This document shows, piece by piece, positions 1 through 64,000 of a DNA stretch of 64,000 nucleotides (position 1 is its first letter; every line of letters begins with the position of its first letter). Origin of the DNA: Christiangramia echinicola DSM 19838 (lineage in GTDB: Bacteria > Bacteroidota > Bacteroidia > Flavobacteriales > Flavobacteriaceae); contig NZ_AUHG01000010.1 of the NCBI RefSeq assembly GCF_000423065.1, forward strand, positions 310,001 through 374,000. The letters run 5' to 3'. The notes below the pieces were generated by a model. That model worked only from the letters and a program-made list of their open reading frames with translations. It was not told the DNA's origin and ran no database searches. A program made the translations under genes and the position numbers.

Positions 1-377
1 ATAAAATTAAGCAGGAAACCCTTTGCACAGAGGCTGAAGTAGTCGCTCTTGGGTAGTTTTCTAATTTCAGGAGTTTCATCATCGGTATGCAACACCTTTT
101 TAGTCTGAATAAAACTCATCAAACCATAGGTAGCCAGTATCATTCCACCAAAAATAAATAAGGCTGGATCATCCTTTAAACTTTCTAAAAGTTTGGTAGT
201 ACTAAAATAGGCAATGGCAATGAAGACTATATCTGCCAGAATTACTCCTATATCCAATGCAAAAGCAGCCCTGAATCCTTTAATGGCAGCGGTTTCCAGC
301 AATACAAAAAACACCGGACCAAATAGAAAAGCCAGGAAAATACCTAGTGGTAGGGCAGCTAAAACATCCTGAAACAT
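1..377 (-). CDS. LysE-family translocator, partial (3' end outside window)
   Basis: Reading the minus strand from the ATG at 377 gives an uninterrupted hydrophobic protein beginning MFQDVLAALPLGIFLAF, followed by LFGPVFFVLLETA and a run of further membrane segments up to the window edge. The early Gly-Pro in the first helix and the spacing of helices are typical of LysE/RhtB amino-acid exporters of the inner membrane. About 125 residues are present, so the C-terminal third is missing. A TACATTTG promoter box lies 17 bases upstream. The substrate cannot be told from sequence; family assignment is fairly sure. Confidence 0.7.
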   Translation of the reverse strand, partial: MFQDVLAALPLGIFLAFLFGPVFFVLLETAAIKGFRAAFALDIGVILADIVFIAIAYFSTTKLLESLKDDPALFIFGGMILATYGLMSFIQTKKVLHTDDETPEIRKLPKSDYFSLCAKGFLLNF

Positions 378-394
378 ACAGATTAGTTGTTTTG

Positions 395-402
395 CAAATG
401 TA
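395..402 (-). promoter_or_regulatory. Bacteroidota -7 box of the LysE-type gene
   Basis: The minus strand reads TACATTTG, an exact match to the Bacteroidota consensus TAnnTTTG, 17 bases before the start codon at 377. No clear TTG -33 element was found at the usual distance. Confidence 0.45.
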
Positions 403-476
403 AACTTTTTGAACTTTTAGAAGAATTTACTCCTGTTAAAGACTGATTTACATAGATTAAGTAGTAATAACTATCA

Positions 477-2675
477 TTAATTGGCTTCAACCTCTGCCCT
501 GTTTCCTAATAAAGTGAAATCAAGATGCCTCTTAACCAGATCGGCATTCTTCACTTTCACATATACTTCGTCTCCAAGAGTATAACTCTGTCCTGTACGC
601 TTTCCAACTACAGAAAATTCATCGGGATTAAATTCATAATGATCATCATTCATGTCTCTTAATCGAATCATTCCCTCACATTTATTCTCAACGATCTCGA
701 CGAAGATACCCCATTCAGTTACCCCTGAAATAACTCCAAGGAATTCCTCATTCTCATGGTCCTGCATGAATTTAACCTGCATGTATTTTATAGAATCCCT
801 TTCGGCATTGGTAGCCAGGTTTTCCATTTCACTACTGTGATGGCATTTTGCTTCGTACTCTTCTTCACTGGCAGATTTTGCTCCATCTAAATAATGCTGA
901 AGAAGCCTGTGCACCATAACATCTGGATATCTCCTTATGGGCGATGTAAAATGAGTATAATGATCAAATGCCAGCCCGTAATGTCCAATATTTTCAGTTC
1001 CGTAGTAGGCTTTACTCATGGTCCTTATTGCCAGGGTATCAACCATATTCTGCTCTTTTCTACCCTGCACATCTTCTAGTAATTTATTAAGTGAAGAAGT
1101 TGTTGTACTACGATCCTTAAGGTTCAATTTATGTCCAAACCTACCTACAATTGTTTGAAGGGAAGCAAGTTTTTGATCATCCGGTTCATCATGACATCTG
1201 TAAACAAAGGTCTTTTTCGGGCTTTGTTTCCCAATATATTCAGCAACTTTTCTATTGGCCAGAAGCATGAATTCTTCAATAAGTTTATTGGCGTCTTTGG
1301 CAGTTTTAAAGAAAACTCCTACCGGTTCATTTTCTTCATTCAAATTGAATTTCACCTCTACTTTATCAAAAGATATCGCACCATCACGCATTCTTCTAGA
1401 ACGCATTTTTTTTGCAAGCCTGTTAAGAGTAACAACCGCTTCAACTAATGCGCCTCTTACAGAATAGGAATGATTTCTAATTGAAACATCCTCAGGAATA
1501 GTTCCAGTACCGGTTTCAATGATATGTTGCGCTTCTTCATAAGCAAAACGTTCATCTGAATAAGTAACTGTTCTACCAAACCATTGATCCTTAACGTTGG
1601 CATTATCATCTATTTCAAATACTGCTGAAAAGGTGAATTTTTCTTCTTTCGGCCTTAATGAACAGGCATTATTAGAAAGAATTTCTGGAAGCATAGGCAC
1701 TACTCTATCTACAAGATAAACTGAGGTGGCCCGGTCATAAGCTTCTTCATCTAAAAGAGTTCCCGGTTGCAGGTAATGAGAAACATCTGCAATATGAATA
1801 CCTATTTCAAAATTCCCATTTTCTAATTTCTGGAAACTCAAAGCATCATCAAAGTCCTTTGCATCCTTGGGATCTATAGTAAAAGTAAGCACATCTCTCA
1901 TGTCCCTTCTTTTACCTATCTCTTCTTCATTAATTGAAGTATCTATCTGATTGGCAAATTCTTCAACTTCTTCAGGAAAATCATGCGGTAAACCATATTG
2001 GGCTAGAATCGAATGAATTTCGGTATGATGTTCACCCGGAGTTCCTAATACCCTGGTGATCTTACCATAAGGTGAATCGGCTTTATCTGGCCATTCTTCA
2101 AATTCTACAACTACTTTATCGCCATTTTCTGCTCCATTCAACTTATTTCCTGAAACAAAGAAATCGGTATACATAGATTTATCATCTATCACTACGAAAC
2201 CAAAATCCTTCTTTTGCTGCAGAGTTCCAACAAATTCAGTACGTTTTCGCTTAAGGATCTTTGTTATTTCACCTTCAGACCGTTTTCTTCTTCGACGGTT
2301 ATACACATAGATCTCTACTGTATCACCATCAAAAGCGGCGTTTAGATCTTTTTGTGCAATAAATATATCATCTGCAAACTCCTCAACCATTACATAACCA
2401 TAACCTTTGGTCGTAAGATCCAGGACTCCGGTGTAATAATTCTTACTTCCTTCTATCATGAATTTTCCACGTTCTGTTTCCTGAATTTCTTTTTTTGCAG
2501 CTAACTGGGCAAGTTTTTTAATTATCTGGTTCCTGCTACTGGCATCATTTACCCCAAGAATTGAGGCTATTTGTTTATAGTTATAAGTTTTTCCGGAATT
2601 GTTACGAAGTATATCGATGATACTTCTGGAAAGATTGCCTTGTATTTTGGGTTTATTCTTGTTCTTTTTCTTCAT
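477..2675 (-). CDS. rnr: Ribonuclease R (RNB-family 3'-5' exoribonuclease)
   Basis: RNase R degrades structured RNA processively from the 3' end and takes part in rRNA and mRNA quality control in the cytoplasm. The protein (about 732 residues, close to the family norm) has an N-terminal winged-helix region (about 15-80), cold-shock domains (about 85-230), the RNB catalytic domain (about 265-590) with the metal-binding DPKDAKDFDDALS motif, and a C-terminal S1 domain (about 645-720). An upstream in-frame GTG at 2681 would add two residues; the ATG at 2675 is preferred. The gene stands alone, with the LysE-type gene downstream after a gap of about 100 bases without an obvious terminator. Confidence 0.95.
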   Translation of the reverse strand: MKKKNKNKPKIQGNLSRSIIDILRNNSGKTYNYKQIASILGVNDASSRNQIIKKLAQLAAKKEIQETERGKFMIEGSKNYYTGVLDLTTKGYGYVMVEEFADDIFIAQKDLNAAFDGDTVEIYVYNRRRRKRSEGEITKILKRKRTEFVGTLQQKKDFGFVVIDDKSMYTDFFVSGNKLNGAENGDKVVVEFEEWPDKADSPYGKITRVLGTPGEHHTEIHSILAQYGLPHDFPEEVEEFANQIDTSINEEEIGKRRDMRDVLTFTIDPKDAKDFDDALSFQKLENGNFEIGIHIADVSHYLQPGTLLDEEAYDRATSVYLVDRVVPMLPEILSNNACSLRPKEEKFTFSAVFEIDDNANVKDQWFGRTVTYSDERFAYEEAQHIIETGTGTIPEDVSIRNHSYSVRGALVEAVVTLNRLAKKMRSRRMRDGAISFDKVEVKFNLNEENEPVGVFFKTAKDANKLIEEFMLLANRKVAEYIGKQSPKKTFVYRCHDEPDDQKLASLQTIVGRFGHKLNLKDRSTTTSSLNKLLEDVQGRKEQNMVDTLAIRTMSKAYYGTENIGHYGLAFDHYTHFTSPIRRYPDVMVHRLLQHYLDGAKSASEEEYEAKCHHSSEMENLATNAERDSIKYMQVKFMQDHENEEFLGVISGVTEWGIFVEIVENKCEGMIRLRDMNDDHYEFNPDEFSVVGKRTGQSYTLGDEVYVKVKNADLVKRHLDFTLLGNRAEVEAN

Positions 2676-2893
2676 TATCACTTAGTATACGATAAAATTA
2701 CGCCATTATAACAACACAATGACATTTTCACTTTAAAGTTTTGTTAAGTCGTTGAACTATAAATATCTAATCTGTTTTAACGGAAAAAATAAAACTTTTG
2801 ATGTTTTTAATAATTTTAAGATTTTTTCTTAATTTTTTCTTAATTTTACTTTAACACTGCTCCCGACTACTAGCCTTATATTTATTCAATATT

Positions 2894-3061
2894 ATGAAAG
2901 TCAGCAAGTCAGTCAAATTCTCAGCACTCTTTTTTCTGATATTTATTTTCGGAATAATCTTTTTTGTGGCTACCATCAATAGATCTCTGGAAAAAAAGAC
3001 TGAATTCTTCAAAATCGAAAAGAAAGCTGATACTTCTATCATCGTTTCTACAATTCGCTAA
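2894..3061 (+). CDS. 55-residue single-span membrane microprotein
   Basis: The ATG at 2894 opens a 55-codon frame: a basic N-terminus (MKVSKSVKFSA), one strongly hydrophobic helix (LFFLIFIFGIIFFVA, about residues 12-26), then a charged lysine-rich tail ending in VSTIR. A short inverted repeat at about 3068-3082 followed by a T-rich stretch could end the transcript. I do not recognise a family. The charge asymmetry around the helix and its isolation between two genes argue for a real small gene, but short AT-rich frames arise by chance. Confidence 0.4.
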   Translation: MKVSKSVKFSALFFLIFIFGIIFFVATINRSLEKKTEFFKIEKKADTSIIVSTIR

Positions 3062-3178
3062 TTAAGTCTATCTTTAAGATAGTTTCCTCTTTACTTTTTT
3101 GAAATAAAAATCTACTTGTTTAAACGATAATTATTAGAATATTCATTTAAAGATCTACAGTCATTTAATCATAGACAG

Positions 3179-3421
3179 ATGAAAGATTATATATGCCTGG
3201 CTACATTTACCTATCCTCACGAATATTTTGTTCTAAAGCTTAAATTCGATGAGGCTGGCATACGCTATTACTTCCAGAACGAAACTCTAGTAGGCCTTTT
3301 ACCCCTTTCTTCGTTTGCCTTCGGCGGAATAAGACTCATGGTACATCCATTAAATATTTCTAAAGCAAAGCAAATAATAGATTCTTTAAATGACAAATCT
3401 TCCCATCTAAGGATCGTTTAG
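3179..3421 (+). CDS. DUF2007-family small protein
   Basis: An 80-residue protein with the DUF2007 pattern: an N-terminal strand with 'TYPHEYFVLKLKFDEAGI', where an aromatic/His pair precedes an amphipathic helix, then 'GGIRLMVHPLNISKAKQIID' as the second half of the ferredoxin-like fold. Such proteins are annotated as putative signal-transducing proteins (PII-like fold) without known biochemical role. It is monocistronic here, followed by a 514-base non-coding stretch. The fold assignment is reasonable; the function is unknown. Confidence 0.65.
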   Translation: MKDYICLATFTYPHEYFVLKLKFDEAGIRYYFQNETLVGLLPLSSFAFGGIRLMVHPLNISKAKQIIDSLNDKSSHLRIV

Positions 3422-3935
3422 TTATAAACATTATATATAATATTCATCTTTTCTTCTTTTATAAAAAATTAAAATGATGTTATATGATGGTGTGTTAATT
3501 TGTAGCACAATTAAATTGAACTTTGTTTGGTATTTCACTTGTAAGCATTTGATAACAGTTTATCAACATAGGTGTTAATTCTTAAGTAATTGATTTTCTA
3601 AGTGTTTTAAGATTTACTTAACAAAAGTTCATAAAATTGTACTAACAGATTTTATTGAAAAGTTAGAAGTTAACAATTGTCAATAACCTGTTTTTATATG
3701 CTCATAACTATCTAAAAAAATCTATAGTTATAATTTGATTTATTCAAACCTATTCTGGTATTGTTATTATTTTCTTAAAAACCAAATTAGTTTATAAGAA
3801 ATTCATCCTATGTTTTTAACAATTGGGTGTCAATTTTAAAGTGCTGAAAAATAGCATATTCATTAAAGTAATTAACAATCAAAAATAAGCCGGTTAACAG
3901 GCTGTTTTTTTAACTTTGCTTCAAACAACACAAGT
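3422..3935. other. 514-bp AT-rich intergenic region with repeated TGTTAA/TTAACA motifs
   Basis: No coding frame is supported. The stretch is very AT-rich and carries at least six TGTTAA/TTAACA copies (about 3492, 3574, 3669, 3818, 3872, 3892) plus a TTTATCAACA motif near 3559 that resembles a degenerate DnaA box. It ends in the rpiB promoter. It could be a regulatory region or origin-like sequence; nothing decisive is visible. Confidence 0.4.
3911..3918 (+). promoter_or_regulatory. -7 promoter box upstream of rpiB
   Basis: TAACTTTG matches the Bacteroidota TAnnTTTG consensus exactly and lies 17 bases before the rpiB ATG. Just upstream, a small inverted repeat (AGCC ... GGCT, about 3888-3903) contains a GGTTAACA core. 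Confidence 0.5.
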
Positions 3936-4379
3936 ATGAAAATATCGATTGGAAATGACCATGCCGGTACCGGTTACAAAGAGATGATCAAAGATAAACT
4001 CGAAGGTATGGGACACGAAGTAACTAATTACGGAACAAATTCCGATGACAGCGTAGACTATCCAGATTTTGTACATCCAGTTGCTGAGGATGTGGAAAAC
4101 AAAAAAGCAGATCTAGGTATCATTATATGTGGTAGCGGTAATGGTGCAAATATGACGGCAAATAAACATCAGGGAGTAAGATCTGCCTTATGCTGGAATG
4201 TGGAAGTTGCTAAACTTGCCAGGGAGCACAATGATGCTAACGTATTAAGTATTCCGGCAAGATTCGTGGCTGAAGAATTAGCTAAAGATATGGTCGAAAC
4301 TTTTGTAAATACAGATTTTGAAGGTGGTCGTCATCAAAGGAGAGTAGATAAGATCCCTGCAAAAAAGTACTGTTCATAA
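3936..4379 (+). CDS. rpiB: Ribose-5-phosphate isomerase B
   Basis: Interconverts ribose-5-phosphate and ribulose-5-phosphate in the non-oxidative pentose phosphate pathway. The 147-residue length is normal for RpiB/LacA proteins. Visible signatures are the N-terminal IGNDHAGTGYK loop, the active-site segment IICGSGNGANMTANK with the catalytic cysteine, and the following GVRSALCWN stretch. The ATG follows a consensus promoter box by 17 bases. The stop is only three bases from the next start, so the acetyltransferase is co-transcribed. Confidence 0.93.
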   Translation: MKISIGNDHAGTGYKEMIKDKLEGMGHEVTNYGTNSDDSVDYPDFVHPVAEDVENKKADLGIIICGSGNGANMTANKHQGVRSALCWNVEVAKLAREHNDANVLSIPARFVAEELAKDMVETFVNTDFEGGRHQRRVDKIPAKKYCS

Positions 4380-4382
4380 CCT

Positions 4383-4829
4383 ATGAATCTAAACATAGAA
4401 GTAAAAAAGTTCAGTGAATTAACACTCACTGAACTTTACGATATTTTACAATTAAGATCTGAAGTTTTTGTAGTTGAGCAGGATTGTGTCTACCAGGATA
4501 TTGATGGTAAAGATGCTGAAGCTTTGCATATTATAGGTTTTAAAAATGATAATGTAATTGCCTATACCCGATGTTTTAAACCCGGTTATTATTTTGAAGA
4601 AGCTGCAATTGGTCGTGTGGTAGTAAAAGATTCTGAAAGAAAATATGGCTATGGCCATGAAATTATGAATGCTTCAGATAAAGCTATTAAGGATCACTTT
4701 AATACTTCTAATATTAAGTTATCGGCTCAGCAATATCTCATTAAATTTTACGAATCACACGGTTATAGAACAGCAGGGGAAGGTTACCTGGAAGACGGCA
4801 TTCCTCATATTGCGATGATCAAGGCTTAA
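4383..4829 (+). CDS. GNAT-family N-acetyltransferase, ElaA type
   Basis: A 148-residue acetyl-CoA dependent acetyltransferase of the ElaA subgroup: the segment LYDILQLRSEVFVVEQDC near the N-terminus followed by YQDIDGKDAEALH is characteristic, and the acetyl-CoA binding loop falls at about residues 75-95 (GRVVVKDSERKYGYGHEIM). The acceptor substrate of ElaA proteins is not established. Co-transcribed with rpiB; its 3' end overlaps the convergent fatty acid hydroxylase gene by four bases. Confidence 0.85.
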   Translation: MNLNIEVKKFSELTLTELYDILQLRSEVFVVEQDCVYQDIDGKDAEALHIIGFKNDNVIAYTRCFKPGYYFEEAAIGRVVVKDSERKYGYGHEIMNASDKAIKDHFNTSNIKLSAQQYLIKFYESHGYRTAGEGYLEDGIPHIAMIKA

Positions 4830-5644
4830 TTCTTTGTTTTTATAGATCTATTAAAAGGAATTCCCAGCTGATATCCAATGTTATCTGAGGTTTCATCCTC
4901 AACAATGTCGATTCCGTAGCGGATATTTTCAGTCTTATCATAAGTGAATGTCCCGAAAATCCTATCCCAGATACTTAGAATGTTGCCATAATTACTATCT
5001 GTCCATGGCAATTGGTAATGATGGTGAAATTTGTGCATGTTAGGAGTTACAATTAAATAACTTAAGGTCTTATCAAAAAACCTGGGCAGGCAAATATTTG
5101 CATGAGTGAAATAGGTAAAAAAAACACTCAGGATCCGGTAGAAAAAATAAAAGGCCACAGGCATACCCATTATTACAACTGCGATCAATGCAAATGATTC
5201 TCTAATCATGAAATCAAAAGGATGATGCCTGGTTCCGGTCGTGGCATCTACATGAGTATCTGTATGATGAATAAGGTGTAATCTCCACATCCATTTCACT
5301 TTATGTAGTAAATAATGAACGAAATATTGTGCTATAAGGTCCAGCACCATTATAGCCATAATAAGTTCTGCCCAAACTGGTAGATCTATAATTTGAAGTA
5401 GACCAAATTGAGAATCATCCAGCCATAGAAAAACCCCGGCCGTGGCCAGTCCGAAAACCGTGTTTATCAACATTACAAAGCCTAGAAGAAGAAAATTGGT
5501 CTTCGCATGTTTCCATTTATTATATCTGAACTTTACCAGGGCATAATACCCTTCCAGGATCCAGAATGCGCCAAGAACGGCGATGATCCAAACTAACTTT
5601 TGCCAGACAGGCATTTCTTCAAAAAAGAATAGAAAATTATCCAA
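4826..5644 (-). CDS. Fatty acid hydroxylase / sterol desaturase superfamily membrane protein
   Basis: A 272-residue integral membrane di-iron oxygenase. The histidine clusters of the superfamily are clear: HYLLH, HLIHHTDTHVDATTGTRHH and HKFHHH, placed between hydrophobic segments. Family members hydroxylate or desaturate lipid chains; in flavobacteria homologues are linked to carotenoid or lipid modification, but the substrate cannot be read here. The chosen start is a TTG ten bases after the S41 peptidase stop; the next ATG is ten codons in. It is the last gene of a likely rnpA-peptidase-hydroxylase operon. Confidence 0.85.
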   Translation of the reverse strand: MDNFLFFFEEMPVWQKLVWIIAVLGAFWILEGYYALVKFRYNKWKHAKTNFLLLGFVMLINTVFGLATAGVFLWLDDSQFGLLQIIDLPVWAELIMAIMVLDLIAQYFVHYLLHKVKWMWRLHLIHHTDTHVDATTGTRHHPFDFMIRESFALIAVVIMGMPVAFYFFYRILSVFFTYFTHANICLPRFFDKTLSYLIVTPNMHKFHHHYQLPWTDSNYGNILSIWDRIFGTFTYDKTENIRYGIDIVEDETSDNIGYQLGIPFNRSIKTKN

Positions 5645-5654
5645 ATCCTGGAAT

Positions 5655-7289
5655 TTATTTTAAGATTTTAGAATATTCTGCTGGACTGTTTAGAATGTCT
5701 TTGGCTTTGCTAATCTCAGGATTATTATCTGTATAATATTCGTACAAGCCCTCTTTATAGAAATATCTTTTAATGATCTCATCGGTTAATAAACTAACGA
5801 TCTCCGGTCTCTTATCATCTAATTCCTGTTTTTTGAAATCAGAGATCTGAGATTTAATTTTATTGACTTCAGCAGATATTTTAGATCTTAATTCTTCATC
5901 TTCAGCCTTGTCCATCATCTCGTTCAATTCCCTTTCTGTAGCTGTTTGATATTTAAAATTTGAATCTTCCAGGAAGTTTTTGAATTCACTGAAATCTGCA
6001 TCTGTAAAACTGAAGTTTTCGGTATTCTCTAGCGTATGGGTATAGTAATAGTTTGTTGCAAAGTCGAAGATCGCATCCTGATATAATAAAGATTGGGTGA
6101 TATCACTAAATTCTGAAGTTTCCAGTTTTACATCTGGCAGTACTCCTCCTCCATCATATACAGTTCTACCATTTTTGGTTTTAAACTCATTATAATCTTC
6201 AACTTTGGTTCTTAAGGCTTTCCCGTCTTTACTTCTTCGTCTATAATCCAATGCCTGGATACACCTGCCACTAGGAGTATAATAACGTGAAATGGTAATT
6301 TTTAACTGAGTACCATAAGCCAGTTCTCTAGGTCTTTGTACTAAACCTTTTCCAAAGCTTCTTGCTCCAACGATCACACCACGGTCAAGATCCTGAACTG
6401 CCCCGGCAACTATCTCACTTGCAGAAGCACTTCTTCCGTCAACCAGGACAACCAAAGGTATTTTAGTATCTATTGGTTCTTTCTTAGTAAAATATTCTCT
6501 GTTGTACTTTTCAATGACCGACTTTGTAGTCACAATTAGTTCGCCCTGATCTATAAAAATATTACTAACATTTATAGCTTCATTAAGTAAACCTCCGGGA
6601 TTCCCTCTTAGATCAAGGATAATTTTATTTGCTCCCTGATTCTTTAGGTCTTTTAAAGCTCTACTAACCTCAGAGGAAGCCTTTGCATTAAATCTTGAAA
6701 GAACTATATATCCGGAATTATCATCTAATAATTTATAAAAAGGAACAGCATTAAGATCTACTGAGCTTCTTTTTAATGAAGTAGTTTTAATTTCTCCCTG
6801 ACGCCTATAAGTGATATTTATATTACTATCTGGAGCGCCATTAAGGAGTTCTCCGGCATCTTCTTTAAAATCGGCTACATTGATATTCCCAATCTTAATA
6901 ATCTCATCTCCAGCTTTAAGACCGGCTTTATCTGCAGGATAATCCTTATAAGCTTCAACGACGGTAATTGCTTCAGGTCCTGTTTTTACTAGAGCACCTA
7001 TACCGGTGTATTCTCCAGCACTATTTATCCTGGCTGCCTCAACATCCTGTTCGTTCCAGTAGTTTGTATATGGATCCAGATCTGTAAGCATGGATTTGAT
7101 CGCTGTATCCATCAATGCAGCGGGATTAGTCTCGTCCACATAATTCATATTGATCTCCTTGAATAATGTGGTGAAGATCTCTATCTGCTTGGCGATCTCG
7201 AAGAAGTCTGATTTAAAACTTACGGTACCTATAAAAATTCCGATTAATACAAGTGGTAGAAGAAGTATTTTGCTGAAGCGTTTTTTCAT
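5655..7289 (-). CDS. S41-family C-terminal processing peptidase
   Basis: A periplasmic or membrane-anchored tail-specific protease. It has an N-terminal membrane anchor or signal (about residues 5-25), a PDZ domain (about 95-170) and the S41 catalytic core (about 190-370) with the Ser nucleophile in GRSASASEI and the catalytic Lys in SFGKGLVQ 25 residues later. A long charged C-terminal extension follows. A GTG at 7307 would overlap rnpA by 14 bases; the ATG at 7289, preceded by AAGG and lying four bases past the rnpA stop, is preferred (544 residues). Substrates are unknown. Confidence 0.9.
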   Translation of the reverse strand: MKKRFSKILLLPLVLIGIFIGTVSFKSDFFEIAKQIEIFTTLFKEINMNYVDETNPAALMDTAIKSMLTDLDPYTNYWNEQDVEAARINSAGEYTGIGALVKTGPEAITVVEAYKDYPADKAGLKAGDEIIKIGNINVADFKEDAGELLNGAPDSNINITYRRQGEIKTTSLKRSSVDLNAVPFYKLLDDNSGYIVLSRFNAKASSEVSRALKDLKNQGANKIILDLRGNPGGLLNEAINVSNIFIDQGELIVTTKSVIEKYNREYFTKKEPIDTKIPLVVLVDGRSASASEIVAGAVQDLDRGVIVGARSFGKGLVQRPRELAYGTQLKITISRYYTPSGRCIQALDYRRRSKDGKALRTKVEDYNEFKTKNGRTVYDGGGVLPDVKLETSEFSDITQSLLYQDAIFDFATNYYYTHTLENTENFSFTDADFSEFKNFLEDSNFKYQTATERELNEMMDKAEDEELRSKISAEVNKIKSQISDFKKQELDDKRPEIVSLLTDEIIKRYFYKEGLYEYYTDNNPEISKAKDILNSPAEYSKILK

Positions 7290-7293
7290 AACC

Positions 7294-7662
7294 TTAATTT
7301 TTTTCACTGAATTTCTCCAGGATATTAATCATACAGGCTTCCAATTTTTCATAAGTTATTTCATCTCGAGAAATGTATATGAACATGAAGGCATGTGAAG
7401 AAGATAAATGCTTGCTAACAAGGTACTTATTTTTTCTGAAAACCTCTCGCATCATGCGTTTAATTCTATTACGCTTAACCGCTGTCTTTACTAGTTTTTT
7501 TGGTACCGAAACCCCTGTTTTAAGTGCTGCATCTTCTGTATTTTCAAACGGAACATATACTAATTTAAGCGGATAAGCTTTGATGCTTTTCCCTTCTACA
7601 AATAACTGATCTATCAGTTTTTTGCTTTTAAGTTTTTCTGATTTTCCGAAACTCTCGTTCAT
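7294..7662 (-). CDS. rnpA: Ribonuclease P protein component
   Basis: The basic protein subunit that helps the RNase P RNA trim tRNA 5' leaders. At 122 residues it is of normal size, with the N-terminal pattern LKSKKLIDQLFVEGK and the conserved RNR-like basic helix KTAVKRNRIKRMMREVFR. Unlike in most bacteria rpmH is not adjacent; rnpA instead heads an operon with the S41 peptidase. A TACTTTTG promoter box sits four bases before the ATG, suggesting a leaderless transcript. Confidence 0.93.
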   Translation of the reverse strand: MNESFGKSEKLKSKKLIDQLFVEGKSIKAYPLKLVYVPFENTEDAALKTGVSVPKKLVKTAVKRNRIKRMMREVFRKNKYLVSKHLSSSHAFMFIYISRDEITYEKLEACMINILEKFSEKN

Positions 7663-7666
7663 GCTT

Positions 7667-7674
7667 CAAAAGTA
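7667..7674 (-). promoter_or_regulatory. -7 promoter box directly before rnpA
   Basis: The minus strand reads TACTTTTG, an exact TAnnTTTG match, with only four bases between its final G and the rnpA ATG. Transcription would begin at or next to the start codon. Confidence 0.5.
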
Positions 7675-7690
7675 ATAATCATAATAAATA

Positions 7691-7720
7691 AAAAACCCTT
7701 TCTGCGAAGAAAGGGTTTTT
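7691..7720 (-). terminator. Intrinsic terminator of the MBL-S8-M1 operon
   Basis: AAAAACCCTTTCT and its complement, separated by a short GCGA-type loop, form a strong hairpin. On the minus strand it follows the M1 peptidase stop by about 20 bases and is bounded by a T tract. The symmetric A/T flanks would also let it act on the other strand. Confidence 0.85.
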
Positions 7721-7742
7721 AAATAATTTGTGTGTTTCAAAA

Positions 7743-9632
7743 CTAATTGCTAGAATCAACATTTTCCTTATTTCCATTCCACGTATTATTGGAACGGTCT
7801 ATATCTGCCATTAATTGTGAGTTATCAATTTCTATAGAAGAAATTTTATCTGAAGCTACCGGAATTTCCAGTTGGTAACCAGGGAATCCCCAGGCCCAGT
7901 CTTTCTTAACTGTTCTTTTTACCCCTTCATCTGCAGGTTTTTCCCATCTCATCATCTGTAACGGGATATAGAATTTTTCTTCTGAACCGTCTTTAAGAGT
8001 AACATCCACCTCTACAGGCATTGGCATTAAACCATTTCTCTGTAAAGCAACAGTAGTTTTTTCACCATTCCCTTCAACAGAATTGATTGCATAATCTATT
8101 GTATTGGTGGTTTTAGTCCAGTCTTGTAAATACCAGTCTAATTCTGCACCAGAAACTTTTTCAGCTACTCTAATAAAATCATTAGGAGTTGGATGTTTAA
8201 ATTTCCACTCATCATAGTAACGATTAAGGGTTCTGGATAAATTCTCCTCTCCAATGATATATCCTAATTGTGCAAGAAATACTGCACCTTTAGAATATGC
8301 AGCTGCACCATAAAGGCCATTCATAGCATAACGATCTGCATGAGTCGTTTGTGGTTGTTCCTTTCCAGATTTAGCAAGATATCCATAACCACGGTAAGAA
8401 CCTGTATGTGGATTTTCAGCATTTTTACCTAAAACAACATTTTCAGCTTCAGAAGAGATATAAGAAGTGAAACCTTCGTCCATCCATTCATGAATGCTCT
8501 CATTTGTCGCTAAAAGATGCTGAAACCATGCATGTGCCATTTCATGAGCAGTTACTCCCACCAGGCTACCAAAAGAACGTTCACCGGTAATTAGAGTTAA
8601 CATGGCATATTCCATACCTCCGTCACCACCTTGAACAACTGAATACTGGTCCCATGGATAAGGGCCGATATGCTCATTAAAATAAGCTAATAATTCAGCA
8701 GTTTTTGGCTGTAAATTTTTCCAGTTTTCTTTTATTTCATCGTTGTCTTTGTAGAAGAAATGTAGAACAGTACCATCTTCAGCAGTTAATTTATCATGAA
8801 TATATTCAGGATCTGCAGCCCAGGTAAAATCATGCACCTGTGGTGCTACAAAATGCCAGGTTAACTTATCACCTTTGGTCTTTACTTTTGTTCCTTCTTC
8901 CTCATAACCATGACCTATTTCCTGAGGATTCTGAAGATATCCTGTACTACCTACAGTATAATCTTTATCGATGGTAAGCTTTACATCAAAATCTCCCCAA
9001 ACGCCATGAAATTCACGGGCTATATAAGAATCTGCATGCCATCCCTGGAAGTCATATTCAGCCAATTTAGGATACCACTGGCTCATAGAAAGAGCAACAC
9101 CTTCTGAGCTATTTCTTCCAGATCTTCTAATTTGTTCTGGTACCTGACCTTCAAAATTCATATTGAAAGTAGCTTTTTCACCAGGTAAAATTGGTTTTGC
9201 AAGCTCTACTTCAAGTACGGTTCCTACTTCTTCATAATTTAGATCTTCACCATTCTGAGTTAAAGAATTCACTCTTAAATAACCAATCTGATCTTCAGAA
9301 AGTCCCGTAATTCTACTAACGATCTCTGGATTCTCCTTGTTTCCTTTGTTCATGGTCATTCTCCCATCTGGATCTGGAACACTTTTTAACCTTGCATTCA
9401 TCTCACTATCCGGCTGAAATGCATTAAAAAAAAGATGATAGAACACCCGGTTAAGAGTATCTGGAGAGTTATTGGTATAAACCAATTCCTGGGTCCCGGT
9501 ATATTTAAAATTTTCAACATTCATGTCTACTTCCATAGTGTAGTCTACATGTTGCTGCCAGTAAGAAGTATTATTCTGAGCCTGGATAAGACCAGTTGAA
9601 ATTAGTAATAAGCTAAATAGTATTTTCTTCAT
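7743..9632 (-). CDS. M1-family zinc metallopeptidase, secreted
   Basis: A 629-residue aminopeptidase-type enzyme. A signal peptide (MKKILFSLLLISTGLIQAQ) directs export. The M1 zinc site is intact: HEMAHAWFQH followed 18 residues later by the glutamate in WMDEGFTSY, and the GGMEYAM exopeptidase motif precedes it. It is expected to trim peptides in the periplasm or outside the cell. It is separated from the upstream S8 protease gene by a single base and closes the operon, ahead of a strong terminator. The partner protease suggests joint protein degradation. Confidence 0.92.
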   Translation of the reverse strand: MKKILFSLLLISTGLIQAQNNTSYWQQHVDYTMEVDMNVENFKYTGTQELVYTNNSPDTLNRVFYHLFFNAFQPDSEMNARLKSVPDPDGRMTMNKGNKENPEIVSRITGLSEDQIGYLRVNSLTQNGEDLNYEEVGTVLEVELAKPILPGEKATFNMNFEGQVPEQIRRSGRNSSEGVALSMSQWYPKLAEYDFQGWHADSYIAREFHGVWGDFDVKLTIDKDYTVGSTGYLQNPQEIGHGYEEEGTKVKTKGDKLTWHFVAPQVHDFTWAADPEYIHDKLTAEDGTVLHFFYKDNDEIKENWKNLQPKTAELLAYFNEHIGPYPWDQYSVVQGGDGGMEYAMLTLITGERSFGSLVGVTAHEMAHAWFQHLLATNESIHEWMDEGFTSYISSEAENVVLGKNAENPHTGSYRGYGYLAKSGKEQPQTTHADRYAMNGLYGAAAYSKGAVFLAQLGYIIGEENLSRTLNRYYDEWKFKHPTPNDFIRVAEKVSGAELDWYLQDWTKTTNTIDYAINSVEGNGEKTTVALQRNGLMPMPVEVDVTLKDGSEEKFYIPLQMMRWEKPADEGVKRTVKKDWAWGFPGYQLEIPVASDKISSIEIDNSQLMADIDRSNNTWNGNKENVDSSN

Positions 9633-9633
9633 T

Positions 9634-11319
9634 TTAATTATTTTTTGAGATTTGGTCGGCTAAAATTAGTGCGTTATAAAGGTTGGCCATCTTCCCTGAG
9701 GTAGACAAACTTTCAAATTTTTTAGTGTTGCTTCTATCACCACCTACTATCACTGTAGCGTTGGTAGTTAGTCCGCTATCCATGATCACTTGTTTTACCT
9801 GGGATGCAGATAACTGAGGATAATATCCTCTAATTATTGCAGCGATTCCAGCTACAGCTGGTGAAGCCATAGAAGTTCCCTGTAGATATTCGTACTCGTT
9901 ATTTGGAGTTGTAGACCAGATCTTAGTTCCCGGTGCAAAAACATCTACATTGGATTTTCCGTAGTTTGAAAATTCGGCAACAAGGCCAGATCCATACTCA
10001 TAATTAAGAGCACCTACAGTAAGGAAATTATCTGCAATTTCACTTGTATTAGTTGGATCCTGGTCATTAGGATAAACTCGGTTAGTGTCAAGATCCAATC
10101 CTTCGTTACCGGCTGCATTTACGATTAGTACATCATTATCTGCAGCATATTTGATAGCATCTATAACCCATTCCGGGTTTGTAGAGAAATATTTTCCGAA
10201 GCTGGTATTAATCACTTTAGCCCCGTTATCCACGGCATATCTTATCCCGAGCGCAATATCCTTATCATATTCGTCACCATCTGGTACTGCTCTAACTACA
10301 AGAATACGTGCGTTATTAGCAACCCCTTTAAGACCAATTTCATTAGATCTGTCGGCAGCTATAATACCTGCAACATGAGTTCCGTGTTTTACATTTTCTT
10401 TATCTGCTTCTGGTCCTGAAACTTCGTTATTTCCATAATCTGTATCAGTAATATCATATGGGTCATCCCCTACTATTGCTCGACCATCTAATTCTAGATT
10501 AAAATGAGTAGAAAGTCTGCCTTTATAGTAATCTATAGCATCATCTAATTCTTCTAATGCTTCAGGAATATTCTCGTTTACATTATACTGAATTTGAGAA
10601 AGTATGGACTTATACTGGTTCATTTGCTCATTCCCGGGCTTAAAATCTGCCAGTTGTTCTTTTGTGTAATCTTCAGTACCTAATTCTTTTGAAACAGCGT
10701 TATGAGCGGTTACGATCTGTTCTTTGATTTGAAGATATTGGTCACGTGTTTGGACAGATTCATCATATTCCTTTTCATATTCTGCCTTTGCAGATTTATA
10801 TAGGGCAAATTCCTCACGATCTGCAGTACTTATACTACTTTCAGATTTCCCTTCATATTTAGGCTTAAGATCCTTATAAATACGGACGTATTCCATATTC
10901 TCTGCAACTGCATCCCCAAGGAAATTCCATCCATGAATATCATCTATGTATCCATTACTATCATCATCTTTTCCATTGCCAGGAATTTCATCTGTATTTA
11001 TCCACAGTACATTTTTAAGATCTTCATGTTCTACATCAACACCGCTATCCACAACTCCAACGATCACGGGAGAAGGGCGATTTTTTTTAATAATTTCAGC
11101 ATATGCCCTGTCAACACTCATTCCAGGAATGGTATCCTGCGTAAGATCTTTATTGGTCCAATTCTTAAGTTCAGCATCGCTAAGATCTCTAACCTTTAAA
11201 GGAATTTCATCTATATTCTTAACTGGTGTTGAAACAACTTTTGGTGCGGTACTGCTACAACCGGTAATAATACCAGCAGCAAGTAGGCCTAGAAATGGTT
11301 TTAAAAAAGGTATTCTCAT
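9634..11319 (-). CDS. S8 subtilisin-like serine protease, lipoprotein
   Basis: A 561-residue subtilase with a lipoprotein signal (lipobox ITGC, Cys21), so anchored to a membrane after export. The catalytic triad is visible as Asp91 in VVDSGVDVEH, His312 in HGTHVAGI and Ser483 in GTSMASPAVAG. Between Asp and His lies an unusually long charged insertion (about residues 145-275) rich in Lys, Glu and Tyr and probably helical, which standard subtilisins lack. It sits between the MBL hydrolase (8-base gap) and the M1 peptidase (1-base gap), consistent with one transcript. Confidence 0.92.
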   Translation of the reverse strand: MRIPFLKPFLGLLAAGIITGCSSTAPKVVSTPVKNIDEIPLKVRDLSDAELKNWTNKDLTQDTIPGMSVDRAYAEIIKKNRPSPVIVGVVDSGVDVEHEDLKNVLWINTDEIPGNGKDDDSNGYIDDIHGWNFLGDAVAENMEYVRIYKDLKPKYEGKSESSISTADREEFALYKSAKAEYEKEYDESVQTRDQYLQIKEQIVTAHNAVSKELGTEDYTKEQLADFKPGNEQMNQYKSILSQIQYNVNENIPEALEELDDAIDYYKGRLSTHFNLELDGRAIVGDDPYDITDTDYGNNEVSGPEADKENVKHGTHVAGIIAADRSNEIGLKGVANNARILVVRAVPDGDEYDKDIALGIRYAVDNGAKVINTSFGKYFSTNPEWVIDAIKYAADNDVLIVNAAGNEGLDLDTNRVYPNDQDPTNTSEIADNFLTVGALNYEYGSGLVAEFSNYGKSNVDVFAPGTKIWSTTPNNEYEYLQGTSMASPAVAGIAAIIRGYYPQLSASQVKQVIMDSGLTTNATVIVGGDRSNTKKFESLSTSGKMANLYNALILADQISKNN

Positions 11320-11327
11320 GTTTTATT

Positions 11328-12191
11328 TTAATTAAATATTTCGTTGAAAGTATGTGTCTTATCAAGTCTTACACCTTTCTCCGTGTGTTTTAAGGTTATT
11401 ATTTCATTGTGGGCATCATGTTCCATGAACAGATAGTAATTTTCATCTGCTGCCGTTTCCAGAAATTTTTTCTTTTCAGGTAAGGTCAGCAATGGCCTTG
11501 TATCGTATCCCATAACAAATGGTAATGGAATATGTCCTGCAGTAGGCAGCAGATCTGCCATAAATACAAGTTTTTTCCCTTTATAATCTATATGCGGGAT
11601 CATTTGTTTGTCTGTATGTCCATCTACAAATAATACGCCAAAGCCCAGATCTTTATAAGAAGAAAATTCTGTATCTCCTTCTCTTTTAATAAAGTGAAGT
11701 TTTCCACTTTGCTCCATCGGAATAATATTTTCTTTTAAAAATGAAGCTTTTTCACGATCATTTGGATTTGTAGCCCATTCCCAGTGCTCTTTATTACTCC
11801 AGAATCTGGCATTTTTAAAGGCAGGTTCATAGCCTGTTCTATCTTTATTCCACTGAATACTACCACCACAATGATCAAAATGAAGATGTGTCATAAAGAC
11901 ATCTGTAATATCATCTCTATGAAAACCATACTTCTTAAGGGAATTATCGATACTGTGATCACCCCATTGATAATAGTAACTAAAGAATTTCTCACTTTGC
12001 TTGTCCCCCATACCGGTATCTATCAACATAAGACGGTCACCTTCTTCTATTAACAAACATCTGGCGGCAATATCTATCATATTGTTAGCATCTGCAGGAT
12101 TTGTCCTGTTCCACAGGCTTTTAGGTACAACTCCAAACATAGCTCCGCCATCAAGTTTGAAGTTTCCTGCCTCTATGGGATATAGTGTCAT
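11328..12191 (-). CDS. Metallo-beta-lactamase-fold hydrolase
   Basis: A 287-residue cytoplasmic-looking hydrolase of the MBL fold with the binuclear zinc motif THLHFDHCGG and further ligands in FVDGHTD and the C-terminal MEHDAHNE region. The overall pattern resembles the quorum-quenching lactonase / AttM-like branch, but many substrates occur in this group and none can be assigned. It is the first gene of a three-gene operon with two peptidases. Divergent from the antiporter gene across a 164-base spacer. Confidence 0.85.
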   Translation of the reverse strand: MTLYPIEAGNFKLDGGAMFGVVPKSLWNRTNPADANNMIDIAARCLLIEEGDRLMLIDTGMGDKQSEKFFSYYYQWGDHSIDNSLKKYGFHRDDITDVFMTHLHFDHCGGSIQWNKDRTGYEPAFKNARFWSNKEHWEWATNPNDREKASFLKENIIPMEQSGKLHFIKREGDTEFSSYKDLGFGVLFVDGHTDKQMIPHIDYKGKKLVFMADLLPTAGHIPLPFVMGYDTRPLLTLPEKKKFLETAADENYYLFMEHDAHNEIITLKHTEKGVRLDKTHTFNEIFN

Positions 12192-12355
12192 GGTTAAAGT
12201 TTTTACAAATTCTCCGCAAAATAGAAAAAGTTAAAGCCTTTTCGAATTATTTTCATTTCATTTAACAGGATAATATTATAGAAAGCCTTTATACATTAAG
12301 CTTTCATAGTAAAACATTTTTAATATTTTTAGCTTTTATAAGTAAACTAACTAGC

Positions 12356-14224
12356 ATGATAGAATTAGCAGGAATAGTGATTTTGGGTATTATGGCTCAA
12401 TGGCTGGCGTGGAGATTTAAAATTCCGGCAATTTTACCACTTATTCTTGTGGGATTGGCGGTTGGGCCTATATCCACATTCTTTACGGTTGATGGAACAA
12501 AACTGATAGAACCTATATGGAATGGAGAATCTGGTTTATTTCCCGGCGATAGTTTATTCTATTTCGTTTCCCTGGCCATAGGAATTATTCTTTTTGAAGG
12601 TGGTTTAACTCTGCGGAAAGGTGAAATATTAAATGTAGGTCCCGTAATATTGAAACTTATTACCATCGCGGTAATAGTTACCTTTTTTGGAGCAGGAATC
12701 GCAGCACACTTTATATTCGACCTTAGCTGGCAAATTAGTTTCCTTTTCGCGGCCTTGATCATTGTAACCGGACCAACGGTGATTACGCCCATTTTACGGA
12801 ACATTCCATTAAAAAAGGATATTTCAGCAATCTTAAAATGGGAAGGTATTCTTATTGATCCTATTGGTGCACTGGTTGCGGTATTAATGTTCGAATTTAT
12901 CAGCGCAGGAACTGGAACAGAATTTACTGAAACTGCCTTATTGGAATTTGGTAAGATCGTTCTTTTTGGTTTCACTTTCGGTTTCACTTTTGCTCATGCT
13001 CTGGCCTTTGCGATAAAGAAGAACGTAATTCCACATTATTTACTTAATGTGCTTACGCTGGCTACTGTATTAGGCGTATTTGTCTTAGCCGATCTATTTG
13101 CTCATGAAAGCGGACTTTTAGCCGTTGTGGTTATGGGAATGGTTATGGGTAATATAAACCTGCCAAATCTTAAAGAGCTTCTGTATTTTAAGGAATCCCT
13201 TAGTGTATTATTGATCTCGATACTTTTCATTCTTCTTGCGGCTAATATCAATGTGGAAGATCTAATGTTGGTTTATGATATTAAAGCACTAATCCTTTTT
13301 GGAACTGTTGTATTGGTGATAAGACCACTGGGAGTCTTTGTTAGTAGTATAGGATCTTCCTTGAAGGTCAACGAAAAATTATTTATTAGCTGGGTAGGAC
13401 CCAGAGGTATTGTAGCTGCCGGTATCGCATCACTTTTTGGTCTGGAACTGGCAAATCAGGGTGTGGAAGGTGCAGAGTACATTACTCCACTAGTGTTTAT
13501 GATCGTATTGGGTACGGTATTATTGAATGCCACTACGGCCAGGTTATTTGCTCAGCTGGTTGGTGTATTTCTTAAGAACTCTCAGGGCATTTTGATCATT
13601 GGTGCATCAACTATATCAAGATTAATAGCATCTTACTTAAAGAAAAATAAGAGACACGTTGTTCTGGTAGACAGTAACGGTTCTAATATTAAGAAAGCAA
13701 GAGAGCTTGGACTTGACGCGATCCAGGAGAATGTTTATTCAGACGATCTTATCAATAATATTGAATTAAGTGATGTTGGATATTTAATGGCTATGACCGG
13801 TAACACCGAAGTTAACCTAAATGCCATTGAAAAATTCAGAAAACATTTTGGTGAAAATGGATCTTTTAGAGTGGTGTCTTCAGATGAAATGTATGACCCT
13901 GAAAACAATCCAAAAGAAGGTTTGTTCTCCCAGACAGATGATTATATCAAATTAACCAATCTTGCCCGTAAATACCCTTCTATTCACGAAATAGACCTTA
14001 ATTCTAAGGAACATTATGACGGTTTGATTGAAATAAGCAAGACAGATCCAGATATCATTCCATTATTCGTTAAAAATACTGAAGGAGAATTAAGTATCAT
14101 ACCTTCTAATAGTACCGATGTAGAGATAGAAGAAGGTTATATGATGGTCTATTTAGGTAAACAAATAGAACAGGGTGAAAGCGAAGAAAAGGAAAATATT
14201 GAGGAAAATATAAAACAGGACTAA
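12356..14224 (+). CDS. Cation:proton antiporter with C-terminal TrkA-N domain
   Basis: A 622-residue inner-membrane protein. Residues 1-400 form about 12 hydrophobic helices of the CPA1/NhaP type with the acidic transport motif region EGILIDPIGAL and the following RPLGVF and WVGPRGIVAAGIA segments. Residues from about 415 form a nucleotide-binding TrkA-N (RCK) domain starting GILIIGASTISRLIASYL, with the acidic VLVDSN strand end. It likely exchanges Na+ or K+ for protons under control of NAD(H) or another nucleotide. Its stop overlaps the convergent yebC stop by four bases. Confidence 0.9.
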   Translation: MIELAGIVILGIMAQWLAWRFKIPAILPLILVGLAVGPISTFFTVDGTKLIEPIWNGESGLFPGDSLFYFVSLAIGIILFEGGLTLRKGEILNVGPVILKLITIAVIVTFFGAGIAAHFIFDLSWQISFLFAALIIVTGPTVITPILRNIPLKKDISAILKWEGILIDPIGALVAVLMFEFISAGTGTEFTETALLEFGKIVLFGFTFGFTFAHALAFAIKKNVIPHYLLNVLTLATVLGVFVLADLFAHESGLLAVVVMGMVMGNINLPNLKELLYFKESLSVLLISILFILLAANINVEDLMLVYDIKALILFGTVVLVIRPLGVFVSSIGSSLKVNEKLFISWVGPRGIVAAGIASLFGLELANQGVEGAEYITPLVFMIVLGTVLLNATTARLFAQLVGVFLKNSQGILIIGASTISRLIASYLKKNKRHVVLVDSNGSNIKKARELGLDAIQENVYSDDLINNIELSDVGYLMAMTGNTEVNLNAIEKFRKHFGENGSFRVVSSDEMYDPENNPKEGLFSQTDDYIKLTNLARKYPSIHEIDLNSKEHYDGLIEISKTDPDIIPLFVKNTEGELSIIPSNSTDVEIEEGYMMVYLGKQIEQGESEEKENIEENIKQD

Positions 14225-14985
14225 GCCTGCTCTTTTTCCATTTCTTCAATTAACTCATCAGTGATTTCCAGATTGTGATAGACATTCTGTACATCATCGT
14301 CGTCTTCGAATTTTTCTACAAGATTCAGGATCTTAAGTGCATCTTCTACTGGTAATTCAACTGTATTCAAAGGTATGCGCTGAACTTCAGAATTCTTAGG
14401 CTCAATTTTAAGTTGCTCTAATTTTGACGACATGGTCCCAAAATCTGTAAAATCTGTAAATACGGTTAGGTAATCATCTTCCTTTTCGAATTTTGTAGCG
14501 CCTCCTTCAATAAGTTCCAGTTCAAACTCATCGATATCCATCTCTATTTTCTCTTTTTCAAGTATAAAAACACCTTTCTTATCAAAAAGGAATTCCAGTG
14601 AACCATTTGTTCCCAGGCTACCTCCATTTTTTGAGAAAATAGATCTAACAGAGGCTACAGTACGGTTTGTATTATCTGTGGTACATTCAACAAAAATAGC
14701 TATACCATTAGGCCCATAGCCTTCAAAAGTTACTGTTTCATAACTATCGGCATCTGCTCCACTAGCTTTCTTAATGGCACGTTCAATGGTATCCTTAGGC
14801 ATATTTACACCTTTGGCATTTTGAATTGCATTTCTAAGTCCGGGATTGGCTTCAGGATCTGGACCTCCACCTTCTTTTACTGCAACCGTTATCTCTTTGA
14901 TCGCCCTGGTGAATTGCTTAGCTCTTTTCTTATCCTGTGCTCCTTTTCTATGCTTTATATTCGCCCATTTACTATGTCCAGCCAT
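14221..14985 (-). CDS. yebC: YebC/PmpR-family DNA-binding protein
   Basis: A 254-residue member of a family tied to transcription regulation and, in recent work, to relief of ribosome stalling at proline-rich stretches. The N-terminus MAGHSKWANIKHRKGAQDKK is the diagnostic start of the family and fixes the start codon at 14985, with AAGG a few bases upstream; a longer frame upstream is not plausible. Conserved NPGLRNAIQNAKGVNMPKD and VTFEGYGPNGIA segments follow. Convergent with the antiporter. Confidence 0.92.
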   Translation of the reverse strand: MAGHSKWANIKHRKGAQDKKRAKQFTRAIKEITVAVKEGGGPDPEANPGLRNAIQNAKGVNMPKDTIERAIKKASGADADSYETVTFEGYGPNGIAIFVECTTDNTNRTVASVRSIFSKNGGSLGTNGSLEFLFDKKGVFILEKEKIEMDIDEFELELIEGGATKFEKEDDYLTVFTDFTDFGTMSSKLEQLKIEPKNSEVQRIPLNTVELPVEDALKILNLVEKFEDDDDVQNVYHNLEITDELIEEMEKEQA

Positions 14986-15042
14986 AACCTTTTCTTCTAA
15001 TTTTGAATATTCCACAAAATTAAAAAATTGCATAAAAAAAGA

Positions 15043-15072
15043 AAACCCTCTGAATTTGACTTCAGAGGGGTT
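15043..15072 (-). terminator. Intrinsic terminator of lepA
   Basis: On the minus strand, just beyond the lepA stop at 15095, AACCCCTCTGAA and its complement form a stem over a short loop and are followed by TTTTCTTTTTTT. Confidence 0.85.
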
Positions 15073-15094
15073 GAATTTATATTATGAATTTACT

Positions 15095-16891
15095 TTAATC
15101 GTTCAATTTAAGTACTGCCATAAAAGCTTCCTGAGGAATTTCTACGTTACCAACCTGGCGCATACGTTTTTTACCTTTTTTCTGCTTTTCCAGAAGTTTT
15201 CTTTTACGGGAAATATCACCCCCATAACATTTTGCGGTTACATCTTTACGCAGCGCTTTTACAGTCTCTCTGGCAATGATCTTCGCACCAATTGCAGCCT
15301 GGATTGGAATATCGAACTGCTGTCTTGGGATCAATTCTTTTAGCTTTTCACACATCTTCTTACCAATGTCATATGCATTGTCTACGTGTAATAAAGCGGA
15401 AAGTGCATCAACGATATTTGCATTCAGAAGCATATCAACTTTTACAAGTTTAGATTGGCGCATTCCAATAGGAGAATAATCGAAGGAGGCATAACCTCTG
15501 GATACTGTTTTCAATCTATCATAAAAGTCGAAAACAATTTCAGCCAATGGCATATCAAAAGACAATTCTACCCTTTCGGTAGTAAGATATGTTTGGTTCG
15601 TGATCTCTCCTCTTTTCTCGATACAGAGCGACATCACATTCCCCACATAATCGGCCTTTGTAATGATGGTAGCCTTAATAAAAGGTTCTTCAACCCTGTT
15701 CAAGCTTGAAGGTTCCGGTAAATCTGACGGATTGTTAACCAGGATGATATCATCCGGATTCTTGTTAGTATATGCATGGTAAGATACATTAGGAACCGTG
15801 GTAATTACGGTCATATCAAACTCACGTTCCAGTCTTTCCTGGATAATTTCAAGGTGAAGCATTCCAAGGAAGCCACAACGGAAACCAAATCCAAGTGCAG
15901 CAGAACTTTCAGGAGTAAATACCAGGGAAGCATCATTTAACTGAAGTTTTTCCATCGAAGCTCTCAATTCTTCGTAATCCTCGGTATCTACAGGATAAAT
16001 TCCGGCGAAAACCATTGGTTTTACATCCTCGAATCCTGCAACCGCTTCTGTAGTTGGATTTACAGCACTCGTAATAGTATCACCCACTTTTACTTCACGG
16101 GCATCCTTTATACCGGTGATAAGGTATCCTACATCTCCGGTTTTTATCTCTTTTCTTGGGAATTGTTTAAGTCTAAGCGTACCAACTTCGTCTGCATCAT
16201 ACGTCTTTTCTGTAGCGACAAACTTAATTTTCTCTCCTTTTTTAATAGAACCGTTGATCACTCTAAAATATGTTTCAACTCCTCTAAAAGGGTTATAAAC
16301 CGAATCAAAGATCAAAGCTCTTAAAGGCGCATCAACTTTTCCGCTTGGAGCAGGTATACGATTGATTATCGCATCAAGAATTTCTTTAATTCCAAGACCG
16401 GTTTTAGCACTGGCCGGGATAACTTCGGAAGGGTCGCAGCCTAAAAGATCTACAATATCATCTGTAACCTCTTCAGGATTTGCACTTGGCAGATCCACTT
16501 TATTTAGAACCGGAATAATTTCCAGATCGTTCTCAAGAGCAAGGTAAAGATTCGAAATAGTCTGTGCCTGAATACTTTGTGCGGCATCTACAACAAGTAA
16601 AGCACCTTCACAGGCAGCGATAGAACGTGAAACTTCATAAGAAAAGTCAACGTGACCGGGAGTATCAATAAGATTTAGGACGTATTCCTCACCTTCATGT
16701 ACATAATCCATTTGTATGGCGTGGGACTTAATAGTGATCCCACGTTCACGTTCAAGATCCATACTATCCAGAAGTTGTTCCTGCTTTTCTCTTTCTGTCA
16801 CCGCACCGGTAAAATCCAGTAAACGATCTGCAAGTGTACTTTTCCCGTGATCAATATGTGCAATAATGCAAAAATTCCGAATATTCTTCAT
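15095..16891 (-). CDS. lepA: Elongation factor 4 (LepA GTPase)
   Basis: A ribosome-associated translational GTPase. The 598-residue length is normal. GTP-binding motifs are complete: AHIDHGKST (G1), ERGITIK (G2), DTPGHVD (G3) and NKVDLP (G4). The C-terminal LepA-specific domain ends with [21 protein letters not shown] two codons upstream is possible, but the ATG at 16891 directly preceded by GGAG is the better start. Monocistronic, ending at a strong hairpin; transcribed divergently from the murein-recycling cluster. Confidence 0.96.
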
Positions 16892-17037
16892 CTCCAAATG
16901 TTGAGTGCTTTTCCCTTTAAATCAGGTAAATTTAAGTGTACAAATATAGTTTATTTGTATGTCTTGAAAGAATAATTCTGTATTGACAATCTTTTCTGTT
17001 AACATTGTATAATAAAAGTCAAAAACAAATAACTTTT

Positions 17038-17055
17038 ATAAAAATTTTATATAAG
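17038..17055 (+). promoter_or_regulatory. AT-rich candidate operator upstream of the kinase-murQ operon
   Basis: ATAAAAATTTTATATAAG lies about 70 bases before the first codons of the ROK kinase gene. A copy identical at 17 of 18 positions lies at 41053-41070 upstream of NagX, and a shorter ATAAAAATTTAAATAG occurs before susC. A promoter-like TACTTTG (one base short of TAnnTTTG) lies about 35 bases further on. Role as operator of the cluster's ROK regulator is inferred. Confidence 0.35.
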
Positions 17056-17150
17056 TACTTGTTTATTTTAAAAAATTACACATACTTTGTTGATGCTCAT
17101 TTGTTATTTCGGTAATAGAAGCCTTGATGAATTTCTGTAAAAAGCTGCAA

Positions 17151-18041
17151 ATGGATAAGAAAATTTTAGGTGTTGATATTGGTGGAACAAAAATTCAACT
17201 GGGAATCGTTGAGGATTCAAAAATCATAAAGGAAATTAAATTCCCCACCCTTTCCGGGGCTTCAAAAGAAGATATAATTCAAAATTTGATAAGGGGTATA
17301 GAATCCCTGGGAAATGAGAGTTTTCAAGGAATTGGAATTGGAGTTCCTGGTCTGGTTGATGAAAATAACGGGATAGTTTACGACCTTTTAAATATTTCGT
17401 CGTGGAAAGAAGTTCATTTAAAAAAACAACTCGAGGAGCATTTCCATATTCCGGTGAGGATCACCAATGATGCAAATGTCTTTGCGATTGGAGAGAAAAT
17501 ATTCGGAAAAGGTAGCAATTATAAGAATTTGATAGGAATTACAATGGGAACGGGTTTTGGTACCGGGATCATTGCTAATCATAGATTATATTCCGGAAGT
17601 TTTTCCAGTGCAGGAGAATTAGGAAGTATTCCTTATTTAGGAAAGACTATTGAAGATTATTGCAGCGGGAAATTCTTTAAAAATCAGTATGGTCTTAAAG
17701 GAGCGAATGTATTTAAAGATGCAGAAAAAGGCGAAAAATATGCTTTGAAGATCCTGGAAGAATTTGGAGAGCATTTGGGAAATGCGATTAATCATATTCT
17801 TTATATACTTTCACCCGAAGCAATCTTATTGGGAGGTTCTGTAAGTAAGTCTTTTAAATTTTTTGAAGCCGGGATGCTTCATGCCATTAAAGACTTTCCC
17901 TTTAAAAGAGTTACAGATCAATTGGTTATTGAGCCTTCAGACATGGAGAATATTTCAATTTTAGGAGCAGCTGCTTTGATTATTTCTGAATCTAAGGAAT
18001 ACAATACGAACAATTCTAATCAAAACACAATTTTACCATAA
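17151..18041 (+). CDS. ROK-family sugar kinase, probable amino-sugar (MurNAc/GlcNAc) kinase
   Basis: A 296-residue cytoplasmic ATP-dependent sugar kinase. The phosphate-1 loop GVDIGGTKIQLG, the catalytic NDANVFAIGE segment and the GTGFGTGII loop are present. The family's usual zinc-binding CxCGxxGCxE cluster is reduced to IEDYCSGKFFKN, and the usual GEhGH is replaced by GELGSIP, so the zinc site is probably lost. Position at the head of an operon ending in murQ suggests phosphorylation of MurNAc and/or GlcNAc at C6 after import; glucose cannot be excluded. Earlier starts exist (TTG 17124, ATG 17127), but the ATG at 17151 best fits the family N-terminus. Confidence 0.85.
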   Translation: MDKKILGVDIGGTKIQLGIVEDSKIIKEIKFPTLSGASKEDIIQNLIRGIESLGNESFQGIGIGVPGLVDENNGIVYDLLNISSWKEVHLKKQLEEHFHIPVRITNDANVFAIGEKIFGKGSNYKNLIGITMGTGFGTGIIANHRLYSGSFSSAGELGSIPYLGKTIEDYCSGKFFKNQYGLKGANVFKDAEKGEKYALKILEEFGEHLGNAINHILYILSPEAILLGGSVSKSFKFFEAGMLHAIKDFPFKRVTDQLVIEPSDMENISILGAAALIISESKEYNTNNSNQNTILP

Positions 18042-18060
18042 ACCTCATTTCTAATACAGC

Positions 18061-19350
18061 ATGACAAATTCAATAGCAAAAGATAATACTTCATCTAAAG
18101 CAAACGGAAATACTACCCGCTCCATCATTATCATAGGTGCGTTGTTTTTCATTTTCGGGTTTGTTACCTGGTTAAACTCCCTGTTGATTCCTTACCTGGA
18201 AATTGCCTGTGAGCTAACCAAGTTCCAGTCATTTTTCGTCACTTTCGCCTTTTATATAGCCTATGTCGTGATGGCTCCTTTGTCTACACGTACTCTTACA
18301 AAATTAGGTTTCAAAAAAGGAATGTCTGTAGCCCTGGTAATTATGGCTTTTGGTGCCTTACTCTTTATTCCGGCAGCAATTACAAGAACTTATCTCATAT
18401 TCCTTACCGGGTTATTCATCATGGGAAGCGGACTGGCTATTCTACAAACGGCCTCCAATCCTTATGTGACCATTGTGGGTCCTGCGGAAAGTGCGGCAAA
18501 GCGTATTAGTATCATGGGGATCTGTAATAAACTTGCGGGTGCCATTGCTCCTATATTAATCGGATTCTTTTTGCAATTAGAAAAGGCTGATGCATTACAG
18601 GCTGAAATTTCCAGTTTAACTTCAGCAGAAAGAATAAATGAGCTAAATGAAATGGCTTTAAGGGTAATTCCACCGTATATAGGAATTATAGTGGTATTAC
18701 TACTTTTAGCAATATGGGTTTATAAATCCAGCTTACCAGAAGTAGATACCGATGAAGAAGATGAGAGTCTTTCTTCTACCAACGCTACCAAGAAAAGTGT
18801 ATTTGATTTTCCGCACGTAATATTGGGTGTAATTACCCTGTTTCTATATGTAGGAGTAGAAGTTATTGCTGCCGACAGTATTATAAGTTATGGAGCCTCA
18901 CAGGGAATAGCGCTAACTACCGCTAAATATTTTGCTACCGGGACAATGGTGGCCATGGTAATAGGGTATATCATAGGGATTATCAGCATTCCAAAGCTAA
19001 TTTCACAAGAGAATGCTTTAAGAGTTTCTGCGGTATTAGGGATTCTGTTTTCGATCCTGGCTATTTTCACCGATGGTTATATTTCCCTTGCTTTTATTGC
19101 CCTGCTGGGACTGGCGAATTCCTTGATGTGGCCGGCAATATGGCCTATGGCTCTTGCTGATGTGGGAAGATTCACTAAAGCCGCGTCTTCCTTACTAGTG
19201 ATGGGAATTGCCGGGGGCGCGATAATTCCGCTTGCATATGGTGCTCTGGCTGAAGAGTGGAACCCGCAGCAAGCCTATTGGGTGATGATCCCTTGTTATT
19301 TATTCATACTGTACTTTGCAATTTCTGGATATAAAATTAGAAAATCATGA
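18061..19350 (+). CDS. FHS-family MFS sugar permease, NagP-like
   Basis: A 429-residue inner-membrane transporter with 12 predicted helices. The first helix and loop (FFIFGFVTWLNSLLIPYLEIACEL) and the motif LQTASNPYVTIVGP are hallmarks of the fucose/hexose/GlcNAc proton symporters (FucP, GluP, NagP). Its place between a sugar kinase and murQ points to uptake of GlcNAc and/or MurNAc. It overlaps the creatininase gene by four bases (ATGA), showing translational coupling. Family call is firm; the substrate is inferred from context. Confidence 0.88.
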   Translation: MTNSIAKDNTSSKANGNTTRSIIIIGALFFIFGFVTWLNSLLIPYLEIACELTKFQSFFVTFAFYIAYVVMAPLSTRTLTKLGFKKGMSVALVIMAFGALLFIPAAITRTYLIFLTGLFIMGSGLAILQTASNPYVTIVGPAESAAKRISIMGICNKLAGAIAPILIGFFLQLEKADALQAEISSLTSAERINELNEMALRVIPPYIGIIVVLLLLAIWVYKSSLPEVDTDEEDESLSSTNATKKSVFDFPHVILGVITLFLYVGVEVIAADSIISYGASQGIALTTAKYFATGTMVAMVIGYIIGIISIPKLISQENALRVSAVLGILFSILAIFTDGYISLAFIALLGLANSLMWPAIWPMALADVGRFTKAASSLLVMGIAGGAIIPLAYGALAEEWNPQQAYWVMIPCYLFILYFAISGYKIRKS

Positions 19351-20108
19351 GACCTTATATATTATCGGAAAGTAATTGGAAATCGGTAAAGCAGGAAAAA
19401 ACGGAAGTTGCCGTTTTAACCTGGGGTGCTACTGAAGCTCATAATTATCACTTGCCCTACGGGACCGATAATTATCAAATTGAAGCGATTGCTGCAGAAG
19501 CCGGTAAGATTGCTTCGAAAAAAGGTGCAAAGCTTAAGGTGCTACCAAATATTCCTTTTGGAGTGAATACCGGTCAGGCAGATATTGAACTGGATATGAA
19601 TTTAAATCCAAGTACACAGTTTGCAATACTTTCCGATATTATTGAGGTGTTAAATCGTCAGGGAATTTATAAACTGATTTTATTGAACGGTCACGGCGGT
19701 AACAACTTCAAACCAATTCTAAGGGAATTAGGACTCAAATATCCAAAAATGCTACTGGTCACTTCTAATTTCTTCGACGTAGTGGATAAATCTCAATTTT
19801 TTGAGGAAGAAGGAGATCATGCAGATGAAATGGAAACCAGCCTTGTGATGTATTTGAAACCTGAATTGGTTTCAGATTTAAAGGAAGCGGGAAATGGGAA
19901 AGAAAATAAATCCAGAATCACAGGAATACGAGAAGGCTGGGCCTGGGCAGAAAGACAATGGTCTATGGTTACCGAAGATACCGGGATCGGGAATCCCAGA
20001 AAGGCCACAAAAGAAAAAGGAGAAGGCTTTTTTAAAGCCGTTACCGAAAAACTGGCAAATCTAATTCTGGAGATTTCTGAGGTAGATATAAAAAACAGGT
20101 ACGAATAG
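19347..20108 (+). CDS. Creatininase-family metal-dependent amidohydrolase
   Basis: A 253-residue cytoplasmic protein without a signal peptide. Creatininase-fold metal ligands are recognisable: the Glu-His pair in WGATEAHNYHLPYGTDN with its downstream Asp, the central LNGHGGNN motif, and the late Glu in EGDHADEMETSL. Known members open the cyclic amide of creatinine, hydrolyse formamides or process the mycofactocin precursor. None of these reactions belongs to textbook murein recycling, yet the gene overlaps the permease gene and precedes the hexosaminidase and murQ. A cyclic or N-acyl amino-sugar amide is a plausible substrate, but this is speculation. Confidence 0.82.
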   Translation: MRPYILSESNWKSVKQEKTEVAVLTWGATEAHNYHLPYGTDNYQIEAIAAEAGKIASKKGAKLKVLPNIPFGVNTGQADIELDMNLNPSTQFAILSDIIEVLNRQGIYKLILLNGHGGNNFKPILRELGLKYPKMLLVTSNFFDVVDKSQFFEEEGDHADEMETSLVMYLKPELVSDLKEAGNGKENKSRITGIREGWAWAERQWSMVTEDTGIGNPRKATKEKGEGFFKAVTEKLANLILEISEVDIKNRYE

Positions 20109-20132
20109 TTTCAGGCTTTTTAAACAGTAGAT

Positions 20133-21734
20133 ATGAATTCAAAATTCAACAAATTTCAAGTTTTTTATTTATTGGTTATACTTCTTAATTTCTCATGTTA
20201 TGCAACACAAGCATTGCCTGAAAAAGTGAAAAAAGAAGATATTCCTGCTATTATTCCGGCGCCACAAAATGTTGAATGGGGAACTGGATTTTATAATTTC
20301 CCTGAAAATTTGAAGGTTTGTTATAATACCGAGAGTAAGAATTCAATCCAATGGCTGGAGAAATTGTTGGCCGTTACAAATATTAAATCCGAATTTGACA
20401 ATGGTGATGATTGCGGAAACTGGCAAATTTCGGTTGATCCAGAATTGAAAGAACAATTAGGAGAAGAGGGTTATCAATTAAAGATAAATACTTCCGGAAT
20501 TAGCTTGAAAAGTGCGACAGATGCTGGAATGTTCTACGGAATTCAAACCCTAAGACAGATGTTCCCGGCTGCAATTGAAAACGGAAAAGTTTCTTCTGAT
20601 TTCAAATTGAGAACGGTAGAGATAACCGATAAGCCATTATATTCGTGGAGAGGAAGTATGCTAGATATTGCCAGGAGTTTTCTTTCTAAAGAATATATAA
20701 AGAAACATATCGACAGGATGGCTCTTTATAAAATGAATAGATTACATCTTCATTTAAGTGATGATCAGGGCTGGCGAATCGAGATAAAAGAATATCCAAA
20801 ATTAACCGAAATAGGAGGGAAGAGTACGGTTAAAAATGGGAGAGCCGGTTACTTAACTCAGAAAGAGTATATAGAATTACAGGAATATGCAGCTAAACGA
20901 AATGTCGTTATAGTTCCGGAAATAGATATGCCGGGTCATATTTATGCTGCATTGGTCTCTTACCCTGAACTAAATTGTGAGAATAATAAAAATATTGAGC
21001 CAAAAAGAGCTGAGCCGCCAAATCTTTATGAGGGTTATAAAGTGGGGTGGACAAAATTATGTCTGGAAGATCCCACAACTTATCAATTTGTAGATACTAT
21101 TGTTAAGGAATTGGCTGAAATTACAGTCGGAGACTGGATACATATTGGCGGAGACGAAATAGAAGACCCCTTATACGAAGAATTTATTCAAAAGGCTGAT
21201 TCCATAGTTCGTAAATTCGATAAAACAGCAATTGGTTGGGAAGAAAGCGCTAAGGCAGAATTGAGTGGTGATTTTGTGGTACAGCGGTGGAATGATCAGA
21301 CGCCTATTGGAGAGAACCAGAAGATTATAGATTCTTTCTGTAAGTTTTTCTACCTGGATCACGGAAATGTCACTGACCAGGAAAACACTTATAAATGGTG
21401 CCGTAAAGAAGGCTTAAGTCTTGAAACTGTTTACAGTTATCAAACAGATGATAAACGAGTAATTGGCGTTGAGGCTCCCGTATGGAGCGAGTTGGTAATT
21501 AGTGACGACCGTGCCGATGATCGACTATGGCCAAGGAGTATAGCAGTCGCGGAAATTGGTTGGAGTAAAGCCGAAAATAGAAATTTCCAGGACTTTACTG
21601 GAAGGCTTGCGAGACATGCTTATAGATTAGAAAATCTCGGAATTAAATATTTTAAGAGTCCTGAAGTAAAATGGGAAACGACCAGAGAAAAAGGAATTTT
21701 CTCTGAAAAACTTTCAAAAGAAGAAGATGAGTAA
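20133..21734 (+). CDS. GH20 beta-N-acetylhexosaminidase, exported
   Basis: A 533-residue glycosidase releasing terminal beta-GlcNAc or GalNAc by substrate-assisted catalysis. An export signal with a possible lipid-attachment Cys22 (LLNFSC) precedes a GH20b-like domain (about 35-160) and the catalytic barrel (about 165-510). The family motifs LHLSDDQGWRIEI, VPEIDMPGH and HIGGDE are present, giving the catalytic pair Asp341-Glu342. It is shorter than many Bacteroidota GH20 enzymes, lacking C-terminal accessory modules. It overlaps murQ by eight bases. The pairing suggests GlcNAc release from murein saccharides, though chitin oligomers could also be substrates. Confidence 0.92.
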   Translation: MNSKFNKFQVFYLLVILLNFSCYATQALPEKVKKEDIPAIIPAPQNVEWGTGFYNFPENLKVCYNTESKNSIQWLEKLLAVTNIKSEFDNGDDCGNWQISVDPELKEQLGEEGYQLKINTSGISLKSATDAGMFYGIQTLRQMFPAAIENGKVSSDFKLRTVEITDKPLYSWRGSMLDIARSFLSKEYIKKHIDRMALYKMNRLHLHLSDDQGWRIEIKEYPKLTEIGGKSTVKNGRAGYLTQKEYIELQEYAAKRNVVIVPEIDMPGHIYAALVSYPELNCENNKNIEPKRAEPPNLYEGYKVGWTKLCLEDPTTYQFVDTIVKELAEITVGDWIHIGGDEIEDPLYEEFIQKADSIVRKFDKTAIGWEESAKAELSGDFVVQRWNDQTPIGENQKIIDSFCKFFYLDHGNVTDQENTYKWCRKEGLSLETVYSYQTDDKRVIGVEAPVWSELVISDDRADDRLWPRSIAVAEIGWSKAENRNFQDFTGRLARHAYRLENLGIKYFKSPEVKWETTREKGIFSEKLSKEEDE

Positions 21735-22533
21735 ACAAAATCCGGATACCGAAAAAGTTTCCAATTATAATCATCTGGAAAAGATGAATACCCTGGAATT
21801 ACTTTCGAATATTAATAAGGAAGATCAAACGATCGCAGGAAATGTCAAAAAGCAGATCACTTATATTGAAAAACTTGTGGATATCATCGTGCCTAAAATC
21901 AGGGCCGGTGGAAGATTATTCTATATAGGAGCTGGAACCAGCGGAAGGCTGGGTGTCCTTGATGCTTCCGAATGTCCTCCTACTTTCGGGGTTAGCCCGG
22001 GGATCGTTATTGGGCTTATAGCAGGGGGAGATAAAGCCCTTAGGGATGCCGTGGAGAATGCTGAAGATGATACAGATCAGGCCTGGAAGGATCTCCAGGA
22101 ATACAATATCTCTGAAAAGGATGTAGTGATTGGGATTGCAGCTTCAGGAACTACTCCTTATGTTATTGGGGGGATCAAGGATAGTCGTAAAAATGGAATT
22201 GCGACAGGTTGCATTACCTGTAGCTCAGGAAGTCCTCTTGCTAATGCTTCAGAATATCCCATTGAAGTAGTTACCGGTCCTGAATTCGTTACGGGAAGCA
22301 CCAGGATGAAAGCAGGAACCGCTCAGAAACTTGTTTTAAATATGATCTCCACTGCGGTAATGATAAAGCTGGGAAGGGTGAAAGGAAATAAGATGGTAGA
22401 TATGCAGCTTTCTAACGTTAAACTTGTTGGTCGTGGAATTAGAATGATTATGGAAGAACTGGGAGTCTCCGAAAAAGAAGCAGAAAAGCTTTTAAAAGAG
22501 CACGGTAGTGTACGAAAGGCTATTAATAAATAA
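21727..22533 (+). CDS. murQ: N-acetylmuramic acid 6-phosphate etherase
   Basis: Cleaves the D-lactyl ether of MurNAc-6-phosphate, giving GlcNAc-6-phosphate and D-lactate; the defining enzyme of MurNAc catabolism. The SIS domain (about 45-215) carries IGAGTSGRLGVLDASECPPT, with the catalytic Glu82 equivalent to Glu83 of E. coli MurQ, and the second acid region AVENAEDD around Glu113. FVTGSTRMKAGTAQK completes the signature. Slightly shorter (268 residues) than the roughly 300 of enterobacterial MurQ. Its start lies inside the GH20 gene, so translation is coupled. An AT-rich 158-base gap follows before susC. Confidence 0.96.
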   Translation: MSKQNPDTEKVSNYNHLEKMNTLELLSNINKEDQTIAGNVKKQITYIEKLVDIIVPKIRAGGRLFYIGAGTSGRLGVLDASECPPTFGVSPGIVIGLIAGGDKALRDAVENAEDDTDQAWKDLQEYNISEKDVVIGIAASGTTPYVIGGIKDSRKNGIATGCITCSSGSPLANASEYPIEVVTGPEFVTGSTRMKAGTAQKLVLNMISTAVMIKLGRVKGNKMVDMQLSNVKLVGRGIRMIMEELGVSEKEAEKLLKEHGSVRKAINK

Positions 22534-22682
22534 TAAAAATTTAAATAGTTAATTAAAAAATTTAATTAAGTATAATCTATTTAAAAAAAAACAACTAAAT
22601 CTTTTTTAGTTTTCCATTAAATTATATATTTAACAATAATTTAAATTATATTTTTAATTTGTTGTAAATATTCATTAATGAA
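22533..22682 (+). promoter_or_regulatory. AT-rich spacer before susC with motif copy and palindrome
   Basis: The spacer opens with ATAAAAATTTAAATAG (22533-22548), related to the shared motif at 17038 and 41053, and ends with the perfect palindrome TTCATTAATGAA (22671-22682) nine bases before the susC ATG. A TAATTTG promoter-like box lies at about 22655-22661. No hairpin with a clean T tract separates murQ from susC. Confidence 0.3.
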
Positions 22683-22691
22683 AAGCTAACT

Positions 22692-25600
22692 ATGGGAAAA
22701 AATCACAAAATTTTTGTTCTTCTATTTTCTCTGTTTTCTGTAAGTCTTTGGGCACAGCAAAAACAAATTTCAGGAGATGTATTCGATGAGGACGGAATGC
22801 CGCTTCCAGGGGTGACCGTTCAGGTCGAAAATACCGCAAAAGGAACAGTAACCGATTTTGATGGCCATTTTGAACTCTCTGTACCAGACAAAAAGAATGT
22901 TGTTATCGTATTATCTTCGCTAGGTTTCGAAAAACAAAAGGTAACAGTTGGAGATCAAACACAATTTAATATTACTCTTAAAACAGATGCAGAAAGTCTG
23001 GATGAAGTTGTAGTAGTTGGGTATGGTAACCAGAAAAGAAGTGATCTTACCGGTGCTGTTGCCACAGTAGATACAGATGTTCTTGAATCCAGACCTATTA
23101 CCGATGTTGGTAGAGGTTTACAGGGAACTACTCCCGGGCTAACCATTGGTTCTTCCAGTGGTCAGATTGGTCAAGATCCATCTATTAAATTAAGGGGGTC
23201 TGTGGGAACCCTTGGAACAGGTGGAGGTGCAGAACCTTTGATCCTGGTAGATAACGTGGAGGTTCCTAGCTTACAGTCTATAAACCCTCAGGACATTGAG
23301 AGTATTTCTGTCTTAAAAGATGCTGCCTCTACTTCTATTTATGGAGCTCGTGGTGCATGGGGTGTGATCCTTATCACTACCAAGAATGGAAAAAGAGGAA
23401 TGGCTCCTACAGTTAATTATTCCAATAACTTTGCATGGGCAACACCTACTAACACTCCTAAAGTTGCTCCGGCGGCAGAAGGAGCTGAAATGGCCTTTGC
23501 GGCTGTTAACCGAAGAATTCCTTCTTTAGATGCTTTCGGAATTGTGGGAATGTATATAGACCAGACCGCTATAGATAAAATGTATGAGTGGGAAGAATTA
23601 TACGGAGGCCAGGATCTGGGAATGGAAATGGTTGAAGGACGTGACTACGAAATTAGAGATGGAAGATTGTTTTTCTACCGTCCATGGGATCCCAGGGAAC
23701 TTTTCATTAAGGAATGGGCACCACAGCAAAAACATGATCTTTCAGTTTCAGGAGGAAGTGAAAACACTAATTATTACCTAGGTTTAGGATACTTAAATCA
23801 GGGTGGTGTTTATAAAGCTAATCCAGATGAATATGAAAGATATAACTTAAACTTAAGTGTAAATACGAACATCACTGATTGGTTAGAGGTTCGTGCTAAA
23901 GTTTTAAATACCAATTCAATTACTACCGAACCATTCAAATTTGGTTCTAATACCTATGATGCCTGGTATTATACCACACGTTGGCCAGCCCAGTATCCTT
24001 ACGGGACTGTAGATGGCAAACCTTTCAGAAATCATATTTCTGAAGTTGAACAGGCAAAAATGAATGAGAATACTTATTCTTTATCAAGGGTGAATCTTGG
24101 AACTACTATTAGTCCATTAGAAAATCTTGATATTAACTTCGATTATACTCACGATAGAGTAGAGGAGCATGAACACCAGACGGGCGGGACTTTATACGCT
24201 TATAACTTCTGGGCTCAGGGCCCTGATTTTTCTTATGTGCCTTACTCAAGTGCTGCTTACGATCGAGTTCAGTATAATTCTGAATGGAGTAGAAGGAATA
24301 CCGCCAAACTTTTCGGAATTTATGATAAGGAATTTGGAGATCACAAATTTAAGTTGACTCTGGGAGGAGATATGGAAGAATATGAAGAATGGTTCCATTA
24401 TTCTCAAAGAAGAAATCTACTGAATCCTGATCAGGGAGAATTAGCACTGGCAACCGGAGATCAATTCGTAGGTGGTGATCGTAATAAATGGTCTACACTT
24501 GGAGCATTTGGACGTCTTAACTATTCTTACAAGGATAAATTCCTATTAGAGGCTAATGGACGTTATGATGGCTCTTCTAGATTATCTGCCGATGAAAAAT
24601 GGGCTTTCTTCCCATCTTTTTCTGCTGGTTATGTAATGAGTGAAGAAGATTTTATGGAGCCATTAGATCCAACTTTGTCATTCTTGAAGTTTAGAGTTTC
24701 TTATGGTTCTATTGGAAACCAGAACTCATATTTATCTAATATATACCGTGTAATGTCTTCTTATGGATCTAACTGGGTAATAGATGGAAATGAGCAGGTG
24801 GCAGTTGGAACTCCAGGCGCAATTCCTTCTTCTTTAACCTGGGAAACTGTAACCACTCTGGATTTTGGTCTTGATGCAAGATTTTTTAGCGATAAATTAG
24901 GATTAACGTTTGACTGGTATGAAAGAACAGTAAGTGATATGCATAGTGCAGGGGTAACCCTTCCTAGCTCTTACGGAACTTCATCTCCAATACGTAATTA
25001 CGGAGAGCTGCAAACAAGAGGTTGGGAATTGGCTATAGATTTTAGCCATCAGTTTGAAAATGGTCTTAGCATTAATGCTTTGGCTACCCTGACAGATTAT
25101 AAAGAAAGAATTACCAAATACGCCAATACTACGCAAGGGATAAATTCTTATTACGAGGGAAAAGTTCTTGGAGAGATCTGGGGATTTGAAACAGACAGGT
25201 TCTTTACTGAAGATGATTTTGATGCTGAAGGGAATTATGCAGATGGAGTTCCTTCTCAGGATATTTTCGAAACCAACGGATGGTTCCAGTACGGTCCTGG
25301 AGATATAAAGTATAAGGATCTTGATGGAGATGGTGAGATCAATTACGGTTCAAGAACTGTAGACGATCATGGTGATATGAAAAGGATAGGAAATACAACT
25401 CCTAGATACCAGTATGGATTACAACTAGGAGCAAACTGGTTAGGATTCGATTTAAGCATGTTTATGCAGGGTGTTGGGAAACGTGATTTCTGGGCTAGTG
25501 GCCCGGTGTTTATTCCTGGATACAGATATGCTGAAGGTTGGTATGAGCACCAATTAGATTACTGGACTCCAGAAAATACAGATGCTTACTACCCGAGGCC

Positions 25601-25913
25601 AAACGATCAGCAGCAGTCTAACAACGCGATGAACTTCCTGCCTCAAACCAAGTATTTATTAGACATGTCTTATTTAAGAATGAAGAATATTACTTTTGGT
25701 TATACCCTACCATCTTCATTAACTGAAAAAGTGAACGTGGATAAGTTTAGAGTATACTTTAGCGGTGAAAACCTGTTTGAATTCAGTAATATTCAAATTC
25801 CGGTAGATCCAGAAGTAGATTATACTGCAGCTGGTTTAAATGATCCTATAACCTTTGGACGAGTATATCCTTTCAGAAGATCTTATTCGTTCGGTGTACA
25901 GATTACCTTATAA
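22692..25913 (+). CDS. susC: SusC/RagA-family TonB-dependent outer-membrane receptor
   Basis: A 1073-residue outer-membrane transporter. A signal peptide ending at SLWAQ is followed by a carboxypeptidase-regulatory-like beta domain (about 25-105), the linker DEVVVVGYGNQKRSDLTGAV, the plug (about 110-230, with the conserved LRGSVGTLG and ISVLKDAASTSIYGARGAWGVI stretch) and a 22-strand-type barrel. With the adjacent SusD it forms a pedal-bin uptake unit driven by TonB. In this setting the cargo is probably murein fragments or muropeptides too large for porins. Start is the ATG at 22692; susD follows after 18 bases. Confidence 0.95.
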   Translation: MGKNHKIFVLLFSLFSVSLWAQQKQISGDVFDEDGMPLPGVTVQVENTAKGTVTDFDGHFELSVPDKKNVVIVLSSLGFEKQKVTVGDQTQFNITLKTDAESLDEVVVVGYGNQKRSDLTGAVATVDTDVLESRPITDVGRGLQGTTPGLTIGSSSGQIGQDPSIKLRGSVGTLGTGGGAEPLILVDNVEVPSLQSINPQDIESISVLKDAASTSIYGARGAWGVILITTKNGKRGMAPTVNYSNNFAWATPTNTPKVAPAAEGAEMAFAAVNRRIPSLDAFGIVGMYIDQTAIDKMYEWEELYGGQDLGMEMVEGRDYEIRDGRLFFYRPWDPRELFIKEWAPQQKHDLSVSGGSENTNYYLGLGYLNQGGVYKANPDEYERYNLNLSVNTNITDWLEVRAKVLNTNSITTEPFKFGSNTYDAWYYTTRWPAQYPYGTVDGKPFRNHISEVEQAKMNENTYSLSRVNLGTTISPLENLDINFDYTHDRVEEHEHQTGGTLYAYNFWAQGPDFSYVPYSSAAYDRVQYNSEWSRRNTAKLFGIYDKEFGDHKFKLTLGGDMEEYEEWFHYSQRRNLLNPDQGELALATGDQFVGGDRNKWSTLGAFGRLNYSYKDKFLLEANGRYDGSSRLSADEKWAFFPSFSAGYVMSEEDFMEPLDPTLSFLKFRVSYGSIGNQNSYLSNIYRVMSSYGSNWVIDGNEQVAVGTPGAIPSSLTWETVTTLDFGLDARFFSDKLGLTFDWYERTVSDMHSAGVTLPSSYGTSSPIRNYGELQTRGWELAIDFSHQFENGLSINALATLTDYKERITKYANTTQGINSYYEGKVLGEIWGFETDRFFTEDDFDAEGNYADGVPSQDIFETNGWFQYGPGDIKYKDLDGDGEINYGSRTVDDHGDMKRIGNTTPRYQYGLQLGANWLGFDLSMFMQGVGKRDFWASGPVFIPGYRYAEGWYEHQLDYWTPENTDAYYPRPNDQQQSNNAMNFLPQTKYLLDMSYLRMKNITFGYTLPSSLTEKVNVDKFRVYFSGENLFEFSNIQIPVDPEVDYTAAGLNDPITFGRVYPFRRSYSFGVQITL

Positions 25914-25931
25914 TTAAAAACTTCTTAAATA

Positions 25932-27644
25932 ATGAAAATATTAAATAAAATAGCAGCTTTATTCATATTATCACTCATTATTGTGAGTTGTAATGATGAT
26001 TTTCTGGATGTTCCGCCACAGGATCAGCTGGTAGATGAAACATACTGGACCAGTGAAGGCAATGTTAAGACTTTCGCTTATGGTTTCTATTCGGCATACT
26101 TTACAGGATATGGTTCAGGATATAGCTGGGGAGATTATTTCTCAGGTCAATCCTTAAATGATGATTTTGCACCAACCAATCCGCCGAGATTTACCCAACA
26201 GGTGCCTACTTCTGGTGGGGGATGGACCTTCGCCTGGGTTAGAAAGGCTAATATCTTTATAGATCGTGTAGCTACGGTGCCTATGGAAGAGGAAGCTATT
26301 AATCATTGGACCGGGATTGGTAGGTTCTTCAGAGCTCTTGAATATCATGACCTGGTAAAAAGATTCGGTGATGTACCTTATTACGATCAGGAACTATCTG
26401 AAGACGATACAGAGTTGTTGTATAAAAAACGTGACGACAGGACTTTTGTAATGGACCAGGTACTGGAGGATTTCTATTTCGCTGCAGAAAATGTAAGATC
26501 TGGAGTAGAAAATGAAGGCCAGGAAGTAGATAGAAGTGTTGTACTTGGATTTATGTCTAGAGTTTTCCTTTATGAAGGAACCTGGCAGAAATATCATGAG
26601 AATAATTCTGAAAAAGCCAGAGAATATTTAGAGGCGGCAAAATGGGCTGCTGAGCAGGTGATCAATTCAGGAGAATTTTCATTAGGTAATTACAGAGAGG
26701 TATTTAATTCGTTAAGCCTTTCTGGAAACCCTGAAGTTCTTCTTTACAGAGAATATGAAGCGGGAATTCTTACCCACGCTTTAAATTCCTATAATAACAA
26801 GGAACCACAAACAGGAGTGTCTAAAGATGCCGTTGAAGCGTATCTTGCTGATGACGGACTTCCAATCGCAATTTCTTCAGAATATCAGGGAGATAAGGGA
26901 ATTGAGAATGTAATGACTAACCGCGATCCTAGGATCTATGAAACATTGGTTTCAGATGAATTAAGGATCAACGGGATAGATTCAGATTATTCAACTACCG
27001 GTTATGCCACGCATAAATTCCTGAATGAAGATATCGCAGAAGATCCAGAAGGAAGTTCTAATCTTAACCCTACAGATGCTCCTATTATTCGTTACGGTGA
27101 AGTGCTGGTAAATTATGCTGAAGCTGCTGCTGAATTAGCCACAGTGGGAGGACCTGAATTAACTCAGATGGATCTTGATATGTCTATAAATGTTCTAAGG
27201 GACAGGCCAGGAATTAATTTACCTCATCTTGAAATCATGGGTGGCGAGCCAGCTGTGAACGGGATGGTATATGACGATCCAGAAAGAGATCCTGAAGTAC
27301 CTGCGATTATCTGGGAAATTAGAAGAGAGCGCAGAATAGAACTTATGATGGAAGGTTTTAGACTTGATGATCTTAATAGATGGGAAAAGTATGAGTATAC
27401 CGATATGATTCAATATCCAGAGATCAATAGAGGTGCATGGATAGTAAAAGCAGATTATCCAGATGCAGATCTAAGCAACCTTACTTTAACTGAAGGAGAG
27501 CAAGGATATATTATTCCTGCTTCGGCACAGGAGTCTTTAAGAACTTTTGATGATCCAAGAGTTTATCTTCAACCCATTCCACTAGATCAAATAACCCTGT
27601 ACAGAGACCAGGGTGTGGAATTGGATCAAAACCCGGGATGGTAA
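25932..27644 (+). CDS. susD: SusD/RagB-family outer-membrane lipoprotein
   Basis: The substrate-binding lid of the SusC transporter, located on the cell surface. The lipobox gives Cys20 (LSLIIVSC), followed by NDDFLDVPPQDQLVDETYW, a textbook SusD N-terminus. TPR-like helices fill the first half and the C-terminal RagB/SusD segment (IWEIRRERRIELMMEGFRLDDLNRW) is intact. At 570 residues it has normal size. Ligand specificity cannot be read. A strong terminator 20 bases after the stop ends the susCD transcript. Confidence 0.95.
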   Translation: MKILNKIAALFILSLIIVSCNDDFLDVPPQDQLVDETYWTSEGNVKTFAYGFYSAYFTGYGSGYSWGDYFSGQSLNDDFAPTNPPRFTQQVPTSGGGWTFAWVRKANIFIDRVATVPMEEEAINHWTGIGRFFRALEYHDLVKRFGDVPYYDQELSEDDTELLYKKRDDRTFVMDQVLEDFYFAAENVRSGVENEGQEVDRSVVLGFMSRVFLYEGTWQKYHENNSEKAREYLEAAKWAAEQVINSGEFSLGNYREVFNSLSLSGNPEVLLYREYEAGILTHALNSYNNKEPQTGVSKDAVEAYLADDGLPIAISSEYQGDKGIENVMTNRDPRIYETLVSDELRINGIDSDYSTTGYATHKFLNEDIAEDPEGSSNLNPTDAPIIRYGEVLVNYAEAAAELATVGGPELTQMDLDMSINVLRDRPGINLPHLEIMGGEPAVNGMVYDDPERDPEVPAIIWEIRRERRIELMMEGFRLDDLNRWEKYEYTDMIQYPEINRGAWIVKADYPDADLSNLTLTEGEQGYIIPASAQESLRTFDDPRVYLQPIPLDQITLYRDQGVELDQNPGW

Positions 27645-27663
27645 TATTATCTCCGAATTAGTC

Positions 27664-27702
27664 AAAGGTCCTTTGGAATTTAATCTAAAGGACCTTTCTT
27701 TG
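27664..27702 (+). terminator. Intrinsic terminator after susD
   Basis: AAAGGTCCTTT at 27664-27674 pairs perfectly with AAAGGACCTTT at 27687-27697 across a 12-base loop and is followed by CTTTG. It separates susCD from the GHL10 hydrolase gene, allowing higher susCD expression. Confidence 0.8.
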
Positions 27703-27732
27703 AATATAAAAGTTTTATTTCCAGACTAACTA

Positions 27733-29349
27733 ATGAATAAAATACCCCACCTTTTTGCTACTGCACTTTTTTTGTTGCTAAGTTTTACCGCCTGTAAAAC
27801 CACCAAACCGACTACTGAACCTTCTACCCAAGAAAACGTGGTAAAGGATACTATTGTTTCTGCTGAAAAACCTGAAGTCAAAGAGGAAATTCCAGGAGAG
27901 GATAATCCTGTTTCAATTAAAGAAAAGATAAATCCGCCTTTAAATATCGAAGAATTCAGGGCAGCCTGGATCGCTACGGTGGCTAACATTAACTGGCCCA
28001 GTAAATCTGGTCTTTCCACTTACCAGCAACAACAGGAAGCTTTAAAGCTGCTTGATTTTTTAAAGTCGCATAATTTCAACGCGGTAATTTTTCAGGTTAG
28101 ACCTCAGGCAGACGCTTTATACCAAAGTGAGCTTGAACCCTGGTCTTATTTCCTAACTGGAGAGCAAGGCAAGGCTCCCGATCCTTATTATGATCCCTTA
28201 GACTTCTGGATAAAAGAAGCTCATAAAAGAGGCCTGGAATTGCATGTATGGCTCAATCCTTATCGCGCCCATCATACTACCGGCGGAAAAGTGACCAGTA
28301 CTTCGATCATTCGAAAAAAACCTGAGCTTGCCGTTGAGCTTGCCAATGGCATGTGGTGGCTGGATCCTGCCCAAAAGGAAACTCAGGACCATTCTGCAGC
28401 GGTAGTAATGGATATTGTAAACCGTTACGATATTGATGGCGTTCATTTTGACGATTATTTCTATCCCTACGATTCATACAATAACGGTAAGGATTTCCCG
28501 GATGAGAAGACATTTATGGCTTACCAGAATGCTGACGGAAAGCTTTCAAAGGCAGACTGGAGAAGGGATCATGTTAATAAGTTCATCAAAAGAATTTACG
28601 AAGAAATAAAAGCTGAAAAGCCTTTTGTAAAGTTCGGATTAAGTCCATTTGGGATATGGAGACCTGGATACCCTGAATCTGTGAGCGGTTATGACCAATA
28701 TGACAAGCTTTATGCAGATGCAAAATTATGGCTGAATGAAGGTTGGATAGATTACTTTACACCTCAATTATATTGGCAGATCAACCAGTATGCGCAAAGT
28801 TTCCCGGAATTGTTAGGCTGGTGGGAATCTGAAAATACAAAAAACAGGCACTTGTGGCCGGGAATTAATGTTGGCCTGGGAGGAGACGAAAAAAATGTTG
28901 ATGAGACCATCAACCAGATTATGATCACCCGGGGGATGCTTCCTGAAAGTAAAGGGACTGTACACTGGAGTATAGGACCCCTTGTAAAACATAAAAATCT
29001 TGCCAGGGCTTTAGTTGAAGGTCCATACCGAAAAAAAGCATTAGTGCCTCCAAGCCCCTGGCTTGATGATTCGGCACCTGAAGTTCCGGAATTCAGCTTT
29101 AAAGTTGAGAATGACAGACTTTTAATGAACTGGGAAGTCTCAGATCCTAAAGATATTTCCAGATATGTAATCTGGTTTAAATATGAGCAGGGTAACTGGG
29201 ATTATAAGATTCTGGATGGAAATGTCACTTCTTTTAGTCTTCAGAACGTAGTGGGAGAGAAAAAGAAAATGATGGAAAGAATTGGAATTACGGCGGTAGA
29301 CAGGTTAGGCAATCAAAGTGATTTCAAAGAAATTATTCTAAAAAAATAA
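27733..29349 (+). CDS. GHL10 (DUF187) glycoside hydrolase, DigH/YngK-like lipoprotein
   Basis: A 538-residue lipoprotein (Cys21 in LLLSFTAC) with a Thr/Pro/Glu-rich linker, a glycosyl-hydrolase-like-10 barrel (about 75-410) and a C-terminal fibronectin-like domain (about 440-535). The barrel shows EEFRAAWIATVANINWP, FQVRPQADALY, HVWLNPYRAHH and HFDDYFYPY. E. coli DigH (YddW) of the same family cleaves peptide-free murein glycan strands; B. subtilis YngK is another relative. That knowledge plus the murein neighbours supports an endo-acting glycosidase on denuded strands. It is not a GH10 xylanase despite the name. The symporter gene begins three bases after its stop. Confidence 0.87.
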   Translation: MNKIPHLFATALFLLLSFTACKTTKPTTEPSTQENVVKDTIVSAEKPEVKEEIPGEDNPVSIKEKINPPLNIEEFRAAWIATVANINWPSKSGLSTYQQQQEALKLLDFLKSHNFNAVIFQVRPQADALYQSELEPWSYFLTGEQGKAPDPYYDPLDFWIKEAHKRGLELHVWLNPYRAHHTTGGKVTSTSIIRKKPELAVELANGMWWLDPAQKETQDHSAAVVMDIVNRYDIDGVHFDDYFYPYDSYNNGKDFPDEKTFMAYQNADGKLSKADWRRDHVNKFIKRIYEEIKAEKPFVKFGLSPFGIWRPGYPESVSGYDQYDKLYADAKLWLNEGWIDYFTPQLYWQINQYAQSFPELLGWWESENTKNRHLWPGINVGLGGDEKNVDETINQIMITRGMLPESKGTVHWSIGPLVKHKNLARALVEGPYRKKALVPPSPWLDDSAPEVPEFSFKVENDRLLMNWEVSDPKDISRYVIWFKYEQGNWDYKILDGNVTSFSLQNVVGEKKKMMERIGITAVDRLGNQSDFKEIILKK

Positions 29350-29352
29350 CGA

Positions 29353-30798
29353 ATGACACCATTACTGGTATTTGGAGTTATAGCTATTTATTTTCTGGTA
29401 TTGCTGGGGATAAGCTATTTCACCTCCAAAAAAGCTGATAATAACACCTTTTTTACTGCTAATAGACAATCTCCATGGTATCTGGTGGCCTACGGAATGG
29501 TAGGTGCATCACTTTCCGGAGTTACTTTTATATCGGTGCCGGGGGAAGTAGGGAACTCCAACTGGACCTACCTGCAATTCGTGATGGGGAATATGGTTGG
29601 TTATGCTGTAATTGCTTTTATTCTCATTCCTTTATTCTATAAACTTCGGCTGGTTTCTATCTATGAATATTTAAAAGATAGGTTCGGGCAGCACTCTTAT
29701 TATACCGGATCTGCTTTTTTCCTGGTTTCACAGACTATTGGAGCTTCTTTCAGGCTGTTTCTCGCCGCGGTAGTTCTTCAGATAGCCTTTTTTGATGCTT
29801 TTGGAATTCCTTTTTTTGTTACTGTCCTAACTACTATTGTACTTATCTGGCTATATACTTTCCGTGGAGGAATAAAGACAATAGTCTGGACCGATACCTT
29901 ACAGACAACTTTTCTATTACTTGCCGTGGTCATTAGTATTTATATGATCGTAGATCAAATGGGACTGGGATTCTCAGAAATGATCTCGACGGTTTCAGAA
30001 AGTAAAATGTCTACCATATTTGACTGGGACTGGCGATCAGACCGCAATTTTTACAAGACCTTTCTTGCCGGAATATTTATTACCATTGCCATGAATGGTC
30101 TGGATCAGAATGTAATGCAGAAGAATTTAACCTGTAAGAATCAGAAAGATGCTCAAAAGAATATATTCTGGTTCTCTATTACCTTTTTTGTATCGACAGT
30201 TCTTTTTCTTGCTTTGGGAGTTCTTCTCTATAAATTTGCAATGGATCAGGGTATAAGTATTCCTGAACAAAGTGACGAACTATATCCGTTACTTGCTTTG
30301 AATCATTTTGGTATTCTGGCCGGGATCGTGTTTCTGTTAGGAATTATAGCAGCAGCTTTTTCCAGTGCAGATTCGGCCTTAACCGCTTTAACTACCTCCT
30401 TTTGCGTGGATATTCTTGATCTGCCCAATAAAAAGGCGCATCAAAAAAGAACCCGTCTTTGGGTGCATATTGGATTTACCGTTCTTATGTTCCTGGTAAT
30501 CATTATTTTTAATAGTTTAAATGATACCAGTGTGGTGAGTGCGGTATTTAAAGTCGCCGGTTTCACTTATGGACCATTATTGGGATTATTCGCATTTGGT
30601 CTATTGAATAAACGAGCAGTTAAAGACCGGTTTGTACCCGTGATCTGTATTCTTGCTCCGATTATTTCTGTGATTCTTGATCAGAACTCCGTTGCATGGT
30701 TCAACGGATATCAATTTGGTTTTGAGATCTTACTGGTAAATGCCGGATTAACCTTTTTAGGTTTATGGCTGAATTATAGCAAAGGAAATTTGAAATAA
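29353..30798 (+). CDS. Sodium:solute symporter (SSS family)
   Basis: A 481-residue inner-membrane transporter with about 13 hydrophobic helices. The first helix (VIAIYFLVLLGISYFTSKK) and the FFTANRQSPWYLVAYGMVGASLSG segment are typical of SSS carriers, and the Na+-site helix AAAFSSADSALTALTT is conserved. It is packed tightly between the DigH-like hydrolase and the dipeptide epimerase. Inferred cargo is a murein breakdown product, either MurNAc or the L-Ala-D-Glu dipeptide; SSS carriers elsewhere take sialic acid, proline or sugars. The substrate is unproven. Confidence 0.88.
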   Translation: MTPLLVFGVIAIYFLVLLGISYFTSKKADNNTFFTANRQSPWYLVAYGMVGASLSGVTFISVPGEVGNSNWTYLQFVMGNMVGYAVIAFILIPLFYKLRLVSIYEYLKDRFGQHSYYTGSAFFLVSQTIGASFRLFLAAVVLQIAFFDAFGIPFFVTVLTTIVLIWLYTFRGGIKTIVWTDTLQTTFLLLAVVISIYMIVDQMGLGFSEMISTVSESKMSTIFDWDWRSDRNFYKTFLAGIFITIAMNGLDQNVMQKNLTCKNQKDAQKNIFWFSITFFVSTVLFLALGVLLYKFAMDQGISIPEQSDELYPLLALNHFGILAGIVFLLGIIAAAFSSADSALTALTTSFCVDILDLPNKKAHQKRTRLWVHIGFTVLMFLVIIIFNSLNDTSVVSAVFKVAGFTYGPLLGLFAFGLLNKRAVKDRFVPVICILAPIISVILDQNSVAWFNGYQFGFEILLVNAGLTFLGLWLNYSKGNLK

Positions 30799-30806
30799 TA
30801 TAAAAT

Positions 30807-31826
30807 ATGAAGATAGCTTACAGGAGCTTCAATTTAGAACTGAAAAACACTTTTACTATAAATCATGGTTCTCGTGATTTTCAGGAAACGCTTATTGTAA
30901 TATTATCTGATGGTGAATTTACGGGGTATGGGGAAGCCGCAGCTACGGTATATTATGGCGTGACTGTAGATAAAATGATCGCTTCGATAAGATCTGTCGA
31001 GCCTATTATTTCTGAAAATATACATCGTACTCCTGAAGAATTATGGGAACTAACCTTTCCGCATTTAAAGGATAATCCTTTTGCCCAGTGTGCACTGGAT
31101 ATTGCCATGCATGATCTTCACGGCAAAAGAAATGACCTGCCACTTTATAAAATGTGGGGCCTTGATATTTCTAATGTTCCGCTTACTAATTATACCATAG
31201 GTATAGATACAGTGGATAAAATGGTGAATAAGATCAGGGAATTTCCATGGCCATTGTATAAGATAAAACTGGGTACAGAAGATGATATTGCTATTGTAAA
31301 GGAACTTAGAAAGCATACAGATTCAGTATTCAGATTAGATGCAAATGCAGCCTGGACTGTAGAACAGGCCATTGAGAACAGCGAAGCTTTAAAAGAGCTT
31401 AATGTTGAATTCCTGGAACAGCCCTTAAAACCTGGCGACGTTGAGGGAATGCAGGAATTATTTCAAAAATCGAAACTTCCTCTAATTGCCGATGAAAGCT
31501 GTATTGTGGAAAGTGATGTCGAAAAATGCGCACCTTATTTTCATGGAGTTAATATCAAACTTACCAAGTGTGCCGGCATTACTCCAGGTAGAAGAATGAT
31601 CAAAAATGCACGTTCTTTGGGACTAAAGGTTATGGTGGGTTGTATGACTGAATCTAGTGTTTCTATGTCTGCCATTGGCCAGCTTTTGCCTATGCTCGAT
31701 TATGTAGATATGGATGGCGGCCTGCTTATTCGTAATGATATAGCAGAAGGAGTGAAGGTTTATGATGGAAAGGTCCATTTTCCAGACAGAAACGGAACCG
31801 GAGCGAAATTGTTTAAATTTGAATAA
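30807..31826 (+). CDS. L-Ala-D/L-Glu (dipeptide) epimerase
   Basis: A 339-residue enolase-superfamily enzyme that converts L-Ala-D-Glu from murein stems into L-Ala-L-Glu, which ordinary peptidases can use (YcjG of E. coli, YkfB of B. subtilis). The catalytic KxK appears in YKIKLG, metal ligands in FRLDANAAW, LEQPL and IADES, the second base in VNIKLTKCAG, and the specificity motif DxD in YVDMDGG near the C-terminus, as expected for dipeptide epimerases. The YkfC-like peptidase follows 13 bases later, the same partnership as B. subtilis ykfB-ykfC. Confidence 0.9.
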   Translation: MKIAYRSFNLELKNTFTINHGSRDFQETLIVILSDGEFTGYGEAAATVYYGVTVDKMIASIRSVEPIISENIHRTPEELWELTFPHLKDNPFAQCALDIAMHDLHGKRNDLPLYKMWGLDISNVPLTNYTIGIDTVDKMVNKIREFPWPLYKIKLGTEDDIAIVKELRKHTDSVFRLDANAAWTVEQAIENSEALKELNVEFLEQPLKPGDVEGMQELFQKSKLPLIADESCIVESDVEKCAPYFHGVNIKLTKCAGITPGRRMIKNARSLGLKVMVGCMTESSVSMSAIGQLLPMLDYVDMDGGLLIRNDIAEGVKVYDGKVHFPDRNGTGAKLFKFE

Positions 31827-31839
31827 ATATCTAAATACT

Positions 31840-33075
31840 ATGAATATCAAGTTGAATTATATAGCATTCTTAGCTTTTTTAATGCTGATTTCCTGTAATG
31901 AAAAAGCTGAAAAAGAAAATGCAAATGAAGCAAATAAAGCTGATGAGGTAATTGCCGGGGTGAGCGAAAAGTATGCTCCAGATAAACGAGTGGCTCTTTT
32001 CGATATTGAAGCGGTAAAAAATGATGATACCTATATTCTTAAGGGAGAATCTAATATGCCTGAAGCTATCGAAGAGTTGAAGAATAAAATGAAATCAGAA
32101 AACCTGGAATTCAGGGATAGTATTGCTGTATTACCTGATGAAAATGGTCTTGAAGGTAAAACCATGGGAGTTGTAAAGATTTCTGTAGCAAACCTACGTG
32201 ATGAACCCAAACATTCTGCTCAGCTTGTGACCCAGGCCACGATGGGAATGCCGTTGAAAGTGTATAAAAAACAGGGAGGCTGGTATTATATTCAGACTCC
32301 AGATGGTTATTTAGGCTGGGTAGATTACGGCGGACTGGCTCATAAAACCAAAGCAGAGTTTTCTGAATGGAAATCTGCAGAAAAGCTTATTTACCTGGAA
32401 GCCTTTGGTAATTCCTATGAAAAACCGAATAATGCTTCTCAAAGTGTTTCAGATCTTGTCGCAGGGAACATTATAGAGCTTATAAGCGAAGAAAAAGGAT
32501 TTTATAAGGTAAAGTATCCTCACGGCAAAGAAGCTTTCATAGCGAAAGCTGAAGCCAAACCATATCAGGATTGGCTCTCTTCCCTTGAAATGGAAAAAGA
32601 GGATCTGGTAGAAACTTCAAAAAAACTGATGGGTCTGCCTTACCTATGGGGAGGGACTTCATCTAAAGGTGTGGATTGTAGCGGGTTCACCAAAACCGTT
32701 TATTTTCTTAACGGGATTGTGATCCCGAGAGATGCATCTCAACAGGTACACACTGGTAAACTGGTAGATTCCAGGAGAAATTTTGAAAACCTTATTCCGG
32801 GAGACCTTCTTTTCTTCGGAAGACCGGCGACAGATTCTACTTCAGAAAGAGTGGTGCATGTGGGAATGTGGATTGGTAACAACGAGTTTATCCACTCTAT
32901 GGGAGATGTTCATGTAAGCACGATGGACACTACGGCTTCAGATTTCGACGAATATAATTACGATCGTTACTTAAGAACAAAAAGGGTATTTAACCAGGAA
33001 GATGAAGGCTTGCTTTACCTAAAGCAAAAGGACATTTTTACAGATGCAGATCCATCAAAAGAAACTTCTGAATAA
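31840..33075 (+). CDS. NlpC/P60 gamma-D-glutamyl peptidase with SH3 domains, YkfC-like lipoprotein
   Basis: A 411-residue cysteine peptidase expected to release L-Ala-D-Glu from murein stem peptides by cutting the gamma-D-Glu-diamino acid bond. The start is set by MNIKLNYIAFLAFLMLISC, a lipoprotein signal at 31840; a longer frame into the epimerase gene is unlikely. Two SH3-like domains (about 110-240) precede the catalytic domain, with nucleophile Cys280 in GVDCSGFTK, and the His in ERVVHVGMWIG. Exported location means the dipeptide is made in the periplasm and imported, probably by the neighbouring symporter, for the cytoplasmic epimerase. Confidence 0.9.
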   Translation: MNIKLNYIAFLAFLMLISCNEKAEKENANEANKADEVIAGVSEKYAPDKRVALFDIEAVKNDDTYILKGESNMPEAIEELKNKMKSENLEFRDSIAVLPDENGLEGKTMGVVKISVANLRDEPKHSAQLVTQATMGMPLKVYKKQGGWYYIQTPDGYLGWVDYGGLAHKTKAEFSEWKSAEKLIYLEAFGNSYEKPNNASQSVSDLVAGNIIELISEEKGFYKVKYPHGKEAFIAKAEAKPYQDWLSSLEMEKEDLVETSKKLMGLPYLWGGTSSKGVDCSGFTKTVYFLNGIVIPRDASQQVHTGKLVDSRRNFENLIPGDLLFFGRPATDSTSERVVHVGMWIGNNEFIHSMGDVHVSTMDTTASDFDEYNYDRYLRTKRVFNQEDEGLLYLKQKDIFTDADPSKETSE

Positions 33076-33110
33076 GAATTTTATTTAAATAGTAATTAGG
33101 TGTTAGTTAG

Positions 33111-33141
33111 AAAGGTTCCCAATTTCGGGAGCCTTTTCTTT
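33111..33141 (+). terminator. Terminator between convergent operons
   Basis: AAAGGTTCCC pairs with GGGAGCCTTT (one G-T wobble) around an AATTTC loop and is followed by TCTTTTT. It lies between the stop codons of the peptidase and of the convergent phosphoesterase and serves the plus strand best. Confidence 0.75.
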
Positions 33142-34983
33142 TTACCATTCCAGAAGGACAATTTTACCATCCATAGTAGCCGCAATTAGTTTTCTGTCAC
33201 CAATATCATTTACGGTATTTACCATAGAATTATCAATTTTATATTTCCAATTAAGCTTTTTATTTACTGGGTTTACACTAAATACCACGCCATTTCTTCC
33301 CCCAAAATATAGCTCATCTAATTTCTCTATGAGCATGGAAGGAACATGGTCGTAACCATATTTAAGATCTTTTTTCCAGGTGATTTCAGAATTGGCCCCG
33401 TTAGCTTTATAAGCAACCAGGGTATCGTTCATCGTTTTAGCGTAAAGCGTTTCTCCATCTTGTGAAATACCAAGGGATTCCCTCACTTTGGCTTCATTAC
33501 TTCTCCAGAGTGTATTTCCGGTTTCAGCGTTTATGGCAGATATATACCTGTCTGGGGCAACAATATAGATTGCGCCATCAGCAGCAACAGGAATTACCAT
33601 GGCCGGAGAGAACATTCTGTTAGCAGAACCATTAGTCCATTTCCATTCCAATTCTCCGGTTTTGATATTTAAAGCGTATAAGTGCTTATCCCAGGCGCCA
33701 AAAATAATCTTATTCTGATATATAAGCGGCTTGCTAACCACCGGCCCCTTAAGCCCTGAAAATTTCCATATTTCCTTTCCACTCTTTGCCTTTAAAGCTC
33801 TGAATATACCATCACTTCCGCCGATATAAATAACACCATCTTCTACTATAGGAGAGCCAAGAACGGAAGCCCCGGTTTTTGTTTCCCAATTGATTTTACC
33901 ACTTTCTGAATCCAGACTATAGATATTCCCGTCCCCGGAACCAAAGATCACATCTTTCTTGAAGTTTGCGGGTGAAGAGAAAATTCCACCATCGGTCTCG
34001 AAGCTCCAGATTTTTTTCCCGGTGTCTTCTGCTAATGCTTCAACAAGCCCGGTGCTGTTTCCAAAGATCACTTTTCCGCTATTCACGGCAGGGGTGGAAA
34101 TCACGTTGGCATCTGAATGATATTCCCAGGTCTTCTGAACCTTCGGAAACGAATCGTTCATTTTATAGGAAGGTCGTTCATAGTCAGTATCCATTTTATA
34201 ATTTCTATTCCCGAGTTCTACACTATTCCAGGCAGTATGCGTTTCTACGCCCAGCGTTCGTTCATAAACATTTGCGGTGTCTTCGGTAACCTCAATAATA
34301 TTGTAACCACCTGTTTCCTGTTTCGCTCTAAGGCTGGAGCGTCCCATAATGCCGGGAATGCCTTCAAAATCGAAAGCCTTGTTCCGGTGCCCGTGTCCGC
34401 AAATGGCGAATTGAGTATTATATTTCTTCAGTCGTTCGGTAATCTCAAACCAGTTATCAAGGCTGTTATCTATTGGATAATGATTTACAAAAATGATGGG
34501 CTGGTCTTTTGGCGTCGCTTTTAATACTTCGTCCAGCCAGACAATGGCGTCACGTGGAATATGACCATCAGACATCCTTACATAAGGGCCCGAGGCACAA
34601 CCGATAAATTTGTAGCCATTGTGTTCAAAACTGAATTTATCATATCCAAATTCCCTGATAAAACTTACACCTCCAGATTCAGACCAGCCGGTATCGTGAT
34701 TCCCTGGAACCACATAATACGGAATGTCCAGGTTTTCCAGGGTTTTCTTCGCCAGAGCAAGCTCTTCATCGGTTCCCATTTCGGTAATATCCCCGGTTAC
34801 AATTACAAAATCCAGATCTTCTTGGGAATTTATATCACCTACAGTCCTGTTAAGATCTTCCTCAGCGGTTCCAGAACCAATATGTGTATCTGAGACATGA
34901 GCGAATTTAAAATTTTGAGCATAGATTGCCGTAGCTGGGAATAGCAATATTATAAGCAGTGCCGAAATGATATATTTTTTCAT
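33142..34983 (-). CDS. Exported metallophosphoesterase with PQQ-type beta-propeller
   Basis: A 613-residue periplasmic protein: signal peptide ending TAIYAQ, a calcineurin-like phosphoesterase domain (about 25-265) with the full motif series AHVSDTHIG, VTGDITE, VPGNHDTG, NHYPID and GHGHRN, then a BamB-like propeller (about 300-610) with repeats such as GKKIWSFETDGG, GKINWETKTGA, GKEIWKFSG and GELEWKW. The ATG at 34983 is chosen because the signal peptide starts there; a longer frame reads back into the preceding gene. It is last in the regulator-NagB-amidase-NamZ operon. A phosphodiester or phosphomonoester attached to wall glycans could be the target, but no function is established. Confidence 0.85.
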   Translation of the reverse strand: MKKYIISALLIILLFPATAIYAQNFKFAHVSDTHIGSGTAEEDLNRTVGDINSQEDLDFVIVTGDITEMGTDEELALAKKTLENLDIPYYVVPGNHDTGWSESGGVSFIREFGYDKFSFEHNGYKFIGCASGPYVRMSDGHIPRDAIVWLDEVLKATPKDQPIIFVNHYPIDNSLDNWFEITERLKKYNTQFAICGHGHRNKAFDFEGIPGIMGRSSLRAKQETGGYNIIEVTEDTANVYERTLGVETHTAWNSVELGNRNYKMDTDYERPSYKMNDSFPKVQKTWEYHSDANVISTPAVNSGKVIFGNSTGLVEALAEDTGKKIWSFETDGGIFSSPANFKKDVIFGSGDGNIYSLDSESGKINWETKTGASVLGSPIVEDGVIYIGGSDGIFRALKAKSGKEIWKFSGLKGPVVSKPLIYQNKIIFGAWDKHLYALNIKTGELEWKWTNGSANRMFSPAMVIPVAADGAIYIVAPDRYISAINAETGNTLWRSNEAKVRESLGISQDGETLYAKTMNDTLVAYKANGANSEITWKKDLKYGYDHVPSMLIEKLDELYFGGRNGVVFSVNPVNKKLNWKYKIDNSMVNTVNDIGDRKLIAATMDGKIVLLEW

Positions 34984-35000
34984 AACTATTTTATTCAATT

Positions 35001-36767
35001 TTAATACAATAGGTATTTCTCTCTTTTTTTCTGAAAATACTCCAGTTCCTCTTTCCATTGCCCGATAATATTTTCTGGCGACTCACCTTTATTAAGCATT
35101 TCCCTCACTTTTGAAGTTTTAAGAAGATGGTCAATCCTCTTTTCTTTCCACTCAAACTCGTTGGGATATTGTTTTATTAATGCATGCAGGATATAAATTC
35201 CAAGCTCTACAGGCTTTAACTCATTACGATTGGTAATGGAGATTTCCACAGCGGGGGTTTCTTCACCTACGAATTTTGGGGGATAGATCTTTATTCCATC
35301 TACAATACTATCAGGTTTAAATCTTCCCGGGCTGAATTTCGCTCCCGGAAGTTTATAAGAATTTAATAATTCTGAAAGCTCTCCGGCTTTTACCCAGGGT
35401 GCACCTATAAGTTCAAAAGGCTGAAGAGTACCTCTTCCTTCTGAAAAATTTGTTCCTTCAAGAAGGCAGGTGGCTGGATATAATAAAGCCGTGGTAAGGT
35501 TTAGCATATTGGGAGAGGACTTTATCCAGGGCAACCCCGTTTCATCAAAATAGAAGGATCTGCGATAATTTTCAAGTGGAACCACACTAAGTTCTGCAGT
35601 TGATTTTCCTGTTTTCTCCCTTTCTTTATTGAACATTGTAGCCAGTTCTCCAATGGTCATCCCATGAACAACAGGCAGGCTTTCAATATTTAATACGGGC
35701 TTAAAACTGTTTCCAATCGGGCCTGCAACGGTTTCAGCATTTATAGGGTTTGGCCTGTCCAGGACGATGTAGGGAATTCCACTTTCTGCTGCGGCCTCCA
35801 TAGCGAACAGCATGGTACGTATGTAAGTATAATACCTTGCTCCTATATCCTGAATATCGAATATTAGCACATCAATTTGTTCCAGCATTTCAGGAGTTGG
35901 TCTTTGAGTGTCTCCATAAAGGGAAATTACCGGCAGCCCTGTTGTTTTATCTTTTGAATCTGAAACATGGGTATCCTGTTCACCGCGAATTCCATGTTCC
36001 GGGCCGAACAATAATTTCAGGTTAGTTTCAGGATTTTCATGAAGCAGATCTACAAGGTGCTCGATATTGGGAAGAAGTCCCGTATGATTGGTTATAAGGC
36101 CAATTCTTTGGCCTTGAATAAGCTTAAAATATTCTTCTTCGAATAATCTTTCTGCCCCGATCCTAACCCGTTTATCTGTTTTTAGTAGAGGTAATAGCCG
36201 GTAGAGATCGTCCCCGGGACAGGTAGTTTTAGCCTGATCTTTATGCCCTGAAACGCTGGATAGCGGGATGTTATATTTTTCTGAGACATATGGCACAAGC
36301 TGTTTCAGACTTTTCCACTGTTCTGGCAGAACTTTTTCTTTATTAAAGTTTCCTTCAACTACGATCAACAGGTGGCCATCCAGGTTATAATCTGTATTAG
36401 AATCACCCTGGTAATTCACATTTCTAGCCTCGGCGATATCTCCTGAAGTTGAAATATAGAAATGATAAGGAACATCTGCCCATGCCTTTTTTAGTTTTCC
36501 ACTGGCCAGTTTTGAGTCTTTTTGAGAGAAATCCTGAAGTCCCCTGAGCTTCTTTTCTATGCTCAGCTCTGGCTTTTGGGGCATTCCAGTATGATGTATG
36601 GTAATAAAGCGGGGGGTATGAGGAATCATTTCTAGAACCGGAGGTGCGGCATTCCACTCGGCGCGGCTTATAATTTTTAATTCTGACTGGAGTTTATTCT
36701 GAGCATTGGATTTCTGAATAAATGAACCACAGAAAACGGATAGAAAAATAAAAAAATGAAGTCGCAT
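35001..36767 (-). CDS. Fusion of N-acetylmuramoyl-L-alanine amidase and DUF1343/NamZ exo-N-acetylmuramidase
   Basis: A 588-residue exported enzyme. After a signal peptide (to about residue 22), an Amidase_2 domain (about 30-195) carries zinc ligands His58 in ITIHHTG, His175 in SGHKDQ and Cys183 in TTCPGDD, which would strip the stem peptide from MurNAc. From about residue 201 a DUF1343 domain follows with GLITNHTGL, FGPEHGIRGEQDTH, DIQDIGARYYTYI, DRPNPI and LEGTNFSEGRGT. DUF1343 is the NamZ (B. subtilis YbbC, GH171) family that removes MurNAc from non-reducing ends. In B. subtilis amiE and namZ are separate neighbouring genes; here the two steps sit on one chain. Ten bases downstream of the AmiD-like amidase gene. 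Confidence 0.92.
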   Translation of the reverse strand: MRLHFFIFLSVFCGSFIQKSNAQNKLQSELKIISRAEWNAAPPVLEMIPHTPRFITIHHTGMPQKPELSIEKKLRGLQDFSQKDSKLASGKLKKAWADVPYHFYISTSGDIAEARNVNYQGDSNTDYNLDGHLLIVVEGNFNKEKVLPEQWKSLKQLVPYVSEKYNIPLSSVSGHKDQAKTTCPGDDLYRLLPLLKTDKRVRIGAERLFEEEYFKLIQGQRIGLITNHTGLLPNIEHLVDLLHENPETNLKLLFGPEHGIRGEQDTHVSDSKDKTTGLPVISLYGDTQRPTPEMLEQIDVLIFDIQDIGARYYTYIRTMLFAMEAAAESGIPYIVLDRPNPINAETVAGPIGNSFKPVLNIESLPVVHGMTIGELATMFNKEREKTGKSTAELSVVPLENYRRSFYFDETGLPWIKSSPNMLNLTTALLYPATCLLEGTNFSEGRGTLQPFELIGAPWVKAGELSELLNSYKLPGAKFSPGRFKPDSIVDGIKIYPPKFVGEETPAVEISITNRNELKPVELGIYILHALIKQYPNEFEWKEKRIDHLLKTSKVREMLNKGESPENIIGQWKEELEYFQKKREKYLLY

Positions 36768-36776
36768 GATTCTCTT

Positions 36777-37712
36777 TTATAAATACTTTTGGTAGAGATG
36801 ATAAAGGATTTTTAATTCCTTATCATTCAAATATGGCTTTTTATAGTTCTCCTGAATAAAATGAAGCTTAAAGGCTTTAATGGCAGCCGGCAGATCTGAG
36901 ATATCATAACCAATGATCTTTAGTGCCATTGCGTAATCAAAATCTGCGGGAATCACCTGGGGAAATATATACCTGTTTAAAAATGGAAGCGTGTTTTGAT
37001 CGGGTTGCATTTCAAAACCCGAAGGGAAAGCTTTAAAAAATTCAGAGGCCAGTTGTAGATTAGCCACTTTTTCCTCATCGTACCAAAGCCCATAGCCTTC
37101 TTCTGCCAGTCGTTTCCAGGGAAAATTTGCATTAGGATCTACCTTTCTACTTGGAGCAATATCTGAATGGCCTATAAAATTTTTAGCAGGAATATTAAAT
37201 TTTTCTTTCAGCTGATCTAATACAGCCAGTAAACTCTGGATTTGAGGTTCAGAAAATTCTTCATAGCCATTATTGTCCAGCTCAATTCCTATCGAGGATG
37301 AATTAAGATCTGAATTATTTCCCCACATGCCAGCGCCTCCGTGCCATCCTCGAAAATAATCATTCAACATCTGATAGATTTCGCCATCTCTTGATATTAC
37401 GTAATGTGCACTTACCTGAGTTCTTGGTAAAGTAAAGGTCTTAAGAGTTTGCTGAACAGAGTCCTGTGCCGTATGATGTATAACTACATAATTAGGTTTT
37501 CTTAAGTTGAAATTGGTTGTTCCAACCGGATACTTTCCATAATTGAGACTGTCTGTTTGTTTACCTTTATCTGGAGTGAACTCTGTAAGATCCTGGGAAA
37601 GATCCTTGGCTCTTTTTTTATAAATTTTATTCGTTTTAGAATATGGATTTGAACCACAGGAACAGATAAGAATTCCTATGATCAAATAACTTAAAAGTAC
37701 CCGTAATTTCAT
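36777..37712 (-). CDS. N-acetylmuramoyl-L-alanine amidase, AmiD-like lipoprotein
   Basis: A 311-residue outer-membrane-type lipoprotein (lipobox before Cys19 in LIIGILICSC) of the Amidase_2 family, releasing stem peptides from MurNAc. Zinc-site motifs are NYVVIHHTAQD, HYVISRDGEIYQML, GWHGGAG, IGIELDNNGYE and IGHSDIAPSRKVDPN. The GWHGG tract and the DPG-like end place it with AmiD/AmpD-type enzymes. A helical C-terminal part (about 225-311) resembles the peptidoglycan-binding tail of AmiD. Second amidase of the operon, with 10-base spacers on both sides. Confidence 0.92.
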   Translation of the reverse strand: MKLRVLLSYLIIGILICSCGSNPYSKTNKIYKKRAKDLSQDLTEFTPDKGKQTDSLNYGKYPVGTTNFNLRKPNYVVIHHTAQDSVQQTLKTFTLPRTQVSAHYVISRDGEIYQMLNDYFRGWHGGAGMWGNNSDLNSSSIGIELDNNGYEEFSEPQIQSLLAVLDQLKEKFNIPAKNFIGHSDIAPSRKVDPNANFPWKRLAEEGYGLWYDEEKVANLQLASEFFKAFPSGFEMQPDQNTLPFLNRYIFPQVIPADFDYAMALKIIGYDISDLPAAIKAFKLHFIQENYKKPYLNDKELKILYHLYQKYL

Positions 37713-37722
37713 TTAGAATTTT

Positions 37723-39642
37723 TTAGAATTTCCAGCGAACAAAGGCTTCCATCGCCTCGTAGTTAGCAAGGCCTAATTTGTGATAATTCACGGCGGTTTC
37801 CCGGTTTCTCTCTTCAGCTCTGACCCAGAACTCCCTTTCGTCATCACCTGGGAAAACCGGCCTGTCTTTTTGGGATTGGTGCTGGAAAATAGCATGCCTT
37901 TTCCTTTGAACTTCCTGGGGAGAAAGAGGAACCGCCATTTCAATTTCGTGTACCTGAAATTCCTGCCATGCGCCACGGTATAACCAGAACCAGCAATCCT
38001 TTACCCAGTCTTCAGTCTTTTTAAGACGCTTTAGAGCCTCCTCTACAATTCTAAAGCAAATGATATGGGTTCCATGGGGATCGGCGAAATCACCTGCTGC
38101 AAAAACCTGTTGAGGTTTTATTTTCTGAAGTAGTTCCATGGTTAGAACTATATCTTCTTCGGTAACAGGATTCTTTTTTCGTTTTCCGGTTTCATAGAAT
38201 GGCAAAGCCATAAAATGTATCTGCTCATCTTTAAGGCCGGCATAACGTGCTCCGGCAATGGCTTCTGTTTTTCGTATAAAGCCTTTTACTTCCTGAATTT
38301 CTTCCAGATCTATATCGTTTGGCTGTTTTGTTTTCAGGAAGTTTCGCATTTTCTCGTAAATCGAGGTTAATTTCGAAATGTCTTCTCCTATACTTTTCTT
38401 GAAATCTATGGCAAACTCAATGTACCTCAGCACATCGGTATCCCATACCGCTGTATTTCCAGAAGTCTGGTACGCTACATGTACATCATGAACCTGGTCT
38501 ACAAGCCTGATAAATGTTCCTCCCATAGAAATTACGTCATCATCGGGATGAGGGCTAAAGATTAAAGAGCGTTTATGAGAAGGCTCTTTTCTTTCTGGCC
38601 TTTGAGAATCGTCAGCATTAGGTTTCCCTCCTGGCCAACCCGTAATGCTATGCTGCAGTTGGTTAAAAACATGGATGTTAATGTCGTAAGCTGGTCCCTG
38701 TTCTGTAGCTAGCTGGGCCATTCCGTTAGAATTATAATCTTCTTCGGTTAATTTAAGAATAGGTTTATTAATGGTCCCGGATAACCAGATCACTGCTTTT
38801 TTAATCAGTTGAGGTGTCCAGTTACAGTCTTTCACCAGCCAGGGTGTATCAAATCTAGTGAGCTCAGATGCCGCGTCTTCGTCCAGGATGAATTCTACAT
38901 TATCTGATAGTTGTAAAAAAGTAGCTGGAACGCTTGAAGAGATCTCTCCTTCCACAGCTTTCCTTATTATAGGTGCTTTTTTCTTACTCCAGGCCATAAG
39001 TATGATCTCCTTAGCCTTGAAAATGGTCCCGATTCCCATGGTGATCGCCTTGGTAGGAACATTTTCCTTTCCTCCAAAATCCCTTGATGCATCACGACGG
39101 GTAAGATCATCTAAAGTTACCAGTCTTGTTCCGGAGTTTGGAGCAGATCCAGGTTCGTTAAAACCTATATGCCCAGTTCTACCAATACCCAGAACCTGAA
39201 GATCCAGACCGCCAACTTCGGTGATCTTTCTTTCATAATCCAGACAGTAATTGGCGATATCTTCTTTTTTTAAGGTACCATCGGGAATATGAATATTTTC
39301 CCTTTTAATATCTATATGATTAAAAAGCTGTTCATCCATAAAGCGAACATAGCTCTGTTTGGCTTCTGGATGCATGGGGTAATATTCGTCCAGGTTGAAA
39401 GTAATCACATTTTGAAAGCTTAAACCTTCTTCTTTATGCATTCTGGCAAGTTCTGTGTAAACTTCCACAGGAGTGGCTCCAGTTGCCAGCCCTAGAATCG
39501 CATTTTCTCCTTTCTCCTTTTTCCTAATTATAATATCTGCAATTCTGCGAGCGACCTTTATTGAAGCGATATGTTCATCTTTATAAACACTAACTGCCAG
39601 TTTTTCAAATCGGGTTTCTTCTAATAGATTTAATCTCGCCAT
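37723..39642 (-). CDS. nagB: Glucosamine-6-phosphate deaminase fused to PIG-L/LmbE deacetylase
   Basis: A 639-residue cytoplasmic two-domain protein. Residues 1-270 are NagB, which turns glucosamine-6-phosphate into fructose-6-phosphate and ammonia, with LGLATGATP, the base in FNLDEYYP (Asp84) and GHIGFNEPGS (His158, Glu163). The residue matching Asp141 of E. coli NagB is Thr156 (GIGRTGHIG), a departure from the classical active site. From about 357 a PIG-L deacetylase domain begins with IFSPHPDDDVISMGG (zinc ligands His365, Asp368) and a later DPHGTH. PIG-L enzymes de-N-acetylate amino sugars, so the fusion may replace NagA, which is absent from the cluster. Confidence 0.92.
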   Translation of the reverse strand: MARLNLLEETRFEKLAVSVYKDEHIASIKVARRIADIIIRKKEKGENAILGLATGATPVEVYTELARMHKEEGLSFQNVITFNLDEYYPMHPEAKQSYVRFMDEQLFNHIDIKRENIHIPDGTLKKEDIANYCLDYERKITEVGGLDLQVLGIGRTGHIGFNEPGSAPNSGTRLVTLDDLTRRDASRDFGGKENVPTKAITMGIGTIFKAKEIILMAWSKKKAPIIRKAVEGEISSSVPATFLQLSDNVEFILDEDAASELTRFDTPWLVKDCNWTPQLIKKAVIWLSGTINKPILKLTEEDYNSNGMAQLATEQGPAYDINIHVFNQLQHSITGWPGGKPNADDSQRPERKEPSHKRSLIFSPHPDDDVISMGGTFIRLVDQVHDVHVAYQTSGNTAVWDTDVLRYIEFAIDFKKSIGEDISKLTSIYEKMRNFLKTKQPNDIDLEEIQEVKGFIRKTEAIAGARYAGLKDEQIHFMALPFYETGKRKKNPVTEEDIVLTMELLQKIKPQQVFAAGDFADPHGTHIICFRIVEEALKRLKKTEDWVKDCWFWLYRGAWQEFQVHEIEMAVPLSPQEVQRKRHAIFQHQSQKDRPVFPGDDEREFWVRAEERNRETAVNYHKLGLANYEAMEAFVRWKF

Positions 39643-39676
39643 AATTCTGTATTATAATTTGTTTTATTTGGTCCAG

Positions 39677-40945
39677 CTAAGATTCAGATTTCAGCATGGA
39701 CATCTGATTTTTAAAAATATCATCCATTACAGCAATCGTCCCACCATATAAACTTGAGTTTGAGCCAAGATTGGAAAGTTCTATACTTGTTCTTTCCTTT
39801 AGCTGCATCATACAGTAAGTATTGGTAGATTGCTGAATTGGAGTGGTTATAAATTGTTTTGCTTTAGCTATTTCGCCTTCCAGGATTATTAATTCCGGGT
39901 TGAATATCTGGATTAGGATCGCAATACCTTTTCCCAGGCTTATTCCAATCTCAGATAATAAGTTGATCGCAAACTGGTCTCCTTTGTTTGCTGCCTGGAT
40001 GATGATCGCAGGATCCATTTTTTTGAAATTATCTCCTTTAAGGTCATTTAAAACTGAAGTTTGTCCTTGTTTTAAACCTTCTTTCGCTTTTCTTACCAGT
40101 GCCAGACCTGATGCTTCCATCTCCAGACATCCTCTTTTCCCGCAATGACATAGTAATCCGTCTTCCGTCATAGGAATGTGACCAAATTCTCCAGCAAATC
40201 CAGAGTGGCCGGTATGCATTTTACCTCCCATGATAATTCCGAGGCCTACACCCCAGTCCATGGAGATCACCAGTACATTTTCTTTGTCTTTGGCAATACC
40301 AAACCTATATTCGGCCAGGCAGGCACTTTTGGTATCATTCAGAATAACCACAGGTTTTTTGAATTTCTTTTCAAACTTATTTTGTAGCGATTCCGGTTCC
40401 TGTTCTGTCAGGTAATAGGTGTAGTTCTTACCTTCAGTCGTTGAAACCAGACCGGGCATACTAATTCCTATTCCTAGAAGCTTATCGGCATCTATTCCAG
40501 AATTAGCAATCACTTCCTGTGCTTTTTCATGCAGGAGATCTACAATATTGGATTTTGGAGAAATTTCTGTTGCAATTGATTCCTCGGTAATAATAGAATG
40601 ATTGTTATCTGTAATGGCAATTTTGATCTTAAATCGTTTGATATGTATACTTAAGACAAAAAATGAATGTTCTTTAAGACCATAGAGGTCAGGTTTTCGG
40701 CCACCTTCAGATTTTCCCTGTCCAGATTTTACAACTATTCCACTTTCCATCAATTGATTGATCAGGGCCATGGAGGTAGGTAAGCTAATATTGAATTTTG
40801 AGCATATCTCCGCATTGGAAGTGCTTCCATTTAGAAAAAGATACTTGATGATTTTAATTTTCTGAAGAAATTTTTTTCGTTCAATATTACTAATATCAAC
40901 CAGAGTATCTTTAGTTATGAGGAAATCCTGTAAATTTTTAGTCAT
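39677..40945 (-). CDS. ROK-family transcriptional regulator (NagC/Mlc-like)
   Basis: A 422-residue regulator with an N-terminal winged helix-turn-helix (about 25-85: STSNAEICSKFNISLPTSMALINQLMES) and a sugar-sensing ROK domain with the intact zinc cluster CHCGKRGCLEMEASG and NDTKSACLAEYRFG. NagC and Mlc relatives repress amino-sugar genes until an effector such as GlcNAc-6-phosphate binds. The ATG at 40945 is chosen; a TTG at 40987 is possible. It heads the minus-strand block and is divergent from NagX, so autoregulation and control of the whole locus from the 194-base intergenic region are likely. The effector (MurNAc-6-P or GlcNAc-6-P) is inferred. Confidence 0.9.
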   Translation of the reverse strand: MTKNLQDFLITKDTLVDISNIERKKFLQKIKIIKYLFLNGSTSNAEICSKFNISLPTSMALINQLMESGIVVKSGQGKSEGGRKPDLYGLKEHSFFVLSIHIKRFKIKIAITDNNHSIITEESIATEISPKSNIVDLLHEKAQEVIANSGIDADKLLGIGISMPGLVSTTEGKNYTYYLTEQEPESLQNKFEKKFKKPVVILNDTKSACLAEYRFGIAKDKENVLVISMDWGVGLGIIMGGKMHTGHSGFAGEFGHIPMTEDGLLCHCGKRGCLEMEASGLALVRKAKEGLKQGQTSVLNDLKGDNFKKMDPAIIIQAANKGDQFAINLLSEIGISLGKGIAILIQIFNPELIILEGEIAKAKQFITTPIQQSTNTYCMMQLKERTSIELSNLGSNSSLYGGTIAVMDDIFKNQMSMLKSES

Positions 40946-41052
40946 ATAACAAATTGAAAATTTTAATAATAGCTCAAAATACTTCAATTATTTAATTTTC
41001 CTAAACCAGAAATTAAAATTATAAAAAAAATCCAATTTCAAGAAGTATTAAA

Positions 41053-41096
41053 TAAAAATTTTACATAAGATCTGATAATTAATAAAAATTTATACT
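41053..41096. promoter_or_regulatory. Tandem AT-rich candidate operators between regulator and NagX
   Basis: ATAAAAATTTTACATAAG (41053-41070) matches the site before the ROK kinase at 17 of 18 positions; a second partial copy ATAAAAATTTATAC lies at 41083-41096, 30 bases on, about three helical turns. They sit in the divergent spacer of the ROK regulator and NagX. Binding by the regulator is inferred, and the AT richness of all spacers calls for caution. Confidence 0.35.
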
Positions 41097-41139
41097 TTTA
41101 TAACTGATTCGAATTGTATACAGATTTTATTGATAATTA

Positions 41140-42288
41140 ATGAAAGGTACAGCTCAAAATACAGCAACACCGGGTAAACAGCGATATCTCGCACTGGATG
41201 TTTTACGTGGAATGACCATTGCTCTTATGATACTGGTAAATACTCCCGGTAGTTGGTCTACCATCTATGCTCCGTTTAAACATGCAGCCTGGCATGGATT
41301 TACCATTACCGATCTTGTTTTTCCTACCTTTTTATTTGTAGTGGGAAATGCAGCAAGTTTCAGTCTTCGTAAATATGAGAAGCAATCTGAAGCTGCTTTT
41401 CTAAAAAAGGTTGTCAAAAGAAGTTTACTTATTTTTCTAATAGGTCTGCTTCTTAATGCTTTTCCATTTGTAACCCGGGAGGCGGGTGAGCTGGTTCTAA
41501 AGGATTTTAGTAAGCTTCGTATCATGGGAGTACTACAGCGCATTGCCTTATGTTATTTATTTGGTTCTCTCCTTCTTCATTTTTTAAAACTAAAGTGGAT
41601 TCTGGTTTTTAGTTCATTTCTACTAGCTACTTATTGGTTAGTGATGTGGTATTTTGGAACTCATCCAGACCCATACAGTCTGGAGCATAATGTCGCTTTA
41701 AAATTTGATTTATTAGTTTTCCCGGCAGAAAACTTATGGAGAGGCTTTGGTAGAGCATTTGACCCTGAAGGTTTGTTAAGCACAATTCCGGCAATAATAA
41801 ATGTAATAGCGGGTTATGTAGCAGGAAAATTTATCCAGAATTCAGGAAATAATATGAATACGGTCCTGAAATTAGCTGTTGCGGCTATGATTCTCCTTGG
41901 AGTAGCCCTGATTTGGTCTCCATATTTTCCAATTAATAAAGCGATCTGGACAAGTACTTTTGTCTTATACAGTACAGGCTGGGATCTTCTTATTCTGGGA
42001 GGATTGATTTTAACCATAGAGGTATTTGGAATTAAAAAATGGACATATTTCTTTCAGGCATTCGGTAAAAATCCGTTATTCATATTTATTATGTCTGGTG
42101 TGCTGGTCATGCTTATGGCGGTAATTTTAATAGAAAACCAATCGATGAAGGCGTGGATTTATAATAATTTCTACCTCACCTGGTTAAGTGATTATAATGC
42201 TTCACTTGTATTCGCTATTAGTTATATGTTACTCATGTGGTTAATTGGGTATGTCCTGGACAGAAATAAAATTTATATAAAAGTTTAA
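41140..42288 (+). CDS. nagX: NagX-like transmembrane acyltransferase-family protein (DUF5009/HGSNAT-like)
   Basis: A 382-residue inner-membrane protein with about 10-11 hydrophobic helices. The N-terminal motif YLALDVLRGMTIALMILVN and the downstream AAWHGFTITDLVFPTFLF are diagnostic of the heparan-alpha-glucosaminide N-acetyltransferase-like group, including NagX encoded in GlcNAc gene clusters of Shewanella and Xanthomonas. Human HGSNAT acetylates glucosamine ends across a membrane using acetyl-CoA. A comparable role, acetylating glucosamine residues of de-acetylated wall sugars in the periplasm, is plausible but unproven. It is followed by nagZ after 13 bases. Confidence 0.85.
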   Translation: MKGTAQNTATPGKQRYLALDVLRGMTIALMILVNTPGSWSTIYAPFKHAAWHGFTITDLVFPTFLFVVGNAASFSLRKYEKQSEAAFLKKVVKRSLLIFLIGLLLNAFPFVTREAGELVLKDFSKLRIMGVLQRIALCYLFGSLLLHFLKLKWILVFSSFLLATYWLVMWYFGTHPDPYSLEHNVALKFDLLVFPAENLWRGFGRAFDPEGLLSTIPAIINVIAGYVAGKFIQNSGNNMNTVLKLAVAAMILLGVALIWSPYFPINKAIWTSTFVLYSTGWDLLILGGLILTIEVFGIKKWTYFFQAFGKNPLFIFIMSGVLVMLMAVILIENQSMKAWIYNNFYLTWLSDYNASLVFAISYMLLMWLIGYVLDRNKIYIKV

Positions 42289-42301
42289 GAACTCAATACA
42301 G

Positions 42302-45250
42302 ATGAAATTAAGCAAGACTTTATTTATAATTAGTATCAGTTTGTTATTCGGAAGCCTTCAGGCGCAGGATTCAGATATCAAAAAACCCGATTTTCTGCAA
42401 TATGAAAACAGTAAATGGGTGGACTCTATCATGGCAGAACTTTCTCCGGATGAGCGAATTGCGCAACTATTTATGATCCCGGCTTTTTCTAACAAGGGAG
42501 AAGAGCATACACAGGAAGTACTGAAACAGATTAAAGAATATAAGATTGGTGGGCTTATTTTTATGCAGGGTGATCCAAAATCCCAGTTAGAACTGATGAA
42601 TGACTATCAGTTGGCCTCCGAAGTTCCTTTGATTGGGGCTATAGACGCGGAATGGGGACTTGGGATGAGATTGGAAAACTCGATAAGTTTCCCTTACCAG
42701 ATGGCTTTAGGAGCAATTCAGGATGATGAACTCATTTATGATATGGGTGTTGAGATCGCGAGACAAATTAAACGTTCCGGGCTACATATAAATTTTGGTC
42801 CTGTGGTAGATGTGAATAATAATCCACAGAACCCAGTGATAAATTATCGCTCTTTTGGAGAGGATAAGGAAAATGTTAGCAGAAAAGGAATTGCCTATAT
42901 GAAGGGAATGCAAAGTCAGAATCTCCTGGCAACAGCAAAACATTTCCCCGGACATGGAGATACCGATACCGATTCTCATTATGCTTTACCACAGATCAAC
43001 CATCCATTCGAAAGGCTGGATGATCTTGAAATGTATCCTTTTAAGGAATTGATCAACGCCGGAATTGGAGGGGTGATGGTCGCACATTTGGATATTCCTG
43101 CTCTTGATTCTACAGGTGCACCATCTACCTTATCTAAACCTATTATAACCGGAATATTAAAGGAACGTCTTGGATTTAAAGGCTTGATAGTTACCGATGC
43201 TATGAATATGAAAGGTGTTGCCGAAGGAAATGAGCCGGGAGTGGTAGATAAAGATGCAGTACTTGCCGGAAATGATCTACTTGAATTTTCTGAAGATATA
43301 CCTAAAGCTATCACCGAAATTAGAAATGCGATTAATAGCGGATTGATTTCCCAGGCTGAAATTGACGAACGTTGCCGAAAAATTTTGGCTGTAAAACAAT
43401 GGGTTGGTCTTAATAAATATAAATCAATACCTGTTGAAAATATAGAAGAACAGGTGAACAGTCCTGAAGCAAAATGGTTGAATAGAAGACTGGTTGAAGC
43501 ATCTCTTACCTTGCTGAAAAATGAGAATTCTTTACTACCTCTTCAAAAACTGGATACCTTAAAGATTGCTTCTGTTTCTATTGGTGCAACTAAGGAAACA
43601 GAATTTCAGAAAACCTTAAATCTATATAACAAGGTTGATAACTTTCAGTTGAGCCGTGAAGCTGATGATTCAGAAATTAATGAGCTTAAAGAAATCCTGG
43701 AAGCCTATAATATGGTGGTAGTTGGCTTGCATGATTTCAGCATAAGACCTAGAAATAAAATCGAGCTTGCTAATGGGGTTCAGTCTTTCATTTCAGAACT
43801 TGCTGTGCAAAAAAATACGGTTTTCAGTCTTTTTAAAAATCCTTACGTAATTAATAGCCTTGAAAATATTGAAGAGGCAGATGTACTGATCGAGGCTTAT
43901 CAGGATTCTGAGCTGGCTCAGGAGCTTGCGGCACAATTGATATTTGGAGGCGTAGGGGCGTCGGGGAAACTTCCTGTTACGGTTGGCGAGAAATTTAAAG
44001 CCGGCAATGGTTTGGATTTAAAAGGAGGAATTCGTTTTAAATATACCGTTCCAGAAGATGCAGGAATGAATTCTAAAAAACTTGGGAATGCTGTAGATTC
44101 TCTCATGCATCAGGCAATGAATGCCAAAGCAACTCCGGGTGGAGTGGTACTGGTAGCAAAAGATCAGAAAGTGGTTCTTCATAAAGCCTATGGTTTTCAT
44201 AAATACAGTGATACAATCAAGGTAGAAAAGACAGATCTTTATGATCTTGCTTCTGTAAGTAAGATTTCAACAGCTTTACCGGCGATCATGAAATTATCTG
44301 ATGAAGGTAAATTTGACCTGGAGGCCGGGATCGATGATTATTTGCCATATTTCAGGAATTCTAATAAAGAGGGAATAGCTTTCAGACAGATTCTTGCTCA
44401 CCAGGCACGTTTTAAGCCCTGGATACCCTACTGGAAAAATACGTTAAGAGATAATGGAAGTTTTAGATGGAATACTTTTAAAAAAGATTCTTCAGCCAGG
44501 TATCCGGTACGCGTGAGCGATGAACTGTGGTTACATAGAAATTATAAAAAAAAGATCTTTAAAGCGATCAAAAAGTCTCCTTTGGAGGCTGAGGCAAAAT
44601 ATAAATATTCCGGACTATTATTCTATCTACTGCCAGATATTGTTGAGCGGCTTACCAATGAAGATTTCATTAAATATATCAACGAGAACTTTTATGATAG
44701 ATTAGGAGCTACAACCGTTACCTATAATCCTTCAGAAAAATTTGAATTGAACAGGATCGTCCCAACTGAAAATGATTTTAATTTCAGGCACGAACAGATC
44801 CATGGGAATGTGCATGATGAGGGCGCGATAATGATGGGTGGGGTTTCTGCCAACGCCGGTTTGTTTGCTAATGCCAATGACCTGGCGAAATTAATGCAAA
44901 TGTATTTGAATATGGGAGATTACGGCGGTATGCGTTTTATCGATGAGTCTACTTTAAAGGATTTCACAAAAACCCAATTTCCCGAAAATAATAATCATAG
45001 AGCACTGGCTTTTGATAAGCCTTACCTTGAATATAGAGGAGAAAAGAGTAATACTGCAAAAGACGCAAGTGCAGAAAGTTTCGGACATACAGGATTCACC
45101 GGAACAATGGTCTGGATGGATCCAAAGGAAGATCTGCTCTATATATTTCTGTCTAACAGAGTGGTGCCAACCCGGGAAAATACAAGGCTCTACAAGCTAA
45201 ATACCAGGACCCAGATTCAGCAGGCGTTGTATGATTCCATAGAGGAGTAA
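42302..45250 (+). CDS. nagZ: GH3 beta-N-acetylglucosaminidase NagZ fused to serine beta-lactamase-family domain
   Basis: A 982-residue exported protein. A signal peptide (to LQAQ, about residue 21) precedes the GH3 domain (about 35-390) with the NagZ-specific dyad loop AKHFPGHGDTDTDSHYALP and the nucleophile Asp299 in VTDAMNMKGV, then a GH3 C-terminal domain (about 400-575). From about residue 595 a serine hydrolase of the class C beta-lactamase fold follows, with Ser651-V-S-Lys654, KYSG as the tyrosine motif and GHTGFTG replacing KTG. NagZ removes GlcNAc from GlcNAc-MurNAc. The C-terminal domain may be a D-amino-acid peptidase or esterase acting on stems; it need not destroy antibiotics. Confidence 0.93.
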   Translation: MKLSKTLFIISISLLFGSLQAQDSDIKKPDFLQYENSKWVDSIMAELSPDERIAQLFMIPAFSNKGEEHTQEVLKQIKEYKIGGLIFMQGDPKSQLELMNDYQLASEVPLIGAIDAEWGLGMRLENSISFPYQMALGAIQDDELIYDMGVEIARQIKRSGLHINFGPVVDVNNNPQNPVINYRSFGEDKENVSRKGIAYMKGMQSQNLLATAKHFPGHGDTDTDSHYALPQINHPFERLDDLEMYPFKELINAGIGGVMVAHLDIPALDSTGAPSTLSKPIITGILKERLGFKGLIVTDAMNMKGVAEGNEPGVVDKDAVLAGNDLLEFSEDIPKAITEIRNAINSGLISQAEIDERCRKILAVKQWVGLNKYKSIPVENIEEQVNSPEAKWLNRRLVEASLTLLKNENSLLPLQKLDTLKIASVSIGATKETEFQKTLNLYNKVDNFQLSREADDSEINELKEILEAYNMVVVGLHDFSIRPRNKIELANGVQSFISELAVQKNTVFSLFKNPYVINSLENIEEADVLIEAYQDSELAQELAAQLIFGGVGASGKLPVTVGEKFKAGNGLDLKGGIRFKYTVPEDAGMNSKKLGNAVDSLMHQAMNAKATPGGVVLVAKDQKVVLHKAYGFHKYSDTIKVEKTDLYDLASVSKISTALPAIMKLSDEGKFDLEAGIDDYLPYFRNSNKEGIAFRQILAHQARFKPWIPYWKNTLRDNGSFRWNTFKKDSSARYPVRVSDELWLHRNYKKKIFKAIKKSPLEAEAKYKYSGLLFYLLPDIVERLTNEDFIKYINENFYDRLGATTVTYNPSEKFELNRIVPTENDFNFRHEQIHGNVHDEGAIMMGGVSANAGLFANANDLAKLMQMYLNMGDYGGMRFIDESTLKDFTKTQFPENNNHRALAFDKPYLEYRGEKSNTAKDASAESFGHTGFTGTMVWMDPKEDLLYIFLSNRVVPTRENTRLYKLNTRTQIQQALYDSIEE

Positions 45251-45321
45251 AAAATTTAAATAACATGAATTTTCATATTATGTAGGGATTTGTTGAGAGA
45301 CTTATTAAAAAACCTCTCAAG

Positions 45322-45361
45322 TATTCAATAAATTTTATATTTGTCAATATTTTATTGAATA
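45322..45361 (+). promoter_or_regulatory. Promoter flanked by 11-bp inverted repeat, before the beta-barrel gene
   Basis: TATTCAATAAA (45322-45332) and its exact complement TTTATTGAATA (45351-45361) flank an 18-base spacer that contains TATATTTG (45336-45343), a perfect TAnnTTTG promoter box. The arrangement is that of an operator embracing a promoter. A TTTTATTGATAATTA half-site-like sequence occurs just before NagX (about 41125-41139). Confidence 0.5.
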
Positions 45362-45378
45362 TTACGCTAACCTACTAT

Positions 45379-47799
45379 ATGCTGAAAAATAAGTTCACCC
45401 CCCTTTTATTTCTGATTTTTTCCTGCGCCGTCTATTCTCAAAGTGAGCTAAAGGGACAGATCTTAAACCAGAATAATGAGCCAGTAGCCTTCGCCAATGT
45501 AATCCTGCTTAGCGCGAAAGACTCCACCAGTGTTTATAAAGGAACTATTTCAGAAGACGACGGTAAATTTATAATTGAGAGTGTAAAGGATAGCACTTAT
45601 ATGCTAAAGGTTTCTTTTGTGGGTTATGCAGAAAATCTTCAGAAATTAAAAGTAAAAGGGGATACACAAATCAAGCCTATTAATTTAGATGAAAGTTCAG
45701 ATGCACTAGATGAGGTAGTTGTAAATGCCAGGAGACCGAAGATTAGCAGAAAAGTAGACAGGCTGATTTTCGAAGTTGAAAATACCACCTTATCTACCGG
45801 GAACTCATTTGAGATCATGAAAAGGACTCCCGGGGTGATCGTTAGCCAGGGCCAGTTGCTGGTTAAGAACAGAGCTGCTACGGTATATATTAACGACAGG
45901 AAAGTATATTTAAATTCTAAAGAATTACAACAATTACTGGAAGGCTTTTCAGCAGAAAATATAAAGTCTGTGGAGGTAATTACAAATCCACCAGCTAAAT
46001 ATGATGCAGAGGGAGGTGCGATCCTGAACATTATAACCTCAAAGAATATTTCCATTGGTTATAAGGGAAGCCTTAATGCATCCAATACTATAGCTGTAGT
46101 TCCTAAATATAATGTTGGTACCAGTCATTACTATAAGACCGATTGGTTAAACATTTTTGCCAGCTATAATTATAGTGATCGTGATCTTTATAAGAAGGAT
46201 GAAAGTTTCGTTGAATATTACACTCCAAACGGTGATAAAGATTCAAGATGGTTAACAGATTTCGAAAGAAATACTAATGCGGTATCACATAGCATAAATA
46301 CAATTCTGGATTTTACCCTAAGTGAAATAAGTACACTAAGTTTAAGTGCCAATATTCAGTTATCTCCAAAGACTAATAATGACATTAATGGAATAACGAA
46401 TATCTACGATCGTACAAACACCCTTGACTCATTATTTACTACAGATAGTAAGTTAAATAGTGAAACAGAGAATATTCTTTTAGCGGCAACGTACAATACA
46501 AGTCTTGGCGAGAATGGGACTTTAGCGGCTGTGGCTAATTATATTAATTACAATAATAATCAGGAACAGGATATTGTTACTGAATATTTTCTGCAGAATG
46601 GAAGTTTTCTCAGGAACAATTCTTTCGCAACCCAGGCAGAGCAGTTCAGTGAAATTTATACAGGTCAGTTGGATATAACAACCCCAATAGGATCTTCAAA
46701 TTTTGAAACCGGGGTAAAATATTCAGGTTTAAAAACTGAAAGCGGGCAGGACTTTTTTAATAGGAATAACGGCATATCAAATTTCGACGGAAACCTTTCT
46801 GATAATCTTAATTACGACGAAGATATTTATGCGGCCTATGCCAGCATGACTAAAGACTGGGAAAAATGGTCTTTGAAACTGGGCCTTCGTGGAGAGTATA
46901 CAGACGTTAAGGGAATTTCTGAAAGTGAGGGATTGGTAAATTCTCAGGATTATATGGAATTATTTCCAACTTTCTACCTGAATCATAATTCATCTGAAAA
47001 TCATTCCTTCGGTTTAGAATACAGTCGAAGAATTACCAGGCCACGTTTTGAAAATTTAAATACCTACAGGTATTTTCTTAACGAAAATAATTTTCAGGAT
47101 GGTAATCCAGATCTGGTTCCTGCCATTTCTAATATGATCAAGTTAAGTTATGGTTACAGGAACAAACTTTTCTTTGATCTGTATTGGGACAAAGTGGATA
47201 ATTCAATCGCCAGCCTGCCATTTCAGGATAATGAGAACCGCAATTTGCGTACTTCCAGTTTGAATATGGATTTTTCAGAGCAATTTAGCTTCGACATCAG
47301 TTATTATGATTATCTCAATGATTGGTGGTCTATTACCGCATATACCTCCTTTTTCCATTTAAAAAATGATTTTCCAGCTTTGGAGAGTGGAGGTCAAATT
47401 GTGACGAATAAATCTTTTGGGGCATATATATATGCTGCAAACTACTTTACCTTTTCTAAAGATGGAACCTTCTCTGGAGAGGTAACATCTACTTATGTTC
47501 CAGATTATATCGTGGGATCTTATGAATTCGAGGAACCTCAGTTTGGTCTTAATTTCGGCCTGAGAAAAACTTTCTTCGATTCCAGACTGATCGCGACGCT
47601 TAACGTTGAAGATATATTTAACACGATGAATTTACCGATGAGATCGCAATACTTGAATCAGAATTACTCTTATTTCGCTATGCCCGAATCCAGAATGCTA
47701 AGGTTTGGAGTGACCTATAAATTTGGTAATTTCAAATTAGCCGATAATAAACGCGCCATTACTGCTGAAGAGAGCGCACGTTTAGAATCTAAGAAATAA
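45379..47799 (+). CDS. Outer-membrane beta-barrel family protein with carboxypeptidase-regulatory-like domain
   Basis: An 806-residue TonB-receptor-like outer-membrane protein of the OMP_b-brl_3 type. The signal peptide (LLFLIFSCAVYSQ) is followed by a CarboxypepD-reg-like domain (about 20-100: ELKGQILNQNNEPVAFANV), a plug-like segment beginning LDEVVVNARRPKISRKVDRL and a large barrel. It lacks the SusC signature and has no SusD partner. The start is the ATG at 45379; an upstream TTG lies inside the inverted repeat. It is directly beyond the murein locus but has its own regulated promoter, so membership in the system is uncertain. Cargo or role unknown. Confidence 0.85.
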   Translation: MLKNKFTPLLFLIFSCAVYSQSELKGQILNQNNEPVAFANVILLSAKDSTSVYKGTISEDDGKFIIESVKDSTYMLKVSFVGYAENLQKLKVKGDTQIKPINLDESSDALDEVVVNARRPKISRKVDRLIFEVENTTLSTGNSFEIMKRTPGVIVSQGQLLVKNRAATVYINDRKVYLNSKELQQLLEGFSAENIKSVEVITNPPAKYDAEGGAILNIITSKNISIGYKGSLNASNTIAVVPKYNVGTSHYYKTDWLNIFASYNYSDRDLYKKDESFVEYYTPNGDKDSRWLTDFERNTNAVSHSINTILDFTLSEISTLSLSANIQLSPKTNNDINGITNIYDRTNTLDSLFTTDSKLNSETENILLAATYNTSLGENGTLAAVANYINYNNNQEQDIVTEYFLQNGSFLRNNSFATQAEQFSEIYTGQLDITTPIGSSNFETGVKYSGLKTESGQDFFNRNNGISNFDGNLSDNLNYDEDIYAAYASMTKDWEKWSLKLGLRGEYTDVKGISESEGLVNSQDYMELFPTFYLNHNSSENHSFGLEYSRRITRPRFENLNTYRYFLNENNFQDGNPDLVPAISNMIKLSYGYRNKLFFDLYWDKVDNSIASLPFQDNENRNLRTSSLNMDFSEQFSFDISYYDYLNDWWSITAYTSFFHLKNDFPALESGGQIVTNKSFGAYIYAANYFTFSKDGTFSGEVTSTYVPDYIVGSYEFEEPQFGLNFGLRKTFFDSRLIATLNVEDIFNTMNLPMRSQYLNQNYSYFAMPESRMLRFGVTYKFGNFKLADNKRAITAEESARLESKK

Positions 47800-47847
47800 T
47801 ATAAAGGGAGCTTAGTTAACTTATTTTCAGGCATTGGAATTATTTAG

Positions 47848-47855
47848 TAATTTTG
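47848..47855 (+). promoter_or_regulatory. -7 promoter box of dusB
   Basis: TAATTTTG is an exact TAnnTTTG match 20 bases before the TTG start of dusB. Confidence 0.4.
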
Positions 47856-47875
47856 CGACCTGAAAAAGAGAAGCT

Positions 47876-48868
47876 TTGGCAAAAATTGGAAATATAGATG
47901 TAGGAGACTTCCCGTTGCTTTTGGCACCGATGGAAGACGTGAGTGACCCGCCGTTTCGTGCACTTTGTAAGGAACAGGGCGCAGATGTGGTATATACTGA
48001 ATTTATCTCTTCTGAAGGGCTTATTCGCGACGCAGCGAAAAGCACCATGAAACTTGATATTTACGAAAAGGAGCGTCCGGTTGGAATTCAGATCTTTGGA
48101 GCCAACCTGGAATCCATGCTGCAATCTGTAGAGATCGTAGAAAAATCAGGTCCAGATATTATTGATATCAACTTTGGTTGCCCTGTAAAAAAGGTGGTTT
48201 CTAAAGGAGCCGGTGCAGGAATTTTAAAAGATGTAGACCTGATGGTTTCTCTAACCAAAGCTATGGTAGAGCATACTAAATTACCGGTTACTGTTAAGAC
48301 CAGACTTGGTTGGGATCACGATTCTATTAAGATCCTCGAAGTTGCTGAAAAGCTTCAGGATGTAGGTTGCCAGGCTATATCTATACACGGTAGGACCAGA
48401 GCCCAAATGTATAAAGGAGAAGCAGACTGGGCACCAATTGCTGAAGTAAAGAATAATCCCAGGATGCATATTCCTGTTTTTGGAAATGGAGATGTTGATT
48501 CTCCTGAAAAGGCGATGGAGATGCGTGATAGCTACGGCCTCGATGGGGCTATGATTGGCCGTGCCAGCATAGGTTACCCCTGGTTCTTTAGAGAGGTGAA
48601 GCATTACTTTAAAACAGGTGAACATATGGCTCCTCCAACTTTAGAAGAACGTGTAGACGCGGCCAGAAGGCATCTTCAAATGGCAATAGATTGGAAAGGG
48701 GAGCGCTTAGGCGTATTTGAAACCCGTAGACATTATACCAATTACTTTAAAGGTATTCCTCATTTCAAGGAATATAGAATGAAAATGGTCACCAGCGACG
48801 ATTCTATAGATGTTTTTAAAGCTTTTGATGAGGTTGAAAAGGAATTCGCAGGTTATGAATTTGCTTAA
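47876..48868 (+). CDS. dusB: tRNA-dihydrouridine synthase
   Basis: An FMN-dependent enzyme that reduces uridines in the tRNA D-loop. The 330-residue protein shows LAPMEDVSDPPFR at the N-terminus, the catalytic Cys in NFGCPVKKVVSKGAGAGIL, VTVKTRLGWD and SIHGRTRAQMYKG, all DusB-type. The start appears to be a TTG (47876), because homologues begin at KIGNI and no ATG lies nearby; a promoter box 20 bases upstream agrees. Its stop overlaps the convergent permease gene by four bases. Confidence 0.93.
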   Translation: MAKIGNIDVGDFPLLLAPMEDVSDPPFRALCKEQGADVVYTEFISSEGLIRDAAKSTMKLDIYEKERPVGIQIFGANLESMLQSVEIVEKSGPDIIDINFGCPVKKVVSKGAGAGILKDVDLMVSLTKAMVEHTKLPVTVKTRLGWDHDSIKILEVAEKLQDVGCQAISIHGRTRAQMYKGEADWAPIAEVKNNPRMHIPVFGNGDVDSPEKAMEMRDSYGLDGAMIGRASIGYPWFFREVKHYFKTGEHMAPPTLEERVDAARRHLQMAIDWKGERLGVFETRRHYTNYFKGIPHFKEYRMKMVTSDDSIDVFKAFDEVEKEFAGYEFA

Positions 48869-50067
48869 TTAAGTGCCTTTTTACTTCTTCCCGCAGCAAT
48901 ATAAGACGCGATCAATCCCAGGGTGAATATCGTGACCAAAACAATAAAGATATTTTGCACTTTCATTTGTACGGGATAAGGTAGGTTAGGAGTGATCATG
49001 ACCAGGTCATAGTTCATTTGCAGCGCAATTAGCACAATTGCTACTAATAGCCCAATAATTCCTCCAAGACCGGTCATTAGCATTCCCTGCAAAAAGAAAA
49101 TATTCTTTATCTGGTTTGGCGTTGCGCCGAGGCTATGAAGCGTTTTAATATTCTCCCGTTTATCCAGGATCATTACGATAATAGACCCAACCACGTTAAA
49201 TAGGGCGATAGTTAGAACAAGGGTGAAGATCAGGTAAACAAAGAGATTTTCAGAATTAAGCATTTTATTTAATGCGTCGTTTAGTTCTGCCCTGGTTTTT
49301 ACGATCGCTTTCCCTTCAAATATGCTATTTATCTGGTCGGTCACATCATCTAAAGAGGCCTCTGGAGCTAACTTGAATTCTACTGCAGAAAATTCATCTT
49401 CTTTTAGATTCAGCAGATCTTTGGCGAGATTGATATTTGTAAAGACATATTTATCGTCCAGTTCTTCGTTTACGCTATAGATTCCGCTAACAATGGTTTG
49501 CCTGCTAGTGAATGCGTCCTGAAGATTGGTCATGGTAATAGCACCTTTCCCGGGCTTAGGGACCATGATCTTGAGTAAATTCTGATAATTAAAGGTGCCT
49601 ATATCCAGCAGTCTGGAAAGTCCGTTACCTATCACTACCTGCGGCTCACTCTTAGTTAGCCAGGTTCCGAAAACAATGGCGCTGTCTATCTGGTTAACCC
49701 TGCCATAGCTTTCATCCACACCTTTAATATAGGCAGGATTGGTTTTAGATTTATAACTAAGGATAACGCGCTCTTCAACGATCTTACTAAATTCCAGGAT
49801 CTCGGGTATCTGCTGAATTTCAGCTAATTGTTCTTCTGAAATATTTAAAACTTTTCCCTGACTAGGGATCGCCTTTAGATCGGGATCAAATTCATTTGAA
49901 AAGGAAAGACTGAAATCTCTAAGACCAGAGAATCCGCTTAGAACTATAAATAGTGAAAATGCACCGGCAAACACTCCAATCGCAGCAATAATGGTAATAA
50001 TATTAATAGCATTGCTTTTGCTTTTGGTAAATAAATACCTCTTGGCGATATAGAGTGGAAACTTCAA
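48865..50067 (-). CDS. FtsX/LolC-E-like ABC transporter permease
   Basis: A 400-residue inner-membrane protein with one N-terminal helix (about 20-45), a large periplasmic MacB-PCD-like domain and three C-terminal helices (FtsX domain). The opening FPLYIAKRYLFTKSKSNAINIIT and the TLHSLGATPNQIKNIFFLQG segment are typical of lipoprotein-releasing LolC/LolE permeases. It probably works in sorting lipoproteins to the outer membrane with a LolD-type ATPase encoded elsewhere. One base separates it from rbfA upstream. Confidence 0.85.
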   Translation of the reverse strand: MKFPLYIAKRYLFTKSKSNAINIITIIAAIGVFAGAFSLFIVLSGFSGLRDFSLSFSNEFDPDLKAIPSQGKVLNISEEQLAEIQQIPEILEFSKIVEERVILSYKSKTNPAYIKGVDESYGRVNQIDSAIVFGTWLTKSEPQVVIGNGLSRLLDIGTFNYQNLLKIMVPKPGKGAITMTNLQDAFTSRQTIVSGIYSVNEELDDKYVFTNINLAKDLLNLKEDEFSAVEFKLAPEASLDDVTDQINSIFEGKAIVKTRAELNDALNKMLNSENLFVYLIFTLVLTIALFNVVGSIIVMILDKRENIKTLHSLGATPNQIKNIFFLQGMLMTGLGGIIGLLVAIVLIALQMNYDLVMITPNLPYPVQMKVQNIFIVLVTIFTLGLIASYIAAGRSKKALN

Positions 50068-50068
50068 A

Positions 50069-50464
50069 TTATGATTTTTTCCTCTTATCTAATAGATCTG
50101 GATTTGCCACAGGATCTTCTTTCCCTTTAATAGACTTTTCAATGCCGTCTATATATTCAAGAGAATCATCAATATAAAAACTAAGATCGGGCATTTTACG
50201 AAGCTGATGCCTCGTTCGCTGAGCGATCTCATGCTTGATCTGGGATTTACTTTCATTGATCTCCTCGATCACTTCATCCTGATGTTTATTCGGGAAAATG
50301 CTCACGTATGCTTTGGCTATAGAAAGGTCTGTAGTAACCCTTACCTTAGAAACGGAAACAAGGATCCCCGTCCTGCCACTTTCTCTTAATGAATTCTGTA
50401 AAACATCAGCCAGATCCTTCTGCAATAATCCACCAATCTTTTTTTGTCTGTTTGTTTCTTCCAT
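50069..50464 (-). CDS. rbfA: Ribosome-binding factor A
   Basis: A 131-residue 30S maturation factor. The KH-like fold pattern is visible: RQKKIGGLLQKDLADVLQ, VSVSKVRVTTDLSIAKAYVSIFP and IAQRTRHQLRKMPDLSFYIDDSLEY. It is co-transcribed with the LolC/E-like permease. A TACTTTTG promoter box ends four bases before the ATG, the same layout as rnpA, pointing to a leaderless mRNA. Confidence 0.92.
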   Translation of the reverse strand: MEETNRQKKIGGLLQKDLADVLQNSLRESGRTGILVSVSKVRVTTDLSIAKAYVSIFPNKHQDEVIEEINESKSQIKHEIAQRTRHQLRKMPDLSFYIDDSLEYIDGIEKSIKGKEDPVANPDLLDKRKKS

Positions 50465-50468
50465 GCTA

Positions 50469-50476
50469 CAAAAGTA
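50469..50476 (-). promoter_or_regulatory. -7 promoter box directly before rbfA
   Basis: The minus strand reads TACTTTTG with four bases to the rbfA ATG, the same octamer and spacing as before rnpA (7667-7674). Confidence 0.5.
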
Positions 50477-50565
50477 AAATTTTTAAATGTGATTTATCTT
50501 CATATAAATGAATTTGAATCATATAACATAAATTAATGATATTTGTTTTATTAAATTGAAGATCA

Positions 50566-50964
50566 ATGAAGCGAATAGAGCATATAGGAATAGCAGTAAA
50601 AGACCTGGAAGCAGCCAATAATACCTACAAAGCAGTATTAGGAGAGGAGCCATATAAAACTGAAACGGTAGAGAGTGAAGGAGTATCTACTTCTTTCTTT
50701 AAAATTGGAGAAAGTAAGATTGAATTGCTGGCAGCAACTAGACCCGATAGCCCAATTTCAAAATTTATTGAAAAAAGGGGAGAAGGTATTCATCATATGG
50801 CCTTTTATGTAGATGATATCAAAGTCGAAATAGAAAGGCTTAAAAAAGAGGGGTTTAGATTGCTGAATGAGGTACCTAAACCCGGAGCAGATAATAAGAT
50901 CGTGGCATTTATGCATCCAAAAGATGCAAATGGAGTACTGGTAGAGCTATGTCAGGAAAAATAG
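50566..50964 (+). CDS. mce: Methylmalonyl-CoA epimerase
   Basis: A 132-residue VOC-fold enzyme that interconverts the R and S forms of methylmalonyl-CoA in propionate and odd-chain or branched amino acid metabolism. The metal ligands appear in IEHIGIAVKDL, KIELLAA and GIHHMAFYVDD, and the tail GVLVELCQ gives the last Glu. The size fits the family. It lies alone, upstream of the tRNA gene, whose promoter begins 11 bases after the stop. Confidence 0.92.
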   Translation: MKRIEHIGIAVKDLEAANNTYKAVLGEEPYKTETVESEGVSTSFFKIGESKIELLAATRPDSPISKFIEKRGEGIHHMAFYVDDIKVEIERLKKEGFRLLNEVPKPGADNKIVAFMHPKDANGVLVELCQEK

Positions 50965-50975
50965 GAATATTTTTG

Positions 50976-51007
50976 TTTGGTGCGTAACTTGCAATTATCT
51001 AAATTTG
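50976..51007 (+). promoter_or_regulatory. Promoter of the CAU tRNA gene
   Basis: TTTG (50976-50979), a 20-base spacer, then TAAATTTG (51000-51007): an exact match to both Bacteroidota promoter elements. The tRNA begins 25 bases after the -7 box. Confidence 0.75.
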
Positions 51008-51031
51008 CGCTCGCGATACAAATACGTATCA

Positions 51032-51105
51032 GGTCCCATAGCTCAGTTGGTTAGAGCACCTGACTCATAATCAGGTGGTCCTTGGTTCGAGCCCAAGTGG
51101 GACCA
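51032..51105 (+). tRNA. tRNA with CAU anticodon (tRNA-Ile2 or elongator tRNA-Met)
   Basis: A complete 74-base cloverleaf: acceptor GGTCCCA/TGGGACC, D arm GCTC/GAGC, anticodon stem CCTGA/TCAGG with loop CTCATAA, T arm CTTGG/CCAAG with TTCGAGC, discriminator A. CCA is not encoded. CAU may be elongator Met or, after lysidine modification by TilS, isoleucine. C4-G69 and C5-G68 pairs in the acceptor resemble tRNA-Ile2, so Ile2 is slightly favoured. Confidence 0.95.
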
Positions 51106-51108
51106 CAG

Positions 51109-51137
51109 AAAGCCCTGCAATCTTGCAGGGCTTTTTT
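51109..51137 (+). terminator. Intrinsic terminator of the tRNA gene
   Basis: AAAGCCCTGCAA and TTGCAGGGCTTT form a perfect 12-base stem with a two-base TC centre (functional loop slightly larger), followed by a T run. Confidence 0.92.
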
Positions 51138-51153
51138 ATTTACTATTTTATTC

Positions 51154-51179
51154 ATATTCAACTTACGAATGTTGAATAT
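51154..51179. repeat. 9-bp inverted repeat in the post-tRNA spacer
   Basis: ATATTCAAC (51154-51162) and GTTGAATAT (51171-51179) are exact complements eight bases apart, with no T tract. It may be an operator or a weak hairpin upstream of the promoter at 51244. Confidence 0.45.
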
Positions 51180-51243
51180 ATACAGATGTTATTCGTAATT
51201 CTGTTACTATGAAACATTTACAAGTAAAAAAATATAATTAATC

Positions 51244-51275
51244 TTTGAATTGAATTAACATATTATCTAAATTTG
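51244..51275 (+). promoter_or_regulatory. Second TTTG-N20-TAAATTTG promoter in the spacer
   Basis: TTTG (51244-51247), 20 bases, TAAATTTG (51268-51275): the same elements and spacing as the tRNA promoter. The next gene starts at 51517, so the transcript would carry a leader of about 235 bases or encode a small RNA. Otherwise the 51138-51516 spacer shows no convincing gene. Confidence 0.55.
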
Positions 51276-51516
51276 ACAATAGTGATTTACTGATCATTAG
51301 AAAATATGAGGCTATACTAGAATAGCAGTAATTAGATTTATTTTAAAACCCCAAAGCTTTATAATACGTATATTTTAGGAAAGTAAGTATTATGATACAT
51401 ACCTTTATACTAATTATAAAGTTATATTATTATGGAAAATTCTTACTTTGGAAGGTGATTTATTTAATTGTAATTGAATTTAAAAGCATTAAGCTAAAAA
51501 TATCAACCAATCATCA

Positions 51517-51813
51517 ATGGTGCAAGTTAGATGTATATTCCTGATTCTTACTCTATACCTGGGGGTTACAGTAACTACCTATGCCCAATCGCCACCTGAA
51601 CCCAACAAACAACAAAGTGATCGAAGGGGGCCACCGTGTGATCCTGGAAACGGAAACGGAAATGGTAACGGAAATGGTGGAGGCAATGGAAATGGTCAGG
51701 GGGTGCCACCGCCACCAGGATTATGCTTACCTATAGATGATTATGTTTACCTTTTAATGGCAGTTGGAGTAATGTACGGTTGTTATAAAGTGAGAAAATT
51801 TGAAATCGCCTAA
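51517..51813 (+). CDS. Small secreted Gly-Asn-repeat protein with C-terminal PID-type sorting-like tail
   Basis: A 98-residue protein with three parts: a signal peptide (ending TTYAQS), a low-complexity core of GNGNGNGNG-type repeats framed by proline-rich ends, and a tail LPIDDYVYLLMAVGVMYG followed by CYKVRKFE. The tail, a Pro-Ile-Asp motif, a hydrophobic helix and a basic end, resembles the tripartite C-terminal sorting signals (PID-CTERM-like) seen on small exported proteins of flavobacteria. The mature product would be a short Gly/Asn/Pro peptide. Function unknown. Its stop overlaps the convergent ribE stop by four bases. Confidence 0.65.
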   Translation: MVQVRCIFLILTLYLGVTVTTYAQSPPEPNKQQSDRRGPPCDPGNGNGNGNGNGGGNGNGQGVPPPPGLCLPIDDYVYLLMAVGVMYGCYKVRKFEIA

Positions 51814-52397
51814 GAGATCTCAGTGATCCTCTTCACATATTTTCCTATCACATCAAATTCCAGGTTTACTGTAGCACCAATTTTAAGGTTTTTAAATGTT
51901 GTGTGCTCATACGTATAGGGAATTATAGCTACACTAAATTCATTTTTTTTCGAGTTTACAACGGTTAAACTCACCCCATTCACGGTGATAGATCCCTTTT
52001 CTATGGTAATATTGCCAATATTTGGATCATATTCAAAAGTAAATTTCCAACTGCCATCTGCCTCCATAATATTCCTGCAAATCGCAGTTTGGTCCACGTG
52101 TCCCTGAACTATATGTCCGTCAAGACGCTCACCAAGTTTCATTCCTCTCTCCAGGTTTATCAGATCACCAGTTTTAAGCAAACCGAGGTTGGTTTTATCC
52201 AGCGTTTCCTTTACAGCAGTAACTACATATTCATTAGCGTGGATCTCAACCACAGTAAGACAGGTTCCATTATGAGAAACACTTTGATCTATTTTCAGTT
52301 CAGGGGTCATTTCAGCTTTTACCGTGATATTCAGGTTGTTGCCCGATTTATTGAGTTTACTTATTTTTCCTATTTCTTCTACTATCCCTGTGAACAT
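51810..52397 (-). CDS. ribE: Riboflavin synthase, alpha subunit
   Basis: Dismutates two 6,7-dimethyl-8-ribityllumazine molecules to riboflavin. The 195-residue length and duplicated barrel are typical: the N-terminal MFTGIVEEIG, SVSHNGTCLTVVE in the first half and its counterpart GSITVNGVSLTVV in the second, plus GHIVQGHVDQ. The gene is monocistronic on the minus strand, divergent from pdxA. Confidence 0.95.
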   Translation of the reverse strand: MFTGIVEEIGKISKLNKSGNNLNITVKAEMTPELKIDQSVSHNGTCLTVVEIHANEYVVTAVKETLDKTNLGLLKTGDLINLERGMKLGERLDGHIVQGHVDQTAICRNIMEADGSWKFTFEYDPNIGNITIEKGSITVNGVSLTVVNSKKNEFSVAIIPYTYEHTTFKNLKIGATVNLEFDVIGKYVKRITEIS

Positions 52398-52416
52398 TCT
52401 TTTCTATAATAATGGT

Positions 52417-52424
52417 TACATTTG
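52417..52424 (+). promoter_or_regulatory. -7 promoter box of pdxA
   Basis: TACATTTG, an exact TAnnTTTG match, lies 34 bases before the pdxA ATG in the ribE-pdxA divergent spacer. Confidence 0.5.
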
Positions 52425-52458
52425 TGTGTAAAATTAAAATATTATATCGGGAAACTTT

Positions 52459-53505
52459 ATGAAACAAGCCGAAATGATCAAATTAGGAATTAGTATTGGA
52501 GATCTTAATGGAATTGGTAGTGAAATTGTACTTAAAACCTTTGATGATTCCAGGATGCTGGATTTTTGCACCCCGATAATCTTTGCGAATTCTAAAATTC
52601 TTAATTTTTTAAAAAAGCAATACAAATTATCTTTACATCTACAAAGTATAGATCATCCGTCAAATGCTATTGATGGCAAGGTGAATGTGGTGAACGTCTG
52701 GAAAGAAAATGTAAATATTAATTTTGGGGAAGAGGATGTGAAAATAGGGGAATATGCTTTTAGGTCTCTGGAAGCAGCAACTTTATCACTTAAAAATGAT
52801 GAGATCGATGTTCTGGTAACTGCTCCTATTAACAAAGCGACCATACAGTCAGATAAGTTTAATTTCCCGGGACATACAGATTATTTAGCGAAAGAACTGG
52901 GTGGAGAAAGTCTCATGTTCATGATAACCGATAATCTTAAGGTGGGATTATTAACAGATCATGTTGCTCTTAAGGATATAGCTTCTGTAATTACTCCGGA
53001 ACTGATCGAAAAGAAGATCAAAATCATTCAGGAAACTTTAAAAAGTGACTTCAGGGTAAGAAAACCAAAGATCGCGGTCCTTGGAATCAATCCGCATAGC
53101 GGAGATAACGGGGTTATAGGGAAAGAGGACGAGGAGGTTTTAAAACCTACAATTCAAAAGATACGGGATAAAGGAGCTTTAGTTTTTGGTCCTTATTCTG
53201 CAGATAGTTTCTTCGGTTCTAAAAATTATAAGAATTTTGATGCGGTTATCGCCTCTTATCATGACCAGGGACTTATTCCGTTTAAAACATTATCGTTTGG
53301 GATGGGAGTGAACTTTACCGCCGGGTTAAATAAGGTTAGAACTTCACCCGATCACGGTACAGCTTTTGAAATTGCCGGCAAAAATGAAGCGAATATAAAT
53401 TCTATCAAAGAGGCAGTTTTTAAAGGTCTTGAGATCTTTAAAGCCCGTGAAGAGTATAAGGGTTTGACTGAAAATCAACTACAAAAACAAGGGAGGAAGA
53501 TATAA
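52459..53505 (+). CDS. pdxA: 4-hydroxythreonine-4-phosphate dehydrogenase
   Basis: An NAD-dependent enzyme of the DXP-dependent pyridoxal phosphate pathway. The 348-residue protein has ISIGDLNGIGSEI at the start, TAPINKATIQ, FPGHTDYLAKELG with a metal-binding His, LLTDHVALKDI and the late SYHDQGLIPFKTL and RTSPDHGTAFEIAG motifs with further ligands. A second ATG five codons in is an alternative start. Its own promoter lies 34 bases upstream; the DUF177 gene downstream has a separate promoter. Confidence 0.95.
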   Translation: MKQAEMIKLGISIGDLNGIGSEIVLKTFDDSRMLDFCTPIIFANSKILNFLKKQYKLSLHLQSIDHPSNAIDGKVNVVNVWKENVNINFGEEDVKIGEYAFRSLEAATLSLKNDEIDVLVTAPINKATIQSDKFNFPGHTDYLAKELGGESLMFMITDNLKVGLLTDHVALKDIASVITPELIEKKIKIIQETLKSDFRVRKPKIAVLGINPHSGDNGVIGKEDEEVLKPTIQKIRDKGALVFGPYSADSFFGSKNYKNFDAVIASYHDQGLIPFKTLSFGMGVNFTAGLNKVRTSPDHGTAFEIAGKNEANINSIKEAVFKGLEIFKAREEYKGLTENQLQKQGRKI

Positions 53506-53548
53506 ACAAAAATTTGTTTATAAAAAGAGCATAATTGATTAATTTTTA

Positions 53549-53556
53549 TATCTTTG
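53549..53556 (+). promoter_or_regulatory. -7 promoter box of the DUF177-rpmF operon
   Basis: TATCTTTG matches TAnnTTTG and lies 43 bases before the ATG at 53600, between pdxA and the DUF177 gene. Confidence 0.55.
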
Positions 53557-53599
53557 CACCCGCCTTAACGGAAACGTGGGCACTCAAAACTGTGGAGAA

Positions 53600-54133
53600 A
53601 TGAGGAATTTAGCAGAGTTTACAATTCCTTTTAAGGGATTAAAGCTAGGAAAGCACCAGTTTGAGTATGAGTTAGATAACAGGTTCTTTGAACATTTTGA
53701 GTACGAGGAATTCAATAAAGCCGATGTTAAGATCGATTTGTTGTTCGAAAAGAAAAGCACCATGATGGAGCTTAGCTTCAGAGCAACCGGAACAGTAAAT
53801 GTTAATTGCGATCTTACTAACGAACCTTATGATCAGGCTATAGACAGTGAACTGTTTTTAGTGATTAAATTTGGGGATGAATTCAATAATGAAGATGAAG
53901 ATTTGCTAATTATACCGCATGGTGACTATGAAGTAAATATTCAGCAATATATATATGAGCTAGTCGTACTTTCGGTACCTCAAAAGAGGATACATCCGGG
54001 AGTTGAAGACGGTACATTGGAATCTGAGGTACTTGACAAACTGGAAGAACTTAGTTTGAAAAATCAGAAAAAGAAAAATGAGGATGATATAGATCCTCGC
54101 TGGGACAAATTAAAAAATTTACTAAACGAATAA
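53600..54133 (+). CDS. DUF177 (YceD-like) protein
   Basis: A 177-residue acidic protein of the DUF177 family, found next to rpmF in most bacteria and linked in plants and E. coli to 23S rRNA or ribosome-related processes. The FTIPFKGLKLGKHQFEYEL start and the central ATGTVNVNCDLTNEPYD segment (the latter lacking the cysteine pair of many relatives) are recognisable, as is the lysine/acid-rich tail with DPRWDKLKNLL. The ATG at 53600 with GGAG two bases upstream is chosen over an in-frame GTG at 53576. rpmF follows after 13 bases. Confidence 0.88.
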   Translation: MRNLAEFTIPFKGLKLGKHQFEYELDNRFFEHFEYEEFNKADVKIDLLFEKKSTMMELSFRATGTVNVNCDLTNEPYDQAIDSELFLVIKFGDEFNNEDEDLLIIPHGDYEVNIQQYIYELVVLSVPQKRIHPGVEDGTLESEVLDKLEELSLKNQKKKNEDDIDPRWDKLKNLLNE

Positions 54134-54146
54134 TTAATAGGAAGCC

Positions 54147-54344
54147 ATGGCACATCCAAAGAGAAAAATCTCGAAAACCAGAAGAGATAAAAGAAGAACA
54201 CATTATAAAGCTTCAGCTCCAAAAGTGGCTGTAGATTCTGTAACAGGTGAAGCACACCTTTATCACAGAGCTCACTGGCACGAAGGTAAACTTTATTACC
54301 GTGGTCAGGTATTAATAGATAATACTGAAGAAGTAGAGGCTTAG
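54147..54344 (+). CDS. rpmF: 50S ribosomal protein L32
   Basis: A 65-residue basic ribosomal protein. The N-terminus [20 protein letters not shown] is the L32 hallmark. The zinc-binding cysteines of some L32 proteins are absent, as in other C-minus forms: [15 protein letters not shown] occupies that region. Paired with DUF177 upstream and followed by a terminator. Confidence 0.95.
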
Positions 54345-54373
54345 TCTATACTTAGAGCTTCAAAAAAATACAG

Positions 54374-54399
54374 AAACTCTCACATGGTGGGAGTTTTTT
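54374..54399 (+). terminator. Intrinsic terminator after rpmF
   Basis: AAACTCTCAC pairs with GTGGGAGTTT (one wobble) over an ATG loop and is followed by T residues; it separates rpmF from fabH. Confidence 0.82.
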
Positions 54400-54525
54400 G
54401 TTTTTAGTTGATTAAGTCCTAAAAAGACCTTAATTTGCACGCCGGTTATAATTAAATTTAGTAATTTTCTATTTAAGAAATTGGAAAACTAGCAGGCCGG
54501 TGAAGGGTGAATTAAATCCAAATTT

Positions 54526-55524
54526 ATGAGTAAAATCACAGCAGCGATTACGGCTGTAGGTGCTTACGTGCCTGAGGATGTTCTAACCAACAAGATGTTG
54601 GAAGAGATGGTGGATACAAACGATGAGTGGATTACCAGCAGAACAGGCATTAAAGAAAGACGCATTCTCAAAGATCCTAAGAAAGGAACTTCATATTTAG
54701 CAATCCAGGCAGCAAAAGAAATACTTCGAAAAACTAACCTGGATCCCGAAGAAATAGACCTTATTATTATGGCTACGGCCACTCCAGATATGCCCGTTGC
54801 TTCAACGGGGGTGCATGTAGCAACTCAAATTGGTGCTACCAATGCATTTTCTTATGATCTGCAGGCAGCATGTTCCGGGTTTTTATACGGGATGTCTACA
54901 GCTTCAGCCTATATTGAATCTGGTAGATATAAGAAAGTAATCGTAATAGGTGCAGATAAAATGTCTTCTATTATAGATTATACAGATCGTACTACCTGTA
55001 TAATTTTTGGAGATGGAGCAGGTGCAGTTCTTATGGAACCTAATACCGAAGGTTTGGGACTGCAGGATGAGATTTTGAGAAGTGATTCTATAGGACGAGC
55101 CTCTTTAAAGATCGAAGCCGGTGGATCCTTAACTCCGCCAACCGAGGAGACCGTTGCTAAAAAACTCCATTTTGTAAGACAGGATGGAAAAACGGTATTT
55201 AAATTCGCGGTTTCTAATATGGCCGGAGTTAGTGAAAAGATTATGAAAAGGAATGATCTTACCAATGAAGACGTAAACTGGCTCGTAGCACACCAGGCAA
55301 ACAAGCGTATCATTGATGCGACAGCAAACAGAATGGGGCTTAATGACGAGAATAAGGTCTTAATGAACATTCAGCGATATGGTAATACCACTTCTGCAAC
55401 TTTACCTTTATTGCTTAGCGATTACGAGAAGAATTTTAAAAAAGGAGATAATTTAATATTTGCCTCATTTGGAGGTGGCTTCACATGGGGAGCTGCTTAC
55501 CTGAAATGGGCTTATAACTCATAA
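54526..55524 (+). CDS. fabH: 3-oxoacyl-ACP synthase III
   Basis: Starts fatty-acid chains by condensing an acyl-CoA with malonyl-ACP. The 332-residue thiolase-fold protein shows the catalytic triad: Cys116 in QAACSGFLYG, His256 in VAHQANKRI and Asn287 in RYGNTTSA. The DTNDEWITSRTGIKERR N-terminal motif is typical. The usual plsX gene is not present between rpmF and fabH. accB begins 20 bases after the stop, so fabH-accB-accC form one unit for fatty acid initiation. Confidence 0.95.
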   Translation: MSKITAAITAVGAYVPEDVLTNKMLEEMVDTNDEWITSRTGIKERRILKDPKKGTSYLAIQAAKEILRKTNLDPEEIDLIIMATATPDMPVASTGVHVATQIGATNAFSYDLQAACSGFLYGMSTASAYIESGRYKKVIVIGADKMSSIIDYTDRTTCIIFGDGAGAVLMEPNTEGLGLQDEILRSDSIGRASLKIEAGGSLTPPTEETVAKKLHFVRQDGKTVFKFAVSNMAGVSEKIMKRNDLTNEDVNWLVAHQANKRIIDATANRMGLNDENKVLMNIQRYGNTTSATLPLLLSDYEKNFKKGDNLIFASFGGGFTWGAAYLKWAYNS

Positions 55525-55544
55525 AAAAACCAACACCAATTATT

Positions 55545-56045
55545 ATGGATTTAAAGGAAATTCAGAACCTGATTAAATTTGTGGCCAAATCTGGCGCGAG
55601 CGAGGTGAAACTGGAAACAGGTGATGTAAAAATCACTATCAGAACAGGTTCAGACGAGAAAGAAACTACCATAGTACAACAGATGCCGCAGCAGATGCCA
55701 CAGCAAATGCCGGCTCAACAATCACAGCAGCAACAAGCTCCTGCTCCACAGGAAAGTGCTGCTCCACAAAAAGAATCTAAAGATTCTGGTGAGGATGATT
55801 CAAAATATATCACCGTAAAATCACCAATTATCGGTACTTTCTATAGAAAACCTTCTCCAGACAAGCCGTCTTTCGTGGAAACCGGGGATAGCGTAAAAGA
55901 AGGAGATGTACTTTGTGTTATTGAAGCAATGAAACTTTTCAACGAGATCGAAAGTGAAGTTTCCGGAAAAATAGTAAAAGTACTGGTAGATGATGCTTCT
56001 CCTGTAGAATTTGATCAGCCTTTATTTTTGGTTGACCCATCATAA
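55545..56045 (+). CDS. accB: Biotin carboxyl carrier protein of acetyl-CoA carboxylase
   Basis: Carries biotin between the carboxylase and carboxyltransferase parts of acetyl-CoA carboxylase. In the 166 residues, an N-terminal helical domain (1-40) is joined by a Gln/Pro/Ala-rich linker with repeated QQMP units (about 45-75) to the biotinyl domain (88-165), with the biotinylated Lys130 in EAMKLFNEI. The linker is typical of flexible BCCP hinges. Followed by accC after 65 bases. Confidence 0.95.
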   Translation: MDLKEIQNLIKFVAKSGASEVKLETGDVKITIRTGSDEKETTIVQQMPQQMPQQMPAQQSQQQQAPAPQESAAPQKESKDSGEDDSKYITVKSPIIGTFYRKPSPDKPSFVETGDSVKEGDVLCVIEAMKLFNEIESEVSGKIVKVLVDDASPVEFDQPLFLVDPS

Positions 56046-56110
56046 TTTACTGCCCATTTTAACAACTGCAAGCCCTTTACGGGGCTTCAGAACTTTAAAA
56101 GCAACTAGGT

Positions 56111-57460
56111 ATGTTTAAGAAAATATTGATTGCAAACAGAGGGGAGATCGCATTGCGTGTTATCCGTACCTGTAAAGAAATGGGTATCAAAACGGTTGCG
56201 GTTTATTCTACAGCAGATGCTGAAAGTCTCCACGTGAGATTTGCCGATGAAGCCGTATGTATAGGACCGGCACCGAGTAACCTTTCTTATCTGAAAATAT
56301 CAAATATCATTGCTGCAGCTGAAATTACTAATGCTGATGCAATACACCCGGGATATGGATTTTTATCTGAAAATGCTAAATTCTCCAAGATCTGTGAAGA
56401 GCACGATATCAAATTTATTGGTGCTTCGCCAGAAATGATCTCAAAGATGGGAGATAAGGCTACTGCAAAAGCTACGATGAGAGCTGCTGGAGTTCCTTGT
56501 GTTCCAGGATCTGAAGGAATTATAAAGGATTTCAAGGAATGCTTAAGCCTGGCTAAGGAAATTGGTTTCCCGGTAATGCTTAAAGCTACTGCCGGTGGTG
56601 GTGGTAAAGGTATGCGTGCTGTCTGGAAAGAAGAAGAACTTGAACCAGCATGGGAATCTGCAAGAAAAGAGGCTGATGCTTCTTTTGGTAATGACGGGAT
56701 GTATATGGAAAAGCTTATTGAAGAGCCTCGCCATATTGAGATACAGATCGTGGGAGACAGTAGTGGTAAAGCCTGTCACCTTTCAGAAAGGGATTGTTCT
56801 GTACAACGTCGTCACCAGAAATTAACTGAAGAGACACCATCTCCATTCATGACAGATACACTTCGTAAGAAGATGGGGGATGCCGCGGTAAAAGCTGCGG
56901 AATATATTAAGTATGAAGGAGCCGGTACGGTTGAATTTCTTGTAGATAAACACAGGAATTTCTACTTCATGGAAATGAACACTCGTATACAGGTAGAGCA
57001 TCCAATTACCGAGCAGGTAATAGATTATGACCTTATTCGGGAGCAGATCCTTGTGGCTGCAGGAGTGCCAATTTCAGGAAAGAACTATTTCCCGCAATTA
57101 CACTCAATAGAATGTAGAATTAATGCGGAAGATCCTTACCACAACTTCAGGCCATCGCCAGGGAAGATCACGAATCTTCATGCACCGGGAGGCCACGGAG
57201 TGCGTATAGATACACACGTTTATAGCGGCTATATCATTCCGCCGAATTATGATTCTATGATCGCGAAATTGATCACTACGGCTCAAACCAGAGAAGAGGC
57301 GATCAATAAAATGAAGCGAGCTTTAGACGAATTTGTAATCGAGGGAATCCAGACTACAATTCCTTTCCACAGGCAATTGATGGATCATCCAGATTATATT
57401 GAAGGTAATTATACCACGAAATTCATGGAGGATTTCAAAATGAAACCTCGAGAAGAGTAA
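56111..57460 (+). CDS. accC: Biotin carboxylase subunit of acetyl-CoA carboxylase
   Basis: ATP- and bicarbonate-dependent carboxylation of the biotin on AccB. At 449 residues it matches the family. Motifs: [30 protein letters not shown], the Gly-rich ATP lid [34 protein letters not shown] and FRPSPGKI. A clear terminator follows eight bases after the stop, closing the fabH-accB-accC operon. Confidence 0.96.
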
Positions 57461-57467
57461 TAAAATT

Positions 57468-57492
57468 AACCCCGGTTCTTCCGGGGTTTTTT
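57468..57492 (+). terminator. Intrinsic terminator of fabH-accB-accC
   Basis: AACCCCGG and CCGGGGTT form a GC-rich stem over a TTCTT-type loop, followed by a run of T. Confidence 0.92.
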
Positions 57493-57535
57493 ATGCGCAA
57501 TATTTTGTAATTTCAGCCGAAGAAAATACCAACCT

Positions 57536-58657
57536 ATGAATTTCTCCTTTTGGGAAACCGACTCCTGGTTTTCTAATATCGATTATTGCATTATTGGCAG
57601 TGGCATTACCGGGCTTAATTGTGCATTAAGAATTAAGGAAGCACAACCTGAGGCTAAAGTCATTATCCTGGAAAAAGGATTATTGCCTGAAGGTGCCAGT
57701 ACCAAGAACGCAGGATTTGCCTGTTTTGGGAGTATTTCAGAGATATTGGAAGATCTGAAGACCCATTCAAAGGAAGAAGTAGTTAAGTTGATTGCAAAGC
57801 GCCGAGAAGGGCTTGAATTACTTCGGAAGAATTTAGGAGATGATACTATAGATTATCAGCAGAATAAAGGGTATGAACTTTTTACCGAAGCTGATAAAGA
57901 TCTGTACGAGGAATGCCTCGAAAGAATTCCAGAAGTTAATGGGCTCCTCAAACCTATATTTTCTCAAAATGTTTTTGAAGTCGCTGATAATGAATTCGGT
58001 TTTAAACAAATTCAGCCGAAACTCATCGTTAATAATTTTGAAGGCCAGATAGATACAGGAAGGATGATGACCGCTTTAGTAAAAAGAGCTTCAGAAAATG
58101 GAATTCGTATACTTAATGGCGTAAAAGTTACTTCCTTTAATGAAACAAGTAAAGGAGTTGAGGTAGTAACCGATCAATTCAAATTAAAATCAGATAAATT
58201 GATCATCGCTACAAATGGTTTTGCATCAAGGTTGGGAATACAAGAAGTAAAACCTGCACGGGCGCAGGTTCTGGTTACAAAACCAATTAAGAATATTCCT
58301 TTTAAAGGTACTTTTCATTTAGATAAAGGATACTATTATTTCCGTAATATTGGAGATAGAGTATTATTTGGTGGAGGGAGAAATCTGGATTTCAAAACCG
58401 AGGAAACTGATGAGGCCGGACTCACCGATGTCATTCAGAATAAACTCAAGGAACTTCTTAAAACCTGTATCTTACCAAACACTGAATACGAAATCCAGCA
58501 ATCCTGGAGTGGAATTATGGGAGTTGGAGAACAAAAGAAACCAATTATAAAAGAGCTTTCAAATAACGTTTATTGTGGTGTTCGCCTTGGTGGTATGGGC
58601 ATCGCCATTGGTAGCCTGGTTGGAAAGGAAATCGCAGACCTAGCATTAAAATCATGA
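57536..58657 (+). CDS. FAD-dependent oxidoreductase (DAO/glycine oxidase-like family)
   Basis: A 373-residue flavoprotein with the dinucleotide-binding motif DYCIIGSGITGLNCALRI at residues about 16-33 and the ILEKG strand end. GASTKNAGFACFG and the C-terminal GGMGIAIGSLVGKE are typical of the D-amino-acid-oxidase-like group, including gamma-glutamylputrescine oxidase relatives. It probably oxidises an amine substrate, identity unknown. Its last four bases overlap the mtgA start, so the two are co-translated. An imino or D-amino acid link to wall metabolism is possible but only by position. Confidence 0.85.
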   Translation: MNFSFWETDSWFSNIDYCIIGSGITGLNCALRIKEAQPEAKVIILEKGLLPEGASTKNAGFACFGSISEILEDLKTHSKEEVVKLIAKRREGLELLRKNLGDDTIDYQQNKGYELFTEADKDLYEECLERIPEVNGLLKPIFSQNVFEVADNEFGFKQIQPKLIVNNFEGQIDTGRMMTALVKRASENGIRILNGVKVTSFNETSKGVEVVTDQFKLKSDKLIIATNGFASRLGIQEVKPARAQVLVTKPIKNIPFKGTFHLDKGYYYFRNIGDRVLFGGGRNLDFKTEETDEAGLTDVIQNKLKELLKTCILPNTEYEIQQSWSGIMGVGEQKKPIIKELSNNVYCGVRLGGMGIAIGSLVGKEIADLALKS

Positions 58658-59325
58658 TAAAAAGATTCTTCAAATTTATATTTAAAGTCCTGCTTGGTCT
58701 TATACTTTTCAGCGTCTTGATAGTAGTCGTTTATAAATGGGTTCCGGTTCCATTTACCCCGTTGATGGCGATACGATATTTCGAAAACCCTGAGGAACCG
58801 CTTGAACATGACTGGGAACCGATTGAGAATATCTCCCGCCACTTACAACTGGCTGTAATTTCCAGTGAAGACCAGAACTTTGAAAACCATAGTGGATTCG
58901 ATTTTGAAGCAATTCAAAAAGCGATGGAAGACAACAGGTCTGGCAGAAAGATACGCGGAGCCTCCACTATTTCACAGCAAACTGCAAAAAATGTGTTTTT
59001 ATGGCCCAGCAGAACCTGGTTTAGAAAAGGTATGGAAGCTTATTTTACATTTTTAATAGAGACGATCTGGAGCAAGGAAAGGATTCTCGAAGTATACCTA
59101 AATAGTATTGAAATGGGTAAAGGGGTCTACGGTGCCCAGGCGGCTTCTCAACACTGGTTCAAAAAAGATGCTTCTCAGCTTGCACCTTATGAAGCAGCAG
59201 CGATCGCTGCAGTTCTACCAAACCCAAGGGAGTATAGAGCAAATCCTGCTTCAAATTTTATTCAGCAAAGAAAGAACTGGATCGTGAGACAAATGCAGAA
59301 CTATGGTAAATTCATCCTCGAATAA
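58654..59325 (+). CDS. mtgA: Monofunctional peptidoglycan glycosyltransferase
   Basis: Polymerises lipid II into glycan strands in the inner membrane. The 223-residue protein has one N-terminal anchor (about 8-28) and a GT51 domain with the motif series VISSEDQNFENHSGFD (catalytic Glu), RGASTISQQTAKNVFLW, KERILEVYLNSIEMGKGVYG and the final PNPREYRANPAS. No transpeptidase domain. The stop overlaps the start of the next gene. It builds wall, in contrast to the degradative genes at 17-45 kb. Confidence 0.94.
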   Translation: MIKRFFKFIFKVLLGLILFSVLIVVVYKWVPVPFTPLMAIRYFENPEEPLEHDWEPIENISRHLQLAVISSEDQNFENHSGFDFEAIQKAMEDNRSGRKIRGASTISQQTAKNVFLWPSRTWFRKGMEAYFTFLIETIWSKERILEVYLNSIEMGKGVYGAQAASQHWFKKDASQLAPYEAAAIAAVLPNPREYRANPASNFIQQRKNWIVRQMQNYGKFILE

Positions 59326-59777
59326 TGGCTGCGATTAGATCTGAATTAATTAGAGCCTGCAGAGATTACCTGCAAACAAAAATACTAGTTGTTCGTAAAG
59401 CTATGGATAGTCTTAAAGAAGACATGGAAAATGAATCCAAAAGCAGTGCCGGTGATAAATTTGAAACCGGTAGGGAAATGATCAATATCGAATGGAATAA
59501 GTTGAGCGTTCAGCTAAATGAATACGATCGTCTGGGACAAATTTTAAACAGGATCGAAGAGCATAAACCCAACGGGAATATAATTCTGGGAAGTATGGTA
59601 ATTACAGATGCTGCCAAATATTTTATTTCTATACCAGCAGGGGAAATTAAAAGTAATGATGAGAAATATTATGCCGTAGGTATAAAAGCTCCGATTGCTC
59701 AGATATTATTAGGTAAAAAAGTAGGTGATAATATCACATTCAATGGAAGAGAATGCATCATTGAAGATATTATCTAA
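59325..59777 (+). CDS. GreA/GreB C-terminal-domain-like protein with helical N-terminus
   Basis: A 150-residue cytoplasmic protein. The first half is helical and coiled-coil-like (about 5-85), the second resembles the FKBP-like C-terminal domain of transcript cleavage factors: GSMVITDAAKYFISIPAGEI followed by KAPIAQILLGKKVGDNITFNG. Flavobacterial relatives are often mislabelled 3-oxoacyl-ACP synthase; no ketosynthase motif is present. The acidic tip residues needed for Gre cleavage cannot be placed confidently. Overlaps mtgA by one base and the convergent ABC gene by eight. Confidence 0.6.
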   Translation: MAAIRSELIRACRDYLQTKILVVRKAMDSLKEDMENESKSSAGDKFETGREMINIEWNKLSVQLNEYDRLGQILNRIEEHKPNGNIILGSMVITDAAKYFISIPAGEIKSNDEKYYAVGIKAPIAQILLGKKVGDNITFNGRECIIEDII

Positions 59778-60738
59778 GCCTTTCCTGTATAAGTTTTTCT
59801 GAAACACTCAGGTTTATTATTTCACCTGCCGTGACATCAGATTTATTTTCTACCAGGATATCCTCGCCATTTAACTTCGCCTGAATAAGGAAGTTCTCTC
59901 CTTTAAAATAGGAGTTTTTCACTTCGGCTTTTAGGAAAGAACTGTTTACGACATTTATATCATGAGGATATAAAACAATTCGTTTTCGGCTTGTTTCATT
60001 TTCCTTTAAATTCTTCAGCATAATATGGTTCACATCTCCAAAAAGTGAGGCTATGTACTTATTTGGCGGATTCTGATATAATTCCTGAGGTGTGCCATCT
60101 GCATAGATATTTCCATTTTTAAGAACAAAGGTACGGTCGGCGAAAGACAAGGCGTCTGTGCTATCATGTGTAGCCACGATACAGGTGATGTTCTTTTCCC
60201 TTAGATAGGCAAACAACTTTCTGCGCAGATTATTCTTTCTGAAATGATCTATATGGCTAAAAGGCTCATCCAGAAGAATTAGTTCCGGCTCTTTAGCTAA
60301 TGCCCTGGCCAGTGCAATTCTCTGCTGCTGTCCGCCACTTAAAAGTTTTGTTTTCTTATCTGCGAGATCTTCCATTTCTACTACTTCCAGCAATTCCTTA
60401 ATTCGTCTTTTCTTTTTAATGGGATAAAAATTACTAAGATGCTTACCTACATTATCGGCGGCAGATAAAGGAAGCATCAGGTCAAAATCCTGAGCCAGGT
60501 ATTTTATAAAAGGTTCTCCGGGAACAAGATTGAAATTTGGACCTAACATTTCCTCGCCATTCCAGGTGATCTTTCCCTCTGTATGCAGAAGTCCGTAAAT
60601 AAGTTTAAGAAGCGTACTTTTTCCGCAGCCGCTTTCACCAATAACAGAAACATTCTGACCTTTTTCGATCTTAAAACTGATGTTTCTAAGAACAGGTTCT
60701 TTTTGATAGGAGAAGGTGACTTTCTTAAGTTCAAGCAT
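59770..60738 (-). CDS. ABC transporter ATP-binding protein
   Basis: A 322-residue ATPase subunit with Walker A GESGCGKST, signature LLSGGQQQRIALARA, Walker B PELILLDEPFSHID and the switch His in VATHDST. A C-terminal extension (about 235-320) looks like the TOBE-type regulatory domain of importers such as PotA or FbpC. The start is the ATG at 60738 (MLELKKVTFSYQ); the frame upstream is not coding-like. No permease gene adjoins it, so the substrate is unknown. Confidence 0.88.
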   Translation of the reverse strand: MLELKKVTFSYQKEPVLRNISFKIEKGQNVSVIGESGCGKSTLLKLIYGLLHTEGKITWNGEEMLGPNFNLVPGEPFIKYLAQDFDLMLPLSAADNVGKHLSNFYPIKKKRRIKELLEVVEMEDLADKKTKLLSGGQQQRIALARALAKEPELILLDEPFSHIDHFRKNNLRRKLFAYLREKNITCIVATHDSTDALSFADRTFVLKNGNIYADGTPQELYQNPPNKYIASLFGDVNHIMLKNLKENETSRKRIVLYPHDINVVNSSFLKAEVKNSYFKGENFLIQAKLNGEDILVENKSDVTAGEIINLSVSEKLIQERLR

Positions 60739-60772
60739 AGTAATTGAATCGATAGCCCAAATTAAAACAAAA

Positions 60773-60798
60773 AAAGCGCGGAACATAATCCGCGCTTT
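60773..60798 (-). terminator. Intrinsic terminator after the prolyl oligopeptidase gene
   Basis: AAAGCGCGGA and TCCGCGCTTT form a perfect stem over a six-base loop; on the minus strand it follows the peptidase stop and is trailed by a T run. Confidence 0.9.
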
Positions 60799-60819
60799 AA
60801 ACTTAATATTGAATTTCCC

Positions 60820-62979
60820 TTAACCTTTCAGTTTTTTACCAAGATCATTAGGAAGTTTTTCGTAGCCCATATTATAAAGGGTGAAACCGAAAATATCTGC
60901 ATATTCTTCTATGATCATACCGGTTGGTTTCCCTGCTCCGTGACCAGCTTTAGTTTCAATCCTTATCAAAACCGGATTCTTTCCAGCTTGTTTTTCCTGT
61001 AATTCTGCAGCGAATTTAAAGGAATGTGCCGGTACTACACGATCATCATGATCTCCTGTGGTTACCATAGTTGCAGGATACTCAACACCTTCTTTTACAT
61101 TGTGAACCGGAGAATATCCATATAGATAATTGAACATTTCCTTGTTATCTTCAGCTGTACCGTAATCATAAGCCCAACCTGCTCCTGCAGTGAACGTATG
61201 ATATCTTAACATATCCATCACACCAACAGCTGGTAAAGCAACTTTCATAAGCTCTGGACGCTGCGTCATTGCAGCTCCTACTAAAAGGCCACCGTTAGAA
61301 CCACCTCTAACTGCAAGACGTTCGCTGGAAGTATACTTATTTTCTATAAGGTATTCTGCAGCAGCGATAAAATCATCAAATACATTTTGCTTTTTAAGCT
61401 TTATACCTGCATTATGCCATTTTTTACCATATTCACCACCTCCACGAAGGTTTGGTACCGCATAAACACCTCCCTGTTCTAACCATACGCTCATTGCCGT
61501 GCTAAATCCAGGAGTTAGGCTAATATTGAATCCGCCGTATCCATAAAGGATCGTAGGGTTCTTACCATTCATCTCAGTACCTTTTTTATAGGTAATGATC
61601 ATTGGAACTTTTGTCCCGTCCTTTGAATTAAAGAACACCTGCTCACTTTCGTAATCTTCAGGGTTAAAGTCGATCTTAGGTTTGTTGTAAACTTCAGAAG
61701 TTCCTTCTTCAATATTGTATTTATAAATAGTTCCCGGCGTAACATAGTTTGTGAAAGAATAGTAGAGTACTTCTTCCTCTTCTTTAGCTCCAAATCCACC
61801 TGCAGAACCAATTCCCGGGAGTTCTACATCACGAACTAATTTTCCATTAGAATCATATTGCTTCACTTTAGAGATTGCGTCTACCATATATTCTGCAAAA
61901 AAATAACCACCACCGGTAGAAGGGCTTAATACATTCTCAGTTTCAGGAATAAAATCTTTCCAGTTTTCAGGAGTTGGGTTTGAGGCGTCTACACTAACGA
62001 CTTTCTTATTTGGTGCATCCAGGTTGGTGACAATAAATAATTTGCCCCCCTCATTTTTAATCATATAAGTGTCTGAGTCCTCATGGTCCAGGATAGTTAC
62101 GAGCTCAGGATTTTTCTTTGAAAGATCCATCAGGAATAATTTTCCACCCGAAGTTGAATTTCTGGCGGAAATAGTTAAAAAACGATCGTCTTCTGAAACT
62201 CCTCCACCAACATATCTATGCTTCTGGTCCTCACTATCTCCAAAGATCACTTTATCTTCAGATTGTGCTGTTCCTAATTTATGGTAGTATAATTTATGCT
62301 GATCTGTTTTTGCAGAAAGTTCACTTCCGTCAGGCTTATCATAGCTGGAATAATAAAAACCGTCATTTCCTTTCCAGGACATTCCGCTGAACTTGACGTC
62401 TTTAATAGTGTCACCTATCATCTCATTGGTTTCAGCATTCATGACAATGATCTTTCTCCAGTCACTTCCTCCTTCAGAGATTGCATAAGCGAATTTTTTC
62501 CCGTCTTTGGAGAAACTTAATCCGCCAAGTGAAGTGGTGCCATCTTCGCTAAATTTATTAGGATCAAGGAAAATTTCAGCCTCTCCATCTTCCCCTTTTT
62601 TACGGTACATCACACTTTGATTCTGTAAACCGTCATTTTTAAAGAAATAGATATAATCTCCTTCTGTAAACGGTGCGCTTAGTTTCTCATAATCCCAAAG
62701 CTGGGTGAGTCTTTCCTTTAATTTACTCCGGTAAGGAATGTTTTCCAGGTAGTTGAAGGTTACTTTATTTTCTGCGGCAACCCAATTCTCGGTTTCCTCA
62801 CTACGGTCATCTTCAAGCCAACGGTAAGGGTCTTTAACCTTTGTACCAAAATAGTCTGTTACGGTATCTACTTTTTTTGTTTCAGGATAATTCAAGGCGG
62901 TATCTTCAGTTTTTTTAGTGTCATCGTTGCAGGCTGTGAATAAACCTGCTGCAAGAACGATAGTAAGTATTTTTTTCAT
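60820..62979 (-). CDS. Prolyl oligopeptidase (S9A), lipoprotein
   Basis: A 719-residue serine peptidase cleaving short peptides after proline. A lipoprotein signal (AAGLFTAC, Cys16) anchors it after export. The N-terminal gate propeller (about 75-440) is followed by the alpha/beta hydrolase domain with the nucleophile in RGGSNGGLLVGAA, the Asp in TTGDHDDRVVPAHS and the His in KAGHGAGK. Monocistronic, with hairpin terminators on both sides. Confidence 0.94.
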   Translation of the reverse strand: MKKILTIVLAAGLFTACNDDTKKTEDTALNYPETKKVDTVTDYFGTKVKDPYRWLEDDRSEETENWVAAENKVTFNYLENIPYRSKLKERLTQLWDYEKLSAPFTEGDYIYFFKNDGLQNQSVMYRKKGEDGEAEIFLDPNKFSEDGTTSLGGLSFSKDGKKFAYAISEGGSDWRKIIVMNAETNEMIGDTIKDVKFSGMSWKGNDGFYYSSYDKPDGSELSAKTDQHKLYYHKLGTAQSEDKVIFGDSEDQKHRYVGGGVSEDDRFLTISARNSTSGGKLFLMDLSKKNPELVTILDHEDSDTYMIKNEGGKLFIVTNLDAPNKKVVSVDASNPTPENWKDFIPETENVLSPSTGGGYFFAEYMVDAISKVKQYDSNGKLVRDVELPGIGSAGGFGAKEEEEVLYYSFTNYVTPGTIYKYNIEEGTSEVYNKPKIDFNPEDYESEQVFFNSKDGTKVPMIITYKKGTEMNGKNPTILYGYGGFNISLTPGFSTAMSVWLEQGGVYAVPNLRGGGEYGKKWHNAGIKLKKQNVFDDFIAAAEYLIENKYTSSERLAVRGGSNGGLLVGAAMTQRPELMKVALPAVGVMDMLRYHTFTAGAGWAYDYGTAEDNKEMFNYLYGYSPVHNVKEGVEYPATMVTTGDHDDRVVPAHSFKFAAELQEKQAGKNPVLIRIETKAGHGAGKPTGMIIEEYADIFGFTLYNMGYEKLPNDLGKKLKG

Positions 62980-63015
62980 AAAAATAGTTTCGATTTAGTA
63001 TAAAATAAGTATAAA

Positions 63016-63048
63016 AAATGCCTGAAAGTTACATCCCTTCAGGCATTT
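63016..63048 (-). terminator. Intrinsic terminator of asd
   Basis: AAATGCCTGAA (63016-63026) pairs exactly with TTCAGGCATTT (63038-63048). On the minus strand it lies 26 bases beyond the asd stop and is followed by a T-rich stretch. Confidence 0.85.
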
Positions 63049-63073
63049 AAATCTATGGTCTTATTTGAAAATT

Positions 63074-64000
63074 CTATGCAAGCTTATTTTCAATAAGATA
63101 TTCGGCAATTTGTATAGCGTTTGTTGCGGCGCCTTTTCTAAGGTTATCTGCCACGATCCACATATTCAAAGTATTTGGCTGAGAATGATCTCTTCTAATT
63201 CTACCAACGAACACATCATCTTTCCCTTCAGCATAAATAGGCATTGGATAGGTGTTTACAGCTGGATTATCCTGAACAGTAATTCCAGGGAAATCACTTA
63301 ACAGCTTTCTCACATCGCCTTCTTCAAATTCTTTATTGAACTCGATATTTACAGATTCTGAATGTCCTCCCACAACAGGAATTCTAATTGCTGTTGCTGT
63401 TACATTTACTGAATCATCCCCAAGGATCTTTTTAGTCTCATTGGTAAGCTTCATCTCCTCTTTAGTATAACCATTCTCCTGAAATACATCACAATGTGGT
63501 AAGGCATTCTTATGGATAGGATATGGATAAGCCATTTCTCCTTTATCGCCGGAATATTCATTTTCCAGCTGTCTTACCGCCTTAACTCCTGTTCCAGTGA
63601 TAGACTGGTATGTTGAGACTACCACTCTTTTAATACTGAAAGCATCGTGAAGCGGCTTTAAGGCCATTAAAAGCTGAATAGTAGAACAATTAGGATTGGC
63701 GATGATCCTGTCTTCAGAAGTTAGAAGATTGGCATTGATCTCGGGGATCACCAGTTTATGTTTGGGATTCATTCTCCATGCTGAAGAATTATCTATAACC
63801 GTAGTTCCGGCTGCTGCAAATTTCGGTGCCCACTCTAACGAAGTATCTCCTCCCGCTGAAAATAATGCGATCTCCGGTTTCATGGAAACAGCAGTTTCAA
63901 GATTCACAACAGCATATTCTTTTTCTCCAAATTTGATCTTTTTTCCCACAGACTTTTCTGATGCTACCGGAATCAATTCACTTAATGGAAAATTCCTTTC
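63074..64000 (-). CDS. asd: Aspartate-semialdehyde dehydrogenase, partial (5' end outside window)
   Basis: Reduces aspartyl phosphate to the semialdehyde on the way to lysine/diaminopimelate, threonine and methionine. The frame runs off the right edge without a start; the residues at the edge (ERNFPLSELIPVASEKS) match the region about 20 residues into the family. The catalytic Cys sits in ANPNCSTIQ, the active-site His in GGHSESVN, and DNSSAWRM and GRIRRDHS are conserved. About 309 of some 330 residues are present. Confidence 0.94.
   Translation of the reverse strand, partial: ERNFPLSELIPVASEKSVGKKIKFGEKEYAVVNLETAVSMKPEIALFSAGGDTSLEWAPKFAAAGTTVIDNSSAWRMNPKHKLVIPEINANLLTSEDRIIANPNCSTIQLLMALKPLHDAFSIKRVVVSTYQSITGTGVKAVRQLENEYSGDKGEMAYPYPIHKNALPHCDVFQENGYTKEEMKLTNETKKILGDDSVNVTATAIRIPVVGGHSESVNIEFNKEFEEGDVRKLLSDFPGITVQDNPAVNTYPMPIYAEGKDDVFVGRIRRDHSQPNTLNMWIVADNLRKGAATNAIQIAEYLIENKLA

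Follow-up and report, generated by a model that had tools for sequence, protein, structure and literature searches.

A putative peptidoglycan utilization locus in Christiangramia

A cluster of 18 genes at positions 17124 to 45250 of the 64-kb window (the whole stretch of DNA analyzed) from Christiangramia echinicola is quite probably a polysaccharide-utilization-type locus for peptidoglycan, in which an importer of soluble fragments would be coupled to periplasmic breakdown and to the catabolism of MurNAc, GlcNAc, and peptides. All 18 ORFs are intact and were confirmed at their coordinates, and all 18 products matched named families in Pfam and NCBIfam profile searches, in agreement with an earlier note on this DNA, which had described 18 adjacent genes of these families. 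Eleven genes on the plus strand are followed by five on the minus strand and two on the plus strand. Overlaps aside, the gaps within these units are 3 to 34 nucleotides, except for 158 between murQ and susC and 88 between susD and digH. The features are as follows.

17124..18041, +, ROK sugar kinase, most likely for GlcNAc, possibly for MurNAc (PF00480, 171 bits)
18061..19350, +, MFS importer of the NagP/GluP type (TIGR01272 above cut-off; NagP_SO3503 392 bits, below the cut-off of 625)
19347..20108, +, creatininase-family amidohydrolase (PF02633; closest PDB entry 3lub)
20133..21734, +, GH20 beta-N-acetylhexosaminidase, probably exported (PF00728; HIGGDE motif; N-terminus judged by eye)
21727..22533, +, MurQ, MurNAc-6-phosphate etherase (NF003915 and TIGR00274 above cut-off)
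22692..25913, +, SusC, TonB-dependent outer-membrane importer (TIGR04056, 858 bits)
25932..27644, +, SusD lipoprotein, surface lid (PF07980; lipobox; SusD fold by AlphaFold and Foldseek)
27645..27732, +, hairpin 3' of susD, likely an attenuator or partial terminator (-23.5 kcal/mol, z -4.06)
27733..29349, +, GHL10 lipoprotein for Cwp19/DigH-type glycan-strand cleavage (PF02638; sole PDB match Cwp19 5oq2, E 1.7e-73)
29353..30798, +, SSF sodium symporter, candidate MurNAc importer of the MurT-like superfamily (PF00474)
30807..31826, +, L-Ala-D/L-Glu-type dipeptide epimerase (MR_MLE; best PDB matches 3iji/3ijl/3ijq)
31762..33075, +, YkfC/dipeptidyl-peptidase VI-type peptidase, lipoprotein, with its true start probably near 31840 (NLPC_P60 and SH3; PDB 3npf, 3pvq/4r0k, 3h41; lipobox; DCSG motif)
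33142..35058, -, metallophosphoesterase with beta-propeller (PQQ), probably exported (PF00149 and PF13360)
35001..36767, -, fusion of Amidase_2 and NamZ (exo-N-acetylmuramidase), probably exported (PF01510, PF07075, PF20732; PDB 4k05, 4jja; PEHGIRG motif)
36777..37712, -, AmpD-like amidase, the second amidase (PF01510, 116 bits; N-terminus inspected)
37723..39642, -, NagB with PIG-L deacetylase, possibly a joint GlcNAc-6-P deacetylase/GlcN-6-P deaminase (NF002557, 1055 bits)
39677..40987, -, NagC-type ROK regulator (HTH and ROK; NagC model 211 bits, below the cut-off of 650)
41140..42288, +, NagX-type membrane acetyltransferase (PF07786; NagX 167 bits, below the cut-off of 480)
42302..45250, +, NagZ-type GH3 with beta-lactamase-like domain, probably exported (PF00933, PF00144; Asp-His dyad motif)

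SusCD-type polysaccharide utilization loci are recognized by adjacent susC and susD genes with linked degradative enzymes and a regulator. Here, susC and susD are separated by 18 nucleotides, with TIGR04056 and PF07980 above cut-off, and the enzymes and regulator were identified beside them with Pfam. A Foldseek search with the AlphaFold model of SusD returned the family only and no ligand signature. The gene-order comparison proposed in the earlier note found the same order in congeners and in Salegentibacter, which rules out a chance run of genes. A plasmid search gave only matches below 60% identity.

Enzyme families and the proposed route

MurQ passed both curated models (NF003915, 383 bits against a cut-off of 168; TIGR00274, 319 against 302) and is the only one above cut-off in the genome, where the other match reached 38 bits against 302. 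The GH3 protein contains KHFPGHGDTDTDSH, which fits KHFPGxGxxxxDSH, a pattern that we take to be the Asp-His dyad motif of NagZ-type GH3 enzymes; it did not pass the NCBIfam beta-N-acetylhexosaminidase model NF003740 (137 bits against 207). Both NamZ domains, PF07075 and PF20732, scored above cut-off in the amidase-NamZ protein. The two amidases and the NamZ that had been listed separately are present, but NamZ and one of these amidases form a single fused protein, and NagZ, also present, carries a fused beta-lactamase-like domain. The creatininase, the phosphoesterase-propeller protein, and NagX have no clear murein step.

No MurK-type MurNAc kinase was found in the locus, which has a ROK kinase instead (the genome encodes three ROK proteins, this one included), and murQ has no adjoining MurK gene of the kind found in a Tannerella forsythia-type murTKQ unit. 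A MurK homologue sits on contig C2, outside the locus. Because this MurK-family homologue lies elsewhere and the ROK gene is absent from some congeners, the ROK kinase need not be the MurNAc kinase. No NagA above cut-off was detected in the genome (best 30.7 bits against 225.65), and its job may be done by NagB-PIG-L instead. None of the locus genes could be named as a secreted enzyme able to solubilize intact sacculi. With MurK absent from the locus, no NagA above cut-off in the genome, and no such sacculus-solubilizing enzyme, the claim that almost every step from wall fragment to central metabolism is supplied is a little strong.

The gene families suggest a route of which all substrates, compartments, and fluxes are predicted. 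Soluble murein fragments shed by other bacteria would be captured by SusD and imported by TonB-driven SusC. In the periplasm, the two amidases would strip off the peptides, the Cwp19/DigH-type hydrolase would cut the bare glycan, and NagZ, GH20, and NamZ would release GlcNAc and MurNAc, while the YkfC-type peptidase would trim the peptides to L-Ala-gamma-D-Glu-type dipeptides. The sugars would enter the cytoplasm through the SSF symporter (MurNAc) and the NagP-type MFS importer (GlcNAc), be phosphorylated by the ROK kinase of the locus and the MurK homologue elsewhere, lose lactate through MurQ, and be deacetylated and deaminated by NagB-PIG-L to fructose-6-P, and the epimerase would open the dipeptide to catabolism. 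The units may be under the control of the NagC-type regulator. The pattern of a candidate NagC operator was derived from its own two perfect sites, and 9 of 100 shuffles gave equal matches when mismatches were allowed; the TTGCA pattern was written after some of the same sequences had been viewed, and the stretch tested in locus L127 is upstream of a neighboring susC.

Linkage of SusCD to murein genes across Bacteroidota

From 46 SusD loci (39 plus 7), we dropped L157, which duplicates L125, and L156, whose SusD match was too short; this left 26 orthologue loci (at least 54% identity), nine at 33 to 54% identity, and nine distant ones. The 26 loci cover 13 genera plus three further genomes in four classes; they exclude the window and genome G022, and two of them, L120 and L121, come from genomes G012 and G015. 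Near the SusD orthologues, we found digH in 19 loci (directly after susD in 15), murQ in 16, MurK in 9, NagZ, YkfC, epimerase, and amidase in 8 each, and NamZ in 7. Relatives of the metallophosphoesterase-propeller protein occur in 12 of the 26, and a hairpin at the position matching that between susD and digH was seen in all 13 orthologue loci chosen by hand for inspection.

We counted murein markers within about 10 kb of each SusD orthologue, some loci being shorter than the full 10 kb per side, with a strict set that excludes the phosphoesterase and the SSF symporter. At lenient thresholds, at least one strict marker occurs in 25/26 loci and at least two in 22 to 24, and at stricter ones (40 to 50% identity) in 22 to 23 and 17 to 18, respectively; the counts across thresholds are 25, 25, 23, and 22 for at least one and 24, 22, 18, and 17 for at least two. 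L159 has no strict marker, and L128 has digH only. The broader set, with the phosphoesterase and SSF counted, gives at least one marker in 26/26 and at least two in 24/26. The control, which consists only of the nine distant SusD loci from the same scan and is set against 26 phylogenetically non-independent loci, has strict markers in 0/9 at every threshold. Among the nine loci at 33 to 54% identity, the broader set gives a marker in five, and none remains at 40% marker identity.

MurQ is seldom near SusC. It was found at E 1e-60 in 277 of 395 genomes, and SusC lies within about 10 kb of it in 2 of 40 phylum loci, both of which also have digH and the epimerase; the 40 were hand-picked from the top portion of the match list, include none of the window's family, and comprise three shorter than 17 kb. 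Another 13 MurQ loci, all from the window's own family or order and two of them only 7 kb long, have SusC nearby in one case. The recurrence of the linkage in four classes and the rarity of SusC near MurQ in the sampled genomes lend good support to the proposal of the earlier note that SusCD serves in murein use.

A fixed site with variable SusCD content in Christiangramia

In Christiangramia, the cluster lies at a single chromosomal site around a murQ-digH-ykfC core, which is present in 22/22 classed genomes (24 in the genus, with G010 and G023 omitted as fragmentary). The murQ-digH interval holds no SusCD in 12 of these, the present SusCD pair in 4, and an unrelated SusCD cassette with GH18 in 6. 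Because this nonorthologous cassette occupies the slot in six congeners, the slot is not murein-only, and it can be ruled out that every SusCD found there serves murein. The one relative of the GH18 cassette outside the genus (1 of 395 genomes, E 1e-100, best three candidates scored per genome) adjoins NagB-PIG-L and has no labeled murein gene nearby. On a lepA tree, in which six rows have fewer than half of the columns, the strong branches force at most one change per state; shuffled labels were equally low in 8, 12, and 13 of 200 with three trees, and therefore the slot states are also somewhat clustered.

The GH18 cassette and its outside relative are in line with a general amino-sugar locus, in which SusCD would take up oligosaccharides of chitin or further glycans rich in GlcNAc, with the murein genes merely sharing the catabolic end GlcNAc-6-P. 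The GH20, NagP, NagX, NagB, NagC, and ROK types also fit free GlcNAc or chitin oligosaccharides, and GH9 (5/26) and polysaccharide deacetylase (4/26), neither directly accounted for by murein, stand near some SusD orthologues. However, a Pfam search of the locus genes found no GH18, the GH18 reference was the best match of no ORF in the 26 orthologue loci (where many ORFs are unlabeled), and the MurQ, DigH, NamZ, NagZ, and YkfC types are kept in those loci, so we consider this reading unlikely. Less likely still is that the locus mainly recycles the cell's own wall, with a housekeeping core and a SusCD that recaptures fragments lost to the medium. The constant core, which 12 congeners have without SusCD, agrees with it, as do MurQ and NamZ above cut-off in 49/59 and 56/59 relatives, but recycling does not call for the extra outer-membrane importer, the second NamZ, or the set of GlcNAc catabolic genes, and those 12 congeners manage without SusCD.

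We therefore prefer import of peptidoglycan fragments; within it, a dedicated murein nutrient role and a mixed GlcNAc/MurNAc salvage cannot be told apart from sequence. On balance, and less firmly, we also favor a broader reading, in which the SusCD pair typifies an orthologous family that imports peptidoglycan fragments across the outer membrane in at least four Bacteroidota classes. In Christiangramia, it would occupy a fixed position next to the conserved murein core and be interchangeable there with an importer of another kind, for GlcNAc glycans, so that related species would differ in the wall or glycan debris they eat. Debris from bacterial walls is plentiful as food. With SusD as a family marker, metagenomes and proteomes could be screened for peptidoglycan feeding, and the outer-membrane crossing of wall fragments becomes directly testable.

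Comparison with known systems

Among the matches listed in a search of the open-access literature, none described an outer-membrane importer by which Bacteroidota take up peptidoglycan fragments. In its clustered SusC/SusD, enzymes, and regulator, the locus resembles the SusCD polysaccharide utilization loci of Flavobacteriia. Shewanella-type nag genes comprise NagP, NagX, NagB, and NagR/NagC and, to our knowledge, no murein enzymes. The locus has a comparable set (NagP-like MFS, NagX-like, NagB, and NagC-type regulator), although its NagP, NagX, and NagC model scores are under the curated cut-offs. For the Flavobacteriia loci, neither "peptidoglycan" nor "murein" occurs in the main text of a survey of 400 North Sea loci (PMC6298971). 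In the Caulobacter GlcNAc cluster, a TonB receptor is linked to NagA/NagB catabolism in a species that, according to the sections used here, has no MurQ (PMC13046382). The locus likewise has a TonB receptor beside amino-sugar catabolism, but it also has SusD, which those sections do not mention for Caulobacter. RmNag3 of Rhodothermus marinus is a GH3 enzyme with a beta-lactamase domain that its authors assigned to peptidoglycan turnover (PMC6987092). It is the same fusion as the locus NagZ, but the excerpts consulted present it as a single gene, and the R. marinus SusCD locus as one for xylan.

Another close counterpart is the muropeptide/MurNAc operon Tanf_08345-08385 of T. forsythia, with ampG, ybbC, murT, murK, and murQ (PMC5388701, PMC7670621, PMC5790795), whose MurT belongs to the sodium symporter superfamily (PMC5790795). 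As far as those excerpts go, both systems belong to Bacteroidota and have MurQ, a sodium-symporter-type MurNAc importer (a candidate one in the locus), and a ybbC-type gene, and the use of foreign wall material would also be shared. The ybbC gene of T. forsythia is presumably of the NamZ family, and the SSF symporter agrees with MurT (Tanf_08375) at the superfamily level only. AmpG and MurK lie inside the T. forsythia operon, whereas in C. echinicola they are elsewhere or weak. In the parts of the reports used, the T. forsythia operon serves a MurNAc auxotroph and has no SusC/SusD among its named genes, whereas the locus described here has both.

Gene content and nearest solved relatives

The 64-kb window lies on contig 1 of a 3.51-Mb genome, and the locus at 17124-45250 holds 18 genes, all intact, in three strand blocks.

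17124-33075, plus strand: block 1, eleven genes
33142-40987, minus strand: block 2, five genes
41140-45250, plus strand: block 3, two genes

The earlier note had described 18 adjacent genes forming a near-complete murein utilization locus, and intact open reading frames and family assignments bore out the genes and families it named, with three domain fusions as corrections. NamZ and one amidase are a single protein in domain searches, NagZ is fused with a beta-lactamase-like domain, and NagB is fused with a PIG-L deacetylase domain. The locus proteins carry GH3, GH20, NlpC/P60, and NamZ motifs, which we take to be catalytic signatures. A creatininase-family gene (19347-20108), without a known murein step, belongs to the same unit in several congeners.

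The GHL10 protein, presumably of the same family as Escherichia coli DigH, had a single PDB match, Cwp19 of Clostridioides difficile. Cwp19 is reported to be a peptidoglycan lytic transglycosylase (PMC6016235) and E. coli DigH to be specific for denuded glycans (PMC12288456), and a GH3 enzyme with the same beta-lactamase fusion was assigned by its authors to peptidoglycan turnover (PMC6987092). The closest structures were 3iji/3ijl/3ijq for the epimerase, dipeptidyl-peptidase VI structures followed by 3h41 for the NlpC/P60 protein, and 4k05 and 4jja for NamZ. Putative murein roles fit these closest solved structures. The predicted SusD model (mean pLDDT, 85.4; pTM, 0.88) aligned to SusD-family structures with TM scores of about 0.5 to 0.7, with peptide-binding RagB among the lower ranks; neither the model nor this structure search indicated a ligand.

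Association of the SusCD pair with murein genes

Named genomes were scanned with patterns made from the window SusD, which yielded 39 loci with relatives, and in an even sample of 395 genomes of the phylum, 8 genomes, the window's included, had a SusD at an E value of ≤1e-120. After removal of a duplicate and of a locus whose SusD match was unusable, 26 loci with SusD identity of at least 54% formed the orthologue set. They cover at least 13 genera, including Salegentibacter, Arenibacter, Cellulophaga, Algoriphagus, Echinicola, Pararcticibacter, Pontibacter, and Anaerophaga. Four classes are represented, each confirmed by one species: Flavobacteriia, Cytophagia, Sphingobacteriia, and Bacteroidia.

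Within flanks of up to 10 kb per side, the 26 orthologues had nearby digH (19 loci), murQ (16), phosphoesterase-propeller (12), the sodium symporter SSF (11), MurK (9), NagZ, YkfC, epimerase, and amidase (8 each), and NamZ (7); digH is the next gene 3' of susD in 15. With all ten marker types counted, every locus had at least one and 24 had at least two. Phosphoesterase and SSF recur here with a putative murein role. When both were left out, at least one marker was found in 25, 25, 23, and 22 of the 26 loci and at least two in 24, 22, 18, and 17 under four identity/coverage settings. The nine distant SusD loci (<30% identity) had no marker at any setting; for at least two markers with all ten types counted, the difference between the 26 and the nine gave a Fisher P value of 7.8e-7, with shared ancestry ignored. 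At intermediate SusD identity (33 to 54%), five of nine loci had a marker in the ten-type count, and none did at 40% marker identity. GH9 lies near five of the orthologue loci and polysaccharide deacetylase near four, neither of which murein explains directly. On these sequence comparisons, murein is the best reading of the substrate and a probable one.

The phosphoesterase of the window (33142-35058) is fused to a beta-propeller and probably exported, and it may have a wall-related role so far unrecognized.

MurQ usually has no SusC nearby. Outside the window's family, SusC occurred within about 10 kb of MurQ in 2 of 40 sampled loci (L204 and L212); these two belong to one other family (f49), and each also has homologues of digH and the epimerase. 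Their SusC differs from that of the window, and they are possibly an independent murein locus. Within the window's family or order, the count was 1 of 13 (L107, with a digH homologue). SusC may have become linked to murein genes on more than one occasion.

A fixed site with a variable slot

Gene order across the genus was compared, and murQ, digH, and ykfC recurred, in this order, in all 22 classed genomes. The congener MurQ neighborhoods occupy the same chromosomal site, with lepA on one flank and omp3-dusB on the other wherever the compared stretch extends that far. In the window, an outer-membrane beta-barrel protein (OMP_b-brl_3) is encoded at 45355-47799; it adjoins dusB in the congeners whose compared stretch includes that end. 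The kinase, the MFS-type importer NagP, creatininase, GH20, SSF, phosphoesterase, amidases, and nag genes vary among congeners.

The slot between murQ and digH also varies. It lacks SusCD in 12 of the 22 genomes: in eleven it holds no labeled or large open reading frame, and one (L079) has a GH18 in the slot and a GH9 after digH. Four (the window, G012, G015, and G022) carry the window SusCD, with SusD 80 to 83% identical. Six (G003, G004, G005, G009, G013, and G016; e.g., L080:6857-15347) carry another cassette, with a non-orthologous SusC, a SusD-like_2 protein, a CBM9-like protein, GH18, and, in five of the six, a second GHL10-like protein; labels come from Pfam on L080 and two proteins of L090 and from blastp for all six.

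In each of three gene trees (lepA, murQ, and digH; 23 rows including an outgroup), slot state needed seven changes, the minimum possible being two. When only strongly supported branches were counted, the digH tree required at least two changes for the window cassette and at least four for the alternative one; the corresponding minima were one and two for murQ and one each for lepA, whose tree is weak. The slot appears to be a place where uptake modules are exchanged.

Regulation

A strong hairpin with a U-rich tail directly follows susD (27645-27732), and one was found after susD in all 13 orthologue loci chosen for folding, with position kept and sequence differing. It is likely an attenuator between susCD and the enzyme genes. 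A DeoR-type regulator lies beside window-type SusCD in 12 of the 26 loci, its place being taken in the window by a NagC-type regulator. A TTGCA-type dyad, its pattern composed after inspection of some of these loci, occurs upstream of susC in 7 of the 12 DeoR loci (L118, L119, L122, L123, L124, L126, and L129) versus 0 of the 14 others. Regulator and operator seem to have been swapped between genera. Perfect copies of AAAAATTTTAYATAAG, a pattern derived from these same two sites, occur in the 64 kb only at 17040-17055 and 41054-41069, both in divergent promoter regions; of 10 congeners tested, 6 have a copy with up to two mismatches 5' of the kinase gene. The pattern is a candidate NagC operator, and the evidence for it is no more than suggestive.

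Functions elsewhere in the genome

A BadF-type kinase adjoins murQ in Algoriphagus and Echinicola, with scores (24.8 and 31.0 bits) just below the Pfam cutoff of 31.5. The window genome has a homologue on contig C2 (37% identical, 30.6 bits). It matches structures labeled MurNAc kinase and GlcNAc kinase and may act on either sugar. The nearest structural homologues of MurK are reported to be 1ZXO and 1ZBS (PMC10465942). AnmK is present, and an AmpG-like protein reaches 126.5 bits, below the cutoff of 350. No protein of the genome reaches the NagA model cutoff, and the NagB-PIG-L protein may therefore perform both deacetylation and deamination.

Comparison with known systems

Among the matches listed, mainly open-access literature, none tied a SusCD locus experimentally to murein. 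The closest published cases there are the Tannerella forsythia salvage operon (PMC5388701, PMC7670621, and PMC5790795) and a metagenome table in which "Peptidoglycan" is one of the predicted substrates, given next to a SusCD-GT51 neighborhood (PMC11653725). Dedicated feeding on wall debris, as the earlier note proposed, is plausible.

Protein location was read from N termini, without a dedicated predictor. SusD, DigH, and YkfC show lipobox patterns suggestive of lipoproteins, and the N terminus of the second amidase, judged by eye, points the same way; N termini likewise suggest export of NamZ, NagZ, the phosphoesterase, and GH20. Five proteins appear to be cytoplasmic: the kinase, creatininase, MurQ, epimerase, and NagB-PIG-L. 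If these calls are right, depolymerization would take place in the periplasm and the sugars would cross into the cytoplasm as monomers, a route from which the AmpG route of E. coli differs.
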